From a virus, in IMG/VR virus record IMGVR_UViG_3300035145_002905, positions 1 through 57,700 of that record: a DNA stretch of 57,700 nucleotides; one strand, written 5' to 3'. Shown in pieces: positions 1 through 57,700 of this stretch. The number at the start of each line of letters is the position of its first letter. Within the stretch, counting starts at the first letter, position 1. The translations under genes were made by a program, and so were the position numbers. The notes under the pieces were generated by a model. It ran no database searches. It was given only the letters and a program-made list of their open reading frames with translations, and was not told the origin of the DNA.

Positions 1-40
1 AGATGTTCTTACAAAATTTTTAAAAAAATAAAGAAAAGAC

Positions 41-71
41 TTGGATATATCAATTTTTTTTCGTATATTTA
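41..71 (+). promoter_or_regulatory. Promoter ahead of the uvdE-like gene (TTG-N20-TATATTTA)
   Basis: TTGG at 41-44 and TATATTTA at 64-71 are separated by 20 nt counted from TTG. The geometry and sequence fit both the Bacteroidota promoter (TTG, 19-21 nt, TAnnTTTG) and a sigma70 promoter (TTGnnn-N17-TATAwT). The same spacing recurs at 6944 and 32285. The next gene starts about 30 nt downstream. Function is inferred from sequence only. Confidence 0.6.
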
Positions 72-101
72 CATTAGTAAATAAACTATAAAAGAATAAA
101 T

Positions 102-1001
102 ATGAATTTAGGATACGCTTGTATTAACATGACTCTTGGTAAACAAAAACCAAAAGTAACTACTAATCGTTCAATGATTAAAAGAACCTTCTTAGAGAAG
201 GGTGTAGAATATGCTGGTGAATTATCTCTTCAAAACGCTAGAGATTTATTCACTATCTTAGAATGGAATAATCAGAATAACATCAAATGTTTCAGATTAT
301 CTTCTGATATATTTCCATGGGCTTCAGAGTATGGTATTGAAAACTCACCATACTACAAACGAATTGAAACAATACTTCAGGCGTGTGGTCATTATGCAAC
401 TACCAATGGTATTCGTATTACCGCACATCCTGGTCCTTTCAATGTACTTGTATCTCCAAGAGAGAATGTTGTACAGAATACAATTACCGATTTAGAAATA
501 CATGGTAAGATATTTGATATGTTAGGATTATCTAAAACTCCATACAACAAACTAAACATTCATTGTAATGGTGTATATGGTGATAAGATTTCTGCTATGG
601 ATAGATTCTGTAAGAACTTTGAAAGATTATCAGAATCAGTACAAGGTAGATTGACTGTTGAGAATGATGATAAGGCATCTATGTACTCGGTAAAAGATTT
701 GATGTACATACATGAGAGAATCGGTATTCCTATTGTATTTGATTATCATCACCACAAATTCAACACAGGTGGTTTATCAGAACAAGAGGCACTTGAATTG
801 GCAATCTCTACATGGCCGAAAGGTATCAAACCAATTGTTCATTATTCAGAATCAAAACAATTACATGAAAACAATGAGAAACTCAAACCACAAGCTCACT
901 CAGATTACATCAACGAGTTACCTAACTTATATGGTAACGATGTAGATGTTATGGTAGAGGCTAAGGCAAAAGAGTTATCTATATTACCATTTATAAAATG
1001 A
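102..1001 (+). CDS. uvdE: UV damage endonuclease (UvdE/UVDE family)
   Basis: This 299-residue protein is a UvdE-type endonuclease, a TIM-barrel metal-dependent enzyme that nicks DNA 5' to UV photoproducts and starts alternative excision repair. Family blocks seen are GYACIN at residues 4-9, FRLSSDIFPW at 64-73, HPGP at 109-112, NIHCNGVYGDK at 152-162, TVENDD at 185-190 and FDYHHHKFN at 213-221. The His, Glu and Asp in these blocks match the usual metal ligands, and the length is normal for the family. It is the first gene behind the promoter at 41-71 and its end overlaps the next start by 4 nt. It probably protects phage DNA from light damage, as expected for a surface-water phage. Confidence 0.93.
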   Translation: MNLGYACINMTLGKQKPKVTTNRSMIKRTFLEKGVEYAGELSLQNARDLFTILEWNNQNNIKCFRLSSDIFPWASEYGIENSPYYKRIETILQACGHYATTNGIRITAHPGPFNVLVSPRENVVQNTITDLEIHGKIFDMLGLSKTPYNKLNIHCNGVYGDKISAMDRFCKNFERLSESVQGRLTVENDDKASMYSVKDLMYIHERIGIPIVFDYHHHKFNTGGLSEQEALELAISTWPKGIKPIVHYSESKQLHENNEKLKPQAHSDYINELPNLYGNDVDVMVEAKAKELSILPFIK

Positions 1002-1309
1002 AAATAAAACAACACTTACAAAAATATATAGGTTGGTACTTCTTAGTAGCATCTATATGGATGATGTTTCAAGAAGGATATGGAATGGAAGGATTCCTTA
1101 TTTTCTTTTTAACCATTTTAAAAGTACCACCATTTGATTTAGTTGGTAGAGGATTCGATTGGGCTGGTAGAGTTGGTACAAAGTGGGGATTGAGGATGAA
1201 AGCTTGGAAGGAACAACAATCAAGACCAGTTAGAGTATTAGTAACAATAATCGCTATTATTATAATGATACTAATCGTTTGGTTTATGCCAGAATGTGAA
1301 TTATGTTAA
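998..1309 (+). CDS. Small two-segment membrane protein, unknown function
   Basis: This is a 103-residue protein I do not recognise. It has a hydrophobic stretch at about residues 13-45 (including GWYFLVASIWMMF and FLIFFLTIL), a basic middle (WGLRMKAWKEQQSRPVR) and a strongly hydrophobic helix at about 80-97 (LVTIIAIIIMILIVWF). It ends in CELC. The layout suggests an inner-membrane protein with two spanning helices and a positively charged loop. The start overlaps the uvdE stop (ATGA), so it is probably translationally coupled. No role can be assigned. Confidence 0.7.
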   Translation: MKIKQHLQKYIGWYFLVASIWMMFQEGYGMEGFLIFFLTILKVPPFDLVGRGFDWAGRVGTKWGLRMKAWKEQQSRPVRVLVTIIAIIIMILIVWFMPECELC

Positions 1310-1319
1310 AAAGTAAATT

Positions 1320-1484
1320 ATGGATAGAGGTAAAAGACTGCAGAAATCAGAAACTGCAAGAGAGAAAAGAAAGAAAGTTAAAGAAACTTTAGAAACTATT
1401 GAAAAAAGAAAATATGCTGATGCTAAAAATCTTAAAAAGAAATATAAGAAAATAAAAAATAGGCATCACGATAATAAAATATAA
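1320..1484 (+). CDS. 54-residue Lys-rich protein, unknown
   Basis: A short ORF starts at ATG 1320 and stops at TAA 1482-1484. It encodes a very basic, helical, coiled-coil-like protein (starts MDRGKRLQKSETARE, later KYADAKNLKKKYKKIKN). It fills the gap between two co-oriented genes, with 10 nt before it and 3 nt after it, as a real small phage gene would. Nucleic-acid binding is possible from the charge but not shown. Confidence 0.5.
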   Translation: MDRGKRLQKSETAREKRKKVKETLETIEKRKYADAKNLKKKYKKIKNRHHDNKI

Positions 1485-1487
1485 GTT

Positions 1488-1724
1488 ATGAATAAATCAG
1501 AAATTACAAAAAATCTAAAACAGATTAAACAATTATTGGAAGAAGATTCTCCAATAATTGCAAAAGAAAGAGTTGGTTTTCTAATCAATGATATTGAAAA
1601 CGAAAGACAATATAGAGGTCAACAAGGAAGAACTGATAGACAAGTTGAAGGTAATTATAAAGCAATATTATATTCTTTAATAGGATTAGGTATCAGTTTT
1701 TTATTAATATTTTTATTTAGTTAA
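1488..1724 (+). CDS. Small tail-anchored membrane protein, unknown
   Basis: This 78-residue protein has a soluble helical N-terminus (MNKSEITKNLKQIKQLLEED) and one C-terminal membrane helix at about residues 58-77 (AILYSLIGLGISFLLIFLF). That is a tail-anchored layout. It lies 3 nt behind the preceding small gene and 3 nt before the next, so it is part of the same transcription unit. I do not recognise a family. Confidence 0.65.
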   Translation: MNKSEITKNLKQIKQLLEEDSPIIAKERVGFLINDIENERQYRGQQGRTDRQVEGNYKAILYSLIGLGISFLLIFLFS

Positions 1725-1727
1725 TAA

Positions 1728-2048
1728 ATGGAGTATAGAAAAATAATGAAGTTATTGGAAATCCAATATCTTAAAGGTAGGTTAGATGAATTGTATAAAG
1801 GTTATGTACCTCATCATATAGGGCACGATAATCGTGTAGTTGATTCTCGTATTACAAAATACGAAAATAAACTTGAAAATATTGATGAGATATCATTTTA
1901 TCTCTATCAAGTAGAAAGAGAAAATCAAAGGTTTTCAAAACATAGAAGTAAAACAATTATAAAAGAATTACTGAACGATGTTTTAAAAGAAGAAATTTCA
2001 GATGAACTAAAAAGTAAAATAGAAAAACAGTTAGAGAGATATAAATGA
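1728..2048 (+). CDS. Hypothetical protein, charged and helical
   Basis: This is a 106-residue soluble protein rich in Lys, Glu and Arg, with likely helices throughout (for example KYENKLENIDEISFYLYQVE). No signal peptide, membrane helix or recognised motif is seen. Its stop overlaps the thymidylate synthase start by 4 nt (ATGA), so the two are probably translationally coupled. No function can be given. Confidence 0.6.
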   Translation: MEYRKIMKLLEIQYLKGRLDELYKGYVPHHIGHDNRVVDSRITKYENKLENIDEISFYLYQVERENQRFSKHRSKTIIKELLNDVLKEEISDELKSKIEKQLERYK

Positions 2049-2923
2049 ACACATTAGACAAACAATATCAAGGAATATTAAGAAAACTCATAATGTATGG
2101 GAATGAAAAAGAAGATAGGACTGGTACAGGTACATTATCTTACTTTGGAGAAACTTTCAGACATGATATGAGTAAAGGGTTTCCACTTCTAACCACAAAG
2201 AAGATGGCAATTAAATCAATGATTACAGAATTAAAGTGGTTCTTAAAAGGTGGAACAAATATTAAATACTTGGTAGATAATGGATGTAATATTTGGAATG
2301 GTGATGCATATAAACAATATAAACGTGCATATGATTGGGATTTAGATGAATATCTATCACAAGAAGATTTTATTCAGAAGATAAAAGATGATGAATTGTT
2401 TGCAAGAACATGGGGAGAACTTGGTCCAATCTATGGACAACAATGGAAAAATTGGAATGGGATAGACCAAATAAAAAAATTAATTGATGATATCAAAACA
2501 AATCCAAATAGTAGAAGATTGATGGTAAGTGCATGGAATGTAGATAAGTTAAATCAAATGACACTTCCACCTTGTCATTATGGATTCCAATGTTATGTAA
2601 ACAATGGTAAATTATCTTTGATGTGGAATCAACGAAGTGTTGATACTTTCTTAGGATTACCATTCAACATTGCATCTTATGGATTGTTATTGTTATTATT
2701 ATGTAAAGAGACAGGTTTAGAGCCAGGCGAGTTGATTGGAAATCTAGGAGATGTTCATTTATATAAAAACCACTTAGAACAAGCACACGAACAAATAAAA
2801 AGAGATTCATTTAAACTACCATCAATTACACTAGAATCAGTAGATGTACTAAATGGTGAATTTGATTATTCCATAGTTGATTATGAATCTCACCCAACAA
2901 TTAAGGCACCACTATCAAACTAA
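2045..2923 (+). CDS. thyA: Thymidylate synthase (ThyA type)
   Basis: This 292-residue enzyme makes dTMP from dUMP with methylene-tetrahydrofolate, supplying thymidine for phage DNA. Seen motifs are the N-terminal EDRTGTGT loop at about 18-25, FPLLTTKK, the catalytic PPCHYGFQ with Cys at about residue 177, QRSVDTFLGLPFNIASYG, and LGDVHLYKNH near the C-terminus. It is longer than the 264-residue E. coli enzyme because of an insertion at about residues 85-115, before the conserved LGPIYGQQW block; such insertions are common in the family. It sits in the metabolic block beside repair and modification genes. Confidence 0.97.
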   Translation: MNTLDKQYQGILRKLIMYGNEKEDRTGTGTLSYFGETFRHDMSKGFPLLTTKKMAIKSMITELKWFLKGGTNIKYLVDNGCNIWNGDAYKQYKRAYDWDLDEYLSQEDFIQKIKDDELFARTWGELGPIYGQQWKNWNGIDQIKKLIDDIKTNPNSRRLMVSAWNVDKLNQMTLPPCHYGFQCYVNNGKLSLMWNQRSVDTFLGLPFNIASYGLLLLLLCKETGLEPGELIGNLGDVHLYKNHLEQAHEQIKRDSFKLPSITLESVDVLNGEFDYSIVDYESHPTIKAPLSN

Positions 2924-2926
2924 TAT

Positions 2927-5059
2927 ATGCCAAACATTAGACAATTTGCACACGAAAATGGTGAAATACATAGATTTAATTTAAATCTTTATGTAGGTGG
3001 AACATCTATAACTAAGGGTGGTGGATTTGAACCACTATCTGCAAGACAAGATATCCGACCTAAATATAAAGAAAAATATAATATAGATTTACCTAAACAA
3101 GAATTTATTAGTTATGCATCTGTTATTGCAAAAAACATAGGTGTGAAGAATCTGATAAATGAAGCTAAATCAGGTAGTGGTACAAAACGAATTATAAGAA
3201 AGGCAACAGAATATATTCAAAAATATGAATTCTTACCCAACGAACATCAACGAAGAACTTTATATCATTTCGAGTTTCAACCAGGTGTAAGAGATGATAT
3301 TTATTTTTCAAAAGAAAAAGAATATGGTATTTGTAATGCCAGTTGGAACGAACATGATGAACGATATCAATTTTCTCTTGTAAAAGAATGGTTTACTGAA
3401 GAAGATACAAATCAAAGATATGATGAAACATATGGAAAAGATTATCAAAAGTGGATAGATAATCATTTTGATGAAATAGAATATCACAAACAAGAATCAA
3501 GAATGATAATGCATTTTATTTCTTGGTTGGATTCATTACCCTTGAAAGCAAGTTATACATTTTCATTAGGACACTTTGATGATTGTTGGTGGATAAATGA
3601 AGAAGGAAAACAACTTAATCTAACAGAACATCCTAGATGTATAAACAGATATATAGATGGAAGAGACCCATGGAATTACGCTAATGATATGCAGTGGTTA
3701 ATATCTGATGAAATTGATTCAGATGATAATCATTTAGGATATTGGGGTAATATTAAAATGGCAAATAAAATTACTAGTATTATAGGAGAGTTATCAAGTT
3801 TAGGCCCACATTGGGGTGGATATATTGCAGATAAACCTAAAGATGTTATAGAATATTGTACTCCAACAATTGTTGATAATCATCCACTTGCATTAACAGA
3901 TTCAATACCTCATTTAAAAAATATAGAATTTAAAATAGTACCAGCTGATAATTGTAAGTTGATGGCAATAGAATGTGATGAATTTAATCAAGGTACTTTG
4001 TTTGATTCAGTTGCATCTAAGTTTTATGAAATGCAAAAAATAGTAAAAAAGAATAATGGTAAATTATTTTTAGCAATTAGACAAGAATCATTTCAACACG
4101 AAGTAGAAGAATCTATATTCAGAGTAACAAAAGAATGGGGATGGGATAAAAAAGATGTGATAGTATTTGATTGTAATATAACTAGAGCAAATTTAGATTA
4201 CTTGATAAAAACATACCAAAATGACCCTATTGATGAACCAAACTCAGCAGTTCCTTTAAGTTCTTATTTTAAGAATCCATGGGCACTTACTCAATCATGG
4301 AATAGGAGACATAGCTTTAGTTTACTAGTAAACAAAATAACTCCATTAAGAATTGCAACAATTGATAGATTTTTAACACACAAAGTTCACAATGATAGTT
4401 TAGTTACATTACGAGGCGTATCAAAAGATTATGAAGATATTCAATCTCTGGCACAAGTACCTTTAAAAAATATAGAAAGAATAAAATCTATAAGAGAACA
4501 ATCTATTGAAGATTATTATCCAATAGAAAAGACTGAACAGAATAAACATTTATTAGAGGTGGGTGCTACTGTATTTGATTCTGTAATTACAGTTTATAAA
4601 AATTCAAAATTTAATATTGTATGTGAAACAGAAATATCTGGTCATAGTGGTAAACCTCTTTTAAATCATGTATCTGAAAAAACTTTATTACCAATACTTT
4701 GTGGTTGTTTAGTATTTAGTGTAGTACCTGGAGATAACTATAAAATAATGGAAGATGAGTGGGGATTAAATTTTTCTTATCTTAATGAATTTGGAATTTC
4801 AAATTATAGGAACAATACATTATTACAAAACTTAGAAGAAGTTGAGAAACTAAGTTTGTTTTCACACAAAGGAGAACATGAATTAGAACAACTTTATAGA
4901 AAACATGAAAAAATTATTTGGGATAATTATAGAGTGTTAGAGAATGCTTTATATACAAACAAAACAGAAGATGATATTGTTAGAATACTAAATCATCATA
5001 AATCATATCCAACAAAAGTTTATGCAAAACAAAAGTTCGAGGCAAAACGTTTAATATGA
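2927..5059 (+). CDS. SGNH-hydrolase-like / glycosyltransferase-like fusion protein
   Basis: This 710-residue protein seems to have two parts. Residues about 20-300 look like a phage SGNH (GDSL) hydrolase: a nucleophile-type block GGTSIT at about 24-29, an INEAKSGSGTKRI block at about 80-92, and a late DDNHLGYWGN block that would carry the catalytic Asp/His pair. Residues about 330-710 resemble two other proteins here (33271-34506 and 52248-53618) that share a C-terminal SEKTLLPI-type motif, here at about 583-590, followed by a hydrophobic strand. I read that part as a sugar-transferase-like domain. An esterase or deacetylase joined to a glycosyltransferase would suit glycan tailoring. The individual domain calls are by motif only. 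Confidence 0.5.
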   Translation: MPNIRQFAHENGEIHRFNLNLYVGGTSITKGGGFEPLSARQDIRPKYKEKYNIDLPKQEFISYASVIAKNIGVKNLINEAKSGSGTKRIIRKATEYIQKYEFLPNEHQRRTLYHFEFQPGVRDDIYFSKEKEYGICNASWNEHDERYQFSLVKEWFTEEDTNQRYDETYGKDYQKWIDNHFDEIEYHKQESRMIMHFISWLDSLPLKASYTFSLGHFDDCWWINEEGKQLNLTEHPRCINRYIDGRDPWNYANDMQWLISDEIDSDDNHLGYWGNIKMANKITSIIGELSSLGPHWGGYIADKPKDVIEYCTPTIVDNHPLALTDSIPHLKNIEFKIVPADNCKLMAIECDEFNQGTLFDSVASKFYEMQKIVKKNNGKLFLAIRQESFQHEVEESIFRVTKEWGWDKKDVIVFDCNITRANLDYLIKTYQNDPIDEPNSAVPLSSYFKNPWALTQSWNRRHSFSLLVNKITPLRIATIDRFLTHKVHNDSLVTLRGVSKDYEDIQSLAQVPLKNIERIKSIREQSIEDYYPIEKTEQNKHLLEVGATVFDSVITVYKNSKFNIVCETEISGHSGKPLLNHVSEKTLLPILCGCLVFSVVPGDNYKIMEDEWGLNFSYLNEFGISNYRNNTLLQNLEEVEKLSLFSHKGEHELEQLYRKHEKIIWDNYRVLENALYTNKTEDDIVRILNHHKSYPTKVYAKQKFEAKRLI

Positions 5060-5553
5060 TAAAAGATTATAAATTATTTACAGATATAGAATGTGATGAA
5101 ATAATAGAATGGATAGAATCAGATTCACAGAATTGGGAAGTTTATAATTTTAAAAGAAAAAAATGTAAAAGAAAACTTTTTGGAAAAAATATATTATACT
5201 ACAATAGAATAAAAGAAAAGGTAAAACAAATTTTAGAAATCGATGCAGATTCTGAAGTAGGAGTTTTAAAATATGAAAAGGGAGATTACTTCAGTCCACA
5301 TATAGATTCTACATCAGATGGATTTCATGATGATTGGATTTGGAACGTAAACATACAACTTACAAATCCAAACGATTATACTGGTGGTGAGTTGATACAT
5401 AAAAATCAATCATATAAAATACAAAAGGGTAATTTATATTTTTATCGTTCAAATGAACTACATGGTGTAAATGAAGTAACAAATGGACTACGTTACTGTA
5501 TAGTATTTTATATAAAAAAGAATGATTTTAAAAAACAAAAACAACTGATATGA
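5056..5553 (+). CDS. 2-oxoglutarate/Fe(II) oxygenase (P4H type)
   Basis: This 165-residue protein has the complete double-stranded beta-helix dioxygenase signature: PHID with His82 and Asp84, the distal His136 in ELHGV, and Arg146 in GLRYCIVFY for the 2-oxoglutarate carboxylate. The GDYFSPHID and GGEL blocks are typical of prolyl-4-hydroxylase-type enzymes common in marine T4-like phages. The substrate (protein side chain, nucleic acid or small molecule) cannot be told from sequence. The start overlaps the preceding stop by 4 nt and the stop overlaps the next start. Confidence 0.9.
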   Translation: MIKDYKLFTDIECDEIIEWIESDSQNWEVYNFKRKKCKRKLFGKNILYYNRIKEKVKQILEIDADSEVGVLKYEKGDYFSPHIDSTSDGFHDDWIWNVNIQLTNPNDYTGGELIHKNQSYKIQKGNLYFYRSNELHGVNEVTNGLRYCIVFYIKKNDFKKQKQLI

Positions 5554-6023
5554 GTAAGAAGTATAAAGTAATATTAATTAGTGGTGGATTTGACCCTGTT
5601 CATAAAGGCCACATAGAATGTATCCAAAATGCTAAAAAGTTAGCAGATGAAGTTTGGATAGGCTTGAACAACGATAGTTGGTTACATAGAAAAAAAGGTA
5701 AACAATTTATGAAAGAAGGTGAAAGAAAATTCATAATGGAAAACCTTAAAGATGTGGATTATGCTTATGTAATGAATCCACTTATAAATGGAGATGATAC
5801 GGCAATTGATTTCATCGACCATGCAAGAAGAAAATATATAAACGAAAATGGTGATTTACCAAAAGGTGTAATGGCATTTGGTAATGGTGGTGATAGAACA
5901 GAAACAACCACACCAGAAAATGATGTTTGTAATAGTTATGGAATAGATTCAGTATGGGGATTGGGTGATAAAGTACAATCTTCATCATGGTTATTAGAAA
6001 AATATTTAAATATAGCGGAATGA
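5550..6023 (+). CDS. Cytidylyltransferase-fold nucleotidyltransferase (RfaE/TagD-like)
   Basis: This 157-residue protein starts with a GGFDPVHKGHIECI block, in which HKGH at 18-21 is the HxGH nucleotide-binding motif of the cytidylyltransferase superfamily. FGNGGDR at 110-116 and a C-terminal SSSWLLEKY segment correspond to the later conserved blocks of RfaE/HldE-type or glycerol-3-phosphate-type enzymes. It would join a sugar phosphate or alditol phosphate to CMP or AMP. It may feed the sugar-modification genes elsewhere in the window. The exact substrate is unknown. Confidence 0.8.
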   Translation: MSKKYKVILISGGFDPVHKGHIECIQNAKKLADEVWIGLNNDSWLHRKKGKQFMKEGERKFIMENLKDVDYAYVMNPLINGDDTAIDFIDHARRKYINENGDLPKGVMAFGNGGDRTETTTPENDVCNSYGIDSVWGLGDKVQSSSWLLEKYLNIAE

Positions 6024-6027
6024 AAAT

Positions 6028-6264
6028 ATGCAAGTAAACATTAAACCTTTAGTAGAAAGTACACCTAATGATATGGAATTAGGGAAAAAAGTTAGAGAGA
6101 TATATTGGGATAGAATAGATAAGATTAACCAACTTGATAAATGGGATGGTACAATCTATGAATCACCGGATGGTGGTGAAACTATTTATGAAAGACCATT
6201 TGGTTCTGATATATCAGAAAGAAAATTAGTAAAAGATAAATCACAATTAAATTTATTCGAATGA
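6028..6264 (+). CDS. Small protein with C-terminal clamp-binding-like motif
   Basis: This 78-residue soluble acidic protein belongs to no family I recognise. It has a short repeat-like segment (DGTIYESPDGGETIYERP at about 38-55) and ends KSQLNLFE. QLNLF matches the bacterial beta-clamp-binding pentamer QL(S/D)LF, placed at the extreme C-terminus as in many clamp clients. Interaction with a sliding clamp is therefore plausible but only inferred. It lies 4 nt behind the nucleotidyltransferase and overlaps the deformylase start by 4 nt. Confidence 0.65.
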   Translation: MQVNIKPLVESTPNDMELGKKVREIYWDRIDKINQLDKWDGTIYESPDGGETIYERPFGSDISERKLVKDKSQLNLFE

Positions 6265-6881
6265 CAAATATAGTTACAGATGTAAATCAACTGAAAAACC
6301 CAGTCACAGATTTACCAAAAAACAAAGATGAACAAGATGTTATTGCAGCAGCATTGCTGACTGCATTAAGTAAAAAAGATGGATTTGGATTATCTGCAAA
6401 CCAAATAGGAGTAGATAAACGAGTATGTGTTATTAAAGTAAAAGAACCACTAGTACTTGTTAATCCTCGTATAACGAACCGAAATGAAGATGCGGTAGTT
6501 TATATTGAATCATGTTTATCTCTTCCTAAAACGATGACTAAACCTCGTTATACAGTACGTTCTCAAAGTATAACTGTTGAAACAGATAATTTAGGAACAA
6601 TTGAATTTGGGCCAGATGAACCAAAGAAGATAGGTACAGAAGGACACAATTATTTTGGTGATGAAGGATTATTAGAATGTGTTGTTGCCCAACACGAGAT
6701 TGACCATTTAGATGGAATATTAATTACAGATGAAATAAGAAAATATGATAGAACCATCAGAAGTACAAAAAAGTATGGAAGAAACGAAAGAGTGATGGTA
6801 CAACTATCAGACGGTACAACAGAGTTCATGAAATACAAAAAAGCAGAACCATTACTAGCTAAAGGTGCCGAAATTCTGTAA
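6261..6881 (+). CDS. def: Peptide deformylase
   Basis: This 206-residue enzyme removes the formyl group from N-terminal Met of new proteins. All three family motifs are present: GFGLSANQIG at 41-50, ESCLSLP at 83-89 with metal-ligand Cys85, and QHEIDHLDG at 144-152 with HEIDH as the metal-binding and catalytic block. Phage deformylases are common in marine T4-like viruses. It is the last gene of the first unit. A 120-nt gap with a hairpin and a new promoter follows. Confidence 0.96.
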   Translation: MTNIVTDVNQLKNPVTDLPKNKDEQDVIAAALLTALSKKDGFGLSANQIGVDKRVCVIKVKEPLVLVNPRITNRNEDAVVYIESCLSLPKTMTKPRYTVRSQSITVETDNLGTIEFGPDEPKKIGTEGHNYFGDEGLLECVVAQHEIDHLDGILITDEIRKYDRTIRSTKKYGRNERVMVQLSDGTTEFMKYKKAEPLLAKGAEIL

Positions 6882-6889
6882 AACTTTTT

Positions 6890-6912
6890 TCGATGATATT
6901 TACATACATCGA
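6890..6912. promoter_or_regulatory. Inverted repeat around ATATTTACATA
   Basis: TCGATG at 6890-6895 pairs with CATCGA at 6907-6912 across an 11-nt centre, ATATTTACATA. It lies directly behind the deformylase stop and 30 nt before the promoter at 6944. It could be an operator or a weak transcript-end hairpin. There is no T run after it, so a classical terminator is unlikely. Confidence 0.35.
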
Positions 6913-6943
6913 CCAATTGTTGCATAAATAATTGAAAAATGCC

Positions 6944-6974
6944 TTGGAGCTTTCAAAAAAAAGTTTTATATTAG
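6944..6974 (+). promoter_or_regulatory. Promoter ahead of the lysozyme-like gene (TTG-N20-TATATTAG)
   Basis: TTG at 6944-6946 and TATATTAG at 6967-6974 are 20 nt apart. The 19 nt AAAAATGCCTTGGAGCTTT in and just before the -35 region are repeated exactly at 32275-32293, before the primase gene. Conservation beyond the core boxes suggests an activator or a shared class-specific element. A purine-rich AAAGGGAG at 6988-6995 precedes the ATG at 7002. Confidence 0.7.
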
Positions 6975-7001
6975 CTATAGTTTAATCAAAAGGGAGACCG
7001 T

Positions 7002-7595
7002 ATGAGAAAACAAATTATTTTTACATTGGTAGTGGCGTTACTATCATTTGGTATGATAGATTCAGCAATACCAAAACAAGATTCTAAATCACTAGTAGAG
7101 AGATTAGAAGAAGAAAGACTCAGAGAGTTAGAACTACAAAGACTCGAAGAAGAACGAATCAAACAATATCATGAGGATGAACTTAATAGATTCTTAGATG
7201 ATATAGGATTCAGAGAAAGTGGTAACAGATATGATATCACAAACAAGTGGGGTTATATGGGAAAATATCAATTTGGTAAAACAACCCTAAAAGGATTAGG
7301 ATTCAAAGTAACAAAACAAGAATTCTTAAATAACCCACAATTACAAGAAGAGGCAATGATGGCTTTATTACTACACAACAAAGAAAAATTACAAAAATAT
7401 ATTGATGTGTTTGATGGACAAACAATTAATGGAATGTATATTTCAGAGAGTGGTATATTAGCAGCAGCTCATCTTGGGGGACAGGGGTCTGTTAAAAGAT
7501 ACTTTAAAAATGGAAAAGTATTTAAAGATGGATTCGGAACAAAAATCACATCGTACATGGATAAATTTAGTGGGTACGATATTAAATTAAATTAA
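7002..7595 (+). CDS. Secreted lysozyme/transglycosylase-like protein
   Basis: This 197-residue protein has an N-terminal hydrophobic signal or anchor (residues 1-22), a charged coiled coil at about 28-62 (VERLEEERLRELELQRLEE) and then a lysozyme-superfamily domain. GFRESGNRYD at 69-78 carries the likely catalytic Glu72, followed by GYMGKYQFG at 84-92 and a later AAAHLGGQGSV block, the pattern of soluble lytic transglycosylases. It probably cuts peptidoglycan during lysis or infection. A strong purine-rich ribosome site (AAAGGGAG) and its own promoter precede it. A tail-associated role is a second possibility, but the signal peptide favours export. Confidence 0.8.
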   Translation: MRKQIIFTLVVALLSFGMIDSAIPKQDSKSLVERLEEERLRELELQRLEEERIKQYHEDELNRFLDDIGFRESGNRYDITNKWGYMGKYQFGKTTLKGLGFKVTKQEFLNNPQLQEEAMMALLLHNKEKLQKYIDVFDGQTINGMYISESGILAAAHLGGQGSVKRYFKNGKVFKDGFGTKITSYMDKFSGYDIKLN

Positions 7596-7599
7596 GGTT

Positions 7600-7875
7600 A
7601 TGGAATTATACACAATAATTGCTCTAGGAGGGTCTGTACTCCTAAACGTATTCTTATTAATAGGAACACGAAATCTAAACAGACAAAATGAACAATATCA
7701 AGATTATATCGAAGAGGAGTTAACAACCTCAGATACAATCAGAACTAAAGTAGAAAAAGCGTATAATAGAATGCAGGATGCTGACATTAGAGGTTCTTTT
7801 GAATCAGATGACGAAGTTGGTTCTGCTTTTACAGAACTAAAGTCTATTATGGAAGAACTAAATAAATCATTATAA
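7600..7875 (+). CDS. Small membrane-anchored protein, possible spanin-like
   Basis: This 91-residue protein has one N-terminal membrane helix at about residues 3-22 (LYTIIALGGSVLLNVFLLIG) followed by a charged helical domain with ADIRGSFESDDEVGSAF near the middle. Similar anchored small proteins are common in marine T4-like phages without a proven role. Position right behind the lysozyme-like gene and the helix-plus-coil layout would fit an inner-membrane spanin, but no partner lipoprotein is seen. Confidence 0.65.
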   Translation: MELYTIIALGGSVLLNVFLLIGTRNLNRQNEQYQDYIEEELTTSDTIRTKVEKAYNRMQDADIRGSFESDDEVGSAFTELKSIMEELNKSL

Positions 7876-7876
7876 T

Positions 7877-8596
7877 ATGCCAAGAAAAAGAAGAAAAAAA
7901 TCCAAAATGTATTTTGGTACACCTGCTCAAGAAGCAATTATCGAATACAACAATTGTAAAGACCCTGCAGTTAGAAACGAAATTTATAAAACACGAATTA
8001 AATATCCTTTCGAAAAACTAGCAGAGAATGTTTTAAATACATTTAAGTTTACTTACTTTGATGTACCAAAGAAAGATATTCAAACAGAAGTAGTTTCTAC
8101 AATGGTAGAAAAAATGCATATGTTTAAAGAAGGTAGAGGTAGAGCCTTTTCTTACTTTACTATTATTGCAAAGAACCATTTGATTTTAAAGAACAATGGT
8201 AACTACAAAAGATGGAAACAGAATGCATTAATCTCCACAATGCCTCCAACATGGAATCCGGAGAATGATTTTTATCATCAACAAGAAAATTCTGAAATGA
8301 AACAATTTAAAAAGTTGATGTTAGAGTATTGGGATAAAAACTTAAGTAAAGTATTTACGAAGAAAAGAGATATTCAAATTGCAGATGCTGTTTTAGAGTT
8401 ATTTAGAAGAGCAGAACATATAGAAAACTTTAATAAAAAACATTTATACCTTTTAATTAGAGAAATGACAGATGTTAAAACACATTATATTACTAAGGTT
8501 GTAAATGTAATGAAACAACATCAGAAGAAAATACTAAATGAATATTTAGAAGTAGGGGAGTTTACAATAGATAATGATGAGTTCTGGCAAGGATAA
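7877..8596 (+). CDS. 55: Late-transcription sigma factor (T4 gp55-like)
   Basis: This 239-residue protein resembles T4 gp55, the small sigma factor that directs host RNA polymerase to late promoters. A basic start (MPRKRRKKSKMYFG) is followed by a helical core, with QTEVVSTMVEKMHMF at about 69-83 and AFSYFTIIAKNHLI at 90-103 in the position of sigma region 2, the only promoter-reading domain of gp55. The tail EFTIDNDEFWQG is acidic and aromatic, like the clamp-contacting C-terminus of gp55. It is longer than T4 gp55 (185 residues). The repeated ATATTTATAyA element upstream of the structural genes is its natural candidate target. The family call rests on pattern and context. Confidence 0.72.
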   Translation: MPRKRRKKSKMYFGTPAQEAIIEYNNCKDPAVRNEIYKTRIKYPFEKLAENVLNTFKFTYFDVPKKDIQTEVVSTMVEKMHMFKEGRGRAFSYFTIIAKNHLILKNNGNYKRWKQNALISTMPPTWNPENDFYHQQENSEMKQFKKLMLEYWDKNLSKVFTKKRDIQIADAVLELFRRAEHIENFNKKHLYLLIREMTDVKTHYITKVVNVMKQHQKKILNEYLEVGEFTIDNDEFWQG

Positions 8597-10295
8597 ATAC
8601 ATATTAGGATTATCATTTGGTTATCATGATTCTGCTGCAGCACTATTTAAAGATGGTGTAGTTTTACATGCAGTAGAAGAAGAACGTTTTAGTGGTATTA
8701 AACATGATAATTCATTTCCAAAAAAATCTATTGAATGGATATTAAAAACTGAAAACATAAAAAGAACAGATATAGATACAATTTGTTATTATGAAAATCC
8801 TCATACTAAAAAATCAAGAATTATAAATGTAGCAAAGAGAACATTTTTTAAGAACCCAATATCTAATACAAAAACTTTATTCAAGACCTATTTTTCTAGT
8901 AGTAGCCTAGATAACTTATTTAGAACCGAGATTCATCCAAACGTAAAAATTGTATATGGTGACCATCATTTATCTCATAAAGCATACACATATTTTACAT
9001 CAACATTTGATAACTCTGCAGTTTTAACTGTTGATGGTGTAGGTGAGTATGAAACAACAACTTTATCAGTTTACAATGGTAACACAAATATACCAATAGA
9101 TAATATAACATTTCCACATTCACTTGGTATGTTATATTCTACAATAACAGCTTTCTTAGGATTTAAACCAAACGAAGGTGAATATAAGGTAATGGGATTA
9201 GCTCCTTATGGTACTCATTTGTTTCATGAAAATAAATTTAAAAAACTTTATCACCTAACAGATGATGGCGGATTTAGATTAAACATGGATTATTTTACAT
9301 ATGAGTATTCAGATGAAGTTATGTTTAATCACAAACTATCAGAGTTACTAGGAATACCAAACAGATTACCAGAAGAACCCCTTAATGATATTCATAAAAA
9401 TATAGCAGCAGCATTGCAGCACACATATGAGTTTTTATTTTTTAGATTATTAAATAGATTGTATGAAGAATCAAAAACTGTAAATTTATGTTTAAGTGGT
9501 GGATGTGCATACAATGGAACTGCAAATGGAAAAATTTTAGAAAACACTAGATTTAAAAACGTATGGATTCCACCCGCTCCATCTGATGCTGGTTCTGCAA
9601 TTGGTGCAATACTTGCATATTATTATAATAGAACAAACAAAAAAAGAATAAGAAACGAATCACCATACTTAGGCCCCCAAGAAGATAATCAAGATTTTAT
9701 AGAAATATGTAAACAAAATGAAGAACGTATTCATTGGGAAGTAATACCTGATAGTAAATTATTTAGAAAAGTTTCTAAATTAATATCTGAAGGAAATATT
9801 ATTGGATGGGTTCAAGGTAAACTAGAATTTGGAGCAAGGGCATTAGGAAATCGTTCTATCTTTGCAGACCCAAGAGACCCACAAATGAAAAAGAGAGTGA
9901 ATATGGTTGTAAAGAAAAGAGAAGGTTTCAGACCATTTGCCCCTATTGTTGCATTTAACGATAGAGGAAAATACTTTGAACCACCATACTTCATTCCATA
10001 TATGAATCAGATAATTAAAGTAAAACAAGAACACCAAGAAAAGTTACCAGCGATAACTCATACCGATGGTTCTGCGAGAGTACAGACACTTTTAGAATCA
10101 ACAAACCCAAGAGTTCATAGATTGCTAATGGAATATAAAAAATTGACTGGATATTCTATGTTACTAAACACATCATTTAACCTTAAAGACCAAACTATGG
10201 TTAGAAACTCTGAAGAGGCAATTGATACGTTTATGAAGTGTGATATGGATTATTTAATATTAGGTAATTTGTTTTTAACTAAAAAGATTATTTAA
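8574..10295 (+). CDS. Carbamoyltransferase (NodU/TobZ family)
   Basis: This 573-residue enzyme belongs to the family that moves a carbamoyl group from carbamoyl phosphate, via carbamoyl adenylate, to a sugar or antibiotic hydroxyl. Seen are GLSFGYHDSAAAL at 12-24, GDHHLSHKAY at about 128-137, GLAPYG at about 207-212, LSGGCAYNG at about 307-315, and the C-terminal YrdC-like block FGARALGNRSIFADPRD at about 418-434. Length is normal. The start (ATGATG) lies 23 nt inside the sigma-factor gene. Homologues are frequent in marine phages, where they have been proposed to modify nucleotides or cell-surface sugars; the substrate here is unknown. Confidence 0.92.
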   Translation: MMSSGKDKYILGLSFGYHDSAAALFKDGVVLHAVEEERFSGIKHDNSFPKKSIEWILKTENIKRTDIDTICYYENPHTKKSRIINVAKRTFFKNPISNTKTLFKTYFSSSSLDNLFRTEIHPNVKIVYGDHHLSHKAYTYFTSTFDNSAVLTVDGVGEYETTTLSVYNGNTNIPIDNITFPHSLGMLYSTITAFLGFKPNEGEYKVMGLAPYGTHLFHENKFKKLYHLTDDGGFRLNMDYFTYEYSDEVMFNHKLSELLGIPNRLPEEPLNDIHKNIAAALQHTYEFLFFRLLNRLYEESKTVNLCLSGGCAYNGTANGKILENTRFKNVWIPPAPSDAGSAIGAILAYYYNRTNKKRIRNESPYLGPQEDNQDFIEICKQNEERIHWEVIPDSKLFRKVSKLISEGNIIGWVQGKLEFGARALGNRSIFADPRDPQMKKRVNMVVKKREGFRPFAPIVAFNDRGKYFEPPYFIPYMNQIIKVKQEHQEKLPAITHTDGSARVQTLLESTNPRVHRLLMEYKKLTGYSMLLNTSFNLKDQTMVRNSEEAIDTFMKCDMDYLILGNLFLTKKII

Positions 10296-10323
10296 CAATT
10301 TCTTTACAATTTCTTAACATTGG

Positions 10324-10333
10324 TATATTTATA
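10324..10333 (+). promoter_or_regulatory. Late-promoter-like element (TATATTTATA)
   Basis: TATATTTATA lies 14 nt before the ATG at 10348. No TTG occurs at the expected -35 distance. An AAAGGAG ribosome site (10336-10342) lies between them. It is one of a set of similar elements ahead of structural genes. Confidence 0.55.
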
Positions 10334-10347
10334 CTAAAGGAGAAATT

Positions 10348-10722
10348 ATGAAAGAACAATTATTCAAAGTAAGGATTGTTCAAATGATAGCTATCCTATT
10401 ATTTTCTCTGTGTACATTTCCTCTCTTCGGACAAGAATCCAAAGTTATTACACAGATAGACAACAATCTTTACGAGTATAGAGCATTCAACGAAGATGGT
10501 TCTATACACCAAAAAGGAACATACATCGGAACAGAAGATGGAAAATTATTAGTTCATTCTTATTGGAGTGATGATGTAGGAACAAAGGCGTTGTATAACA
10601 AAGGAAAGTTAGTTTGGATTAAACCTAAAGGACAACCTCGTTATACTTATGAACAGATAGAGTACGAACAAATGAAGGCTGAAATCAAAAGATTGAAGGC
10701 GATTGTGGCTCTAAATGACTAA
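10348..10722 (+). CDS. Secreted YwqK/MORN-like protein
   Basis: This 124-residue protein has a signal peptide (hydrophobic stretch at about 11-27, ending PLFGQESK, with likely cleavage before Gln as in many Bacteroidota proteins). The mature part has the repeating pattern EYRAFNEDGSIHQKGTYIG and KALYNKGKLVWI, like YwqK/MORN-type beta-hairpin repeats, and a short C-terminal coiled coil (YEQMKAEIKRLKAIVALN). It has its own late-type element and a good AAAGGAG site, and a strong terminator follows. It may act in the cell envelope during late infection. Its role is unknown. Confidence 0.7.
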   Translation: MKEQLFKVRIVQMIAILLFSLCTFPLFGQESKVITQIDNNLYEYRAFNEDGSIHQKGTYIGTEDGKLLVHSYWSDDVGTKALYNKGKLVWIKPKGQPRYTYEQIEYEQMKAEIKRLKAIVALND

Positions 10723-10747
10723 TCGTAATTCAAAGTGATTAGTAGAT

Positions 10748-10774
10748 AAACCCAACCCCGTAAGGTTGGGTTTT
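10748..10774 (+). terminator. Intrinsic terminator
   Basis: A 10-bp stem, AAACCCAACC at 10748-10757 with GGTTGGGTTT at 10764-10773, has a 6-nt loop and runs into TTTT. It lies 25 nt behind the stop of the secreted protein gene. The rest of 10775-10922 shows no gene that I can support. Confidence 0.9.
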
Positions 10775-10922
10775 CTTATTGACACCTGATATAGTTTACA
10801 CAATTGGTGTGAAATTATAAAACATAGTTTTTATTTAATATATACCCTACTTATTATTGACATGTCCGACGTTTTGTAACATGAGAAAGTTATTTTTCTA
10901 ATTTAAAACAAAGGAGAACAAT

Positions 10923-11153
10923 ATGGATTTTTTGAAGAAAATCGGCTCTTGGGCTGATGAACTAACAAAAATTGGTATTAGTATAATCGCCTTAGGAGTT
11001 GTACTTGAAGTATTATTCAAAGGTGCAGAAATCCCATTTTGGCCAGAGGTATCAGTAGTTGATAACGTAATGGGCATTTTAGGAGGTCTGAGTGCTGAAG
11101 GTCTGTTAGGACTGGTTGGTGCATTTGTACTTTATCATATAATCAAGAAGTAG
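10923..11153 (+). CDS. Small two-helix membrane protein, holin-like
   Basis: This 76-residue protein has a short amphipathic start (MDFLKKIGSWADELTKIG) and two hydrophobic helices at about 16-33 (IGISIIALGVVLEVLF) and 52-72 (GILGGLSAEGLLGLVGAFVLY), ending in basic residues. Size and layout fit a class II holin, and lysis-type genes lie close by. Similar small proteins are widespread in marine phages without proof of function. It is alone between two terminators with an AAGGAG ribosome site (10911-10916), so it is transcribed as a single-gene unit. Confidence 0.7.
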   Translation: MDFLKKIGSWADELTKIGISIIALGVVLEVLFKGAEIPFWPEVSVVDNVMGILGGLSAEGLLGLVGAFVLYHIIKK

Positions 11154-11187
11154 TAATACAGATTGATTCCATAACGCGTTAAAGATT

Positions 11188-11216
11188 AAGCCTCACCCTA
11201 AAAAGTGAGGTTTTTT
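11188..11216 (+). terminator. Intrinsic terminator
   Basis: CCTCAC at 11191-11196 pairs with GTGAGG at 11205-11210 across an 8-nt loop and is followed by TTTTTT. It separates the holin-like gene from the structural block, whose promoter-like element begins 9 nt later. Confidence 0.88.
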
Positions 11217-11224
11217 CATTTACC

Positions 11225-11236
11225 ATATTTATATAA
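11225..11236 (+). promoter_or_regulatory. Late-promoter-like element (ATATTTATATAA)
   Basis: ATATTTATATAA lies 18 nt before the first gene of the tail block (ATG 11255) and directly behind a terminator, which is where a promoter is required. No -35 box is seen at the usual distance. Confidence 0.65.
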
Positions 11237-11254
11237 GAGATAATATATAAAATT

Positions 11255-11671
11255 ATGAGTACACATTTTGAATTATTTCCAGGTAAAGATTTAAGTGGAT
11301 TGTTTAAAGATATCTATGATAATCAACAAAACAAGAAACAAAGAATATCAGAATTAATTGCTGAAATGAAAAAGGTAATTAGACACTCTGGTGATATGGC
11401 AGTAATAGGTCCAATCATAAAAGATTTAGTTGATACTTCAGTAAGAAACGATGAATCACTAATTAAGATGGCAGCAATTGCACAAAGAATGATTGCCTCA
11501 AAAGATAAAGTAGAAGGAGATACTGGTTTCCTTACTGATAAAGAAAAAGAACAATTACTATCACAACTTGAAGATACTATTGCAGAAGTTTCAGATGAAC
11601 ACGATTCAAAGGTTGATGAACTAACTAACGAAGTTGAAGAACTAAAACAAAAGGTAGGAAAGAATGTTTAG
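11255..11671 (+). CDS. Hypothetical helical protein, first gene of tail block
   Basis: This 138-residue protein is mainly alpha-helical with a C-terminal coiled coil (EHDSKVDELTNEVEELKQKV at about 115-134). No family was recognised. It overlaps the spike gene start by 8 nt and is the first gene behind a late-type element, so it is probably a tail or baseplate structural or assembly protein. Confidence 0.65.
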   Translation: MSTHFELFPGKDLSGLFKDIYDNQQNKKQRISELIAEMKKVIRHSGDMAVIGPIIKDLVDTSVRNDESLIKMAAIAQRMIASKDKVEGDTGFLTDKEKEQLLSQLEDTIAEVSDEHDSKVDELTNEVEELKQKVGKNV

Positions 11672-12947
11672 ATTTGGTGATAATAATGTACAAACATCAA
11701 AACAACGAAGCTTTAAAAACTCACAAAATGAAGTTGGTATTGTAATCGATGTTATTTTAGATGAAGAAAATAAATCACTACCCGTCTTTAAAGAAGTAGG
11801 TGCTGTTGATGGAATTGAATCATCTAATATTCATACTGGTAAAATTGGTGGAGTAAGAGTAAGAACATTATCAAACTCAGAAGTACAAGATGATGAATTA
11901 CCAATTATATATGCACTAGATGATACTATAAAAACATTACCAATCTTAGGTGAAGAAGTACAAATAGTTAGAGTTGGTGGTAAAAAGTTTTACACAAGAA
12001 TATCAACCAGTGGTAATCCAAACATATCAAATGATGGATTAGAATCATACAAAGAAATATTTGGTAACGCAGATTCATCAGCAAACAGTACTTCATATGG
12101 TAATAACGCATCAACTGGTATTGCACAACCACAAGGTGGTGGGGCATCTAACAAAGGTCAATACGGAGATTATTTTGAAGCAGACCCTAAGATACATAAA
12201 TTAAAATTATTTGAAGGTGATACTTTAATTGAATCAAGATTTGGACAATCAATAAGATTTAGTGGATACAACAATGATGATAATAAATTCTCACCAACTA
12301 TTATTATAAGAAATAGAGAATCTGACCCATCAAGAGAATCTCAAGGTGAATTCCAATCACAAAAAATCGGTGGTACTACTAAAGAAGATGTGAATAGAGA
12401 TGGTTCAAGTATCGTATTAAGTTCAAGAGATTTTCAGATACCATTTGTACCAGGTGTAGTTGATGATAAGGGTAATTCCGATTTCGAAACAAAACCAGAT
12501 ACCTTTAAAGATTATCCAAGTGCGGATAAACTAAAAGGTGACCAAGTTTTAATTAGTAGTGGAAGATTAATATTCTCAGCAAAATCTGCTGAAATGATTT
12601 TTTATTCAAGAGGAAACTATGGATTTATATCTGATGGTTACATGTCTATCGATAACAAAGGTGGTATTGATATTACAACGGGTGATAATATAAACATCAC
12701 AACTACTGATAACGATTTCAGTATTCTTGCTGGACAAGGTAGGATTAATATAGGAGATGAATCTGAAGAACAACTTGTACGAGGAAATGCATTAGTAGAT
12801 TTATTGAGTGAATTACTTACAGAACTAGCAAGTGAAACACATCCAACTCCTGCAGGTCCATCTGGTCCACCTGTAAATGCACCAAAATATAACTCAATCA
12901 AGAGTAAGTTAAAAGATATCTTATCACCAAATAACTACACAAACTAA
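11664..12947 (+). CDS. 5: Baseplate hub/spike protein (T4 gp5-like)
   Basis: This 427-residue protein has an N-terminal OB-fold-like segment (about residues 22-115, from VGIVIDVILDEENK to YTRIS), a middle with ESDPSRESQGEFQSQ, then short regular beta repeats at about 295-370 (LIFSAKSAEMIFYSRG, GGIDITTGDNINITTTDND, LAGQGRINIG) that fit a triple-stranded beta-helix spike. THPTPAGPSGPP at about 391-402 is typical of phage baseplate hub proteins. No lysozyme domain is seen, unlike T4 gp5; lysis at the tip may rely on another protein. Gene order next to gp25 and gp6 supports the call. Confidence 0.8.
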   Translation: MFRFGDNNVQTSKQRSFKNSQNEVGIVIDVILDEENKSLPVFKEVGAVDGIESSNIHTGKIGGVRVRTLSNSEVQDDELPIIYALDDTIKTLPILGEEVQIVRVGGKKFYTRISTSGNPNISNDGLESYKEIFGNADSSANSTSYGNNASTGIAQPQGGGASNKGQYGDYFEADPKIHKLKLFEGDTLIESRFGQSIRFSGYNNDDNKFSPTIIIRNRESDPSRESQGEFQSQKIGGTTKEDVNRDGSSIVLSSRDFQIPFVPGVVDDKGNSDFETKPDTFKDYPSADKLKGDQVLISSGRLIFSAKSAEMIFYSRGNYGFISDGYMSIDNKGGIDITTGDNINITTTDNDFSILAGQGRINIGDESEEQLVRGNALVDLLSELLTELASETHPTPAGPSGPPVNAPKYNSIKSKLKDILSPNNYTN

Positions 12948-13504
12948 TGTCACTAAGTACGTTCAAATCAAATCTCATAAGATATATGAGTACTGAGCCG
13001 GAAAGCATTGATGATTTTGCAAAAACATTAACAAGAGAATATGATGGGGCAGTAAAAAGAGGATTTGATACACTTAATTCAGTACCATTACAAAAAGGAA
13101 ATACTGAAGGTATGGAAACCATATTGAAGTTTTACTTAAAAGGTAATATGTACAAAAAGAGTGGAGTTCTAAATATTCAAGAGTGGGGCCCTGCATTTAT
13201 AACTTATTGGATGCCATCTCAAGGTGCTTTATTTCCAGTACCAGTAATACCGGCTCCAGGTACAATGCAAAATATAGCAAGTGTATCACATTTAATAGTT
13301 AGTCCAGGAGTATGGTCAACTGCATTTCCATTACCACCAACAGATTCAATTAGTAATTTTGTAGATATATTATCTTTGGCAATAATAAATCATTTAACAA
13401 CAGTACAAGGATTAATAATAACAAATTCACTATATCCAACCGCACCAACTCCAATTCCAGGCCCTGGTATAATACAATGGGTAGGATATACAATCCCCCA
13501 ATAA
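12947..13504 (+). CDS. Unassigned tail/baseplate protein
   Basis: This 185-residue protein has a charged helical N-terminus (residues 1-65) and a hydrophobic, Pro-rich C-terminal half with repeated PxPxPAPG-like turns (PVPVIPAPG, TAPTPIPGPGI). No family recognised. It shares one base with the spike gene stop (TAATG), so it is co-translated with the spike and is probably a baseplate component. Confidence 0.6.
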   Translation: MSLSTFKSNLIRYMSTEPESIDDFAKTLTREYDGAVKRGFDTLNSVPLQKGNTEGMETILKFYLKGNMYKKSGVLNIQEWGPAFITYWMPSQGALFPVPVIPAPGTMQNIASVSHLIVSPGVWSTAFPLPPTDSISNFVDILSLAIINHLTTVQGLIITNSLYPTAPTPIPGPGIIQWVGYTIPQ

Positions 13505-13525
13505 TAATCAAAAAATAAAGAATTA

Positions 13526-13537
13526 ATATTTATATAA
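13526..13537 (+). promoter_or_regulatory. Late-promoter-like element (ATATTTATATAA)
   Basis: The same 12-mer as at 11225 and 29266, placed 21 nt before ATG 13559 in the 54-nt gap. No ribosome site is obvious before this gene. Confidence 0.6.
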
Positions 13538-13558
13538 AGAAACAAACTTTTAATTAAT

Positions 13559-14077
13559 ATGGAAGCGAAGAAAATAGCTAAATTGGTAAAGGCATTAGTA
13601 GAGGCAGAAGTTGCAAAACAACAAGAAACGTTTCTTACTAAAACTTTCCCTAAGATTCTTAAAGAAGAGATGAAACGCTTTAATGAATCAAAACCAAGTC
13701 AAGTTCAAAATGAAGTTGACCCCTTTTCTCTTGCAAACGCAGTATTGGAAGAAGATAGAAAACAAGATGGAAAAGTTTATTCTAAAAATCCAGCAATAAA
13801 TGAAGTATTACAAAATACACAACCATTTAATCAAATGGACAAAACAATGACCTTTGGAACACAAGATGTACCTGCAGGTGGTGGAATGGCTCCTAACTTA
13901 CAACAAACCATGGCACAGAAAATGGGATATGGTAGTATGGTTGGAGGTGCTTCAAAACCACAAGGGTTAGGAGTTCAGACAGGATTGGCAGGATTAGATA
14001 GAGTATTAAATAGAGATAACAGTGCTTTAGTAAAAGCATTTAACAAGAAAAAACATTGGAGACCTGGACAGGAATAA
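13559..14077 (+). CDS. Unassigned structural-block protein
   Basis: This 172-residue protein has a helical N-terminus (EAKKIAKLVKALVEAEVAK), a disordered Gln/Gly/Pro-rich middle (for example VPAGGGMAPNLQQTMAQKMG at about 104-123) and a basic C-terminus (KAFNKKKHWRPGQE). It has no recognised family. It is placed directly before gp25 with a 3-nt gap and behind a late-type element, suggesting a baseplate assembly or scaffold role. Confidence 0.6.
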   Translation: MEAKKIAKLVKALVEAEVAKQQETFLTKTFPKILKEEMKRFNESKPSQVQNEVDPFSLANAVLEEDRKQDGKVYSKNPAINEVLQNTQPFNQMDKTMTFGTQDVPAGGGMAPNLQQTMAQKMGYGSMVGGASKPQGLGVQTGLAGLDRVLNRDNSALVKAFNKKKHWRPGQE

Positions 14078-14080
14078 TAA

Positions 14081-14512
14081 ATGGCTTACGAGATTTCAAA
14101 GAAGGTAGTAATTGATACTGAAGAATTTAACGATTATGCAGTAGGATTATCATTACCATTAAAAAATGGTGATGGTGGTTTCTTTGAACAAAACTTTAAT
14201 ACATTTAACCAGGCCAAGAGTAATTTAAAAAATCTATTGTTAACAAAAAAAGGAGAAAGAGTATTACAACCAAACTTTGGAAGTGGATTACAATCTCTAC
14301 TATTTGAACCAATAGATGAAACATTTGAAACAAGAGTTGCTGATACAATAACAGAATCAGTTTCTCAATGGTTACCTTATATAACAATTGAAGATATATT
14401 TATTGATATATCGGATAGTAATAAAGACAGAAATAAAGTAGGTGTTGATATTAAGTTTAAAGTTGGTGAAACATTAGATTTACAATCAGTAACATTTACA
14501 TTGGGTACATAA
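14081..14512 (+). CDS. 25: Baseplate wedge protein (T4 gp25-like)
   Basis: This 143-residue protein belongs to the gp25/W family of contractile-tail wedge subunits. The diagnostic block LLTKKGERVLQPNFGSGLQSLLFEP is at about 53-77 and corresponds to the conserved G-E-R...P.FG..L...LFEP pattern. Length is typical. With gp6 and gp5 it forms the conserved core that nucleates the tail sheath. It is 1 nt before the gp6-like gene, the usual order. Confidence 0.95.
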   Translation: MAYEISKKVVIDTEEFNDYAVGLSLPLKNGDGGFFEQNFNTFNQAKSNLKNLLLTKKGERVLQPNFGSGLQSLLFEPIDETFETRVADTITESVSQWLPYITIEDIFIDISDSNKDRNKVGVDIKFKVGETLDLQSVTFTLGT

Positions 14513-14513
14513 A

Positions 14514-16541
14514 ATGGCAATAAATAATTCAGTAAATTCAAACTTTAAAGATAAAGGTAAAAGTTTAAAATACCTTAACAAAGATTTTTCGTCTTTTAGA
14601 AATAATCTAATAGAGTTTGCAAAAACATATTTTCCAAAAACACACGCAGATTTTAACGAATCATCACCTGGTATGATGTTTATAGAAATGGCATCTTACA
14701 TTGGAGATGTTCTTGGATATTATATAGATGATACATTAAAAGAATCATTAATGCCATATGCAGAAGATAAAAGAAATGTATTGGCACTTGCAAAATATCT
14801 TGGATATAAAACTAAGGTAACTTCTCCTGCAATAACTGAATTATCTGTATATCAATTAGTACCTTCAAAATATAAATCAGGAACAACTAATGATTATGAA
14901 CCAGATTCACAATTTTATCTTAGAGTAAAAGAAGGTATGGTTGCAACATCTATCGGTGGTGTTCCTTTTGTAACACAAGATTTACTTGATTTCAATGAAT
15001 CTCAAGACAGAGAAATAACAGTATTCTCAAGAAACACTAGTACGAATGACCCCGAGTTTTACTTAGTAAAGAAAAAGGTAAAGGCAATGTCTGCAGAACT
15101 AAAAGAAGTAGATGTTCAGTTCGGACCAAATTCAGATTTTGCAAAGATTGATTTAGGTGATACTAATGTAATATCGATTTATGATGTTAGAGATGCTAAC
15201 TCAAACAAATATTATGAAGTACCTTATCTTGGACAAGAACTTGTTTATATAGATTATCCAAATACAGCAGCAAATGAACCTGATTTATTTCAGTTTAGAG
15301 AAGATGTACCATCAATATTAAAAACATTAAGAACACCTAGAAGATTTACAACAGTAATCAATGAAGATTTCACAACCACAATACAATTTGGTTCAGGTGA
15401 TGCAAATGTAAGTGATGAACTACTTATACCAAACTTTGATAATGTAGGTTTAGGATTGGCTGGTTCTAATGATAGATTAAATGAATATTATGACCCTGCA
15501 AACTTCTTGAAAACAAAATCATATGGTCAATCACCTACAAACACAACTGTAACAGTAAAATATTTTGTTGGTGGTGGTATTCAATCAAATGTAAAGAAGG
15601 GCGATATAAAACAAATAACAGCAATAGAATACGATAATGATACTGCATCTTTTTCTGAAGCAGAACAAAGATTATATAGTACAGTTGTAAATTCAGTTGC
15701 GTGTGAAAACGAAGTTCCTGCAACTGGTGGTAGAGGTGCAGAAACAATCAATGAAATAAAAGAAAATGCATTAGCATATTTTGGAGCTCAGAACAGAGCA
15801 GTAACCGCACAAGATTATCAAGTTAGAAGTTTGGCAATGCCGGCAAAGTTTGGTTCTGTTGCAAAAGCGTTTGTAATACAAGATAATAAACTTGACGCAA
15901 ACTCACCATCTTCTGTTTTGGCTTCTCCAGAACAAGCAGAAGAGTTTGTTGATTTAGTTGAAAAAAATAAAACACTACAAAGAAGTGATATCAAAAGAAA
16001 TGTTGATGAATTCTTAGCAGGAAAGAAAAACAGAGCAAATGATAAATCAAATCCATTTAGTATAAACATTTATACTTTAGGATATAATTCTAGTAAAAAC
16101 TTAATATCATTAAACTCTGCAGTAAAAGAAAACTTAAAAAGGTATCTAAACAATTATAAGATGATTACAGATGGTATTAACATCGTAGATGGATATATTA
16201 TCAACTTTGCAATAGAGTTCGATGTAACTGCTCTGACAGGGTATAACAGAAGAGAAATTCTAACAAACTGTAATCTTGCGTTACAAGATTATTTTAATAT
16301 AGATAATTGGACATTTAATGATACCATAAACATAAACGAAGTAGAATTAATTCTTGCAAATATTGAAGGAGTTGTTTCTATTTCAAAATTAAATTTTGTT
16401 AACAAATGTGGCGGAAACTATTCAGCTCGTTCATATAACTTTGAAGAGGCAACAAGGAACAATATAATCTATCCTTCATTAGACCCTTCAGTATTTGAAT
16501 TAAAGTTTCCAAATCAAGATATAAAAGGGAGAATTGTATAA
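14514..16541 (+). CDS. 6: Baseplate wedge protein (T4 gp6-like, J family)
   Basis: This 675-residue protein is the wedge subunit forming the inner ring of the baseplate. The N-terminal block (YLNKDFSSFRNNLIEFAKTY at about 20-39, then DFNESSPGMMFIEMASYIGD and LGYKTK) is typical of gp6. Later GGRGAETINEIKENALAYFG and RAVTAQDYQVR are the conserved J-family segment, at about residues 402-442. It is similar in size to T4 gp6 (660). It follows the gp25-like gene by 1 nt and shares its last base with the next start (ATAATG). Confidence 0.93.
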   Translation: MAINNSVNSNFKDKGKSLKYLNKDFSSFRNNLIEFAKTYFPKTHADFNESSPGMMFIEMASYIGDVLGYYIDDTLKESLMPYAEDKRNVLALAKYLGYKTKVTSPAITELSVYQLVPSKYKSGTTNDYEPDSQFYLRVKEGMVATSIGGVPFVTQDLLDFNESQDREITVFSRNTSTNDPEFYLVKKKVKAMSAELKEVDVQFGPNSDFAKIDLGDTNVISIYDVRDANSNKYYEVPYLGQELVYIDYPNTAANEPDLFQFREDVPSILKTLRTPRRFTTVINEDFTTTIQFGSGDANVSDELLIPNFDNVGLGLAGSNDRLNEYYDPANFLKTKSYGQSPTNTTVTVKYFVGGGIQSNVKKGDIKQITAIEYDNDTASFSEAEQRLYSTVVNSVACENEVPATGGRGAETINEIKENALAYFGAQNRAVTAQDYQVRSLAMPAKFGSVAKAFVIQDNKLDANSPSSVLASPEQAEEFVDLVEKNKTLQRSDIKRNVDEFLAGKKNRANDKSNPFSINIYTLGYNSSKNLISLNSAVKENLKRYLNNYKMITDGINIVDGYIINFAIEFDVTALTGYNRREILTNCNLALQDYFNIDNWTFNDTININEVELILANIEGVVSISKLNFVNKCGGNYSARSYNFEEATRNNIIYPSLDPSVFELKFPNQDIKGRIV

Positions 16542-17599
16542 TGTACTATTTTGTTACAGCATCTAAAGACGCAACTCTATACTTACAACAACCAGAACAA
16601 AATACAGGTTTGGATGAAGTACTTGAAGTGTCTAAAGTTTATTATGGTTCTCTAAAAGATACTGCAAGAACTTTGATAAAGTTTGATTTAGGTGGATTAT
16701 CTTCATCTATTGATAATGGTGCAGTAACAATGAGTTCTGCTGAACTTTTACTAAAAGAATGTGAATCATCAGAAATACCATTAGATTATACAATCGAAGC
16801 ATATCCAGTCTCACAATCATGGGATATGGGAATCGGAACAAGATTTGATGATATAACAACAGATGGAGTTACTTGGAACTATCGTGCAAGTGGTTCTAAT
16901 TGGTTAGTTGGTGATATGAGTGCAGAATCAACCGGTTCATTTAATGGTAAAGGTGGAACATGGTTCACTGGCTCAGAGGCAACACAATCATATTCATACC
17001 AAAGTTCAGATGTAAACATGAATGTGTTTTCGGCAGTAGATTCTTGGATTAGTGGTTCTATTACTAATGAAGGATTTATAATTAAACATACAACTGCATT
17101 TGAAAAGGATACTAATGATTATGGACAATTAAAATTCTTTAGTAAAGAAACTCACACAATTCATCAACCTAAAATAAGAATTGGTTGGGATGATTCTGTG
17201 TTTGAAACGGGTTCATTATCGGCACTAACTCTTACAGAAGATATTAAGTTAAATACAAAAAGATTAAAAAAATCATATAAGGTAGGTACAACACCAAAAA
17301 TTGAAGTTCATGGTAGGGAATTATACCCTGCAAGAACATTCTCAAATACTTTTGCATACAACGATGTAAATTATTTACCAACTTCGTCATATTATCAAAT
17401 ATCTGATTTAAACAGTAACGATACTATTATACCATTTGGTGATTATTCAAAAATATCATGTAGTGCAAATGGTAATTATTTTAAACTAAATCTTACAAAC
17501 TTTGAAATTAATAGAGAATATAAGGTTGAATTTAAAATAGAAAGAAATGGTACTGTTGAATATTTTGATGATGATATAACGTTTGAAGTGGTTAAATAA
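16541..17599 (+). CDS. DNRLRE-like beta-sandwich virion protein
   Basis: This 352-residue protein has a first half (residues about 5-200) resembling DNRLRE/disaggregatase-type beta-sandwich domains: ATLYLQQPEQNTGLDEVLEV, then RTLIKFDL, ELLLKECE and WDMGIGTRFDD. The second half is beta-rich without a recognised motif. Such domains can bind polysaccharide. It lies directly behind the gp6-like gene and is probably a baseplate-attached protein that contacts the host surface. Confidence 0.6.
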   Translation: MYYFVTASKDATLYLQQPEQNTGLDEVLEVSKVYYGSLKDTARTLIKFDLGGLSSSIDNGAVTMSSAELLLKECESSEIPLDYTIEAYPVSQSWDMGIGTRFDDITTDGVTWNYRASGSNWLVGDMSAESTGSFNGKGGTWFTGSEATQSYSYQSSDVNMNVFSAVDSWISGSITNEGFIIKHTTAFEKDTNDYGQLKFFSKETHTIHQPKIRIGWDDSVFETGSLSALTLTEDIKLNTKRLKKSYKVGTTPKIEVHGRELYPARTFSNTFAYNDVNYLPTSSYYQISDLNSNDTIIPFGDYSKISCSANGNYFKLNLTNFEINREYKVEFKIERNGTVEYFDDDITFEVVK

Positions 17600-18780
17600 T
17601 GGCATTAGGAGATAAAGAAAGAGCAAAAGAACTTCTTGAAAAGAATAGTTCACAAACGGTCAAGTACTCACAAGAGAATACTAGACAAATCCATCTTGCC
17701 TCAAACAAGAAGGATGGGGAATCTGTTGCCTTTCTTGAAGTACCAAACTACGTTCCACTTGAAATTGAAAAAGCATTAGATATAGAAGTTGATGAACTCG
17801 TATCTAACAGAAAAGATTTACCTGATGTAGTATTAAGAAGTTTATACGAATCTCAATCACTTGAACTTGCAGAGGCATATGAAACAATAGAGGAGCTAGA
17901 AACAGATGTACAGAATTTACAAGCTGAACTGGCACAAGTAACATCACAGAGAGATAACGAAAGAGAGTTAAGAATAGCAGCAGAAACTGCATTGGCAGAA
18001 CTTGAAAATTTATATATAGCATTATCTGACCAATTTAGAGAAACAGTAATTGAACTACAAAAGGCAATTGAACGTTCTGCTCAAGAAGCCGTTGAAAGAG
18101 TTTCACTTGAGGCAAGATTTGAAGCAATCAAGGCTAGATTAGAAGCTTCGTTACTAGCTATTGAAATAGCAGAAGAACAACTTGAAGAAGAAAATGTTGA
18201 TAATTTGGTTTCTAACTACTACGAGGCAAATTCAGACCAAATGCATAGAGGAAGAAGTGGTGAAATAGCTTGGTATATCCCAACTGATAGAATTTGGAAT
18301 AGTTCTCATAATAATGCTGGTAGAAATCTTTATTGGGATTCAAATAACAAAAGAGATGCAGATTCTTGGATGAGAAATGATAGATTAGTTATTTTCTTAA
18401 ACTTTGGAGACGAAGAAAAAAATATAACTGTTAACAATAGTGACCCAAGATGGAAGGCACCACAATCTTTCAAAATACCAGCAAGAATAACAGATGAAGA
18501 TGCAGGAACATTCGAACCAGGTTTTACAAGTGTTAGATTTGGATTCAAATGGGATAGAGACCCGTGGAGTGATAAATTCAGCGAAACAAATGATATTAAG
18601 TTTACAGATGGTGATAGTAATTTAGTGATAAAGGCATTTACATATAAACAAAAGAAAGTACAAAATAAATCAGATGATGGTACTGACAAAAATGGATTGA
18701 AGATTAATAACTTTAAAGTAGATGAAGGAAAAAATCTACAAAATGACTTACAGAGGGTATTTAAAGTAGCAAATAGTTAA
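17599..18780 (+). CDS. Coiled-coil structural protein
   Basis: This 393-residue protein has a long helical coiled coil at about residues 85-205 (Glu/Ala/Leu-rich heptads, such as ELETDVQNLQAELAQVTSQR) and a C-terminal beta-rich domain from about 215. The layout suggests a trimeric rod with a globular tip or a baseplate linker. The start shares one base with the preceding stop (TAATG). I recognise no family. Position between wedge and tail-fibre-like genes supports a virion role. Confidence 0.65.
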   Translation: MALGDKERAKELLEKNSSQTVKYSQENTRQIHLASNKKDGESVAFLEVPNYVPLEIEKALDIEVDELVSNRKDLPDVVLRSLYESQSLELAEAYETIEELETDVQNLQAELAQVTSQRDNERELRIAAETALAELENLYIALSDQFRETVIELQKAIERSAQEAVERVSLEARFEAIKARLEASLLAIEIAEEQLEEENVDNLVSNYYEANSDQMHRGRSGEIAWYIPTDRIWNSSHNNAGRNLYWDSNNKRDADSWMRNDRLVIFLNFGDEEKNITVNNSDPRWKAPQSFKIPARITDEDAGTFEPGFTSVRFGFKWDRDPWSDKFSETNDIKFTDGDSNLVIKAFTYKQKKVQNKSDDGTDKNGLKINNFKVDEGKNLQNDLQRVFKVANS

Positions 18781-18782
18781 TA

Positions 18783-20246
18783 ATGGCAGTAAAGGATTTT
18801 AAAAATATTGACACACGAACAGCTTTCAGAGTATTAGAGAAAGACAGGGCCATTATCGAAAGAGGTAAGAGATTATCGAATTTCGGTTCTGGTAAGGAAG
18901 ATTTCATTGAATTTACTCTGTATGATGCAAGTGATAACCAACTACCTCAAGGTGAGAGTGGAGAACTTACACGTCATATATCTTTAAACCAATTAAATAT
19001 AAATGAATATTTTCTAACAAAAGATTCAGGTGATGGTGTTGTAGAATATTTTGTTGATATAGAAAAACTTATTAGAGAGGCAGGATATAATCAAGGATTA
19101 TTTAAAATACAATTCCAATTATTAAACAATAGAGTAGGTAGATTTAATACTGAAAAAATGTTTATTCATGAAATATCACCATCGCGTACTGAGGCAAGGT
19201 TAGTACCAGTTACAAACGCAGATGGAACTATTGATGAAGAATTATTTAAAAGATACGATGGATTTGCAAAAGGAAAAACATTTAGAGATGATGTAATCTA
19301 TTATATAGATGATTTCCTAGATTCAATAAAATTTAGAAATGCAATTGAAAAAATAGTTAGTAAGTTTGGTAAAAAATATTTAGAACAAATTAAAACTGAA
19401 TTTAAAATAAATGATTTTGAAGAGTTTATTAATCAAGTAACAATAAAATTAAAAGAGTCAATCAGATATTATGTAGAAGGTAGAGATTATAATCCAAAAT
19501 CACCAGATTATGGAAAACCATTACCGGCTGAACAACAAGATGATATTTTCTTAGATATAAATGAATTACTAAAAAATATTTTAAGAATAACTTGTGATAT
19601 TGTAGATATATTGTTACCTAAAAGAAATATTCAAGATGATAACTTTATAACAAGTACATTTGATGAATCAGTAGATATTAGAGAATATATTAATACTATA
19701 ACAAGTGATACAACATATGAAGGCGAAACTGATGATGATAATACAGTTGATGAGTACACAGATGAAGATGTAGAAGATGAAGAAGAAGAAATTACCAATA
19801 CACCATCTTCATTAACAGTATCACCTGCACAAGGTAGAAGTGTAGGACCAGAGGCACAAGAAGTTGAATTTGAAGTTACTTCTACTTCTAATGTAACTGT
19901 ATCATTTGAATTCCAAGATGAAAGTTTACATGGTAATAAATGGGCAAAATCAATACAACTTGCAAGAGGATTACCTGCTGGAACAAATACATTTAAATTA
20001 AGAGTTAGTAACTCAGGGCCAAGAGTTATTGATAGACTCGATGACCGTCCAAGAGATGTAGACCCAATAGACCCAAGAGGTGGTGGTGGAATTACTATTG
20101 GACCAAATAGAGGAGGCGGAGGCGGAGGCGGAAGCAGATTTGTAGAAGATGATGAAGGATTGTTCGACTCTGGTTATAGAGATGGTGGTGGTGGTTATAG
20201 ACCACGAGATTTGTATGGCCCACAACAACAATTTAATGTACTATAA
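18783..20246 (+). CDS. Unassigned baseplate/tail protein with acidic and Gly-rich regions
   Basis: This 487-residue protein has an N-terminal beta/alpha region (about 1-300), an acidic linker (DEYTDEDVEDEEEEITN at about 323-339), a small beta domain at about 345-415 of Ig-like character (LTVSPAQGRSVGPEAQEVEF), and a Gly/Arg/Asp-rich tail with a GGGGGGGS run near 445-452 and GGGGYRPRDLYGPQQQ at the end. The tail looks disordered. No family was recognised; gene order points to the virion. Confidence 0.6.
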   Translation: MAVKDFKNIDTRTAFRVLEKDRAIIERGKRLSNFGSGKEDFIEFTLYDASDNQLPQGESGELTRHISLNQLNINEYFLTKDSGDGVVEYFVDIEKLIREAGYNQGLFKIQFQLLNNRVGRFNTEKMFIHEISPSRTEARLVPVTNADGTIDEELFKRYDGFAKGKTFRDDVIYYIDDFLDSIKFRNAIEKIVSKFGKKYLEQIKTEFKINDFEEFINQVTIKLKESIRYYVEGRDYNPKSPDYGKPLPAEQQDDIFLDINELLKNILRITCDIVDILLPKRNIQDDNFITSTFDESVDIREYINTITSDTTYEGETDDDNTVDEYTDEDVEDEEEEITNTPSSLTVSPAQGRSVGPEAQEVEFEVTSTSNVTVSFEFQDESLHGNKWAKSIQLARGLPAGTNTFKLRVSNSGPRVIDRLDDRPRDVDPIDPRGGGGITIGPNRGGGGGGGSRFVEDDEGLFDSGYRDGGGGYRPRDLYGPQQQFNVL

Positions 20247-20247
20247 A

Positions 20248-20259
20248 ATATTTATATAA
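20248..20259 (+). promoter_or_regulatory. Late-promoter-like element touching the start codon
   Basis: ATATTTATATAA ends 1 nt before ATG 20261. If transcription starts 6-8 nt behind the element it would begin at or inside the gene, so either the mRNA is leaderless or the element works differently here. Confidence 0.5.
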
Positions 20260-20260
20260 T

Positions 20261-20767
20261 ATGGCATTTAGGAGATTAAAAATAACATTTACAAACGATG
20301 AGGGAGATAGTAAGGTGGTTTACGTCAAACAAGATTTGGTAAGAGAAAAGATTAGAGATTTTGGTGATGATGTGGTATTAGATTTACCAGTTCCAGATTT
20401 CTTTCCAGACCCACAACCTAGACCGATACCAAATGATAACATCTTCCTAGATACGCCAGTTAAAGATATAATAGATTCGGTAGGACCAGGAAATGAGTTT
20501 GGATTACCATTGTATGATTTTCCAATGGAAAGTGCACTTGAACCAACTGCAGAGTTGCAACTAGACCAGGCACCCATAGAGATTCCACCATTTGAACCTA
20601 TAATTCCTACTGATTTTAAATTTGATTTTTCAAATATGAATTTTAATTTTGGTAATTTGGCAAGTATTGATTTAAGTAATTTATCTAACATAGGAGCACC
20701 TGGCCCAACAGGTGATGCTGGTGCAAGTAAATTTACTAATTATTTAGGGAGTAGTAAACTATTTTAA
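20261..20767 (+). CDS. Unassigned Pro/Asp-rich structural protein
   Basis: This 168-residue protein has a short basic/beta start (MAFRRLKITFTNDEGDSKVV), a Pro- and Asp-rich middle (PVPDFFPDPQPRPIPNDN at about 44-61) and a C-terminus with a short collagen-like GAPGPTGDAG stretch at about 146-155. No later in-frame Met is close, so the start at 20261 is kept although the promoter-like element touches it. Its C-terminus is 2 nt from the giant tail protein gene, so the two are probably made together. Confidence 0.6.
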   Translation: MAFRRLKITFTNDEGDSKVVYVKQDLVREKIRDFGDDVVLDLPVPDFFPDPQPRPIPNDNIFLDTPVKDIIDSVGPGNEFGLPLYDFPMESALEPTAELQLDQAPIEIPPFEPIIPTDFKFDFSNMNFNFGNLASIDLSNLSNIGAPGPTGDAGASKFTNYLGSSKLF

Positions 20768-20769
20768 TT

Positions 20770-23700
20770 ATGTTCGGACCTGAGGAAAGAGATTTTTTTG
20801 AAAAACCAACCGGAGCTGCTGATAACTATTCATTGGCAAGGTCTTATGGTACGCAACCTCGTGGTCAAAGTGTAGGAGCATCAGCTAATTATAATTTTCC
20901 ATTAATACCATTTAATATTGGTGGTGGTAATACAACTCCAATATCTAATAGTACTACAACTACAACAACAAGACAAAGTACTAGAGGAACAACAACAACT
21001 ACAACGAGTACAACTAGAACAACAAGTAATACTCCACCGACACAATCAAGTGCAACAGTTAGTAACTATGGACAACCTATTGCTGCTACTTCATTTACAG
21101 GTGGACCAAATGTTGGACAATTATCAAATCAAAATAATCAAACAGGTCAATTAAATGTAGGAAGTATTCCAAGAATTCAACCATCACCTACTCCTACACC
21201 AGAACCAGATTTGGGTGATGCTGCATCGCAAACTATTATTCAAAGTAATCCAATAAATAATATTGGAAGAGCACAGAGTAGTGAGGTAGTTCAATCTGGT
21301 GTACAAACACAAGGACAGGTTACAGGACTTTCTCCAGCTGGTGCTAGAGGTAATATAATGTTAGATGCAGTTGGTGGTGGTAACTTTAGATTTGATGATG
21401 GTGAAGGTGGTGGTGGCCAAAGCGGTGGTGGTAGAGGTGGAAGTTCAGTAGTTCAATTTACTATTTATGGACCATATGCTGATGCATGTGCTGCATATGC
21501 AGGAAAAACCACAACAAGACCAGTTGGGGTATTTTTACCACAAGATTATGGTGATAACTTTATGGCACCAAGATACTTTGGTGATAGAACTGTAACGAGA
21601 GTATTTCGTGGTGGTAATAGATGGTATTGGGACCCTAATGGAGCAGCAATATTAATTAATAATGATGGAATTAATTCACAAGTAAAATTAGAACCAGTAT
21701 TGGTTAGAGAATGTGAAGTAAAACCACCACAACCACATTTTGTAACATTTACATTAAATTATAGAAAAGGATTAAATCACCCAAGTGCAAAGGGAACTGC
21801 AGTATCATCGATGTCATCACTCAATGGTTCAGTTCCAAGTTCGGTAACTAGTCCAAGATTAACAATACCAAGAGATGTAAGAGAAACTGTTACTGTTGCA
21901 ACAATCACCGGTGCAGTAGGTACACAAACCTCAAGTTCTACATATACTATACAGAGACGATCGGCAAATGGTAAACATACTTTTAACTTGTTAAAAAATG
22001 GTTCGGTAGTAGAAAGTAACACAGTAAACGATTCTGTAAAAGGTGGTAATTCAAGTCACTTTGCTTTTAACGTTGCATTTGATTATACAAAGATTACTCC
22101 ACCAACACCTTATTTAACTGTTGCACCAAATGGTTTTGCTGTACCACCAGCAAGTAGTGTACATGTCTTTGATATTGCATCTAGTAGTGGTATTCAAGTA
22201 ATATCTAAACCAAGTTGGATAACATATGCAAATGAAAGAATTGGAAGAAATACATTTACTGTATCACCAAATGCTACAGGTAAATCACGAAGTGGTAGAA
22301 TAACAATTAAAAACTTGGAAGGTATAACTCAAAGTATTAATATCTCACAAGGTTCTGCTGTAATTGTACCTGACCCAACATCATTTACAGCTGATATTGC
22401 ATTCTTTTATAAGGCAGGTAATAACGCTACAAAGACAGGTAAAGTTACTGCAAGTGGAGTTCCTACATTAAGTGGAACATTTGGATATAGAAGTTTAGAC
22501 CCTACTGCAGAAGTTGTATTAGAAAAATCGGCAACAAGAGAAAGAATTTTATTAGGTCTTATTGGTGAAGATAGTAATGGTAAAAAAGCAATTGAAGAAT
22601 ATCAAGTAAGATATGTTTACAAGGATGGTGATTTTGAAGTTAATCTTTATTCAAATGGAACTAGATTAATAGAATCAAAAATATATGAAGTTGGAAAGGG
22701 TAATAAACTAGTACCTAAGAATGGTACTAAATACACTGCTGTATTTAACTTTGTAAGACAAGTTGATGACCCACCACTACCAAATCCACCTGTGTTAGAG
22801 ATATCGGCAAACATGCCACAAAACGTACATATTGGTGATATAGAAATTGACCCAAAAAATGGTACAAAGGTTAAAAGATTATCATTTGTTAATGGATTTA
22901 TTTTAACTGCAGAAAAATTAGCAACACTTGGAATAACAGATGATTATTGGGTAAAAGTAATTCCAAAGCCTGGATTTAAATTTACTGAATGGGCACAAGT
23001 TGCACCAGGTGGTGGAATACTTAGAAAATTATCTGATTTAAATAATTGGGTTGCATTATCTGGAGATGGAACTGTGTATGAGTGGGAGTTTGATGTAAGT
23101 AGAAAAACAGAGGAATCAAAAGACCCACAAGTATATCCAACTGTTGATACTATTGAATATAATTTACTATCATCAGATAGTGTAATGATACCATATACAT
23201 CTAACAAGGATACTAGTTATGTTAATATTAAATTTCCAGACAGAGATTTTAGAGACAATCCTAGTAATGGAGAGTTTAGATTAAGAAAAGATTATTTCAA
23301 TAAAGGATTAGGAAGATATATTGTAAACTTCTGTCCATATGGACCACAAGGACAAAGAGGGCCAGAAAAACAAGTTATCATTAATGTAATCAATCAAGAA
23401 GTTGGTTATTATCCTGATATTAGAGATATTAGATATCCTAAAAAAATACAAGGTGCAGATTTCGTAGGATTAGATGTACCATTTGAATTCTCATACCAAT
23501 CAGTATTTACCGATTATGTTGAAGTTTACTTAAATGATAAGAGTACTAGAATCGGTGGTAAATTTGGAAAAGTAGATAAGGTAAAATTAAATGTTAAAGA
23601 CCTTGTAAAGTATTCAGGTAAATTTAAAAAGAATAAAGATGTTTATACATTTACTTTCTTATTAATACCTTATGGAAGAAACTCAAAAGAATCATTAGTA

Positions 23701-26700
23701 GGTAAAACAGAAAAAATTACAATTGTATTTGATGAGGGTGATTTAAAATTAGATAGAAATAAAGTAATCATGGATATCTGTGATTCACTTGCTGCTCAAT
23801 TAGATTACAAAGGATTTGATGAGTACACTTCAAAATATTTAACTCACTTACTTCACTTTGGTGATACTAATAATGAAGTGATTTCTAATTGGAATGTTGA
23901 TACAGAAACATTTAGAGAATATGAAATAGACCCAGTAACAAAAAGACCTACAAACACTAAAAAGAGTGATGTTGGTTTTGATGCACTAGTTCTTAAAATG
24001 TATGAACCATTAGATACTACGGTTCAACCTAATCAACAAGTTTGGATTACAAAAATACAATCAGAACCACAACTACATGAAGTAGTTATTAGAGAAACTG
24101 ATAATGATTACTGTCCACCTCTTGCAGCACCAAACTTTAGTTTGGATACCTCAACTGGTATGGGATATGAGTTGTTTGATGATATGTTGGCTAGTGGAAC
24201 AGAAACTAATGCACAACTAGTAAATACTTTTGTATCTCAAAGTGGTATTGATACTAAAAAATTAGATATACAATATGTTAGTGGTGCTGTAACTTACAAC
24301 TCACAATCACTTCAATATGAAAGTTCATCTCAAGTTATTTCATGGGAAAGATTTTCACACTTTGGTTCTGCAGAAGAAAGAATAAAGAATTTCTGGTACA
24401 AAGTATCTACAATTGAAAACTTTAATAACGTATCTTCTTCATTAGAATCTGCAGATAACGCATCTACTTCGTTAACAATTGTTGCCGAAAAACAGAGACA
24501 GGTTAGAAAAATAAATGAAGTTAAGGCAGGATTTGATGGATTCGAAGATTTCTTATATAACAGTACAAGTTCGTTAGCATATCCAAAAAATTCAGATGGT
24601 ACATTACTAAGTACTGGTAGTAGTGATGCAATAAATTGGTACGAGGTAACATCATATAGTGGTAGTAGACATGATTACTATAACGTAAACTACTTACCAA
24701 ACAATATCCCACAGTTCGTAAAAGATGATGAAGAAAACGCTGATTTTATTCTATTCTTAGATATGATTGGTCATCACTTTGATATACTTTGGGCATATAC
24801 AAAAAATATTAACAGAGCAAGAAAACTAGAACACAAAAAGATAGACAATGGTGTATCGGATGAACTAGTTAGAGAAATGTTACGTTCATTTGGATATACA
24901 CCAAAATCCACAATGGATACTGCACCTCTTTGGGAGTTTGCTCTAGGACAATATAATAATCAAAATTCTGCTAGAACAGATGGTACTGCCAAATCTGTAA
25001 TGACAGGTAAGGAAAGACAATCTCAAATTTGGAGAAGAATATTAAATAACCTACCTTACATATACAAATCAAAAGGTACATCTCGTGGTTTAAGAGCTAT
25101 ATTATCTACATATGGTATTAGTGATAGTATTATAAGAGTACAAGAGTTTGGTGGTCCACCACCTCAAAGAGTATCCACACCAACTAAATATACAGAGTTA
25201 ACTGAAACATTTAGTTTAGGAATGGATTCTAATAGTAGAGTTACTATTCCATGGCATACTGGTTCTTCGTATCCACAAACAATAGAATTTTCTATTCAAA
25301 CAGAAGAAAAACAAGATGGTGTAATATTCAGAAATGATATGTTCTATTTAGAACTATTACAAGATACTGGTTCTTTAGCAACATTTAAATTCCACATTAC
25401 TGGTAGTGATGTAACCGAATCTGTTCAAACCTCTACAATACCTTTCTTCAATGATACTATAAATTCATTTATGATTAGAAGAACTGCTATTTCTGGTTCT
25501 GCAAATGAAACATTCGATATATTTGTAAAAGAACCATTCCAAGAAAGAGTACGTGCACAAGTATCTGCTTCATTAGAAATTGCTATAAATGAATCTGGTT
25601 GGAATAGTGGTTCTGAATTAGTATTTGGTGGATTTAGTGGTTCAATTGATAATGTAAAACTTTGGAAAACTGCATTATCAGAATCAATATTTGATGAGCA
25701 TGTATTGGCACCTGATATGTACAATGGTAACTCGATTAGTTCATCTACTGAAGAATTATTTGTAAGATTAGATTTTGAAGAGGCTAAGAATTTGGCAACA
25801 TCTTCTTCATTTGCAGATAGTGGTTCATATAGAAACACAGCACCAAACGTAGATTTATATGGTGAAACATTTGTATCCATGAGTGGATTTACAACATCAT
25901 CATCATATCCATATGGTGCATTTAATCGTTTGGTTACTGAAAGAACAAGAGTAGTTCCAAGTACAGGTCTTGCATCAGCTGATAAAATATCAATAAAATC
26001 ACAAACCTTAAAATCAGAACTATCACCAAAAGCAAGAGCAACAAAATCAGGACTAAAAGAAAACTCAACTGATTCAAATAGATTGGGTCTGTTTATATCT
26101 CCTACTAATAATATCAATAGAGATATAACAAAAGCATTGGGTGGTACATTTAAAATAGATAATTTCATTGGAGACCCTTGTGCATACTATGATGAAGAAT
26201 ATACTGATTTAAAAAACTTTAGAAGAAGTTTCTTTAGTAAATATACAATAAACTATGATGGATTTTATAATCTAATAAAATATATAGATAGTACATTATT
26301 TGATACTATTCAAAGTTCAGTGCCTGGTAGAGCAAAGGCAACTACTGGTCTATTAATTGAACCTCATTTACTAGAAAGAAACAAAAAACAAAATAAACGT
26401 CCAAGTGGAATTGTATTTGAAGAGTTAGTAGGTGTTGAAGATATATCTAAAAATTCAGTAATAGAGATATCATCTACATCAGAAAAAATTGAAGGATTCT
26501 TAACTGCATCAGAATTATCACCTGATTTAAGTGGATTACATGGATTATACGAAACTACCATGAGTCATGAATTTGTTGACAACTTAAGTGGTAGTTATGC
26601 AACATATAATACTACTATGGATTATGAATTTGTAACTCCAATAAGTGGTTCGTTTGTAAATATAGATGGTATTGTAACAGGTTCTAACTCGGCAACATTA

Positions 26701-27312
26701 GTTTCAACTAATATTGTTTCAAACAATAATAATGATGGTTCAATTATATTTAGTATCCCATCACCACTAACTTCATCTGCAGTTGGAGTGTACCTAAGAG
26801 ATTCATTCCAAACAATTCCTTCTGAAGAAAATGGTGATTACTACAATGAGGGATTTGGTATAACTGCCAAAAATGGACACGCAATTGTAACATTCAAAAC
26901 ACCGAATGGTAGAGATAAAGAAAGAAGAAAGTATTATCTAGTAACTGAGAACGTAACTGATACATTCCCAATACTAAATAATAGTTCTGACCAAACAAGT
27001 GGATACACAAACACAAGTGTAACTACTCAAAAGAAAAAATTAACATATGTATCTATATCAGGTTCGGCTCCAAGTGTAGCTGGAAATATAGTGGCGGTAG
27101 AACCAGTTGATGGAAATCTTCGTTCACATTATATTTATACTAAGGATACTTCGACTGGATTAGAAAATTCATTCTTTAATGGATGTAAACAATCTCAGGC
27201 AACTACAATTGATGGTGGTCCTGCGTTTGAAACATTTGTAACTAATCCTAACACTTTAAAGGTTTCAGATAGTGGTAGAGGAAGTGGAGAACCGATTTTA
27301 GAAGTTGAATAA
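20770..27312 (+). CDS. Giant multidomain tail protein (BACON, gpI-like and LamG domains)
   Basis: This 2180-residue protein is the largest in the window. N-terminal residues about 1-235 are low-complexity (Thr/Ser then Gln/Gly-rich). Residues about 442-530 match a BACON-type domain (WITYANERIGRNTFTV, SGRITIKN, INISQGS). Further beta domains extend to about 1000. Residues about 1300-1460 resemble P2 gpI-like tail proteins (LPNNIPQFVKDDEENADFIL, RRILNNLPYIYKSKGTSRGL, IIRVQEFGG). Residues about 1485-1680 are a LamG/concanavalin-type domain with GGFSGSIDNVKLWKTAL. It probably joins the baseplate to receptor-binding parts. The BACON domain is typical of Bacteroidota proteins and their phages. Confidence 0.8.
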   Translation: MFGPEERDFFEKPTGAADNYSLARSYGTQPRGQSVGASANYNFPLIPFNIGGGNTTPISNSTTTTTTRQSTRGTTTTTTSTTRTTSNTPPTQSSATVSNYGQPIAATSFTGGPNVGQLSNQNNQTGQLNVGSIPRIQPSPTPTPEPDLGDAASQTIIQSNPINNIGRAQSSEVVQSGVQTQGQVTGLSPAGARGNIMLDAVGGGNFRFDDGEGGGGQSGGGRGGSSVVQFTIYGPYADACAAYAGKTTTRPVGVFLPQDYGDNFMAPRYFGDRTVTRVFRGGNRWYWDPNGAAILINNDGINSQVKLEPVLVRECEVKPPQPHFVTFTLNYRKGLNHPSAKGTAVSSMSSLNGSVPSSVTSPRLTIPRDVRETVTVATITGAVGTQTSSSTYTIQRRSANGKHTFNLLKNGSVVESNTVNDSVKGGNSSHFAFNVAFDYTKITPPTPYLTVAPNGFAVPPASSVHVFDIASSSGIQVISKPSWITYANERIGRNTFTVSPNATGKSRSGRITIKNLEGITQSINISQGSAVIVPDPTSFTADIAFFYKAGNNATKTGKVTASGVPTLSGTFGYRSLDPTAEVVLEKSATRERILLGLIGEDSNGKKAIEEYQVRYVYKDGDFEVNLYSNGTRLIESKIYEVGKGNKLVPKNGTKYTAVFNFVRQVDDPPLPNPPVLEISANMPQNVHIGDIEIDPKNGTKVKRLSFVNGFILTAEKLATLGITDDYWVKVIPKPGFKFTEWAQVAPGGGILRKLSDLNNWVALSGDGTVYEWEFDVSRKTEESKDPQVYPTVDTIEYNLLSSDSVMIPYTSNKDTSYVNIKFPDRDFRDNPSNGEFRLRKDYFNKGLGRYIVNFCPYGPQGQRGPEKQVIINVINQEVGYYPDIRDIRYPKKIQGADFVGLDVPFEFSYQSVFTDYVEVYLNDKSTRIGGKFGKVDKVKLNVKDLVKYSGKFKKNKDVYTFTFLLIPYGRNSKESLVGKTEKITIVFDEGDLKLDRNKVIMDICDSLAAQLDYKGFDEYTSKYLTHLLHFGDTNNEVISNWNVDTETFREYEIDPVTKRPTNTKKSDVGFDALVLKMYEPLDTTVQPNQQVWITKIQSEPQLHEVVIRETDNDYCPPLAAPNFSLDTSTGMGYELFDDMLASGTETNAQLVNTFVSQSGIDTKKLDIQYVSGAVTYNSQSLQYESSSQVISWERFSHFGSAEERIKNFWYKVSTIENFNNVSSSLESADNASTSLTIVAEKQRQVRKINEVKAGFDGFEDFLYNSTSSLAYPKNSDGTLLSTGSSDAINWYEVTSYSGSRHDYYNVNYLPNNIPQFVKDDEENADFILFLDMIGHHFDILWAYTKNINRARKLEHKKIDNGVSDELVREMLRSFGYTPKSTMDTAPLWEFALGQYNNQNSARTDGTAKSVMTGKERQSQIWRRILNNLPYIYKSKGTSRGLRAILSTYGISDSIIRVQEFGGPPPQRVSTPTKYTELTETFSLGMDSNSRVTIPWHTGSSYPQTIEFSIQTEEKQDGVIFRNDMFYLELLQDTGSLATFKFHITGSDVTESVQTSTIPFFNDTINSFMIRRTAISGSANETFDIFVKEPFQERVRAQVSASLEIAINESGWNSGSELVFGGFSGSIDNVKLWKTALSESIFDEHVLAPDMYNGNSISSSTEELFVRLDFEEAKNLATSSSFADSGSYRNTAPNVDLYGETFVSMSGFTTSSSYPYGAFNRLVTERTRVVPSTGLASADKISIKSQTLKSELSPKARATKSGLKENSTDSNRLGLFISPTNNINRDITKALGGTFKIDNFIGDPCAYYDEEYTDLKNFRRSFFSKYTINYDGFYNLIKYIDSTLFDTIQSSVPGRAKATTGLLIEPHLLERNKKQNKRPSGIVFEELVGVEDISKNSVIEISSTSEKIEGFLTASELSPDLSGLHGLYETTMSHEFVDNLSGSYATYNTTMDYEFVTPISGSFVNIDGIVTGSNSATLVSTNIVSNNNNDGSIIFSIPSPLTSSAVGVYLRDSFQTIPSEENGDYYNEGFGITAKNGHAIVTFKTPNGRDKERRKYYLVTENVTDTFPILNNSSDQTSGYTNTSVTTQKKKLTYVSISGSAPSVAGNIVAVEPVDGNLRSHYIYTKDTSTGLENSFFNGCKQSQATTIDGGPAFETFVTNPNTLKVSDSGRGSGEPILEVE
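20938..21050 (+). repeat. Low-complexity Thr-codon tract
   Basis: ACA/ACT-rich microsatellite-like DNA encodes an almost pure Thr/Ser/Arg linker at about residues 57-93 of the giant tail protein. It is likely flexible and prone to length change by slippage. Confidence 0.7.
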
Positions 27313-27333
27313 TATTTATTTTTGAAAAATGTT

Positions 27334-27345
27334 ATATTTATATAC
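27334..27345 (+). promoter_or_regulatory. Late-promoter-like element (ATATTTATATAC)
   Basis: The element lies 25 nt before ATG 27371 in a 58-nt gap, followed by a purine-rich leader (AAAGGTAAAAGGAAAAA). No -35 box is seen. Confidence 0.62.
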
Positions 27346-27370
27346 TGAAAGGTAAAAGGAAAAACAAACT

Positions 27371-27994
27371 ATGGCTTATTTAGACAATACTTCGATAACA
27401 GTAGATGCAATCCTAACGAAGAAGGGTAGAGAGAAATTAGCTGCCGGTCAAGGATTAAACATCACACAATTTGCATTGGCTGATGATGAGATTGATTATG
27501 GTTTATACGAACCAGCTCATCCAAAGGGTTCAGCATTTTATGATGCAGCAATTAAAGCAATACCAGTACTTGAGGCTTCACCAGATGAAACACAAGTAAT
27601 GAGATATAAATTGGTAACGTTACCAAAGAATACAACTCGTATTCCAAAGGTATCATTTGGTGTACCGAACATTTCGGTTTCACAAGATGAGGGAGAAGTT
27701 GCATTAACACCAACTACTTCACCAAGTGGTAACACTACTGCAGGATATACTGTTGTATTGGCAAATAAAGAGGCTGGTAGTATCATCGGAAGTGGTACAA
27801 CAACAGCAGCTGGTACATCACCAGTATTCTTAGGAGATGAAGTAACTACTACAGCAGCAGTTGTTACAGGTAGAGTATTTAAGTTTATTCCTAACCCTAA
27901 CCTAACATCAACAATACAAACAACGATTACAGTTTATGGTAACGAGACCGGGGGTTCACAAACGATACCAGTAACAGTAACATATGTAGCTTAA
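27371..27994 (+). CDS. Virion structural protein of the marine T4-like tail type
   Basis: This 207-residue protein has an N-terminal block (ITVDAILTKKGREKLAAGQG at about 9-28, then ITQFALADDEIDYGLYEPAH) resembling structural proteins of marine T4-like phages. The C-terminal half is a small Ser/Thr-rich beta domain. It is the first gene of a three-gene late unit. Its exact place in the virion is unknown. Confidence 0.65.
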   Translation: MAYLDNTSITVDAILTKKGREKLAAGQGLNITQFALADDEIDYGLYEPAHPKGSAFYDAAIKAIPVLEASPDETQVMRYKLVTLPKNTTRIPKVSFGVPNISVSQDEGEVALTPTTSPSGNTTAGYTVVLANKEAGSIIGSGTTTAAGTSPVFLGDEVTTTAAVVTGRVFKFIPNPNLTSTIQTTITVYGNETGGSQTIPVTVTYVA

Positions 27995-28012
27995 AAAGGA
28001 AAAATATAAGAT

Positions 28013-29206
28013 ATGCCACAAGTAACAGGACAAGACGGAAGAAATCTAACATCAGCTATTCAAAATTATTTGAACCAATCTGGTGGTGCAGTTGCATCTG
28101 AACAGTTAGTTAATATTTTAAACCAATATCTGCAAGGTGGTGATAAAATCACATCTGCAGGTGGGAACATTAATAATGGAATCTTCAAAAAGTTTGGAGA
28201 GTTCGATACAGTATCAGGTAAAATAGAAGTTGTAACTACTGGTCTTTGGACTGGTGATACTGGTTCTTTAACATCATTCTATACTGCTTCAGCTCAAACA
28301 ACTGCAACAAGTGGTGATTACTATTACAATATACACAATTCAACGGCAACATCTTCAGTACAGTTCGCAGTGGCATATGGACACGTAAGTGGAAGTGGTT
28401 CGATTTCATTGGCAAATAGTGATGATGCAACATTACCTTCAAAAGCTACTTACAATCAATATAGAAGTGTACTACTTGACCAAACAGATACTTTATTTAC
28501 AGTATTAGGTTCAGATGGTACTGATTCAGTAGATATTCCAGATATCTATGTAGTTAACGTTGCAAGAGCAAGATACAAAGAATCTATGGATGCAGGTAAC
28601 TGGTCATTGAAACTTAGTGGTTCACATGCACCATTTGTTACAACTCTTATAGATAATAGTGGAAAGAAATTTTCGGATAAAGTTGGAAAAGCGGGTAGAG
28701 TATTTGATGTAGTGAGTGGTTCTCTTAATTTAGGAACTGATTCTGCTGCAACTATCTCTTCTACTACTGCTTCAAATGGACAAGGATTTGGTAAGTTTTA
28801 TCCAGACCAAGGATTAATTATCCTTAACCCAACTGCAATATCTGCTTCAATTGGTGTTGAACCAAACTTGGCAGTAAATGCAGAATATGAAAATCACAAA
28901 CAATTATTTAATGCAATTGTAGATGGTGCTGATTTCGAAGCAAGAAGAACAGAAAATGTTTCTACTTCTCATTTCTTCGTAAGAGCAACTAACAGAGAGT
29001 TCAACTACTCAAACAATCCAACGTTTATAAGTGGTTCAGATAGTTCAGTAAGATACGAGGCATTTAAGAAAGACCCTAAAGTATTTATTACTTCAGTAGG
29101 TTTATATAACGATGCTAGTGAATTATTGGCTATTGCAAAGACATCTCAACCAATTGCTAAATCATTCGATAAAGAAGTACTAATCAAAGTAAAACTTGAT
29201 TTCTAA
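28013..29206 (+). CDS. Tail structural protein with shared C-terminal module (copy 1)
   Basis: This 397-residue beta-rich protein has many Ser/Thr/Gly residues. It contains QLVNILNQYLQGGD near the start, a middle SVDIPDIYVVNVARARYKESMDAG, and ends with TSVGLYNDASELLAIAKTSQP and IKVKLDF. The last block is shared with the next gene (TSIGLYDDNSELLAIAKVARP and IKLDT), so the two proteins carry the same C-terminal module. AAAAAGGAAAAA precedes the start. A strong terminator follows. Confidence 0.65.
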   Translation: MPQVTGQDGRNLTSAIQNYLNQSGGAVASEQLVNILNQYLQGGDKITSAGGNINNGIFKKFGEFDTVSGKIEVVTTGLWTGDTGSLTSFYTASAQTTATSGDYYYNIHNSTATSSVQFAVAYGHVSGSGSISLANSDDATLPSKATYNQYRSVLLDQTDTLFTVLGSDGTDSVDIPDIYVVNVARARYKESMDAGNWSLKLSGSHAPFVTTLIDNSGKKFSDKVGKAGRVFDVVSGSLNLGTDSAATISSTTASNGQGFGKFYPDQGLIILNPTAISASIGVEPNLAVNAEYENHKQLFNAIVDGADFEARRTENVSTSHFFVRATNREFNYSNNPTFISGSDSSVRYEAFKKDPKVFITSVGLYNDASELLAIAKTSQPIAKSFDKEVLIKVKLDF

Positions 29207-29231
29207 AAAATATAGTGCTACCAAACATAAC

Positions 29232-29257
29232 AAACCCCATCGTGAATGGGGTTTTTT
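29232..29257 (+). terminator. Intrinsic terminator
   Basis: AAACCCCAT at 29232-29240 pairs with ATGGGGTTT at 29246-29254 across a 5-nt loop and is followed by more T residues. It ends the unit of 27371-29206. Confidence 0.9.
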
Positions 29258-29265
29258 ATTTCAGT

Positions 29266-29277
29266 ATATTTATATAA
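29266..29277 (+). promoter_or_regulatory. Late-promoter-like element (ATATTTATATAA)
   Basis: The element starts 9 nt behind the terminator and ends 9 nt before ATG 29287, with AAAGGA overlapping its end as ribosome site. This placement between terminator and gene is strong evidence that it is a promoter. Confidence 0.7.
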
Positions 29278-29286
29278 AGGAATATT

Positions 29287-30444
29287 ATGTTTAAAAAGAT
29301 ACCACAAGACCAAATAGTACGAAGAACATTTGAAGTTAATAAAGATGTAAGATTAACTCAAGATGATGTTGACGTATATCAAGTGTATGGTGTGAGCGGC
29401 TCATACGATGCAGATACCGACCCTGTCGTTGGGGCATCTGGTAGTTTTCCTGGTTATTCGGTAAGAGGTATTTATAACTCAACAAAAGCAAAATATTATA
29501 ACCCATCTGCTTCATTATTTGAATATGGTGGTGGGTTTACCAAAAATCAAGTATATGTACAAAATGCACCAACTACAATGAGTGTTCTCTCATTTAGGGC
29601 GTGTGTTAAAGGTGAAGCTATATTACCAGGTTCATTTCAATTACAAGATAATACCACAGGACTAACAGTTGTTGATTCAGAAACTTCTACAACAATAACA
29701 AATGAATCACCAGAATACTTAGTAGAATCATTTGATTTTTCTACTGGTGAGGTAATATTAGCCGATAGTTCAAGCACTGAACTGTATATAGAATCTATTG
29801 ATTTTAATACTGGTGAAGTAGAGATATCATACAATGGTGTATTAGAATCACCAAACCCAACATTAACAACGTTAAATGGATTAAACAGTAAATTATCATT
29901 TTCAACACCATTAACAATACTAGACCAAGTAGCTGGAGCAACAGTTTCATATGGACAGTTATTCCAACAAAGTGGTGATTTAATTCTTGATACTGGTGAA
30001 AATCCAGATTTGTTACAAGATTTTGAATTAAATTTTAAATCAACAACAACAATATCAGAATTAGAAGTTTTAGTTAGTGTAGAACCAGGTGAGTTTACTA
30101 CATCAACTAATCCAACTGCAGTTGATTATTTCAATATTACAACATCATCTTTTGAACATACACAAACAGATGAAAGAGGAAATCCTCTAGTAGAAGTTAT
30201 CAAAAACTTTACTCCTAGAAAAAAATCCTATATTTATAGTAGCTATGGAAACGCCACAGGTAGTTTTGATGACTACGATGTGAGTAGTTCATTAGACCCG
30301 ACAGGTTCTTATTTAACTACATATGTTACTTCCATAGGGTTATATGATGATAATTCGGAATTACTTGCTATTGCAAAAGTTGCAAGACCAGTAAAATTAT
30401 TACCCGATTATCCAATAAACTTTTTAATAAAATTGGACACATAA
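29287..30444 (+). CDS. Tail structural protein with shared C-terminal module (copy 2)
   Basis: This 385-residue beta-rich protein has an internal short repeat, ESFDFSTGEVILADSSSTEL then ESIDFNTGEVEISYNG at about 147-185, that looks like a duplicated beta-hairpin. Its end, TSIGLYDDNSELLAIAKVARP then FLIKLDT, matches the end of the preceding protein. The shared module is probably a docking or trimerisation domain. An internal TATATTTATA at 30229-30238 resembles the late element and could serve the two small genes downstream. Own promoter and ribosome site are present. Confidence 0.65.
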   Translation: MFKKIPQDQIVRRTFEVNKDVRLTQDDVDVYQVYGVSGSYDADTDPVVGASGSFPGYSVRGIYNSTKAKYYNPSASLFEYGGGFTKNQVYVQNAPTTMSVLSFRACVKGEAILPGSFQLQDNTTGLTVVDSETSTTITNESPEYLVESFDFSTGEVILADSSSTELYIESIDFNTGEVEISYNGVLESPNPTLTTLNGLNSKLSFSTPLTILDQVAGATVSYGQLFQQSGDLILDTGENPDLLQDFELNFKSTTTISELEVLVSVEPGEFTTSTNPTAVDYFNITTSSFEHTQTDERGNPLVEVIKNFTPRKKSYIYSSYGNATGSFDDYDVSSSLDPTGSYLTTYVTSIGLYDDNSELLAIAKVARPVKLLPDYPINFLIKLDT

Positions 30445-30446
30445 TT

Positions 30447-30626
30447 ATGGCTTATCAAATTTTAGATGTAAATCAAAACGTATTAGAAACAGTAGAAGAT
30501 ATTCAAGCATGGTTAGATGAAAAGGGTGATGGCCCTTGGTTTGCTTACGATGACGGAATATTTGAAAGACCTGAAATAGCTGGTGATGAAGCAGTTAGAG
30601 TATTTAAACTAGTAGAGGAAGAATAA
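30447..30626 (+). CDS. 59-residue acidic protein, unknown
   Basis: ATG at 30447, 2 nt behind the previous stop; TAA at 30624-30626. The protein starts MAYQILDVNQNVLETVEDIQ, is acidic, and has a Trp-rich centre (AWLDEKGDGPWFAY). No family was recognised. Tight packing in the late unit supports it as a real gene. Confidence 0.6.
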   Translation: MAYQILDVNQNVLETVEDIQAWLDEKGDGPWFAYDDGIFERPEIAGDEAVRVFKLVEEE

Positions 30627-30627
30627 A

Positions 30628-30807
30628 ATGGCATCAATAGAAGATTTATATAAAGGTTCAGATTTTTCTAAACTACCAAACAAAGGTGGAGATAAAACTC
30701 CTATCGAATTAGATGGTGGAAAAGATTTGAGAAAAGAATCAAACTTAGAAAAAGCAAGAGGTGGTAAAGTAAACCTCTCAAAATACTCTGATACAGTAAA
30801 ACGATAG
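30628..30807 (+). CDS. 59-residue charged protein, unknown
   Basis: ATG at 30628, 1 nt behind the previous stop; TAG at 30805-30807. It starts MASIEDLYKGSDFSKLPNKG and is mixed-charge, Gly- and Lys-rich, probably disordered. No family was recognised. It is packed between late genes. Confidence 0.55.
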   Translation: MASIEDLYKGSDFSKLPNKGGDKTPIELDGGKDLRKESNLEKARGGKVNLSKYSDTVKR

Positions 30808-30810
30808 TAC

Positions 30811-31368
30811 TTGGCTTTTTTATCATCAGATAAATGGTTATACGTCCATGTACCTAAAACAGGAGGTACATCGATATCTCATGTTTTACAAAATCATGAA
30901 TGTAGTATTCTTTCAACTCATGGACGATTAAATTCTCAAAGAAACTTAGGAAGTAAATTTGTATTTGGATTTGTTAGAAATCCATTTACTAGATTTGCAT
31001 CTTTATATTACTCATATATAAGAGAGAATGGTAAAGTTTCTATTGAAGAATTTATACAATCGCATGAAGAATGGGATTACTTCTTCGATACTCAAACTGA
31101 TTGGTTAGAGTACAATGGAAAATTAGATAGGGTGGACTATATAGGTAAATACGAAAACCTCAGTTCAGATTTAAAAATTATCTCAAAAAGTATTGATATA
31201 GATTTGAATAATATTCCACTTTTAAACTACAATAACGTAAGAAATACATATTCAGATATGTATGATTTTTACAAAAAAAGATGTTACACAAATCCAAAGG
31301 TTGTACAATTCGTGAGAAACAAGTACAGAGAGGATTTTAAAAATTTTGACTATGGGATGGCACTTTGA
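30811..31368 (+). CDS. Sulfotransferase family protein
   Basis: This 185-residue protein has both PAPS-binding signatures: the 5' phosphosulfate loop VPKTGGTS at 14-21 and the 3' phosphate block RNPFTRFASLY at 56-66. It resembles carbohydrate (heparan-type) sulfotransferases in minimal form. It would move sulfate from PAPS to a sugar hydroxyl. The start must be TTG at 30811: a stop (TAG) is in frame 6 nt upstream and no early in-frame ATG exists. It probably modifies host or virion glycans, together with the second sulfotransferase-like gene at 31741. Confidence 0.82.
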   Translation: MAFLSSDKWLYVHVPKTGGTSISHVLQNHECSILSTHGRLNSQRNLGSKFVFGFVRNPFTRFASLYYSYIRENGKVSIEEFIQSHEEWDYFFDTQTDWLEYNGKLDRVDYIGKYENLSSDLKIISKSIDIDLNNIPLLNYNNVRNTYSDMYDFYKKRCYTNPKVVQFVRNKYREDFKNFDYGMAL

Positions 31369-31744
31369 GGGTAGACCAGTAACAGAGATTTCTGATATGC
31401 CCGAAGGAACTATTGGATTCATTTATATGATAACCAATAAAGATACCAATGAATTTTACATAGGTAAAAAATCATTATATTCACACAGAACTCTTCCACC
31501 ACTAAAAGGATATAAAAGAAAAAGAAAAGTAATTAAAGAATCAAAATGGAGAGATTACTCTTCTTCAAACAAATCAGTACAAGAGTGGACTGATGTTTAC
31601 AAAAAAATCTTAAAATACTGTAAATCCAAAAAAGCTCTAACTTACTACGAACTAAAAGAACAATTTAGACACGAGTGTTTAGAACGAGAAGAATCACTAA
31701 ACGATAATTTATTAGGTAAGTTTTTCAAAAAAGATTTAGAATGA
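31346..31744 (+). CDS. GIY-YIG-like nuclease
   Basis: This 132-residue protein contains GFIYMITN at 24-31 and FYIGKKS at 37-43, the two halves of a GIY-YIG nuclease core, followed by a conserved phage block (SKWRDYSSSNKSV and KALTYYELKEQF) and ending LLGKFFKKDL. Such proteins are common small free-standing nucleases in T4-like phages, but a homing function is not shown. It overlaps the sulfotransferase gene by 23 nt; a second in-frame ATG at 31352 is possible. It is inserted between two sulfotransferase-like genes. Confidence 0.8.
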   Translation: MTMGWHFEGRPVTEISDMPEGTIGFIYMITNKDTNEFYIGKKSLYSHRTLPPLKGYKRKRKVIKESKWRDYSSSNKSVQEWTDVYKKILKYCKSKKALTYYELKEQFRHECLEREESLNDNLLGKFFKKDLE

Positions 31745-32277
31745 ACATATTAATAGTTGCCCATGTAAGATGTGGGGGTCAATATTTTAATCGATTCCTT
31801 TCTGAAAAATATAATTTAGAATTTATACACGAACCAAGAAGAAATATTAAATGGGGACATCATTATCATAACTCATGTGTAAAGATATGTATCCACCACC
31901 ACGATATGAAGGATGTAGTCGAGTTTTCTAAGAAATTTGATTATGTGTTCTTATTGAGTAGAAAAAATACCTTAGAACATCTACAATCATGCATTGCACT
32001 ATATAGAAATACAACAAAGAAAAATAAAGGTAATTGGCATACAAATTGGATTTGGGATGATAGTATGTGGTTAGATAAAAAATGGGTAAATCTAGCTGAA
32101 GAGGGGATTGAGGATTTAAATAAAAACTTACAGAAATTATCCAAATTATTAGATACAGAAATAATTATGTACGAAGATTTGTATTACAATACAGAATCAG
32201 TAAATCTGAAAGGATTAGAGTTTAAACCAGATACTAATAGAAAATTACGAAAAATTAAAGAACGCAAAATATTTTAA
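31741..32277 (+). CDS. Sulfotransferase-like protein
   Basis: This 178-residue protein starts MNILIVAHVRCGGQYFNRFL, like the P-loop start of phage sulfotransferases but with RCGGQ in place of the usual R-GS/T loop. LLSRKNTLEHLQSCIALYRN at about 75-94 resembles the 3'-phosphate-binding block. If active it would transfer sulfate from PAPS, but the altered loop leaves that uncertain. It overlaps the nuclease gene by 4 nt. It ends just before the promoter of the replication genes. Confidence 0.55.
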   Translation: MNILIVAHVRCGGQYFNRFLSEKYNLEFIHEPRRNIKWGHHYHNSCVKICIHHHDMKDVVEFSKKFDYVFLLSRKNTLEHLQSCIALYRNTTKKNKGNWHTNWIWDDSMWLDKKWVNLAEEGIEDLNKNLQKLSKLLDTEIIMYEDLYYNTESVNLKGLEFKPDTNRKLRKIKERKIF

Positions 32278-32284
32278 AAATGCC

Positions 32285-32315
32285 TTGGAGCTTTAAAATA
32301 TTTTTTGTATATTAG
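32285..32315 (+). promoter_or_regulatory. Promoter ahead of the primase gene (TTG-N20-TATATTAG)
   Basis: TTG at 32285-32287 and TATATTAG at 32308-32315 are 20 nt apart. The upstream 19 nt AAAAATGCCTTGGAGCTTT are identical to 6938-6956 ahead of the lysozyme-like gene. The primase ATG at 32336 is 20 nt downstream. Confidence 0.72.
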
Positions 32316-32335
32316 CTCTGTATATTGTATAAATT

Positions 32336-33274
32336 ATGCTTTCACAACGCGATAAATCAGTTATAATCAACATATTAGATGATATACTTGGTGTTGGTAC
32401 ATCATTAAAAGGAGATGAACAAGCACACCATTGTCCATTTTGTCATCACCATAAGAAAAAGTTACAAATAAACTTGAATACACAACAATGGCATTGTTGG
32501 GTTTGTGATGCAAAAGGTAAAAAGATTCAAACTCTTTTAAAACGTTTGCATGTTGATTCAAAAAGGATACGAAAAGTTTTTGAAATATATGGAGATGATT
32601 ACATCGTTTCTACAACTACCGAAGAAGAAAAGGTAGAACTAAGGTTACCATCAGAATTTAAATCACTATTGGTAAAACCGAAAGGTTTGAATCCATTATA
32701 CAGAAAGGTGGTACAATATGCAAAAGACAGAGGTCTTACTAAAGAAGATATTATTCGTTATAATATTGGGTATTGTGATACTGGTATGTACTCCAATCGT
32801 ATTATTATTCCGAGTTATGATGGAGATAATAGACTCAATTACTTCATCGCACGGTCTGTATTCTCTGAAGAAAAGTTTAAATACAAAAATCCGCCGGTAT
32901 CGAAGAATGTTACGATATTCGAGAATCAGATTAATTGGAATGAACCTATTACATTATGTGAAGGAGTGTTTGATGCGATGAGTATCAAAAGAAATGCTAT
33001 TCCTCTTTTGGGTAAATTTATTCCAAAAACTTTAATGGATAGTATATATAAAAAAGGGATAAAGGAAATAAAGATTATTTTAGATAAAGATGCTCAATCA
33101 CAGGCACTTTATTATGTAAATTATTTTATGAATAATGGAATAACTGTTACAAACGTTTTACCTACCGAAAAAGATGCTGGAGAGATGGGATTCTCAAAAG
33201 TAAATCAAAAATTAAAAGATACTAAAAAAACTGCATTTGAAGATGTGGTGTTACAAAAATTAAAAGGTTTATGA
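32336..33274 (+). CDS. 61: DNA primase (T4 gp61/DnaG-like)
   Basis: This 312-residue protein is a DnaG-type primase. A four-Cys zinc finger (Cys33, Cys36, Cys54 and Cys57; HCPFCHHHKK then WHCWVCDAKG) is at the N-terminus, and a TOPRIM domain with LCEGVFDAMSI at about 206-216 and ILDKDAQS at about 246-253 supplies the acidic metal-binding residues. It makes RNA primers for lagging-strand synthesis. No helicase part is fused. It overlaps the next gene by 4 nt and leads the unit that ends with the gp47/46 fusion. Confidence 0.93.
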   Translation: MLSQRDKSVIINILDDILGVGTSLKGDEQAHHCPFCHHHKKKLQINLNTQQWHCWVCDAKGKKIQTLLKRLHVDSKRIRKVFEIYGDDYIVSTTTEEEKVELRLPSEFKSLLVKPKGLNPLYRKVVQYAKDRGLTKEDIIRYNIGYCDTGMYSNRIIIPSYDGDNRLNYFIARSVFSEEKFKYKNPPVSKNVTIFENQINWNEPITLCEGVFDAMSIKRNAIPLLGKFIPKTLMDSIYKKGIKEIKIILDKDAQSQALYYVNYFMNNGITVTNVLPTEKDAGEMGFSKVNQKLKDTKKTAFEDVVLQKLKGL

Positions 33275-34506
33275 TATACACTTTAGAGAAACCGTATAAT
33301 CAAGGATTATATGTAGGGTGGACTGAGTTTTTAAAATCAACTAACATACCATATGAAACTTTAGTTGATAATACATTGGAACAAGATGTAGAGTTTGAAA
33401 GTTTCATGTCATTTCAACATAATATTGATTTTATAAATGAAAAAGTAAAAAAAGAAAATACTTTGATAATAGATTCTTCTTATTTTAGAAGAGAAGATGG
33501 TTCATGGCTTAACTTTCCACAAATAAATGAGTGGTGTAAAAAACTAAATTCAGATAATATAATCGTAATGCATCCCGATACTGGTTATTCACCAGATGAG
33601 GCATATAATGAAAATGGAGTAAAGGTATTAACTCCAACATATAAATTAGAAGAATGGGATGATAATAAATTACAAAGTAACTATAACTTTTATATTTGTA
33701 ATGGGGCATATCAATCTTTAAAATGGTTGGCATCAATTATCTTTGAAAGATATAAAGAAATGTTAAGAGCAAAAAAATTCTTATCATATAATGGAGTTTA
33801 TAAAATTCATAGAACATTAATCCAAAAAACATTAGAAGATAATGATTTAATGAAAGATACTTTCTTTTCATACAATGCATATAATATCTTAGATGAAAAC
33901 TGTAATCACAACTATGAATTTGATGTAGATTATAATAATTTTACAGAGACACTTTATGGACACAATTCAAAATATCATAATGTAAAAGATTTTAGAGAAA
34001 AAGAAGTATTACCATATTATAGTAAAGAAGAACACGAAAAATTATTAAAAAAATTACCAGTAGTTTTAGATTATATTCCAAACCTTTCAAATGTAGACCA
34101 ATATGCTTTTACATTACCATATACTTCAAATGCATATGTAGAAATTATTGGGTGTACTAGTTTGAATGGTAATGGGAATGAAATTTATACTTCTGAAAAA
34201 ATATTTAAACCATTCATGTCATATCTAATTCCTATCTTTATAGGTCAAAGAGGATTATTGACATTATTAAAAAAACTTGGATTTGAATTAGAGTTTGATG
34301 GGTTAGTAGATATAAGTTATGATTCTATTGAATGTAACTTAGAAAGAACCAAACAGGCACTAGAAAATGTAAAAAGAATTGGAGAATTTTCAATTGCAGA
34401 ATTACATAACAACTATCACAGACATCGTGAAAAGTTAATCCACAATAATAAATTAATGAAAGAACTCTACACAAAACAAGTAGATTCATTTAAGCAAATA
34501 ATATGA
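33271..34506 (+). CDS. Glycosyltransferase-like protein (EKxxKP family)
   Basis: This 411-residue protein has no clear N-terminal family motif, but the C-terminal SEKIFKPFMSYLIPIFIG at about 308-325 matches TEKTLKPIMNLHPFFVVG in 52248-53618 and a similar block in 2927-5059. This E-K-x-x-K-P motif followed by a hydrophobic strand is like the sugar-nucleotide-binding end of some GT-B or fucosyltransferase-type enzymes. Its place between primase and recombination genes is unusual for a glycosyltransferase, so DNA-base glucosylation is worth considering, but there is no direct evidence. Confidence 0.5.
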   Translation: MIYTLEKPYNQGLYVGWTEFLKSTNIPYETLVDNTLEQDVEFESFMSFQHNIDFINEKVKKENTLIIDSSYFRREDGSWLNFPQINEWCKKLNSDNIIVMHPDTGYSPDEAYNENGVKVLTPTYKLEEWDDNKLQSNYNFYICNGAYQSLKWLASIIFERYKEMLRAKKFLSYNGVYKIHRTLIQKTLEDNDLMKDTFFSYNAYNILDENCNHNYEFDVDYNNFTETLYGHNSKYHNVKDFREKEVLPYYSKEEHEKLLKKLPVVLDYIPNLSNVDQYAFTLPYTSNAYVEIIGCTSLNGNGNEIYTSEKIFKPFMSYLIPIFIGQRGLLTLLKKLGFELEFDGLVDISYDSIECNLERTKQALENVKRIGEFSIAELHNNYHRHREKLIHNNKLMKELYTKQVDSFKQII

Positions 34507-37500
34507 TAATTAACAAAGTTTATCACTTGGCAGATTTACATATTCGTAATCTCCAAAGACACAAAGAATATAAAATTATATTCAAAAAGTTTTTAAAACA
34601 AGTTAAAGAAGATAATATCCAAGATTCTGTTATCTACATAGCAGGGGATATTGCACATGCCAAAACTGAAATGTCTCCAGAGTTGGTTCATCAGATAAGT
34701 TGGTTTCTTACTGAATGTGCAAAGTTAAGAGAGACAATAATAATAACAGGTAACCACGATTGTAACCTAAATAATTCCCACAGACTAGATGTACTCACGC
34801 CAATTATCGAAAATTTGGGAAATAATCGAATTCATTATCTTCGTGATACTGGTGTCTATAATATTCATAATCTTACTTTTGTTGTCTATTCTATATTGGA
34901 TAACAAGGAAAATTGGCCTAAAGGAGATACCATTGATGGAGAAAATAAAATCGTTTTATTTCATGGACCAGTAAACAAAGCTCAAACTGATATCGGCTAT
35001 ACCGTCTCCTCTAATTCTTTTCAAGTAGATATGTTTGATGGATACGATATGGCCATGTTGGGTGATATTCACAAAAGACAAACCTTTGGTGAAGGATACG
35101 AGTGGGTTGCATATGCTGGTTCTATGATTCAACAAAATCATGGTGAGTTGCTTGAGAATCATGGATATTTACTTTGGGATATTCCAACACGAACTTTTAC
35201 AGAACATCACATACATAACGATTATGGATTCTTAACAGTTGATGTAATTGAAGGAAAAATACCACAATGGGTTTACGATGAGGTTGGAACAAAACTTCCA
35301 AAACATCCAAGATTAAGATTAAGATTTACAAAGACAGAACCAAGTGATATGAAAAGATGTATCACCGAACTTAAAAAATTATTTAAAGTTCAAGAGGTTA
35401 CTGTTACACGAACAGATACAATCGGTCAACTTAAAACCAATACAAAAGTAAACAAAAATATTGTTGGTAACGTTAGAGAAGAGACCTTTCAGAATCAGTT
35501 AATTAGAGATTACTTAGAAAGACAATATCTATTAGAATCAGATGAACTAGATAAGATACAAGAAATAAATACAGAACTAAATTCTCAGTTCTCGAATCAC
35601 GAATTTGCTGAGAACATTCTATGGACACCAAAAGAGTTTGAGTTTTCTAATATGTTCTCTTATGGTGAAAACAACTTAGTAAGGTTTGATAGAGCACAAG
35701 GTATCGTTGGTATCTTTGCACCAAACGCAAGTGGTAAATCATCTCTTTTCGATGCACTATCATTTTGTATCTATGATAAAACATCTCGTACTACATCATC
35801 TAAAAACATCCTTAATAATCGAAAGGATAAGTTCTACTGTAAGTTTAACTTTGAGATAGATGGAATTAACTTTTACATAGAAAGAACTGCTAAATGGACA
35901 AGAAGAGGTACTAATCTAAAGGTAGATGTAAACTTTTGGAAAGAAGATAGTGGAGTGATAGAATCACTTAATGGAGAACAACGAAGAGAAACTAACAAGA
36001 ATATTGAAAAGTATTTAGGTAAGTTTGAGGATTTTGTTTTAACAACACTTTCACTACAAGGAAACAATGCACTATTCATTGATAAATCACAATCGGAAAG
36101 AAAAGAAACTCTTTCTCAATTTATAGGGGTAGATATCTTTGATAAACTATATCAAGTTGCAAGTGACCAAAACAGAGATAATGCAACACTTATCAGAAAG
36201 TTCAAGTCTGACGATTTTACGACAAAACTTGCCGACATCGATACACAATTAAAAACCGATAAAAACGATTACAAACTTTTAGAGATAAATCAAAAGGCAT
36301 TAGTTGAAGAAGAAGAAGTTTTAAATAAAAGGATTATATCTCTAAATGAGAAAATTGTAAAGTTACATTCAGATAGCGGAGTATCGATAGATGAATTAGA
36401 AAAAAGATTAAAAATCCTTCAAAAGAAAAAAGAAGATATCCAAACTCAAAAATCATCTATTCAAGATAGAATTACTTATAGAGAAGAATTACAAATTGAA
36501 TTAGATGAAATCTTAGATAAATTTGATGAAGAAGATTTAGAAGAAGGAATTGGTACTTTAAGACAATTAAAAGGAAACGTTTCTAATATTGAAGGTGAAG
36601 TAGAAAAAGTTAATATTAAATTAGAATCTTTACATGAAAGAAAAGACCACTTAGATTCTCATAAATATAATGAGGATTGTGATATCTGTATGGAAAACTC
36701 TAAATCTATTTTGGAAACAAAAGAAAAAGTAGAATCTGAAATAAAAGAAAAAAAATCAGAATTACAATCTTTTGAAAAAGAAAAATTAGAATTAAATATT
36801 GAAATAGATTCTTTAAAGGGTTATGAAAAAGAGTGGAAAAACTTCCAAGAGGCAAAAGAAAAAGAAGATAAGATTGATAGAGAGATAAGTGGACTTATCA
36901 ACAAGTTATCAACAATCGAAACTGAAGAATTACGAAATTTACAACAACTTACTCAACAAGAGCAACTTATTGAGGAATATTATAAGAACGAAAAGCAGAT
37001 TAACAAGAACAAGGAAATCAGAGATGAGATTAGTGGAGTAAGAGAAAAACTTGGTACTGTTAAAGATGAACTCAAAGGATACAACACAGATATTCTTAAA
37101 TTGAATGGTAAGATTTCTGCTCTTCAAAATCAAAAAGAAACTATTGAAGATAGAATATCTGAAGTTAAAACTTTGGAATCGCAAAGTAAATTATATGATT
37201 ACTATTTAAACGCATTAAGTAGAGATGGTGTATCTTATGAATTGATTGAAAAGGCATTACCAATGTTGGAAGGTGAAGTAAACAACATCTTAGGACAGAT
37301 TGTAGAGTTTGGAATGCAGTTAGAGATTGATGGTAAGAACATTAATGCATATCTTGTATATGGAGACCAGAGATGGAGTTTGGAAATGTGTAGTGGTATG
37401 GAAAGGTTTATTAGTGGTTTAGCAATTAGAGTTGCTCTAATTAATGTATGTAACCTACCAAGACCTAATTTCCTTGTGATAGATGAAGGATTCGGTACAT

Positions 37501-37661
37501 TAGATAGTGAGAACCTACAATCTTTATTTATGTTGTTTACATATCTTAAAACTCAATTTGATTTCGTAATGGTAATCTCACACATTGACTCGATGAGAGA
37601 CGTAGTTGATGGTCTTGTTGAGATTAAGAAAGAAAAAGGATTCTCAAATGTTAAGTACTAA
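34503..37661 (+). CDS. 47/46: Fused gp47-gp46 recombination nuclease/ATPase (SbcD-SbcC type)
   Basis: This 1052-residue chain joins two proteins that are separate in T4. Residues 1-360 are an Mre11/SbcD nuclease with DLHIR, AGDIAHAKTE, GNHD at about 83-86, LFHGPV and GDIHKRQ. Residues about 370-1052 are a Rad50/SbcC ATPase with Walker A APNASGKSS at about 405-413, two coiled-coil arms around a zinc hook CDIC at about 726-729, signature MCSGMERF at about 961-968, Walker B FLVIDEGFG at about 989-997 and H-loop ISHID near 1025. The complex trims ends for recombination-dependent replication. All catalytic motifs look intact. Confidence 0.95.
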   Translation: MIINKVYHLADLHIRNLQRHKEYKIIFKKFLKQVKEDNIQDSVIYIAGDIAHAKTEMSPELVHQISWFLTECAKLRETIIITGNHDCNLNNSHRLDVLTPIIENLGNNRIHYLRDTGVYNIHNLTFVVYSILDNKENWPKGDTIDGENKIVLFHGPVNKAQTDIGYTVSSNSFQVDMFDGYDMAMLGDIHKRQTFGEGYEWVAYAGSMIQQNHGELLENHGYLLWDIPTRTFTEHHIHNDYGFLTVDVIEGKIPQWVYDEVGTKLPKHPRLRLRFTKTEPSDMKRCITELKKLFKVQEVTVTRTDTIGQLKTNTKVNKNIVGNVREETFQNQLIRDYLERQYLLESDELDKIQEINTELNSQFSNHEFAENILWTPKEFEFSNMFSYGENNLVRFDRAQGIVGIFAPNASGKSSLFDALSFCIYDKTSRTTSSKNILNNRKDKFYCKFNFEIDGINFYIERTAKWTRRGTNLKVDVNFWKEDSGVIESLNGEQRRETNKNIEKYLGKFEDFVLTTLSLQGNNALFIDKSQSERKETLSQFIGVDIFDKLYQVASDQNRDNATLIRKFKSDDFTTKLADIDTQLKTDKNDYKLLEINQKALVEEEEVLNKRIISLNEKIVKLHSDSGVSIDELEKRLKILQKKKEDIQTQKSSIQDRITYREELQIELDEILDKFDEEDLEEGIGTLRQLKGNVSNIEGEVEKVNIKLESLHERKDHLDSHKYNEDCDICMENSKSILETKEKVESEIKEKKSELQSFEKEKLELNIEIDSLKGYEKEWKNFQEAKEKEDKIDREISGLINKLSTIETEELRNLQQLTQQEQLIEEYYKNEKQINKNKEIRDEISGVREKLGTVKDELKGYNTDILKLNGKISALQNQKETIEDRISEVKTLESQSKLYDYYLNALSRDGVSYELIEKALPMLEGEVNNILGQIVEFGMQLEIDGKNINAYLVYGDQRWSLEMCSGMERFISGLAIRVALINVCNLPRPNFLVIDEGFGTLDSENLQSLFMLFTYLKTQFDFVMVISHIDSMRDVVDGLVEIKKEKGFSNVKY

Positions 37662-37815
37662 CTCTTAACACATTATCTGCAGGATTAGGTTTTTTTATTT
37701 TATCTTTTATTAACTTCTCAACCAACCCACTTTTTGAGTAACCATTCTCAGCACAATAATCATTCAACAATTTTAACGTTTCTTTTCGTATTTGTATCGT
37801 AGAATATTTTCCCAT
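37651..37815 (-). CDS. Ribbon-helix-helix (CopG/Arc-like) regulator
   Basis: This is the only convincing minus-strand gene. From Met at 37815 it gives 54 residues, MGKYSTIQIRKETLKLLNDY and ENGYSKSGLVEKLIKDKI, the beta-strand plus two-helix pattern of a ribbon-helix-helix repressor. A longer start at 37848 adds 11 hydrophobic residues and looks less likely. It overlaps the 3' end of the gp47/46 gene by 11 nt. On its own strand the late element at 37856-37865 reads TATAAATA, so it may be expressed late or divergently from the fibre gene. A phage regulator or antitoxin-like role is inferred. Confidence 0.7.
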   Translation of the reverse strand: MGKYSTIQIRKETLKLLNDYCAENGYSKSGLVEKLIKDKIKKPNPADNVLRVST

Positions 37816-37855
37816 AGGTTTCCATAGAATATATATACAGATATTCAATTACACA

Positions 37856-37865
37856 ATATTTATAC
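37856..37865 (+). promoter_or_regulatory. Late-promoter-like element (ATATTTATAC), possibly two-way
   Basis: ATATTTATAC lies 4 nt before the fibre ATG (37870). Read on the other strand it contains TATAAATA, the T4 late box, pointing at the minus-strand RHH gene. It may drive both. Confidence 0.5.
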
Positions 37866-37869
37866 CTGT

Positions 37870-40800
37870 ATGGCAATAATAAAGAAATTTTCATCTAAAG
37901 AAAATTTGAGTAAATATGGTGTGTTTTTAAACGATACCAATCCAAACTCAACTTACTTTAGAATTACAGAGTTAGGAGAAAATCTAACTGGCGGTAAGAA
38001 TGCATTTCTTATAGAAGGTTCTGAGTGTCTAAAAGAAACAACTGAAATAAAAGTTGAAGTACTAGATGTTAATGGAAATCCAATTTACTTCGAACCTGGT
38101 CAAGGAATTCCACAATACTACGAAGGATTATCTAAAGTAGTTGGAATTTATGTATATGAAGATACTCCTATTGGTTTAGGAAAAATTACCATACTTGGTG
38201 AATTAAAATCATACTTTGATGAAGATGATAACAAAGTAGATGTACCAGAACAATGGAAAGGTATTTACAATGTTAAGTGGGAAAAATCATTAAATATAAA
38301 CAAAAACCTAGCAAATGAAACTAGAGTTAGATTTTTCAAAAAACCACAAATCGATATACAAGAAATTTCAAAACCCTTATTTACAAAAACAATTCCAATT
38401 GCAGTACACACTGGTAGTGTAGAGGGTATTCCACAAGTACCACCAACTGGTCAAAAGTATGGTTCATATGCTGGTGGTGTTTTATATAAACTAGTTCATT
38501 CATCTGGCCCATTATTTACGGCCTCTATGGATGAAAACAGAATATTATTACCAGATTTAGATTGGAATCCAACGATAAAAGAAGTATTAAGTGAAACAGA
38601 ATTATTAGTTGATTCTGCATACACCAGTTCAGATGGAACAGTTAGTGGATTTGGTGCAAGGACATATACATCTTCGTTTGAAAATGGTGAAGGAGTAACA
38701 GTAGTAGAATCGGCATTGACTGGTTCGTTTGCAAAAATAAAAATTACAAATCTTAAAACGTTTGTTGGTGATGTTGCAAGAGTAAAGGTATTTAGAAAAT
38801 CAAGAAATGAAGCTGGTGATTTTACTTTAGTACAAGAACAAAAATTAGAATCAACAGAATTACTAAAAGATATTGCAACTCAGGCAGATACTGAACTATC
38901 ATATGGATTATTTAACGATTACAATCTGTCTAATTATTGGATAACATCTTCAAACACCCACCCAGTCACTTTAAATAATACACAATTATTAAATTCTATA
39001 AAAGTTGATTATGCAGGAAGTGGTACTCAACTTATTTACACTTCAGAATCAATTGATGTAGGAAGTGAAATAGAATACAACTTATCATTCAAAACAAAAC
39101 TAAGTGGTTCGGTAGATACTTCAAAAGAAATAAACGCATATCTTAGTTCATCTGAATTTACACAATCAATAGTAACTGTAAGTGGTTCTTCAGATACACT
39201 TCAAAAATTTGATGTGAATAAAAACATAATTTCACAAAACTCTGGTAGTGCAAGATTAGTATTAGAAGTAAATGGAGATGATTGGTACATTTCTAATATA
39301 TCATTTAAAAATGCAGAAGAATCTTCGTTCTCACCAGATGAGTTTACATTGGTACAAGAAGTTCCAAGAAAACTAGATTCAGAATTTTTTGATTTTAAAT
39401 TTGAATTCTACGATATCAATAATAACTTTATACCAGTAGACCTAAAAACTTCAAAAGAATTTAGTGGTGGTAATTTAACAACAACATCGAATGTTAGATT
39501 ATTAGAATTTGAAACTGATAGAACTGCATTCCGATTCTCAAGTGGTTCATTAGGTAATCCACCATTTCAACAATCAAGATTTAGAGTAACATCAAATGGA
39601 TTGACTGGTTCAATTACATTTGCATCTGCTGCATTTGATAAGAATGGTACATTTATAGACCCATCAACTTATAGTGGAGCATATCCAGGTGGGTTAACAT
39701 CGAATAACGTCTTAACCATAGCATCATTTAGTGGTTCGGATAGTTCTGTTATAGTTGGTTCAATTACTTATACAGCATCTATTGAAGATAAAGAAGAAAT
39801 AGAAACTATAACAAGATTCGAAGATGGTGAACCTGCATCTGCACTTATTGTAACATCAAATCAAAATCAGTTCTTTTACAAGGCAACTGATTTATCAGTA
39901 GAACCAAGTGGACAACAAATACAGATTCAGGCACAAAGAAAAAATCTTGCATCTGATACAACAACGATTACAGTAAATAGTGGAAGTGGTAAACCTGGTC
40001 TTACACAAGGTTCAACTGTAAATGGTATAACTTCATTTACTTTAAATGCAAGTGATTATCCATTTGGGACAGGAAATACCACATATGAGTTTAGCGGTTC
40101 AGATGAATTTGGTTCAGAGTTTGTAGATAGAATATCAATTGCACCAGTCAAAAAATTCGATGGTGTTTCATTACAACTTACAAATAACAATCAAACATTT
40201 AACGCAACTTCACAAAGTGCTGTATCATCACTAGCAGATAGTAGTGGTTCAGTAACATTTAGAATAGGTACAGAACTTATTCAATTCCAAAATGGATTAT
40301 CATCAAATAATAGATTTGATATTGCAGGAATTACTGGTTCTGGTTGTGTACCAACTAGTACAACTCCTAGTAAAAATGAATACTCACTTTCTGCATTTGA
40401 TTCAGATAGTGGTTCATTAACAATTAACATTGATTATAAAGATGGTAGTGGCGATGTATCAGAATTTCAACAAGTTGTAAATTATACAAAAGCAATTGCT
40501 GGAAATACTGGAGTAGATGGACAAGATGGACAAGATGGTGCTGATGGTACACCCGGCCCTCCTGGCCCTGGTGTTACTTATAGAGGTTTGTGGGAATTAA
40601 ATGGAGAGTATGTATCTTCATCACTAAGAAGAGATGTTGTACAAGGTTCTAATGGAGAATATTATTTAGCAAAATCTTCTCATACTGCAAGTAACTCAAA
40701 TCAAAGACCAGTTGATGGTGGTTCATATACAACATATTGGGATACTTTTGGTGCAACATTTAGTTCAGTTGCAACTGATATTTTATTCTCACAAGATGTA

Positions 40801-43740
40801 TATGCTAATAGAACAGTAAACGTAGGTTCAAGTGGTTCTGGTTATCCACTTATTGCATTAAATGCAGATACCGCAAACGCAGGAACAAATCAAGACCCAT
40901 ATATTGCACTTGGTGGAATTACACAATATGCAGCTGCAAATGGTATATATTTAGGATATGATAGTGGTGATACAAAACTTAGTTTAAAAGGTGGTGCATC
41001 TGATGGATTCCTTACATGGGATGGTAGTAATCTAAACATACAAGGTTCAATTAATATAACAGGTGGTGCAACTGCAGATTCTATATCTGCTCTAAATTCA
41101 GAAACAAGTTCACTACAAACTGGAGTAAATAATTCTGTATTGAGTGGTTCAGCAGCAGCAAATAACGCCGTAACAAGTGGTTCTGCAGCAGCAAATAACG
41201 CCGTAACAAGTGGTTCAAACGCAGCAGCCAATGCTGCAACATCTGCTTCAAATGCCCAAAGTACCGCGAATCAAGCTTTAACTTCTGCACAAGAAAGTGG
41301 TTCGGTAGACCCAACTACGAGAAGAGTAACTAAAAATGCCACACCAAGTGGTGCAGGATTATATTTAGGTGCAAATAATTTAGGATATTATGATTCATCA
41401 AATTGGAAAGCTTATTTAAATTCAAGTGGTGAATTTTATTTAGGTAGTAATACAGATTCAAACTATTTAGAATGGAATGGAACTAACTTATCAATTGCTG
41501 GTTCGATTACAATTACTGCAGGTCCAACTTCGGAACAATTAGAACAGTTGAATTCTGCAACAGAATCACTACAAACTGGTGTAGATAATTCTGTATTGAG
41601 TGGTTCATCAGCTGCTTCAGATGCCCAAACAAACGCTCAAAACTTTGCAAGTACTGCAGCAAGTGCATCTGCTGCTAATGCTAGTGGTTCTGCAATTGAT
41701 TCATCAACCGCACTTTTGAATACAAGTGCATCTGCTCTTCAAGGAAACATCGATACCGCCCAATCAACCGCAAATACAGCTACACAATCAGCTGCTAATG
41801 CTCAATCAACCGCTAACAGTAATGCTGCCTTAATACCGAATACCTCTACTGGTCTTATTGATTTTACACCATCACCAAGTGGAGAAGGATTATTTTTAGG
41901 AGCTAACGAATTAGGATTCTATTCTGGTAGTGGTTGGAAAACATATATGTCATCATCGGGTGATTTTTATCTGACAGGACAAGGTGGGGGTTTAACATGG
42001 AATCAAACTGGTTCAGCTTTAACAATTCAAGGTAGAATTAGTGGTTCTCAAATACAAGGTGGTAGTATTATAGGTTCTTCCCTAGCAGGTGGACAGATAG
42101 ATGTACCAAATGCAGACGCACCTTTATTTCATGTTGATACTGCAGGAAATATGAGTGCACAAAACGTATCAATATCAGGTTCTGTAAATCTTGATGCAGG
42201 AACAATCGGTGGTTGGACAGTAGATGATGAAGATTCAGGTGGTGCACTAAGAGATTCAGATACAAGAATTAAGTTTGACCCAAGTTTACCAGAAATACAA
42301 TTATATGATTCAAGTGGTAATAGAAAAGTTGCTATTGGTCCAAACGAAAATTTAACTTCACCTGGTTCATCTGATATTTCTGTTAACAATATTGGTTCAC
42401 AAACAAATGGTACAACAGTAAGTTCAACAACTAGTGGTAGTTATACATCAGTAGCATCTGCATTTGCACAAAGTAATGCCTCAAGTAACTTTACTATTGG
42501 TTCAGCAGGAAGTTGGAATATTACAAACCTTTCTATCTCAAGTACATTTACTCAAACCACAACAAACATACCAAGTGTAACCGCAACAGTTTCTTCACCA
42601 GCATATAACTACTATCCATCATATCTTTATGATTATCATCAAGGTTCTGCAATTGGGGGTACAAGTTATGTTTATTTGTATCTTAGTTTATATACTTCAA
42701 CTAACCAATTAGTTCATAGAGAAACATTAACATATTCTTATGCTAGAGGTGCATACAATAGTGGTGCATATTACTACGCTACAGCCAATAGTTATTCTCC
42801 AACTGGATATGTTTGGACATATGGGGGTGGTGGTTCAACAGTCTCTGCTACAAGTTATGCATCAAGTACATATAGTGATGATTTTTTAATTAATGTGGAG
42901 AATACTGGAACTCATTACTTCAAATACGAAACAAACGTTGTAAATAGGTCATCTTATAAAACAGATATAGATGCTTATGGAAATACTTCAACAAGTTTTT
43001 CTACATTTACAAAAAGTGGATTAAATTTAACTCTTGGTGACCCATATGTAACATTAGCAGCACCATCAAACTTTGTAGAAATAAACGCAGGTGGATTCCA
43101 GGCAGTATCAGATTCATCTCAATATGTTAGAATAAGAAGAGTTGCACAAGGAACATCTAATCCAAATTTAATGAATGTAGTAGGTGGGTATCTTACCTGC
43201 GGTGAGTATAGTGATGACCATGATATAACTAGACAAAGAAACTATGGAAAAACTGAGATTGAAGGTCAATTAGAGGTAGGAGATACATGGCAATCTACAG
43301 GTGGTGTAAAAAGAGGTATATTTCTTAACGGTAATATAAATATAAAAAGTAATTCATCTGGATTTGGTGGTACATCAACTTCGGGTATTGGGGCATCAAG
43401 TAGTGGTAATCTCGGAAACAGCATTAAAGCTAGTGGTAATTTTGTAGTACTAAATCCATCTGCCACAAGATATTATACTCTCCCATGTGTATATGCTGGT
43501 ACTGAATATGCTGATGGAAACGATTGGTCTAATGGAGATATAATTTGGATTTGGAATAGAAATGATAGTCAAACTGCTAGAATTTATGGTTTAATACATG
43601 GTGGGTTAAACTCATATTACAGTTTAAATGGTGGTGCAGCAATGATGTGTATATATTGGACCAGTTTTGGTTCAAGTTGGAATAGTAATACAGATAAAGG
43701 ATGGGTTATTATGAGTGACCCTGTTGATAATACTGGTTAA
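37870..43740 (+). CDS. Giant fibre-like protein with collagen-like and repeated modules
   Basis: This 1956-residue beta-rich protein is likely the long tail fibre or receptor-binding fibre. Residues about 1-880 hold several Ser/Thr-rich beta domains. A collagen-like GQDGQDGADGTPGPPGPG stretch at about 882-899 is followed by GVTYRGLW. Three related modules follow at about 1020-1080, 1156-1220 and 1331-1395, each with a GLYLGANxLGxY-type strand, SSGEFYL and an end like LSIAGSITI. Ala/Ser/Asn coiled-coil linkers with AxSTANxA repeats separate them. The C-terminus (about 1550-1956) is Tyr/Ser-rich and unique, fitting a receptor-binding tip. Sugar genes follow directly. Confidence 0.8.
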   Translation: MAIIKKFSSKENLSKYGVFLNDTNPNSTYFRITELGENLTGGKNAFLIEGSECLKETTEIKVEVLDVNGNPIYFEPGQGIPQYYEGLSKVVGIYVYEDTPIGLGKITILGELKSYFDEDDNKVDVPEQWKGIYNVKWEKSLNINKNLANETRVRFFKKPQIDIQEISKPLFTKTIPIAVHTGSVEGIPQVPPTGQKYGSYAGGVLYKLVHSSGPLFTASMDENRILLPDLDWNPTIKEVLSETELLVDSAYTSSDGTVSGFGARTYTSSFENGEGVTVVESALTGSFAKIKITNLKTFVGDVARVKVFRKSRNEAGDFTLVQEQKLESTELLKDIATQADTELSYGLFNDYNLSNYWITSSNTHPVTLNNTQLLNSIKVDYAGSGTQLIYTSESIDVGSEIEYNLSFKTKLSGSVDTSKEINAYLSSSEFTQSIVTVSGSSDTLQKFDVNKNIISQNSGSARLVLEVNGDDWYISNISFKNAEESSFSPDEFTLVQEVPRKLDSEFFDFKFEFYDINNNFIPVDLKTSKEFSGGNLTTTSNVRLLEFETDRTAFRFSSGSLGNPPFQQSRFRVTSNGLTGSITFASAAFDKNGTFIDPSTYSGAYPGGLTSNNVLTIASFSGSDSSVIVGSITYTASIEDKEEIETITRFEDGEPASALIVTSNQNQFFYKATDLSVEPSGQQIQIQAQRKNLASDTTTITVNSGSGKPGLTQGSTVNGITSFTLNASDYPFGTGNTTYEFSGSDEFGSEFVDRISIAPVKKFDGVSLQLTNNNQTFNATSQSAVSSLADSSGSVTFRIGTELIQFQNGLSSNNRFDIAGITGSGCVPTSTTPSKNEYSLSAFDSDSGSLTINIDYKDGSGDVSEFQQVVNYTKAIAGNTGVDGQDGQDGADGTPGPPGPGVTYRGLWELNGEYVSSSLRRDVVQGSNGEYYLAKSSHTASNSNQRPVDGGSYTTYWDTFGATFSSVATDILFSQDVYANRTVNVGSSGSGYPLIALNADTANAGTNQDPYIALGGITQYAAANGIYLGYDSGDTKLSLKGGASDGFLTWDGSNLNIQGSINITGGATADSISALNSETSSLQTGVNNSVLSGSAAANNAVTSGSAAANNAVTSGSNAAANAATSASNAQSTANQALTSAQESGSVDPTTRRVTKNATPSGAGLYLGANNLGYYDSSNWKAYLNSSGEFYLGSNTDSNYLEWNGTNLSIAGSITITAGPTSEQLEQLNSATESLQTGVDNSVLSGSSAASDAQTNAQNFASTAASASAANASGSAIDSSTALLNTSASALQGNIDTAQSTANTATQSAANAQSTANSNAALIPNTSTGLIDFTPSPSGEGLFLGANELGFYSGSGWKTYMSSSGDFYLTGQGGGLTWNQTGSALTIQGRISGSQIQGGSIIGSSLAGGQIDVPNADAPLFHVDTAGNMSAQNVSISGSVNLDAGTIGGWTVDDEDSGGALRDSDTRIKFDPSLPEIQLYDSSGNRKVAIGPNENLTSPGSSDISVNNIGSQTNGTTVSSTTSGSYTSVASAFAQSNASSNFTIGSAGSWNITNLSISSTFTQTTTNIPSVTATVSSPAYNYYPSYLYDYHQGSAIGGTSYVYLYLSLYTSTNQLVHRETLTYSYARGAYNSGAYYYATANSYSPTGYVWTYGGGGSTVSATSYASSTYSDDFLINVENTGTHYFKYETNVVNRSSYKTDIDAYGNTSTSFSTFTKSGLNLTLGDPYVTLAAPSNFVEINAGGFQAVSDSSQYVRIRRVAQGTSNPNLMNVVGGYLTCGEYSDDHDITRQRNYGKTEIEGQLEVGDTWQSTGGVKRGIFLNGNINIKSNSSGFGGTSTSGIGASSSGNLGNSIKASGNFVVLNPSATRYYTLPCVYAGTEYADGNDWSNGDIIWIWNRNDSQTARIYGLIHGGLNSYYSLNGGAAMMCIYWTSFGSSWNSNTDKGWVIMSDPVDNTG
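41152..41217 (+). repeat. Tandem 33-bp repeat inside the fibre gene
   Basis: Two adjacent 33-nt copies (41152-41184 and 41185-41217) differ only at the last base. They encode the repeated AAANNAVTSGS helical linker. The near identity at DNA level shows a recent duplication and a site of possible length variation of the fibre. Confidence 0.85.
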
Positions 43741-43752
43741 AATTAAAATATT

Positions 43753-43995
43753 ATGGCAAAAACAATAATTACATTAACAACAACACAAGAGAATGATACG
43801 GTCATAACTCAACAAATTGAGAATGAAAAAGATATAAAAAAAACTCATACTGTAATAGATGACCTTGCAGCATATTTACCAATTTATGAAAGAGAGTTTG
43901 ATAAAGCAAATCCAAACAACAAACTTAAAATGGTAGTTGCAACAGATGAAAGAGGTATTGAGATTTTAAGATTAACTAAAAACGAATATCTTTGA
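43753..43995 (+). CDS. Small protein behind the fibre gene, unknown
   Basis: This 80-residue protein starts MAKTIITLTTTQENDTVITQ and is otherwise acidic and helical, ending RLTKNEYL. No family was recognised. Position right behind the fibre suggests a fibre chaperone or adaptor, but this is only a guess. Its stop overlaps the next TTG start (TTGA). Confidence 0.6.
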   Translation: MAKTIITLTTTQENDTVITQQIENEKDIKKTHTVIDDLAAYLPIYEREFDKANPNNKLKMVVATDERGIEILRLTKNEYL

Positions 43996-44978
43996 AATTA
44001 TTAGTAACAACAGGTTTTGGAAATATCATTCAAGGTGGAGCCGATATTTGGGTAAATCATTTTATAGATTTAGTTTTACCAAAATTAAAAGATGAATATA
44101 TAATATTCGTTGATGGTAAACGACCTGTCGGATTTGAAACCAAACTCAAAAATTTTCACTTTCATGGAGATGATTTTAAACGTTCTGAAGAACTTTTAGA
44201 AGAATGTGATACAATCCACTTCTTACATGCAAATTATCACAAGAGAGAACATCTATGGAAACATAAGGATAAGTGGGGTATTATATTTGTACATGCGTAT
44301 CTACCCGATATGTTGAAATATGGTGATTCAGTAAAACAATTTAATACAAATGTAAATGAAGATGAATTTTTAGAATTACTTCATCATTGTAGAAAAAGAA
44401 TTTGGATTGGAAATAATCCATCACAACTACACGAAGATTTTCCAATAAGAACTTATACAGTAACTAATTTTTATGAATTTAAACAAAATAAATTAGCAGA
44501 TGTACAACACAAAAAAATTGGGTTCACATCAAGAATAGAATCAAGAAAGAATGTACACTACTTAGATGGATTTGAAGGGTTGGTATTATCAAACAGATAT
44601 GATTGGAAGAATATAACAGAAACTACTGATTATGATTTCTCAAAAATAAAATTTTATCAATGGGATATAAATATTCATGAACAATTTATGAAGTTAGATT
44701 GGGATATCGCACATTGTTGTCATACAAACGAACCATTCGGATATAATATATTTCAAGCGGTTGATTGGGGAAAAATTCCTATCATACATACTGATTGGGG
44801 AAAGATAGATTATAGATATAAAGCAAATGATAAAGAAAGTTTTGGTTATGCATATGGAAATATTTTAAGAGATACACCAATGCAACGAACAAAGGAATTT
44901 ATTAAACTAAAAAGATATCTTCAAAAATTCGATAATAAATCTAAGTGGGTAGAAAAAATTATCGTTTTCTTAAAATAG
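43992..44978 (+). CDS. Glycosyltransferase (GT-B, GT4-like)
   Basis: This 328-residue protein starts LLVTTGFGNIIQGGADIWVNHF, a GT4-type acceptor-side start with GGADIW. GFTSRIESRKNVHYLDG is at about 176-192 and EPFGYNIFQAVDWGKIPI at about 245-262, in the place of the nucleotide-sugar-binding E-x7-E block but with the second Glu replaced. The start is TTG at 43992, overlapping the stop of the preceding gene. It is the first gene of the sugar island. It probably adds a sugar to a surface or virion glycan. Confidence 0.78.
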   Translation: MKLLVTTGFGNIIQGGADIWVNHFIDLVLPKLKDEYIIFVDGKRPVGFETKLKNFHFHGDDFKRSEELLEECDTIHFLHANYHKREHLWKHKDKWGIIFVHAYLPDMLKYGDSVKQFNTNVNEDEFLELLHHCRKRIWIGNNPSQLHEDFPIRTYTVTNFYEFKQNKLADVQHKKIGFTSRIESRKNVHYLDGFEGLVLSNRYDWKNITETTDYDFSKIKFYQWDINIHEQFMKLDWDIAHCCHTNEPFGYNIFQAVDWGKIPIIHTDWGKIDYRYKANDKESFGYAYGNILRDTPMQRTKEFIKLKRYLQKFDNKSKWVEKIIVFLK

Positions 44979-44984
44979 TTATAT

Positions 44985-44996
44985 ATATTTATATAC
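44985..44996 (+). promoter_or_regulatory. Late-promoter-like element (ATATTTATATAC)
   Basis: It lies in the 30-nt gap before ATG 45009, 12 nt upstream of it. It matches the element before 27371 exactly over 12 nt. It would allow separate late expression of the sugar island. Confidence 0.6.
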
Positions 44997-45008
44997 AACA
45001 ATTGTTAC

Positions 45009-45788
45009 ATGAGTCTTATCAATTATACATTGGTAAAAGAATTTTTTACCAACAATCAAGTCAAATTAAAAGATAAAAACGATGAGGTTTATACAGAATA
45101 TAGACCAGTCAAATATCGTTGGACACATGGTGCAACCGATTCCTACTTGGGAGATGGTTTACTAGTATATTCAATCATACAATTTATGAAATATAAAACT
45201 TGTGTTGTTCTTGGAAGTGGAGGCGGATTCATTCCAAGAATTATTTCACAGGCAAGAATTGATTTACATGATGTGGGTATTTTTGATGGTCAAAAAGCAA
45301 TGGAGTATGGTGATTGTGGTACTACTATTTTAGTAGATGCAAATAATGGAGTTAATGGTAAACCAGATTGGGTTGATGAGGATTCTTTCCTCAGAACTAA
45401 TTTTCCATGTAGAATCATTCTAAATACTACTGAAGATGCTTACTACAATTATTTTGTAAAAGAAGATATTAACATAGATTACCTTCATATTGATGCAGGA
45501 CATTCGTATGAAGATGTATCTAATGATTTTAAATTGTATTCTAAATTATTAAATGAAGATGGTATGATTGCAGTACATGATACTGATTTAGATTACGAAG
45601 AAAACCATATCATAACAAACGATGTTAAGAAAGAACAACATCAGAGTTATGCAGAGGGGCCGAATAAATTAATTAAACAAATTCAAGATAGTGGGGAATG
45701 GGAAGTTTTCAATTTCTTCAATCACAAAAAGAAAGTAAATTATCCAAGTTCAACTGGACTAACTTTTTTACAGAAGAAGAAGATATAA
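45009..45788 (+). CDS. SAM-dependent methyltransferase (Methyltransf_24-like)
   Basis: This 259-residue protein contains CVVLGSGGGFIPR at about 64-76 as the SAM-binding GxGxG loop, DYLHIDAGHSYEDVSNDF at about 158-175 and GMIAVHDTD at about 186-194. The last two blocks are typical of Methyltransf_24 enzymes, which often methylate sugars (macrocin-O-methyltransferase-like). It is the first gene behind a late-type element. O-methylation of a glycan is the likely role, from family and context. Confidence 0.78.
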   Translation: MSLINYTLVKEFFTNNQVKLKDKNDEVYTEYRPVKYRWTHGATDSYLGDGLLVYSIIQFMKYKTCVVLGSGGGFIPRIISQARIDLHDVGIFDGQKAMEYGDCGTTILVDANNGVNGKPDWVDEDSFLRTNFPCRIILNTTEDAYYNYFVKEDINIDYLHIDAGHSYEDVSNDFKLYSKLLNEDGMIAVHDTDLDYEENHIITNDVKKEQHQSYAEGPNKLIKQIQDSGEWEVFNFFNHKKKVNYPSSTGLTFLQKKKI

Positions 45789-46636
45789 TGATTAATTTAG
45801 TAACTGTTGTAGGTCATAACATTACAATGTTACCACATATGTTAAATTACTATAAAGATATAGTAGATAAAATTTATGTGGTTGTTTACAGACAACACGA
45901 AGATGATGGTATTTTAGAAGAAATAAAAAAACTAGGAATTACACCATATAAAGTTGTTACTGAACCAAAATTTAATTGGAGAAAGGTAACAGAACTTTAT
46001 AACGAAGTAAAGATGACAAAACCAAATGATTGGTGGGTGGTATCTGATGATGATGAATTCCATGTATATCCAAAACCATTAAAAGAACTCATCAGAGAAT
46101 GTGAGGATAATGGTTGGGAATTTATTACTGGTGGGTTTTTAGATAGAATAGGAGAAGGTGGAACTTTTCCTAAAGTAGAAAAAGAAAGTAACATATGGGA
46201 GTTATTCCCATATAGTGGCTTTTTTAGGTATCCACTTAGTGGGGCCTGTCCCAATAAATGTTGTGTGATGAAAGGTCATATTCATGTAACAAACGGCCAA
46301 CATTATGCAATTGTTGATGGGAATCATGTGTGGGGAGAAGAGGGTTCAAAACATCCTCTTCGATACCCGCCTGGTAGAGGTGAGGGATTTATACAAGTTC
46401 ATCACTTCAAATGGGATTCGACTGTTTTAGAACGATTAAAAGAGGTTTCAGAAACAGAAGAAGATTACACTTTTTGGGAAGAATACAAAAAGATGTATAA
46501 CGCAATCAAAGATAATGATTGGAAAATTGATATTAGTAATCCTACATTTGGTTTGATAAAAAATATACCAATTGAATCAGAACATTGGGATTATCAATAT
46601 TGGAATAGATTAACAAAAGGAATAATTAAAGTTTAA
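45788..46636 (+). CDS. Family 2-like glycosyltransferase
   Basis: From ATG 45788 the protein has 282 residues and starts MINLVTVVGHNITMLPHML. An upstream start at 45698 would add 30 residues lying inside the methyltransferase gene and is less likely. WWVVSDDDEFHVYP at about 80-93 holds the acidic DDD metal site of GT-A enzymes, resembling the GT2/GT92 type. A later HVWGEEGSKHPLRYPP and VHHFKWDS region is His/Trp-rich as in the acceptor site. It probably works with the other transferases of the island. Confidence 0.75.
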   Translation: MINLVTVVGHNITMLPHMLNYYKDIVDKIYVVVYRQHEDDGILEEIKKLGITPYKVVTEPKFNWRKVTELYNEVKMTKPNDWWVVSDDDEFHVYPKPLKELIRECEDNGWEFITGGFLDRIGEGGTFPKVEKESNIWELFPYSGFFRYPLSGACPNKCCVMKGHIHVTNGQHYAIVDGNHVWGEEGSKHPLRYPPGRGEGFIQVHHFKWDSTVLERLKEVSETEEDYTFWEEYKKMYNAIKDNDWKIDISNPTFGLIKNIPIESEHWDYQYWNRLTKGIIKV

Positions 46637-46639
46637 ATT

Positions 46640-46819
46640 ATGGCAAAAAACGAAACTGAAAAATTACTTGAAGAAAGAAAAATCAAAGCGTTAGAAAAAA
46701 TTGCTAACTCTTTAGATGCACTTACGTTATGGTTTGAAGAAATCGATAAAGAAGAGTGGGGACCAAGAATCGAGTGGTATATGTCTTTATGGAAAGAGAA
46801 GTTTATTGATGAAAAATAA
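46640..46819 (+). CDS. 59-residue helical protein, unknown
   Basis: ATG at 46640 (3 nt behind the previous stop) and TAA at 46817-46819. It begins MAKNETEKLLEERKIKALEK and has a Trp-rich C-terminal half (LWFEEIDKEEWGPRIEWYMS). It is fully helical and charged. It overlaps the next start by 11 nt. It may be an accessory subunit of a neighbouring enzyme; no family is known to me. Confidence 0.6.
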   Translation: MAKNETEKLLEERKIKALEKIANSLDALTLWFEEIDKEEWGPRIEWYMSLWKEKFIDEK

Positions 46820-48242
46820 ACTTGGTGTAATAGTACCATATAGAAATAGGTCAACTCATCTTGATAAGTTTTTAAAAGATGCACCAGGAAAGTTAAAAGA
46901 ACAAGAAATCGATTTTGAAATCATCGTTGTTGAACAAGCAGATGATAAACCGTTTAATCGAGGAAAGTTACTTAACATTGGTGTAAAGAAAGCAAAAGAG
47001 AGAGGCTGTACTTATGTTGCTCTACATGATGTGGATATGATACCACTACGCGTTGATTATTCATCAGTTGATAGACCAACACACCTTGCAACACACTTCA
47101 CATCTAATCATGGTGAAAAAAGAATTATCTTTGATGAATATTTTGGAGGCGTAACTCTTTTTCCTATTTTAGATTATTATAAAGTAAATGGATACTCAAA
47201 TGAATATTGGGGATGGGGATATGAAGATGATGATTTGATGTATCGTTGTAGGGAAAACTATATGGATTTTAATACCAAACAAATACCTGTAAAAACAACT
47301 AATTCAGCTGGATTAGTTTTTAATGGTTGGGATAGTCAAGTTAAATTACCTAAACCATATCACTTCGATAACTTTTCCATACTAATAACATTTGAACCAG
47401 ATAAAATAGAATGTGATGAAGAACGTGCAATAGATGAGTATTCTATTTTATCAGTACCTGGATATGATATGGGATTTTCATATAATTCATTTAAAAGATA
47501 TAAATTTGAAACATTCACAACAAAGAAAGAATGTATAAGTTTAAAATCTGTAATTACAGAACCAAAGAGAACTACTCTTATGGTTGTAGTAGACCAGTAC
47601 AATAAATTTATTAAGTTATATCAAGATGGTGAATTAATAGATGAACATGAATACGAAGGTAGATTATTAAGATATGATAAAGAAAAATTTATTTATCTTG
47701 GACAAACACCATCTGCAGACCATAACGCAAGGAGACCATATAAAGGTAGAATTGATTATCTTGCTTTTTGGAATCATTCACTAGAACCAGGTCAAGTTAA
47801 TACAATTTTTAAAAATCTTCCAATGGGTGTTTTAGAAAATTATGAAGGTTATACAACATCACATTGTTTAGAAGCTGTGTATGATGCAAAGGCATCTACA
47901 TTTCATAAACTTATTGATTTAAGTGGTAATAACAGACATGGTAAGATACATCATTGTGATAGAACTGCAGTATATCATGAAGAAGATTTTACTGAAATTG
48001 CGGTGCCATGGAGAAAAGAGGGTAGATTCCTTTTATTACCTCATGCAGATAATGGATTTTATGAAAACAAATGGATTTATACAGAAACTAGAAAAAATCA
48101 AGTTAGATTTTACAATAAAGTTTTAAAAGGAAAAACAAATTGGAGAAGAGATGGTATGGATACATTAAAATATAAATTAATGAGTGAAACTAATTTAGGG
48201 GGAGACAATTATAAAGGTGTAATGTTATCTTGTCAATTATGA
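46809..48242 (+). CDS. GT7 galactosyltransferase-like enzyme fused to LamG and a C-terminal module (copy 1)
   Basis: From ATG 46809 the protein has 477 residues; an earlier start at 46716 would lie inside another gene. Residues 1-150 have the GT7 (animal beta-1,4-galactosyltransferase) motifs: VPYRNR at 9-14, FNRGKLLNIG at 49-58, HDVDMIP at 73-79 with the DxD metal site, YFGG at 111-114 and NGYSNEYWGWGYEDDD at 127-142. Residues about 165-345 are a LamG/concanavalin-type sandwich (KGRIDYLAFW). A third module (EGRFLLLPHADNGFYENKW) is shared with copy 2. It probably transfers a hexose or hexosamine to a glycan bound by the lectin domain. Confidence 0.85.
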   Translation: MKNKLGVIVPYRNRSTHLDKFLKDAPGKLKEQEIDFEIIVVEQADDKPFNRGKLLNIGVKKAKERGCTYVALHDVDMIPLRVDYSSVDRPTHLATHFTSNHGEKRIIFDEYFGGVTLFPILDYYKVNGYSNEYWGWGYEDDDLMYRCRENYMDFNTKQIPVKTTNSAGLVFNGWDSQVKLPKPYHFDNFSILITFEPDKIECDEERAIDEYSILSVPGYDMGFSYNSFKRYKFETFTTKKECISLKSVITEPKRTTLMVVVDQYNKFIKLYQDGELIDEHEYEGRLLRYDKEKFIYLGQTPSADHNARRPYKGRIDYLAFWNHSLEPGQVNTIFKNLPMGVLENYEGYTTSHCLEAVYDAKASTFHKLIDLSGNNRHGKIHHCDRTAVYHEEDFTEIAVPWRKEGRFLLLPHADNGFYENKWIYTETRKNQVRFYNKVLKGKTNWRRDGMDTLKYKLMSETNLGGDNYKGVMLSCQL

Positions 48243-48643
48243 TGTATAAAAGAGGAATAATAGCTGGAAATTTTGATGTAATCCATCCAGGTTACATAAA
48301 AATGTTTAAAGAATGTAAATCATATTGTGAAGAGTTTGGTATATTTTTACATACCGACCCATCAATTGAAAGACCACATAAATTAAAACCTATATTAAGT
48401 GTAGATGAAAGAACAGAAATATTACAATCAATAAAATATATTGATTATATTCAATACTATACTTATGAAGATGAATTAGTAGAATTATTAGTTAGAGATA
48501 AACCAGATATTAGATTTTTAGGAGATGATTACAGAGGTAAAACGTACACTGGTTTTGAATTAGATATTCCAATTCATTATTTAAATAGAGACCATGGGTG
48601 GAGTACAACTAAGTTTAAAAAATTAATTTCTGAAACAATATGA
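48239..48643 (+). CDS. TagD-like cytidylyltransferase with altered HxGH motif
   Basis: This 134-residue protein (start chosen at ATG 48239, overlapping the previous stop) resembles glycerol-3-phosphate cytidylyltransferase: AGNFDVIHPGYIKMFKE at the N-terminus, a middle LSVDERTEILQSIKYID and WSTTKFKKLI at the end. The second His of HxGH is Tyr here (HPGY), and the final R-T-x-G-I-S-T-T block is reduced. Activity may be changed or lost. In context it would make a CDP-linked alcohol for glycan building. Confidence 0.75.
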   Translation: MMYKRGIIAGNFDVIHPGYIKMFKECKSYCEEFGIFLHTDPSIERPHKLKPILSVDERTEILQSIKYIDYIQYYTYEDELVELLVRDKPDIRFLGDDYRGKTYTGFELDIPIHYLNRDHGWSTTKFKKLISETI

Positions 48644-50109
48644 AGATAGGTGTATGTGTACCATATAGAAATCGAGAAGCTCACATGAAAGAGTTTATAC
48701 CTGCAATCGGTGATTATTTAGAATCACAGGGTATTGAATATGGAATCTATTTAGGACATCAATGTGATAAACATTTATTCAATAGAGGTGCAATGAAAAA
48801 TGTTGCAGCAAAACACGCATTTGAAGATGGATGTGATTACATTGTTTGGCATGATATTGATATGATACCTGAAAAGGGTTGTGATTATTCTTTTCCAAAA
48901 GAACATCCTATTCATATTGCAACAAATATATCTCAAATGGATTACAAACTAAAGTATGAAGAATACTTTGGTGGGGCAGTTTTATTTTCAAAAGAACAAG
49001 TAGAGGCAACAAATGGATATTCAAATGATTATTGGGATTGGGGAATGGAAGATGATGATTTATTTTGGAGATGTGTACTTGAAGGATATGCAAATGATTC
49101 TTACATGAAATCTACTTCTGCAGAGCAAAACTATTTTCACTTTAATGGTAAAAATTCTTATATAGAAATACCAACATCACCACAGTTAAGAAATTTAACA
49201 TCAAGGTCTCATACAGTATCAGTTTTAGTTAGGGCACAACAACAAGAAGAAAAAGTTCCTATTTGGTTAGTAGGTGATGAGGATAGAAGATTTTGTGAGT
49301 ATCCTATTTTAAGGAGACCTGGTTATGATTGGGGATTGAGTTACAATAATTCAAGAGCATATACTGGTATATTATGGAATCACAAATCAGAAAACTTTTA
49401 TCAATGGATGAAACGATATGAGAATCAATGGAGTTGGGTAACATTATCAGTAGATGTTGAAAATAATAAAATCCATTTTTACTTAAATGGTAAAGAATCT
49501 GATGCAAGACACGGTCATGGAACACATTCACCACAACCATTTGATGGTAAACTAAAAAGATATGGTTCTGCACCATATTTTATTGGAACAACAACTTCAG
49601 CTGCTGCAAAGGATGTAAACAAGTTTTTTAAAGGTGATATTGCCAAAGTAATGATGTGGGATAGAAAATTAGAAGAAAAAGAAATTCAAAATATATATAA
49701 GAGACCAGTAAAAGATGGATTGCAATTATTCTATGATTTTAACTCAGGTACAGCAAAAGATTTGAGTGGTATGGATAATCATGGTAGAATTGTTAATTGT
49801 GAAAAAAAGAGAGATGTTATAAAAATTCCTTACACAATTATTCCACATAGGATACCTGGTAGATTAAAATGTTTACCTCATAAAGATGAAGGATTAACAA
49901 AAGATGAAAATGGTAATCAAATATGGGCAAAAGGTAGAACAACAGCAAGAAATGAAAGAAGATATGTTCTTCAAATGCAACAAGGTACTTGGGATTACAA
50001 ATCAGATGGTATCAAACAATTAGAATATGAATTGTTAGAAACTGTTGTAATAAATCAAAAGTACAATGCAAAACTTATAAATGTAAAATTAGATGGCAGA
50101 CAAGGATAA
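48640..50109 (+). CDS. GT7 galactosyltransferase-like enzyme fused to LamG and a C-terminal module (copy 2)
   Basis: This 489-residue protein has the same three-part layout as 46809-48242. GT7 motifs are VPYRNR at 7-12, FNRG at 47-50, HDIDMIP at 71-77, YFGG at 109-112 and NGYSNDYWDWGMEDDD at 125-140 (Asp for one Gly of WGWG). LamG-type residues about 160-345 include FKGDIAKVMMWDRKL, and the C-terminal module shows PGRLKCLPHKDEG, R.ERRYVLQ and SDGIKQLEYELLE. It is a paralogue, perhaps with another sugar or acceptor specificity. The start overlaps the cytidylyltransferase stop (ATGA). Confidence 0.85.
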   Translation: MKIGVCVPYRNREAHMKEFIPAIGDYLESQGIEYGIYLGHQCDKHLFNRGAMKNVAAKHAFEDGCDYIVWHDIDMIPEKGCDYSFPKEHPIHIATNISQMDYKLKYEEYFGGAVLFSKEQVEATNGYSNDYWDWGMEDDDLFWRCVLEGYANDSYMKSTSAEQNYFHFNGKNSYIEIPTSPQLRNLTSRSHTVSVLVRAQQQEEKVPIWLVGDEDRRFCEYPILRRPGYDWGLSYNNSRAYTGILWNHKSENFYQWMKRYENQWSWVTLSVDVENNKIHFYLNGKESDARHGHGTHSPQPFDGKLKRYGSAPYFIGTTTSAAAKDVNKFFKGDIAKVMMWDRKLEEKEIQNIYKRPVKDGLQLFYDFNSGTAKDLSGMDNHGRIVNCEKKRDVIKIPYTIIPHRIPGRLKCLPHKDEGLTKDENGNQIWAKGRTTARNERRYVLQMQQGTWDYKSDGIKQLEYELLETVVINQKYNAKLINVKLDGRQG

Positions 50110-51541
50110 TAAAGAATTAGAAAAAGAAGTAAAAGGAACTATCGGTGGTGATAATCCATTTTACTTAAATGTTCGTGATACTTTAAATAAACAAGGTTGT
50201 GGAATGTGTTTAGCAAAATGGACACAAGTTACACTTCACTTACAGTTAGGACATACGCATTCTTGTCACCACCCTAAAACTCACCCTATCTCTACAAAAG
50301 AAATTGCAAGAAATCCATCTGCACTTCATAATACAAGATACAAAAAACTTCGTAGAAAAGAAATGTTAAATGGAGAGAGACCAGAAGAATGTGATTATTG
50401 TTGGGGTGTAGAAGATAACTCAGATAGATTCTCAGATAGAACTTTTAAATCAGGTGAATCTTGGTCTTGGCCATTTGCTGAAGAAATAATGGCATTAGAT
50501 TGGAGACATGATTATAATCCAAAATATGTTGAAGTTGCTTTTTCAAATGCTTGTAATTTTAAATGTTCATATTGTGGGCCTGCATTTTCAACGCAACATA
50601 TGGAAGAAATCAAAAAGTATGGTGCGTATCCTACTACTGATAAGTTCAATTCTTTAGAGTGGGCAAAACAAGAAAACAAAATGCCAATTCCACAATCACA
50701 AGAAAATCCATATGTAGAAGCATTTTGGAAATGGTGGCCCGATTTGTATAGAGATTTACATACATTCAGAATAACTGGTGGTGAACCTTTAATGAGTAAA
50801 GATACATGGGGAGTGTTAGATTATATTATCAATGAAAAAAACCCAAATAGAAATCTTAAACTAGCAATAAACTCAAACTTAGGTATACCTGATAAATTAG
50901 TAGATAGATTTATTGATAAAATAAATAAAATTTGTGATGAAGATAGAGTAGATGAATTTATTATCTTTACTTCAGTTGATGGTTGGGGAGAACAAGCAGA
51001 ATACATTAGAAATGGATTAGAGTTTAACAGATTTTGGGATAATGTAAATAAAATATTTACCAAATGTCCTAGAGTGAATGTAACTTTTATGGTAACATAC
51101 AATGCACTATCAGTTCCGACATATCATAAGTTAATTGATGGAGTTTATGACCTCAAACAAACATATGGTTCATCTGATAGGTTTTGGAAATCTGCATCAT
51201 TTTTAGATACATCTTACTTAAGATATCCAACACACCAAACAGTTCAAGTATTACCAGATGGATGGGAAAAGGCAGTTTATCAACAAGCAAAACAAGCAGA
51301 TTTCTTAGGAGTACCTGTATTTGATTATAGTTACATTGGATATTCTGATATTGAAATTCAAAAAATTAAAAGAACATATGATTGGATGATTGCACCGGTT
51401 GATGAAGATAGATTAAAAACTCAAAGAAGAAACTTTGGACATTATTTTAGAGCACATGATGAAAGAAGAGGAACTGATTTTTGTAAAACATTTCCAGAGT
51501 TTGCAGATTTTTACCACGATTGTTTAAATATTAAGTTATGA
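50093..51541 (+). CDS. Radical SAM protein, twitch-domain type
   Basis: This 482-residue enzyme has the radical SAM cluster motif CNFKCSYC (Cys154, Cys158, Cys161) and TGGEPL at about 228-233. Extra Cys at 36, 39, 58, 100 and 103 form an N-terminal iron-sulfur or zinc site, as in phage 'twitch domain' radical SAM proteins, whose substrate is not known. It overlaps the GT7 gene by 17 nt and the next gene by 4 nt, so it belongs to the sugar island operon. It may carry out a radical step on a sugar or on a protein acceptor. Confidence 0.88.
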   Translation: MADKDNKELEKEVKGTIGGDNPFYLNVRDTLNKQGCGMCLAKWTQVTLHLQLGHTHSCHHPKTHPISTKEIARNPSALHNTRYKKLRRKEMLNGERPEECDYCWGVEDNSDRFSDRTFKSGESWSWPFAEEIMALDWRHDYNPKYVEVAFSNACNFKCSYCGPAFSTQHMEEIKKYGAYPTTDKFNSLEWAKQENKMPIPQSQENPYVEAFWKWWPDLYRDLHTFRITGGEPLMSKDTWGVLDYIINEKNPNRNLKLAINSNLGIPDKLVDRFIDKINKICDEDRVDEFIIFTSVDGWGEQAEYIRNGLEFNRFWDNVNKIFTKCPRVNVTFMVTYNALSVPTYHKLIDGVYDLKQTYGSSDRFWKSASFLDTSYLRYPTHQTVQVLPDGWEKAVYQQAKQADFLGVPVFDYSYIGYSDIEIQKIKRTYDWMIAPVDEDRLKTQRRNFGHYFRAHDERRGTDFCKTFPEFADFYHDCLNIKL

Positions 51542-52263
51542 TAGATTTTAATGGAGATAGTTGTTACTTTGTTGTACCAGAAAGTAAATATGGACTTTCA
51601 GAAATAGTACCAAAATATGTAACTAATAAAAATTTTACTTTTTGTGTACAATGTAAGCCAGATTGGGATAATATGGTTGAAGGAGAAATATCCGCAGAAG
51701 GTGGATTAGTTATGAAGAATGGTCAACACATGGGAATATCTTGTTTTGTAAATAGTGGAATGAGGTTTTTTAGGGCAACACTATGGGTTCAAGATAGAAA
51801 AGGATTTATAACTTGTATAGAAAAACAATTACCAGTAACAGAAGAAAGTAAAGATAAAGAATACTTTATAACATTTAGACACGATATACGAAAGAAAAAA
51901 ATTGTTATTGGAAACTACGATTATTTCGAAGAATTAGAGTATCCTGCTGCATCACCAATTGATTATTCAAATTCTTGGTTGTGGGTTGGAGCAGCAAATG
52001 CTTTTAAAACTTGTGCAATAGAACATAGACAATATTTTAGAGGAAGTATATCTTACGTTAGTGTTCATTCTGAGTATTTGAGTAATTTAGATATCAAAAA
52101 GATTTATGGAAATACGACATCCATATCAGAACTTAAAAAATTACAAAACGAGAATACAGTATTGTTTTCAGATTTAAAAATAAGAACACCATATAAGATA
52201 TTTGATAATAGTGATAATGGTAATCATTTAATTGTATATGATGAAAAATGGCTAGAAAGTTAA
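51538..52263 (+). CDS. Free-standing LamG-like lectin protein
   Basis: This 241-residue protein has no signal peptide and is beta-rich. It ends in a segment (YFRGSISYVSVHSEYLSNLDIKKIY) that matches the end of the LamG-type domains of both GT7 fusions and the giant tail protein, with His in place of the usual Trp. It begins DFNGDSCYFVVPESKYG, the usual lectin-sandwich start. No enzymatic part is present. It could bring the glycan acceptor to its neighbours, or join the virion. Confidence 0.7.
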   Translation: MIDFNGDSCYFVVPESKYGLSEIVPKYVTNKNFTFCVQCKPDWDNMVEGEISAEGGLVMKNGQHMGISCFVNSGMRFFRATLWVQDRKGFITCIEKQLPVTEESKDKEYFITFRHDIRKKKIVIGNYDYFEELEYPAASPIDYSNSWLWVGAANAFKTCAIEHRQYFRGSISYVSVHSEYLSNLDIKKIYGNTTSISELKKLQNENTVLFSDLKIRTPYKIFDNSDNGNHLIVYDEKWLES

Positions 52264-53618
52264 ATGATATAAAATTCGTATTCGATTATAAAACACCTAC
52301 TGGTTACTTAGGGTTCGGATATACAAAACAAGAGATACCTGATATATTTGAATTACTAAATAGAGAAAGATTCGAATTACACCCACTTGCATTTATAAAA
52401 AGAAATAAATGGAGTAAAAATGTAGTATGGGTACAAGGACAATATGTACCACAACTATTAGACCCACCATATAATATAGAAGCAAAAACAACATTTGATG
52501 TAAATGATGAATTCAATGAGAATGATTTTTATCTTCTACCAATAGAATCAGTATATCATGAGAATCCACCTTTTGATTATATCGGAGAAGAAACATTCAA
52601 TATCTCAGAAATGTTTTCAAAGAAATTATTAGACCTTATAAAAACAAAACCAAATGTTAGAATATTTTTTGTAGATTCAAGAGAAGGAGATTATTTAATT
52701 CCTCAAAAAGTATATTCTAAAATTATAAAATGGTTAGATGATAACAATGTAAATCATCTTGGTAAGTTTATATTTTCAACTTTAAATGATAAAGAAAAAT
52801 ACAACATACCAAATGATTCAAGATTACAATTTTTTAACAACGAACATTATATTACTCTTGCAGGTGGTCATGTTACATCTTGTTTGAAAAATGATGAGGC
52901 AGTTAGAAACGATAGAGAAAGAGATAATTACAATTACGATATTAGACATACTTGGGAAGATAGGAATGTTAAAAAACATTTTAATATGATGAATCGTAAT
53001 CCAGATAGATTACATAGACCGTATTTTATTGGAAGATTAATTCAAGAAAATATATTTGATAAAGGATTTATATCTTTATTTAAACCAGATGATAAGTTTG
53101 CTACTTTTAATTTTAATTCTGATGTATATAAATGTGTACAAGATACATTTCCATATCATTTGGATGAAACAGATTCAGAAAGAGTTTCTCAATTTCATAA
53201 CTATCTATCAGTAAATACTCCATATGTTGAATCTTTATTTACAATTGTAGGTGAAACAAACGCAAATTCTGATTGTGTATTTATAACTGAAAAAACATTG
53301 AAACCAATTATGAATCTTCATCCATTTTTTGTAGTTGGTAATCCACATATTTTAAAAAAATTAAAAGAATTAGGATTTAAAACATTTGACTGTATTTGGG
53401 ATGAATCATATGATAATGAATTAGATTTAAATACACGAATTGAGAAGATTATTTCAGAGGTAAAAAAACTTACTAACATTTCTTTAGAAGAATTACACGA
53501 AAAAATTCAGAAAACTAAAAATATATGTATATATAATAGGGAGTGGTTGGTAAAACTACATCATAAAAACTTAAAATACCAAAACTTAAAAAAATGTTTA
53601 CAGAAACCAGTTATATAA
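52248..53618 (+). CDS. Glycosyltransferase-like protein (EKxxKP family)
   Basis: This 456-residue protein has a C-terminal TEKTLKPIMNLHPFFVVGNP at about 347-366 and GFKTFDCIWDESYDNE just behind, the same block as in 33271-34506 and 2927-5059. The N-terminal two thirds are unassigned, with many charged and aromatic residues. I infer a sugar transferase with a GT-B-like or fucosyltransferase-like end. It overlaps the LamG gene by 16 nt and the SDR gene by 25 nt, so it belongs to the sugar operon. Confidence 0.55.
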   Translation: MARKLNDIKFVFDYKTPTGYLGFGYTKQEIPDIFELLNRERFELHPLAFIKRNKWSKNVVWVQGQYVPQLLDPPYNIEAKTTFDVNDEFNENDFYLLPIESVYHENPPFDYIGEETFNISEMFSKKLLDLIKTKPNVRIFFVDSREGDYLIPQKVYSKIIKWLDDNNVNHLGKFIFSTLNDKEKYNIPNDSRLQFFNNEHYITLAGGHVTSCLKNDEAVRNDRERDNYNYDIRHTWEDRNVKKHFNMMNRNPDRLHRPYFIGRLIQENIFDKGFISLFKPDDKFATFNFNSDVYKCVQDTFPYHLDETDSERVSQFHNYLSVNTPYVESLFTIVGETNANSDCVFITEKTLKPIMNLHPFFVVGNPHILKKLKELGFKTFDCIWDESYDNELDLNTRIEKIISEVKKLTNISLEELHEKIQKTKNICIYNREWLVKLHHKNLKYQNLKKCLQKPVI

Positions 53619-54583
53619 ATGTTTTAATCACAGGTGGAGCTGGATATTTAGGTTCTGTTATTGCAGAACAATTACTCAATTCAGGTCAAATAAATAAATT
53701 AGTTATCTATGATAACTTAATGTATAACCAAACATCTCCAATAATTCATTCACATAGAAAAAACTTTGAATTTGTTTATGGTGATGTAAGAAATCATGAA
53801 CAATTATTACCGTATGTTGAAGAAGCAGATGTAATTATTCCTCTTGCTGCAATAGTTGGATTTCCTGCATGTGATAGAGATAAAGATTTAGCAACTGCAA
53901 TAAATTATACTCATGTTAAGTTTATATGTGATAACCTAAAAGATAATCAGAAAATATTATACCCAAATACTAATAGTGGATATGGAATAGGAGAGAATGG
54001 TGAGTGTACTGAGGAGAGTCCACTTAACCCCATTTCCCACTATGGGGTTACCAAAGTAAATGCAGAACAAGAGATTCTGAAGAAGGGTGGTATTTCTTTA
54101 AGACTTGCCACCGTCTTTGGTACATCTGCAAGAATGAGAATGGATTTATTAGTGAACGAATTCGTATATAAAGCATTATCTGATAAATACATTACAATCT
54201 TTGAAAAAAACTTTGTAAGAAACTATATACACATCAGAGATGTTGCGTTTGCATTTAGATTTATGATTGAAAGATATAATGAATATAGTGGAGAGGCATT
54301 CAATGTAGGATTATCAAATGCAAATTTAAGTAAACAACAACTTGTAGAAAAAATTAAAGAATATGTACCAGATTTTGCAATCACATATTCAGATTATTAT
54401 CAAGACCCAGATAAAAGAGATTATATAGTATCAAATAAAAAAATTGAATCAACTGGTTGGGGCCCATTGTACTCACTAGATGATGGAATAGTAGAATTAA
54501 TTAAAACATACAAAATATTAATTTCTGATTTAAGTTCTAAATACAGAAATGGATTTCCTTTAAGTTATGGCAATAGGACGTAG
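53594..54583 (+). CDS. NAD-dependent sugar-nucleotide epimerase/dehydratase (extended SDR), copy 1
   Basis: This 329-residue protein has the Rossmann GGAGYLG at 14-20, an acidic residue behind strand 2, and the YxxxK pair Tyr150/Lys154 in HYGVTK. It belongs to the extended SDR group that acts on NDP-sugars (epimerase, dehydratase or reductase). It overlaps the preceding gene by 25 nt and the RmlC-like gene by 17 nt. The exact reaction is not readable from sequence. Confidence 0.88.
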   Translation: MFTETSYINVLITGGAGYLGSVIAEQLLNSGQINKLVIYDNLMYNQTSPIIHSHRKNFEFVYGDVRNHEQLLPYVEEADVIIPLAAIVGFPACDRDKDLATAINYTHVKFICDNLKDNQKILYPNTNSGYGIGENGECTEESPLNPISHYGVTKVNAEQEILKKGGISLRLATVFGTSARMRMDLLVNEFVYKALSDKYITIFEKNFVRNYIHIRDVAFAFRFMIERYNEYSGEAFNVGLSNANLSKQQLVEKIKEYVPDFAITYSDYYQDPDKRDYIVSNKKIESTGWGPLYSLDDGIVELIKTYKILISDLSSKYRNGFPLSYGNRT

Positions 54584-55172
54584 TATATATTACAAAGAAA
54601 GAAGTTGGAATGATTTTCACTTTTACTCATCAGAAATCTTAACTGGTGGAGTAAAAATAGTGCAACCATCTGTATATCATGAACCAAGAGGAGAAATATC
54701 TACAATATATCATTCAGATTATTACGATAGATTATTACCAGTACAAGAAAGACAAGATGGAGTAGAATTTAAACACGATAGATACTCTAAATCAGAAGAA
54801 GGAGTTTTACGAGGATTACATTATGATGATAAAACATGGAAACTTGTTTCATGTTTGACTGGTAAGATTTATTTAGTAGTTTTAGATGTAAGAGAAGGAA
54901 GTATAAATAGAAATCCACAATATGGAAGTTGGGAAACCTACATACTTTCACCTTCAACACAAACACAAGTATTAATCCCACCGGGATTTGCCAATGGACA
55001 TTATGTAATGGAGAAAAATTCAGTTTTTTATTACAAATTAGCATACAAAGGTGAGTTTAACGATGTAGATAAACAAGAAACAATAAAATGGAATAGTAAA
55101 AAGTTCAATATAGAATGGCCTTGTACTAATCCGATAATTTCAAAAAGAGATGCAAATGGAAAAGATTCTTAA
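54567..55172 (+). CDS. RmlC-like sugar 3,5-epimerase
   Basis: This 201-residue cupin resembles dTDP-4-dehydrorhamnose 3,5-epimerase. GVLRGLHYDD at 79-88 carries the catalytic-type His85, and IPPGFANGHYVM at about 138-149 with YYKLAY behind matches the second conserved block. It would epimerise a 4-keto-6-deoxy NDP-sugar made by an SDR dehydratase. It lies between SDR and TPP-enzyme genes with overlapping ends. No RmlA or RmlB is recognised in the window, so the substrate may come from the host. Confidence 0.88.
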   Translation: MAIGRSIYYKERSWNDFHFYSSEILTGGVKIVQPSVYHEPRGEISTIYHSDYYDRLLPVQERQDGVEFKHDRYSKSEEGVLRGLHYDDKTWKLVSCLTGKIYLVVLDVREGSINRNPQYGSWETYILSPSTQTQVLIPPGFANGHYVMEKNSVFYYKLAYKGEFNDVDKQETIKWNSKKFNIEWPCTNPIISKRDANGKDS

Positions 55173-55797
55173 TTTAGATTATCACGAAGATAGATGGACT
55201 GCTAGTAACCTATCAGTTCAAGAACTCATTGATTTCGAAGATGATATCATATCACATTGGGAAAATGGAGAAATCAGAGGACCAATTCATTTATCAAATG
55301 GTAATGAAGAACAACTAATAAAAATATTTAATAAAATTGCAGTTGAAGATTGGGTATTTTCAACTTGGAGGTCTCACTATCATGCACTTTTACATGGTGT
55401 TGAACCATCTGTACTCAAACAAAAAATATTAGATGGTAAATCAATTACAATCGTAGATAAAGAATGTAAATTTTATTCATCCGCGATAGTAACTGGTACT
55501 TTACCAATATCTTTAGGTGTTGCAAAAGCATTAAAACAGAAAAATAGTAAAGATAAGGTTTGGGTTTTCTTAGGTGATATGGCATTTGAAAGTGGTATCT
55601 TCTATGAAGTTCACAAATATGCAAGAAACTATGATTTACCACTTCACTTTGTGGTAGAAGATAATGGTGTTAGTACAAACACACCAACATTAGATACATG
55701 GAATGGTAAACAGAGAGAAATACCAGAAGATGTAATTTATTATAAGTATGAATCGAAGTACCCACATTATGGTACTGGTAAATGGGTAGTATTTTAA
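55150..55797 (+). CDS. Short TPP-dependent E1-alpha-like protein
   Basis: This 215-residue protein resembles the N-terminal two thirds of E1-alpha subunits of thiamine-diphosphate dehydrogenases or transketolase-like enzymes. WVFSTWRSHYHALLHGVE at about 69-86 and a GTLPISLGVAKALKQ block lead to the TPP motif, GDMAFESG at 142-149 with NG at about 175-176; the usual GDG is GDM here. Normal E1-alpha proteins have 320-400 residues, and no E1-beta gene is seen in the window. It overlaps the RmlC-like gene by 23 nt. It may build an unusual branched sugar or be a reduced relative. Confidence 0.72.
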   Translation: MQMEKILNLDYHEDRWTASNLSVQELIDFEDDIISHWENGEIRGPIHLSNGNEEQLIKIFNKIAVEDWVFSTWRSHYHALLHGVEPSVLKQKILDGKSITIVDKECKFYSSAIVTGTLPISLGVAKALKQKNSKDKVWVFLGDMAFESGIFYEVHKYARNYDLPLHFVVEDNGVSTNTPTLDTWNGKQREIPEDVIYYKYESKYPHYGTGKWVVF

Positions 55798-56738
55798 TGA
55801 ACACAAAAGGAATGATATTAGTAACAGGTTGTAGTGGGTTAGTTGGAACTCATTTATGCAACAAATTAGAAGAATATGGATATTCGGTTGTAGGTGTTGA
55901 TATAAAATATTCACCTGCACTACCAGATAGTGATAGATTTCAATATCACAATATTGATTTGAGAGATGCAGATGATGTTAGAGTTTTATTTGACCAATAT
56001 GAATTTACTGGTGTGATAAACTCGTTTGGAATCAAAGGTTCACCTGTTAGGGCAAAAGAAAGACCTATTGATTTCTTAGAACCATCAATTAAAGTAAACA
56101 CAAACATAATTGATAATTGTGTAAGACAAGATATTTGGTTAGTGTTCATGAGTTCAGTAGGAGTTTATGAACCGGCTGAAGTATTTGTAGAAGATACAGT
56201 ATGGAATACACTACCATCACCAAACGATTGGTTTCCATCTTGGAGTAAAAGAATACCTGAACTTTATTTAGAAGCATTTAAAGTACAAGAAAAATATGAA
56301 AAGTTTACAATCGTAAGACCAGCAAATATTTTTGGTGAATATGATAACTTCGGTGAAGGTGCAACTGTAATCGGAGCAACTTGTAGAAAAGTTTACGAAT
56401 CAGATGGTGAGATTGAGGCATGGGGAGATGGTACACCAACAAGAGATTTCATATACGCTGGAGATGTTGCTGATGGTTGTATTAAGTGTTTAGAGAACGA
56501 ATTACACATTACTACTAACTTGGGTAGTGGAGAAGAAATATCTATCAAGAGAATGATTGAAACAGTTGCTAGTGTTAGTGGTAAACAAATAAAAATTAAT
56601 TGGGACACAAGTAAACCCAATGGTGATATGAGAAGAAGAATGAGTACTGAGGTACAAAAAGAATTCGGACTATTACCGAAACTTGGTTTTAAAGAAGGTA
56701 TAAAAAATACATACGGTTATTATGAAAAAACAAGATAA
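55797..56738 (+). CDS. Extended SDR sugar-nucleotide enzyme, copy 2 (altered active site)
   Basis: From ATG 55797, which shares its first base with the previous stop, this is 313 residues. An upstream ATG at 55782 would add five residues. GCSGLVG at 11-17 is the NAD(P)-binding loop, and SSVGVY at about 119-124 matches the SDR Ser block. The YxxxK pair is not intact: Lys151 is preceded by Pro147 at the place of Tyr (FPSWSK). It may be a weak or specialised enzyme. It belongs to the same operon and overlaps the next start by 17 nt. Confidence 0.82.
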   Translation: MNTKGMILVTGCSGLVGTHLCNKLEEYGYSVVGVDIKYSPALPDSDRFQYHNIDLRDADDVRVLFDQYEFTGVINSFGIKGSPVRAKERPIDFLEPSIKVNTNIIDNCVRQDIWLVFMSSVGVYEPAEVFVEDTVWNTLPSPNDWFPSWSKRIPELYLEAFKVQEKYEKFTIVRPANIFGEYDNFGEGATVIGATCRKVYESDGEIEAWGDGTPTRDFIYAGDVADGCIKCLENELHITTNLGSGEEISIKRMIETVASVSGKQIKINWDTSKPNGDMRRRMSTEVQKEFGLLPKLGFKEGIKNTYGYYEKTR

Positions 56739-57700
56739 GATTTTAGTTACAGGAGCAAGTGGGTTTATCGGCTCACGATTGTTAAAAATGTTATATAAAA
56801 ATGGTTACACAAACCTAAGGTCAACTAGTTGGTCTAGGGAGTTACGCCAAGATTTTGATGGTTATGAGAATGTGGAGCATGTTAATGGAGATTTAAGAGA
56901 AGCATCTTTCTGTGAAAATATTACAAAAGATGTGGATGTTGTTTTTCATTGTGCTGCGAATACGTCCAACGCTTTGGATACTAGGGTAAATCCACTACTC
57001 CATGTAACACCTAATGTAGAAATGAATACAAATCTTATGGAACAAAGTTGGAGAAACAAAGTTCGTAAGTTTATGTTTATTTCTTCTAATACAACATATC
57101 CAGATGTTGGTGATGAATATTGTACAGAGGATATGAACGTACAAACACCAAACATATATCCAGTCTACAAAGCAGTAGGTTGGATGAAGAGATATGGAGA
57201 AACTCTTTGTGAGTTCTTTTCTAATCAAATACATGACCCGATGCAATGTGTAATTATCAGACCATCTAATTCGTTTGGACCAAATGACAAATACGATTTT
57301 GAGAAATGTCATGTTACACCAGCAAATATCAGAAAGGTAGCAGATAATTTAAATCCAATTCCACTATGGGGTGATGGTACTGAGGTAAGAGATATCATTC
57401 ATGTTGATGATATGGTTAGTGGATTCATATGTGTTGCAGAGAATGTAGATACTTATGATATCTACAATGTATGTTATGGAAAAGGACATACTGTAATGGA
57501 AGTGTTAGAACTTATCAAAGAGATTGAGGGGAACGACAATCCAATTGAGTTTGTAAACAATAAAGCACCGATGATTCCAAAGAGATTATTATCAAATGAG
57601 AAACTAACTAAACTTGGTTGGAAACCAAAGTACGATTTAAGAAGTGGTTTAGAAGATGCCATTAATTGGTATAAGGAACATCGTCATGAATATGACCCTA
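56722..57700 (+). CDS. Extended SDR sugar-nucleotide enzyme, copy 3 (partial, runs off the window)
   Basis: The frame is open from ATG 56722 to the window end with no stop (326 codons). GASGFIG at 11-17 is the cofactor loop, SSNTTYP the Ser block, and Tyr146/Lys150 (YPVYK) form the YxxxK pair. It resembles GDP-L-fucose-synthase-like and epimerase-type SDRs. Most of a normal SDR is present; only a few residues seem missing. It extends the sugar-nucleotide set of the island. Confidence 0.85.
   Translation, partial: MKKQDKILVTGASGFIGSRLLKMLYKNGYTNLRSTSWSRELRQDFDGYENVEHVNGDLREASFCENITKDVDVVFHCAANTSNALDTRVNPLLHVTPNVEMNTNLMEQSWRNKVRKFMFISSNTTYPDVGDEYCTEDMNVQTPNIYPVYKAVGWMKRYGETLCEFFSNQIHDPMQCVIIRPSNSFGPNDKYDFEKCHVTPANIRKVADNLNPIPLWGDGTEVRDIIHVDDMVSGFICVAENVDTYDIYNVCYGKGHTVMEVLELIKEIEGNDNPIEFVNNKAPMIPKRLLSNEKLTKLGWKPKYDLRSGLEDAINWYKEHRHEYDP

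Follow-up and report, generated by a model that had tools for sequence, protein, structure and literature searches.

A directional late box and a distant gp55 homologue in relatives of Flavobacterium phage immuto: a probable variant of the T4 late transcription system

Late transcription in phage T4 involves gp55, gp33 and gp45 together with the box TATAAATA. In a 57,700-nt stretch of viral DNA (the whole stretch analysed, hereafter the window), an A/T-rich element recurs shortly before genes, and a gene at 7877 had been read in the first-pass annotation as encoding a gp55-like protein. The questions raised by this locus are whether the element is a late promoter, in which direction it is used and whether the phage-encoded protein reads it.

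The window holds 12 copies of the 9-mer ATATTTATA, ten on the + strand and two on the − strand (dinucleotide shuffles: 4.6 expected, maximum 11). Intergenic DNA, taken from a hand-curated list of 51 genes and comprising 4.7% of the window, contains 8/10 sense copies, each no more than 30 nt 5′ of an ATG, and no antisense copy; all genes relied on are on the + strand. These eight boxes fall in 17 gaps where 0.22 were expected, and none of 2000 gap dinucleotide shuffles reached eight (maximum 4). Asked whether it is as frequent in genes as upstream of them, the motif proved to have a density of 2.95/kb in intergenic DNA and 0.036/kb in genes. Sense copies inside genes, at 27131..27139 and 30230..30238 (both +), numbered two, with 2.6 expected from codon shuffling; as the count is no higher than that expectation, they are chance occurrences. 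The latter had been listed at 30229 and the former was missing from the earlier list. Antisense copies inside genes start at 43335 and 44666.

All eight upstream copies reported earlier are present on the + strand, the first at 10325 rather than 10324. Distances to the ATG start at the 3′ end of the 9-mer. The box at 10325..10335 has the sequence ATATTTATACT and lies 14 nt before the ATG at 10348, and the box at 37856..37866 reads ATATTTATACC and lies 5 nt before the ATG of a 1956-aa protein at 37870. The remaining six read ATATTTATATA: 11225..11235 (21 nt, ATG 11255), 13526..13536 (24 nt, ATG 13559, in front of a unit with gp25-like and gp6-like baseplate wedge genes), 20248..20258 (4 nt, ATG 20261), 27334..27344 (28 nt, ATG 27371), 29266..29276 (12 nt, ATG 29287) and 44985..44995 (15 nt, ATG 45009). 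As had been noted, two boxes directly follow intrinsic terminators, which a terminator scan placed at 11188-11213 (stem before 11225) and 29232-29254 (stem before 29266), and no TTG occurs 14-23 nt 5′ of any of the eight.

Relatives of the window were collected as five long records (84-287 kb), and Flavobacterium phage vB_FspM_immuto and T4 were used whole; genes in unannotated relatives were called with a simple longest-ORF script. When non-coding stretches before genes of the window and the five relatives were subjected to unsupervised k-mer enrichment, ATATTTATA was the top 9-mer (91 seen, 1.7 expected, reverse complement 10), and, overlapping k-mers aside, the next class was CGTATATT/TATATTAGC. 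The profile of 93 sites was T-ATATTTATA-T-A, with only an A/T-rich preference farther upstream; together with the TTG-spacing count given below, it supports the proposed promoter class without a −35 element. At the level of sequence, the element is a single directional box with the consensus TATATTTATATA and no −35. Across 20 whole records, ATATTTATAYA was nearly always on one strand. Among the papers searched, none had ATATTTATA together with phage.

In the T4 genome, analysed with the same script as a positive control, TATAAATA was found in sense orientation before starts in 21/32 cases and TATTTATA in 5/32. This preference is reversed in the window group, where TATTTATA is the sense form before starts and sense TATAAATA is not enriched before genes. 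Because the box is oriented with its gene, and because a divergent gene pair in one relative (G002) carries two boxes, 184188(−) and 184216(+), each directed toward its own gene, the box is directional and used as TATTTATA. When both are read the same way round, TATTTATA matches TATAAATA at 6/8 positions and differs only at positions 4-5 (AA in T4, TT here). The earlier suggestion of a changed late box is upheld. The reverse complement of TATTTATA is TATAAATA, a likeness that arises because the sequence is near-palindromic.

The second k-mer class has a different architecture. A host-type promoter of the sigma operon (6944..6975, +) consists of TTGGAGC-N-TATATTAGC, with a −33 TTG, a 20-nt spacer and a −7 element, and another (32285..32316, +) precedes the DNA primase gene at 32336. 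Segments 6940-6975 and 32281-32316 have 17 nt in common, AAATGCCTTGGAGCTTT, with TATATTAGC at a constant distance behind. Judged by their sequences, the two constitute a class of early/middle promoters in which TTG lies 19-20 nt upstream; in the window, host-type promoters serve the sigma operon and primase, not the late units. In the window and relatives, TTG was present at 18-20 nt in 31/31 TAnnTTAGC sites and 40/45 TCGTAnnTT sites, classes that resemble the Bacteroidota sigma-A type in sequence, versus 8/93 late boxes, which therefore lack the TTG 18-20 nt upstream of TAnnTTTG that marks sigma-A promoters. A host-type sequence precedes the sigma operon in the window and in 4/5 relatives inspected; in G002, no gap with such a promoter was found within the five genes inspected. 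Separately, an TATATTTAGGTATCAATAATTAAAACA-like upstream element is strongly enriched before genes in the immuto genome and is possibly an early promoter class.

The 239-aa protein encoded at 7877..8596 (+; P0001) contains an N-terminal aromatic motif, a sigma-2 domain at about residues 30-120, an extra helical domain at about 139-226 and a short C-terminal tail ending DEFWQG. Its family profile was aligned to an 18-sequence gp55 alignment using hhalign with a score of 44.4 and P 6e-6, whereas 60 column shuffles scored no higher than 22.7, and the match was collinear from an N-terminal Y-x-AII-x-(W/Y) segment to the sigma-2 core. The gp55 alignment alone settled homology: hhalign with single sequences gave no significant match to T4 gp55, P0001 alone had no convincing sigma match in Pfam or PHROGs, and PDB sequence searches with the sigma gave no match. 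Sigma70_r2 was weakly matched by 13/42 family members (best E 0.0095) and was the sole family with more than two. An AlphaFold model of P0001 (pLDDT 75) matched mostly sigma factors in Foldseek, with weak E-values (best PDB 0.03), and matched phage sigma factors in BFVD; against T4 gp55 (7d7c_F), prob was 0.98, TMt 0.60 (gp55 length) and rmsd 4.3 over 117 columns, with E 0.98. P0001 is a distant gp55 homologue, with sequence homology over the N-terminal segment and sigma-2 domain and a sigma-2 fold in the model, and the gp55-like assignment made from the sequence alone is supported by the profile-profile alignment and Foldseek. Full-length Foldseek alignments of the model to two-domain sigmas suggest that the C-terminal domain may be sigma-4; no Pfam region-4 match supports this.

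Directly upstream of sigma, 7600..7875 (+) encodes a protein of 91 aa that begins with a hydrophobic segment of the membrane type and carries the motif SDDEVG. It adjoins sigma in every genome checked, including immuto, Mel-JY01 and LR756508, and is a candidate regulator or anchor of sigma. It was considered as a gp33 analogue and rejected, given its hydrophobic segment, its SDDEVG motif and the lack of gp33 likeness.

One IMG/VR scan returned 485 relatives of the 7877 protein, a second viral-contig scan started from the immuto protein returned at least 600, and a viral-contig scan with the Mel-JY01 sigma as query returned none. Six phage records match the protein, including immuto (37%), Microcystis phage Mel-JY01 (41%) and LR756508 (46%). 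In immuto, the box precedes the genes for terminase, portal, tail sheath, tail tube, baseplate hub, tape measure and tail spike. The earlier statement that the element stands before structural genes is therefore clear in this annotated relative and only partly shown in the window, where most downstream proteins are without a family match. The window is a fragment in which no capsid or polymerase gene was recognised. The boxes of 11225 and 27334 also occur at the immuto orthologues gp117 and gp107, respectively, and in all five relatives; between window and immuto, the box is kept at these two genes while the proteins share only 38-46% identity. Box, direction, position, class structure, sigma homology and the box before immuto structural genes are thus established at the sequence level. 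In the Bacteroidota phages FCL-2, phi38:1 and phi14:2, used as negative controls, there were 3-7 copies of the 9-mer and none before gene starts, and none of the three matches the 7877-type sigma. The box was not seen in the parts searched of Mel-JY01 and LR756508, both sigma carriers, so either box and sigma must have co-evolved or their pairing is looser. The phage group is widespread and marine and apparently infects Bacteroidota, the host being indicated by the immuto relationship and the promoter type.

Other genes recognised in the window encode a UV endonuclease UvdE (102-1001), a peptide deformylase (6261-6881), a NodU-type carbamoyltransferase (8574-10295), two proteins in which a galactosyltransferase family 7 domain is joined to a laminin-G/concanavalin-like lectin domain (46716-48242 and 48640-50109), and a 1052-aa protein (34503-37661) that resembles SbcD at its start and SbcC/Rad50 over the remainder and so apparently fuses the T4 gp47 and gp46 functions.

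At 112 non-redundant sites, the gap between box and ATG was 3-6 nt (15 sites) or 13-44 nt (97 sites), and never 7-12 nt; by the same count the window box at 29266 is at 12 nt, so that the empty interval is strictly 7-11 once every site is included, and immuto-type loci are less clean, with sites at 9 and 11. Two distance groups would be expected if transcription started about 4-7 nt past the box, where the ATG either is the mRNA start or leaves room for a leader. Transcription probably begins there, and genes with an ATG 3-6 nt behind the box are probably translated from leaderless mRNA; 2/8 window boxes (20248 and 37856) fall in this predicted class. Residue 1 of the protein at 37870 aligns with residue 1 of its relatives, in which the distance from box to start is 3 nt in G004 and about 20 nt in G002, G003 and G005, making a calling error for this start codon unlikely. 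Boxes of T4, measured with the same pipeline, are 13-34 nt from the ATG, whereas some here are only 3-6 nt away. In Flavobacterium psychrophilum, leaderless mRNAs make up 5.5% of the mapped set (PMC9723704).

We consider it highly probable that the boxes are real late promoters of a variant T4-type system, probably read by the phage's gp55-like sigma; the mechanism is one that we infer from these sequences. In the most likely scheme, promoters of the Bacteroidota host type (TTG, about 20 nt, TAnnTT[T/A]G) would drive the sigma operon, and the gp55-like sigma (7877-8596) with the host RNA polymerase core would then recognise TATATTTATATA, giving the order host sigma, phage sigma, late units. 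Initiation would occur about 4-7 nt downstream of the box, and an ATG 3-6 nt behind it would yield a leaderless mRNA. The pairing of sigma with box is drawn from their co-occurrence, and reading of the box by sigma, start site, leaderlessness and late timing are predictions of the scheme.

The boxes could instead be read by host sigma alone, as variants of the −7 element (TAnnTTTG) found in Bacteroidota housekeeping promoters, with the gp55-like protein doing something else. We regard this as unlikely, though it is the strongest of the competing explanations: TATATTTA fits TAnnTTTG save for the last base, and the flavobacterial sigma-A box at −12 to −5 (PMC9723704) is compatible with the start position predicted for the late box. 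However, the same genomes carry a separate host-type class with the TTG that late boxes mostly lack (31/31 and 40/45 versus 8/93), the late box has an extra conserved ATA behind TTT, and Bacteroidota phages without the sigma are without the box.

That the element acts as a translation or mRNA-processing signal close to start codons, and not as a promoter, is very improbable. The box is always near a start codon, and in Bacteroidota translation initiation is favoured when the sequence preceding the start codon is A/T-rich (PMC6847099); yet the box precedes the first gene of a unit, twice directly behind terminators, its distances of 3-44 nt with the empty 7-12 interval fit a start site and not ribosome contact, and T4 late boxes in the same pipeline provide a direct parallel. 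Least probable of all is the earlier proposal that the element is the T4 box in reverse orientation or a promoter working in both directions. Reverse complementation of TATTTATA does give TATAAATA, but the strong bias toward gene orientation, the single box for each of the divergent genes in G002, the intergenic DNA of the window free of antisense copies and the 6/8 match to T4 already present in the same direction leave this proposal unsupported.

Given late promoters read by the gp55-like sigma, a further point is whether they would be coupled to a sliding clamp. T4 gp55 and gp33 bind the clamp through their tails (PMC2988020, PMC7892883); in the gp55 family, the clamp-binding tail is hydrophobic, C-terminal and preceded by a variable linker. 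In the window group, Pfam clamp models gave no convincing match, while the T4 clamp was found as a control. G002 encodes a family B polymerase and a gp44-like loader. Close behind its polymerase, the ORF at 45478-46191 has a PCNA/gp45-type clamp fold (Foldseek E 5e-13, with a modest model of pLDDT 60) and falls below the cut-off of every Pfam clamp model; viral contigs contain 49 relatives. A profile built on this ORF picks out the clamp in Mel-JY01 and LR756508 and no clamp in immuto and two immuto-type records; these three have family A polymerases and no match to the gp44-like loader. Clamp and gp44-type loader are present in G002, Mel-JY01 and LR756508 and in neither the 57.7-kb window fragment nor the immuto-type records. 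A clamp-less system, suggested by the Pfam absence, was rejected for the PolB branch, where polymerase, loader and PCNA-fold ORF were found. An F[WFY] motif in the variable sigma tail occurs in nearly all of 52 window-type tails and is absent from 16 immuto-type tails; Mel-JY01, which has a clamp but no obvious tail motif, spoils a perfect correlation. With clamp and loader encoded and an FW tail motif conserved in PolB relatives, T4-like clamp activation is possible there. By these sequence features, clamp coupling is plausible in the window's branch and was probably lost in immuto's. A gp33 search (phrog_254, which found T4 convincingly) gave only one weak in-gene match in the window (E 0.001), judged to be chance, though a diverged gp33 could be missed.

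A broader reading is offered tentatively. Within the T4 late system, these phages may represent a large branch, made up of Bacteroidota phages, in which the box core changed from AA to TT along with the sigma, some late mRNAs are leaderless, and immuto kept sigma and box but lost clamp, loader and tail, uncoupling late transcription from replication. Clamp coupling is regarded as general in T4 relatives. The analysis provides a predicted late regulon, a previously unannotated sigma and a rule for recognising promoters of a sigma family that viral contigs very commonly carry, and in this group nature itself provides a test of how the box of a gp55-type sigma changes and whether clamp coupling can disappear. 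Immuto is an isolated phage that has a laboratory host, Flavobacterium sp. LMO8.

Among known systems, Bacteroidota sigma-A promoters (TTG/TAnnTTTG) share the TATATTT core with the late box and differ in their −33 TTG at 19-20 nt and final G. In immuto (Immutovirus), a sigma with 37% identity lies among the same neighbouring genes, and the same box stands before structural genes; unlike the window's relatives in the PolB branch, immuto has a family A polymerase and no clamp, loader or FW tail that could be found, and its sigma, gp118, is annotated only as a hypothetical protein. In T4 relatives, a gp55 homologue is paired with a late box that drifts between lineages: boxes of KVP40, 44RR and S-PM2 are near-identical to that of T4, and the Aeh1 box is changed at −13/−12 (PMC2988020). 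The reported alteration in Aeh1 is confined to those positions, whereas here the middle of the box is altered. As in T4, a single oriented −10-like box without −35 precedes late genes and a gp55-homologous sigma is encoded, and the PolB relatives may share more with T4, since they have a clamp of the gp45/PCNA type, a loader resembling gp44 and a sigma tail that is short and hydrophobic. In contrast to T4, the box reads not TATAAATA but TATTTATA (AA to TT at positions 4-5) with fixed flanking T-A, no gp33 was found, the immuto lineage is without a detectable clamp or loader, and the sigma has 239 aa with an extra helical domain, compared to 185 aa for gp55.
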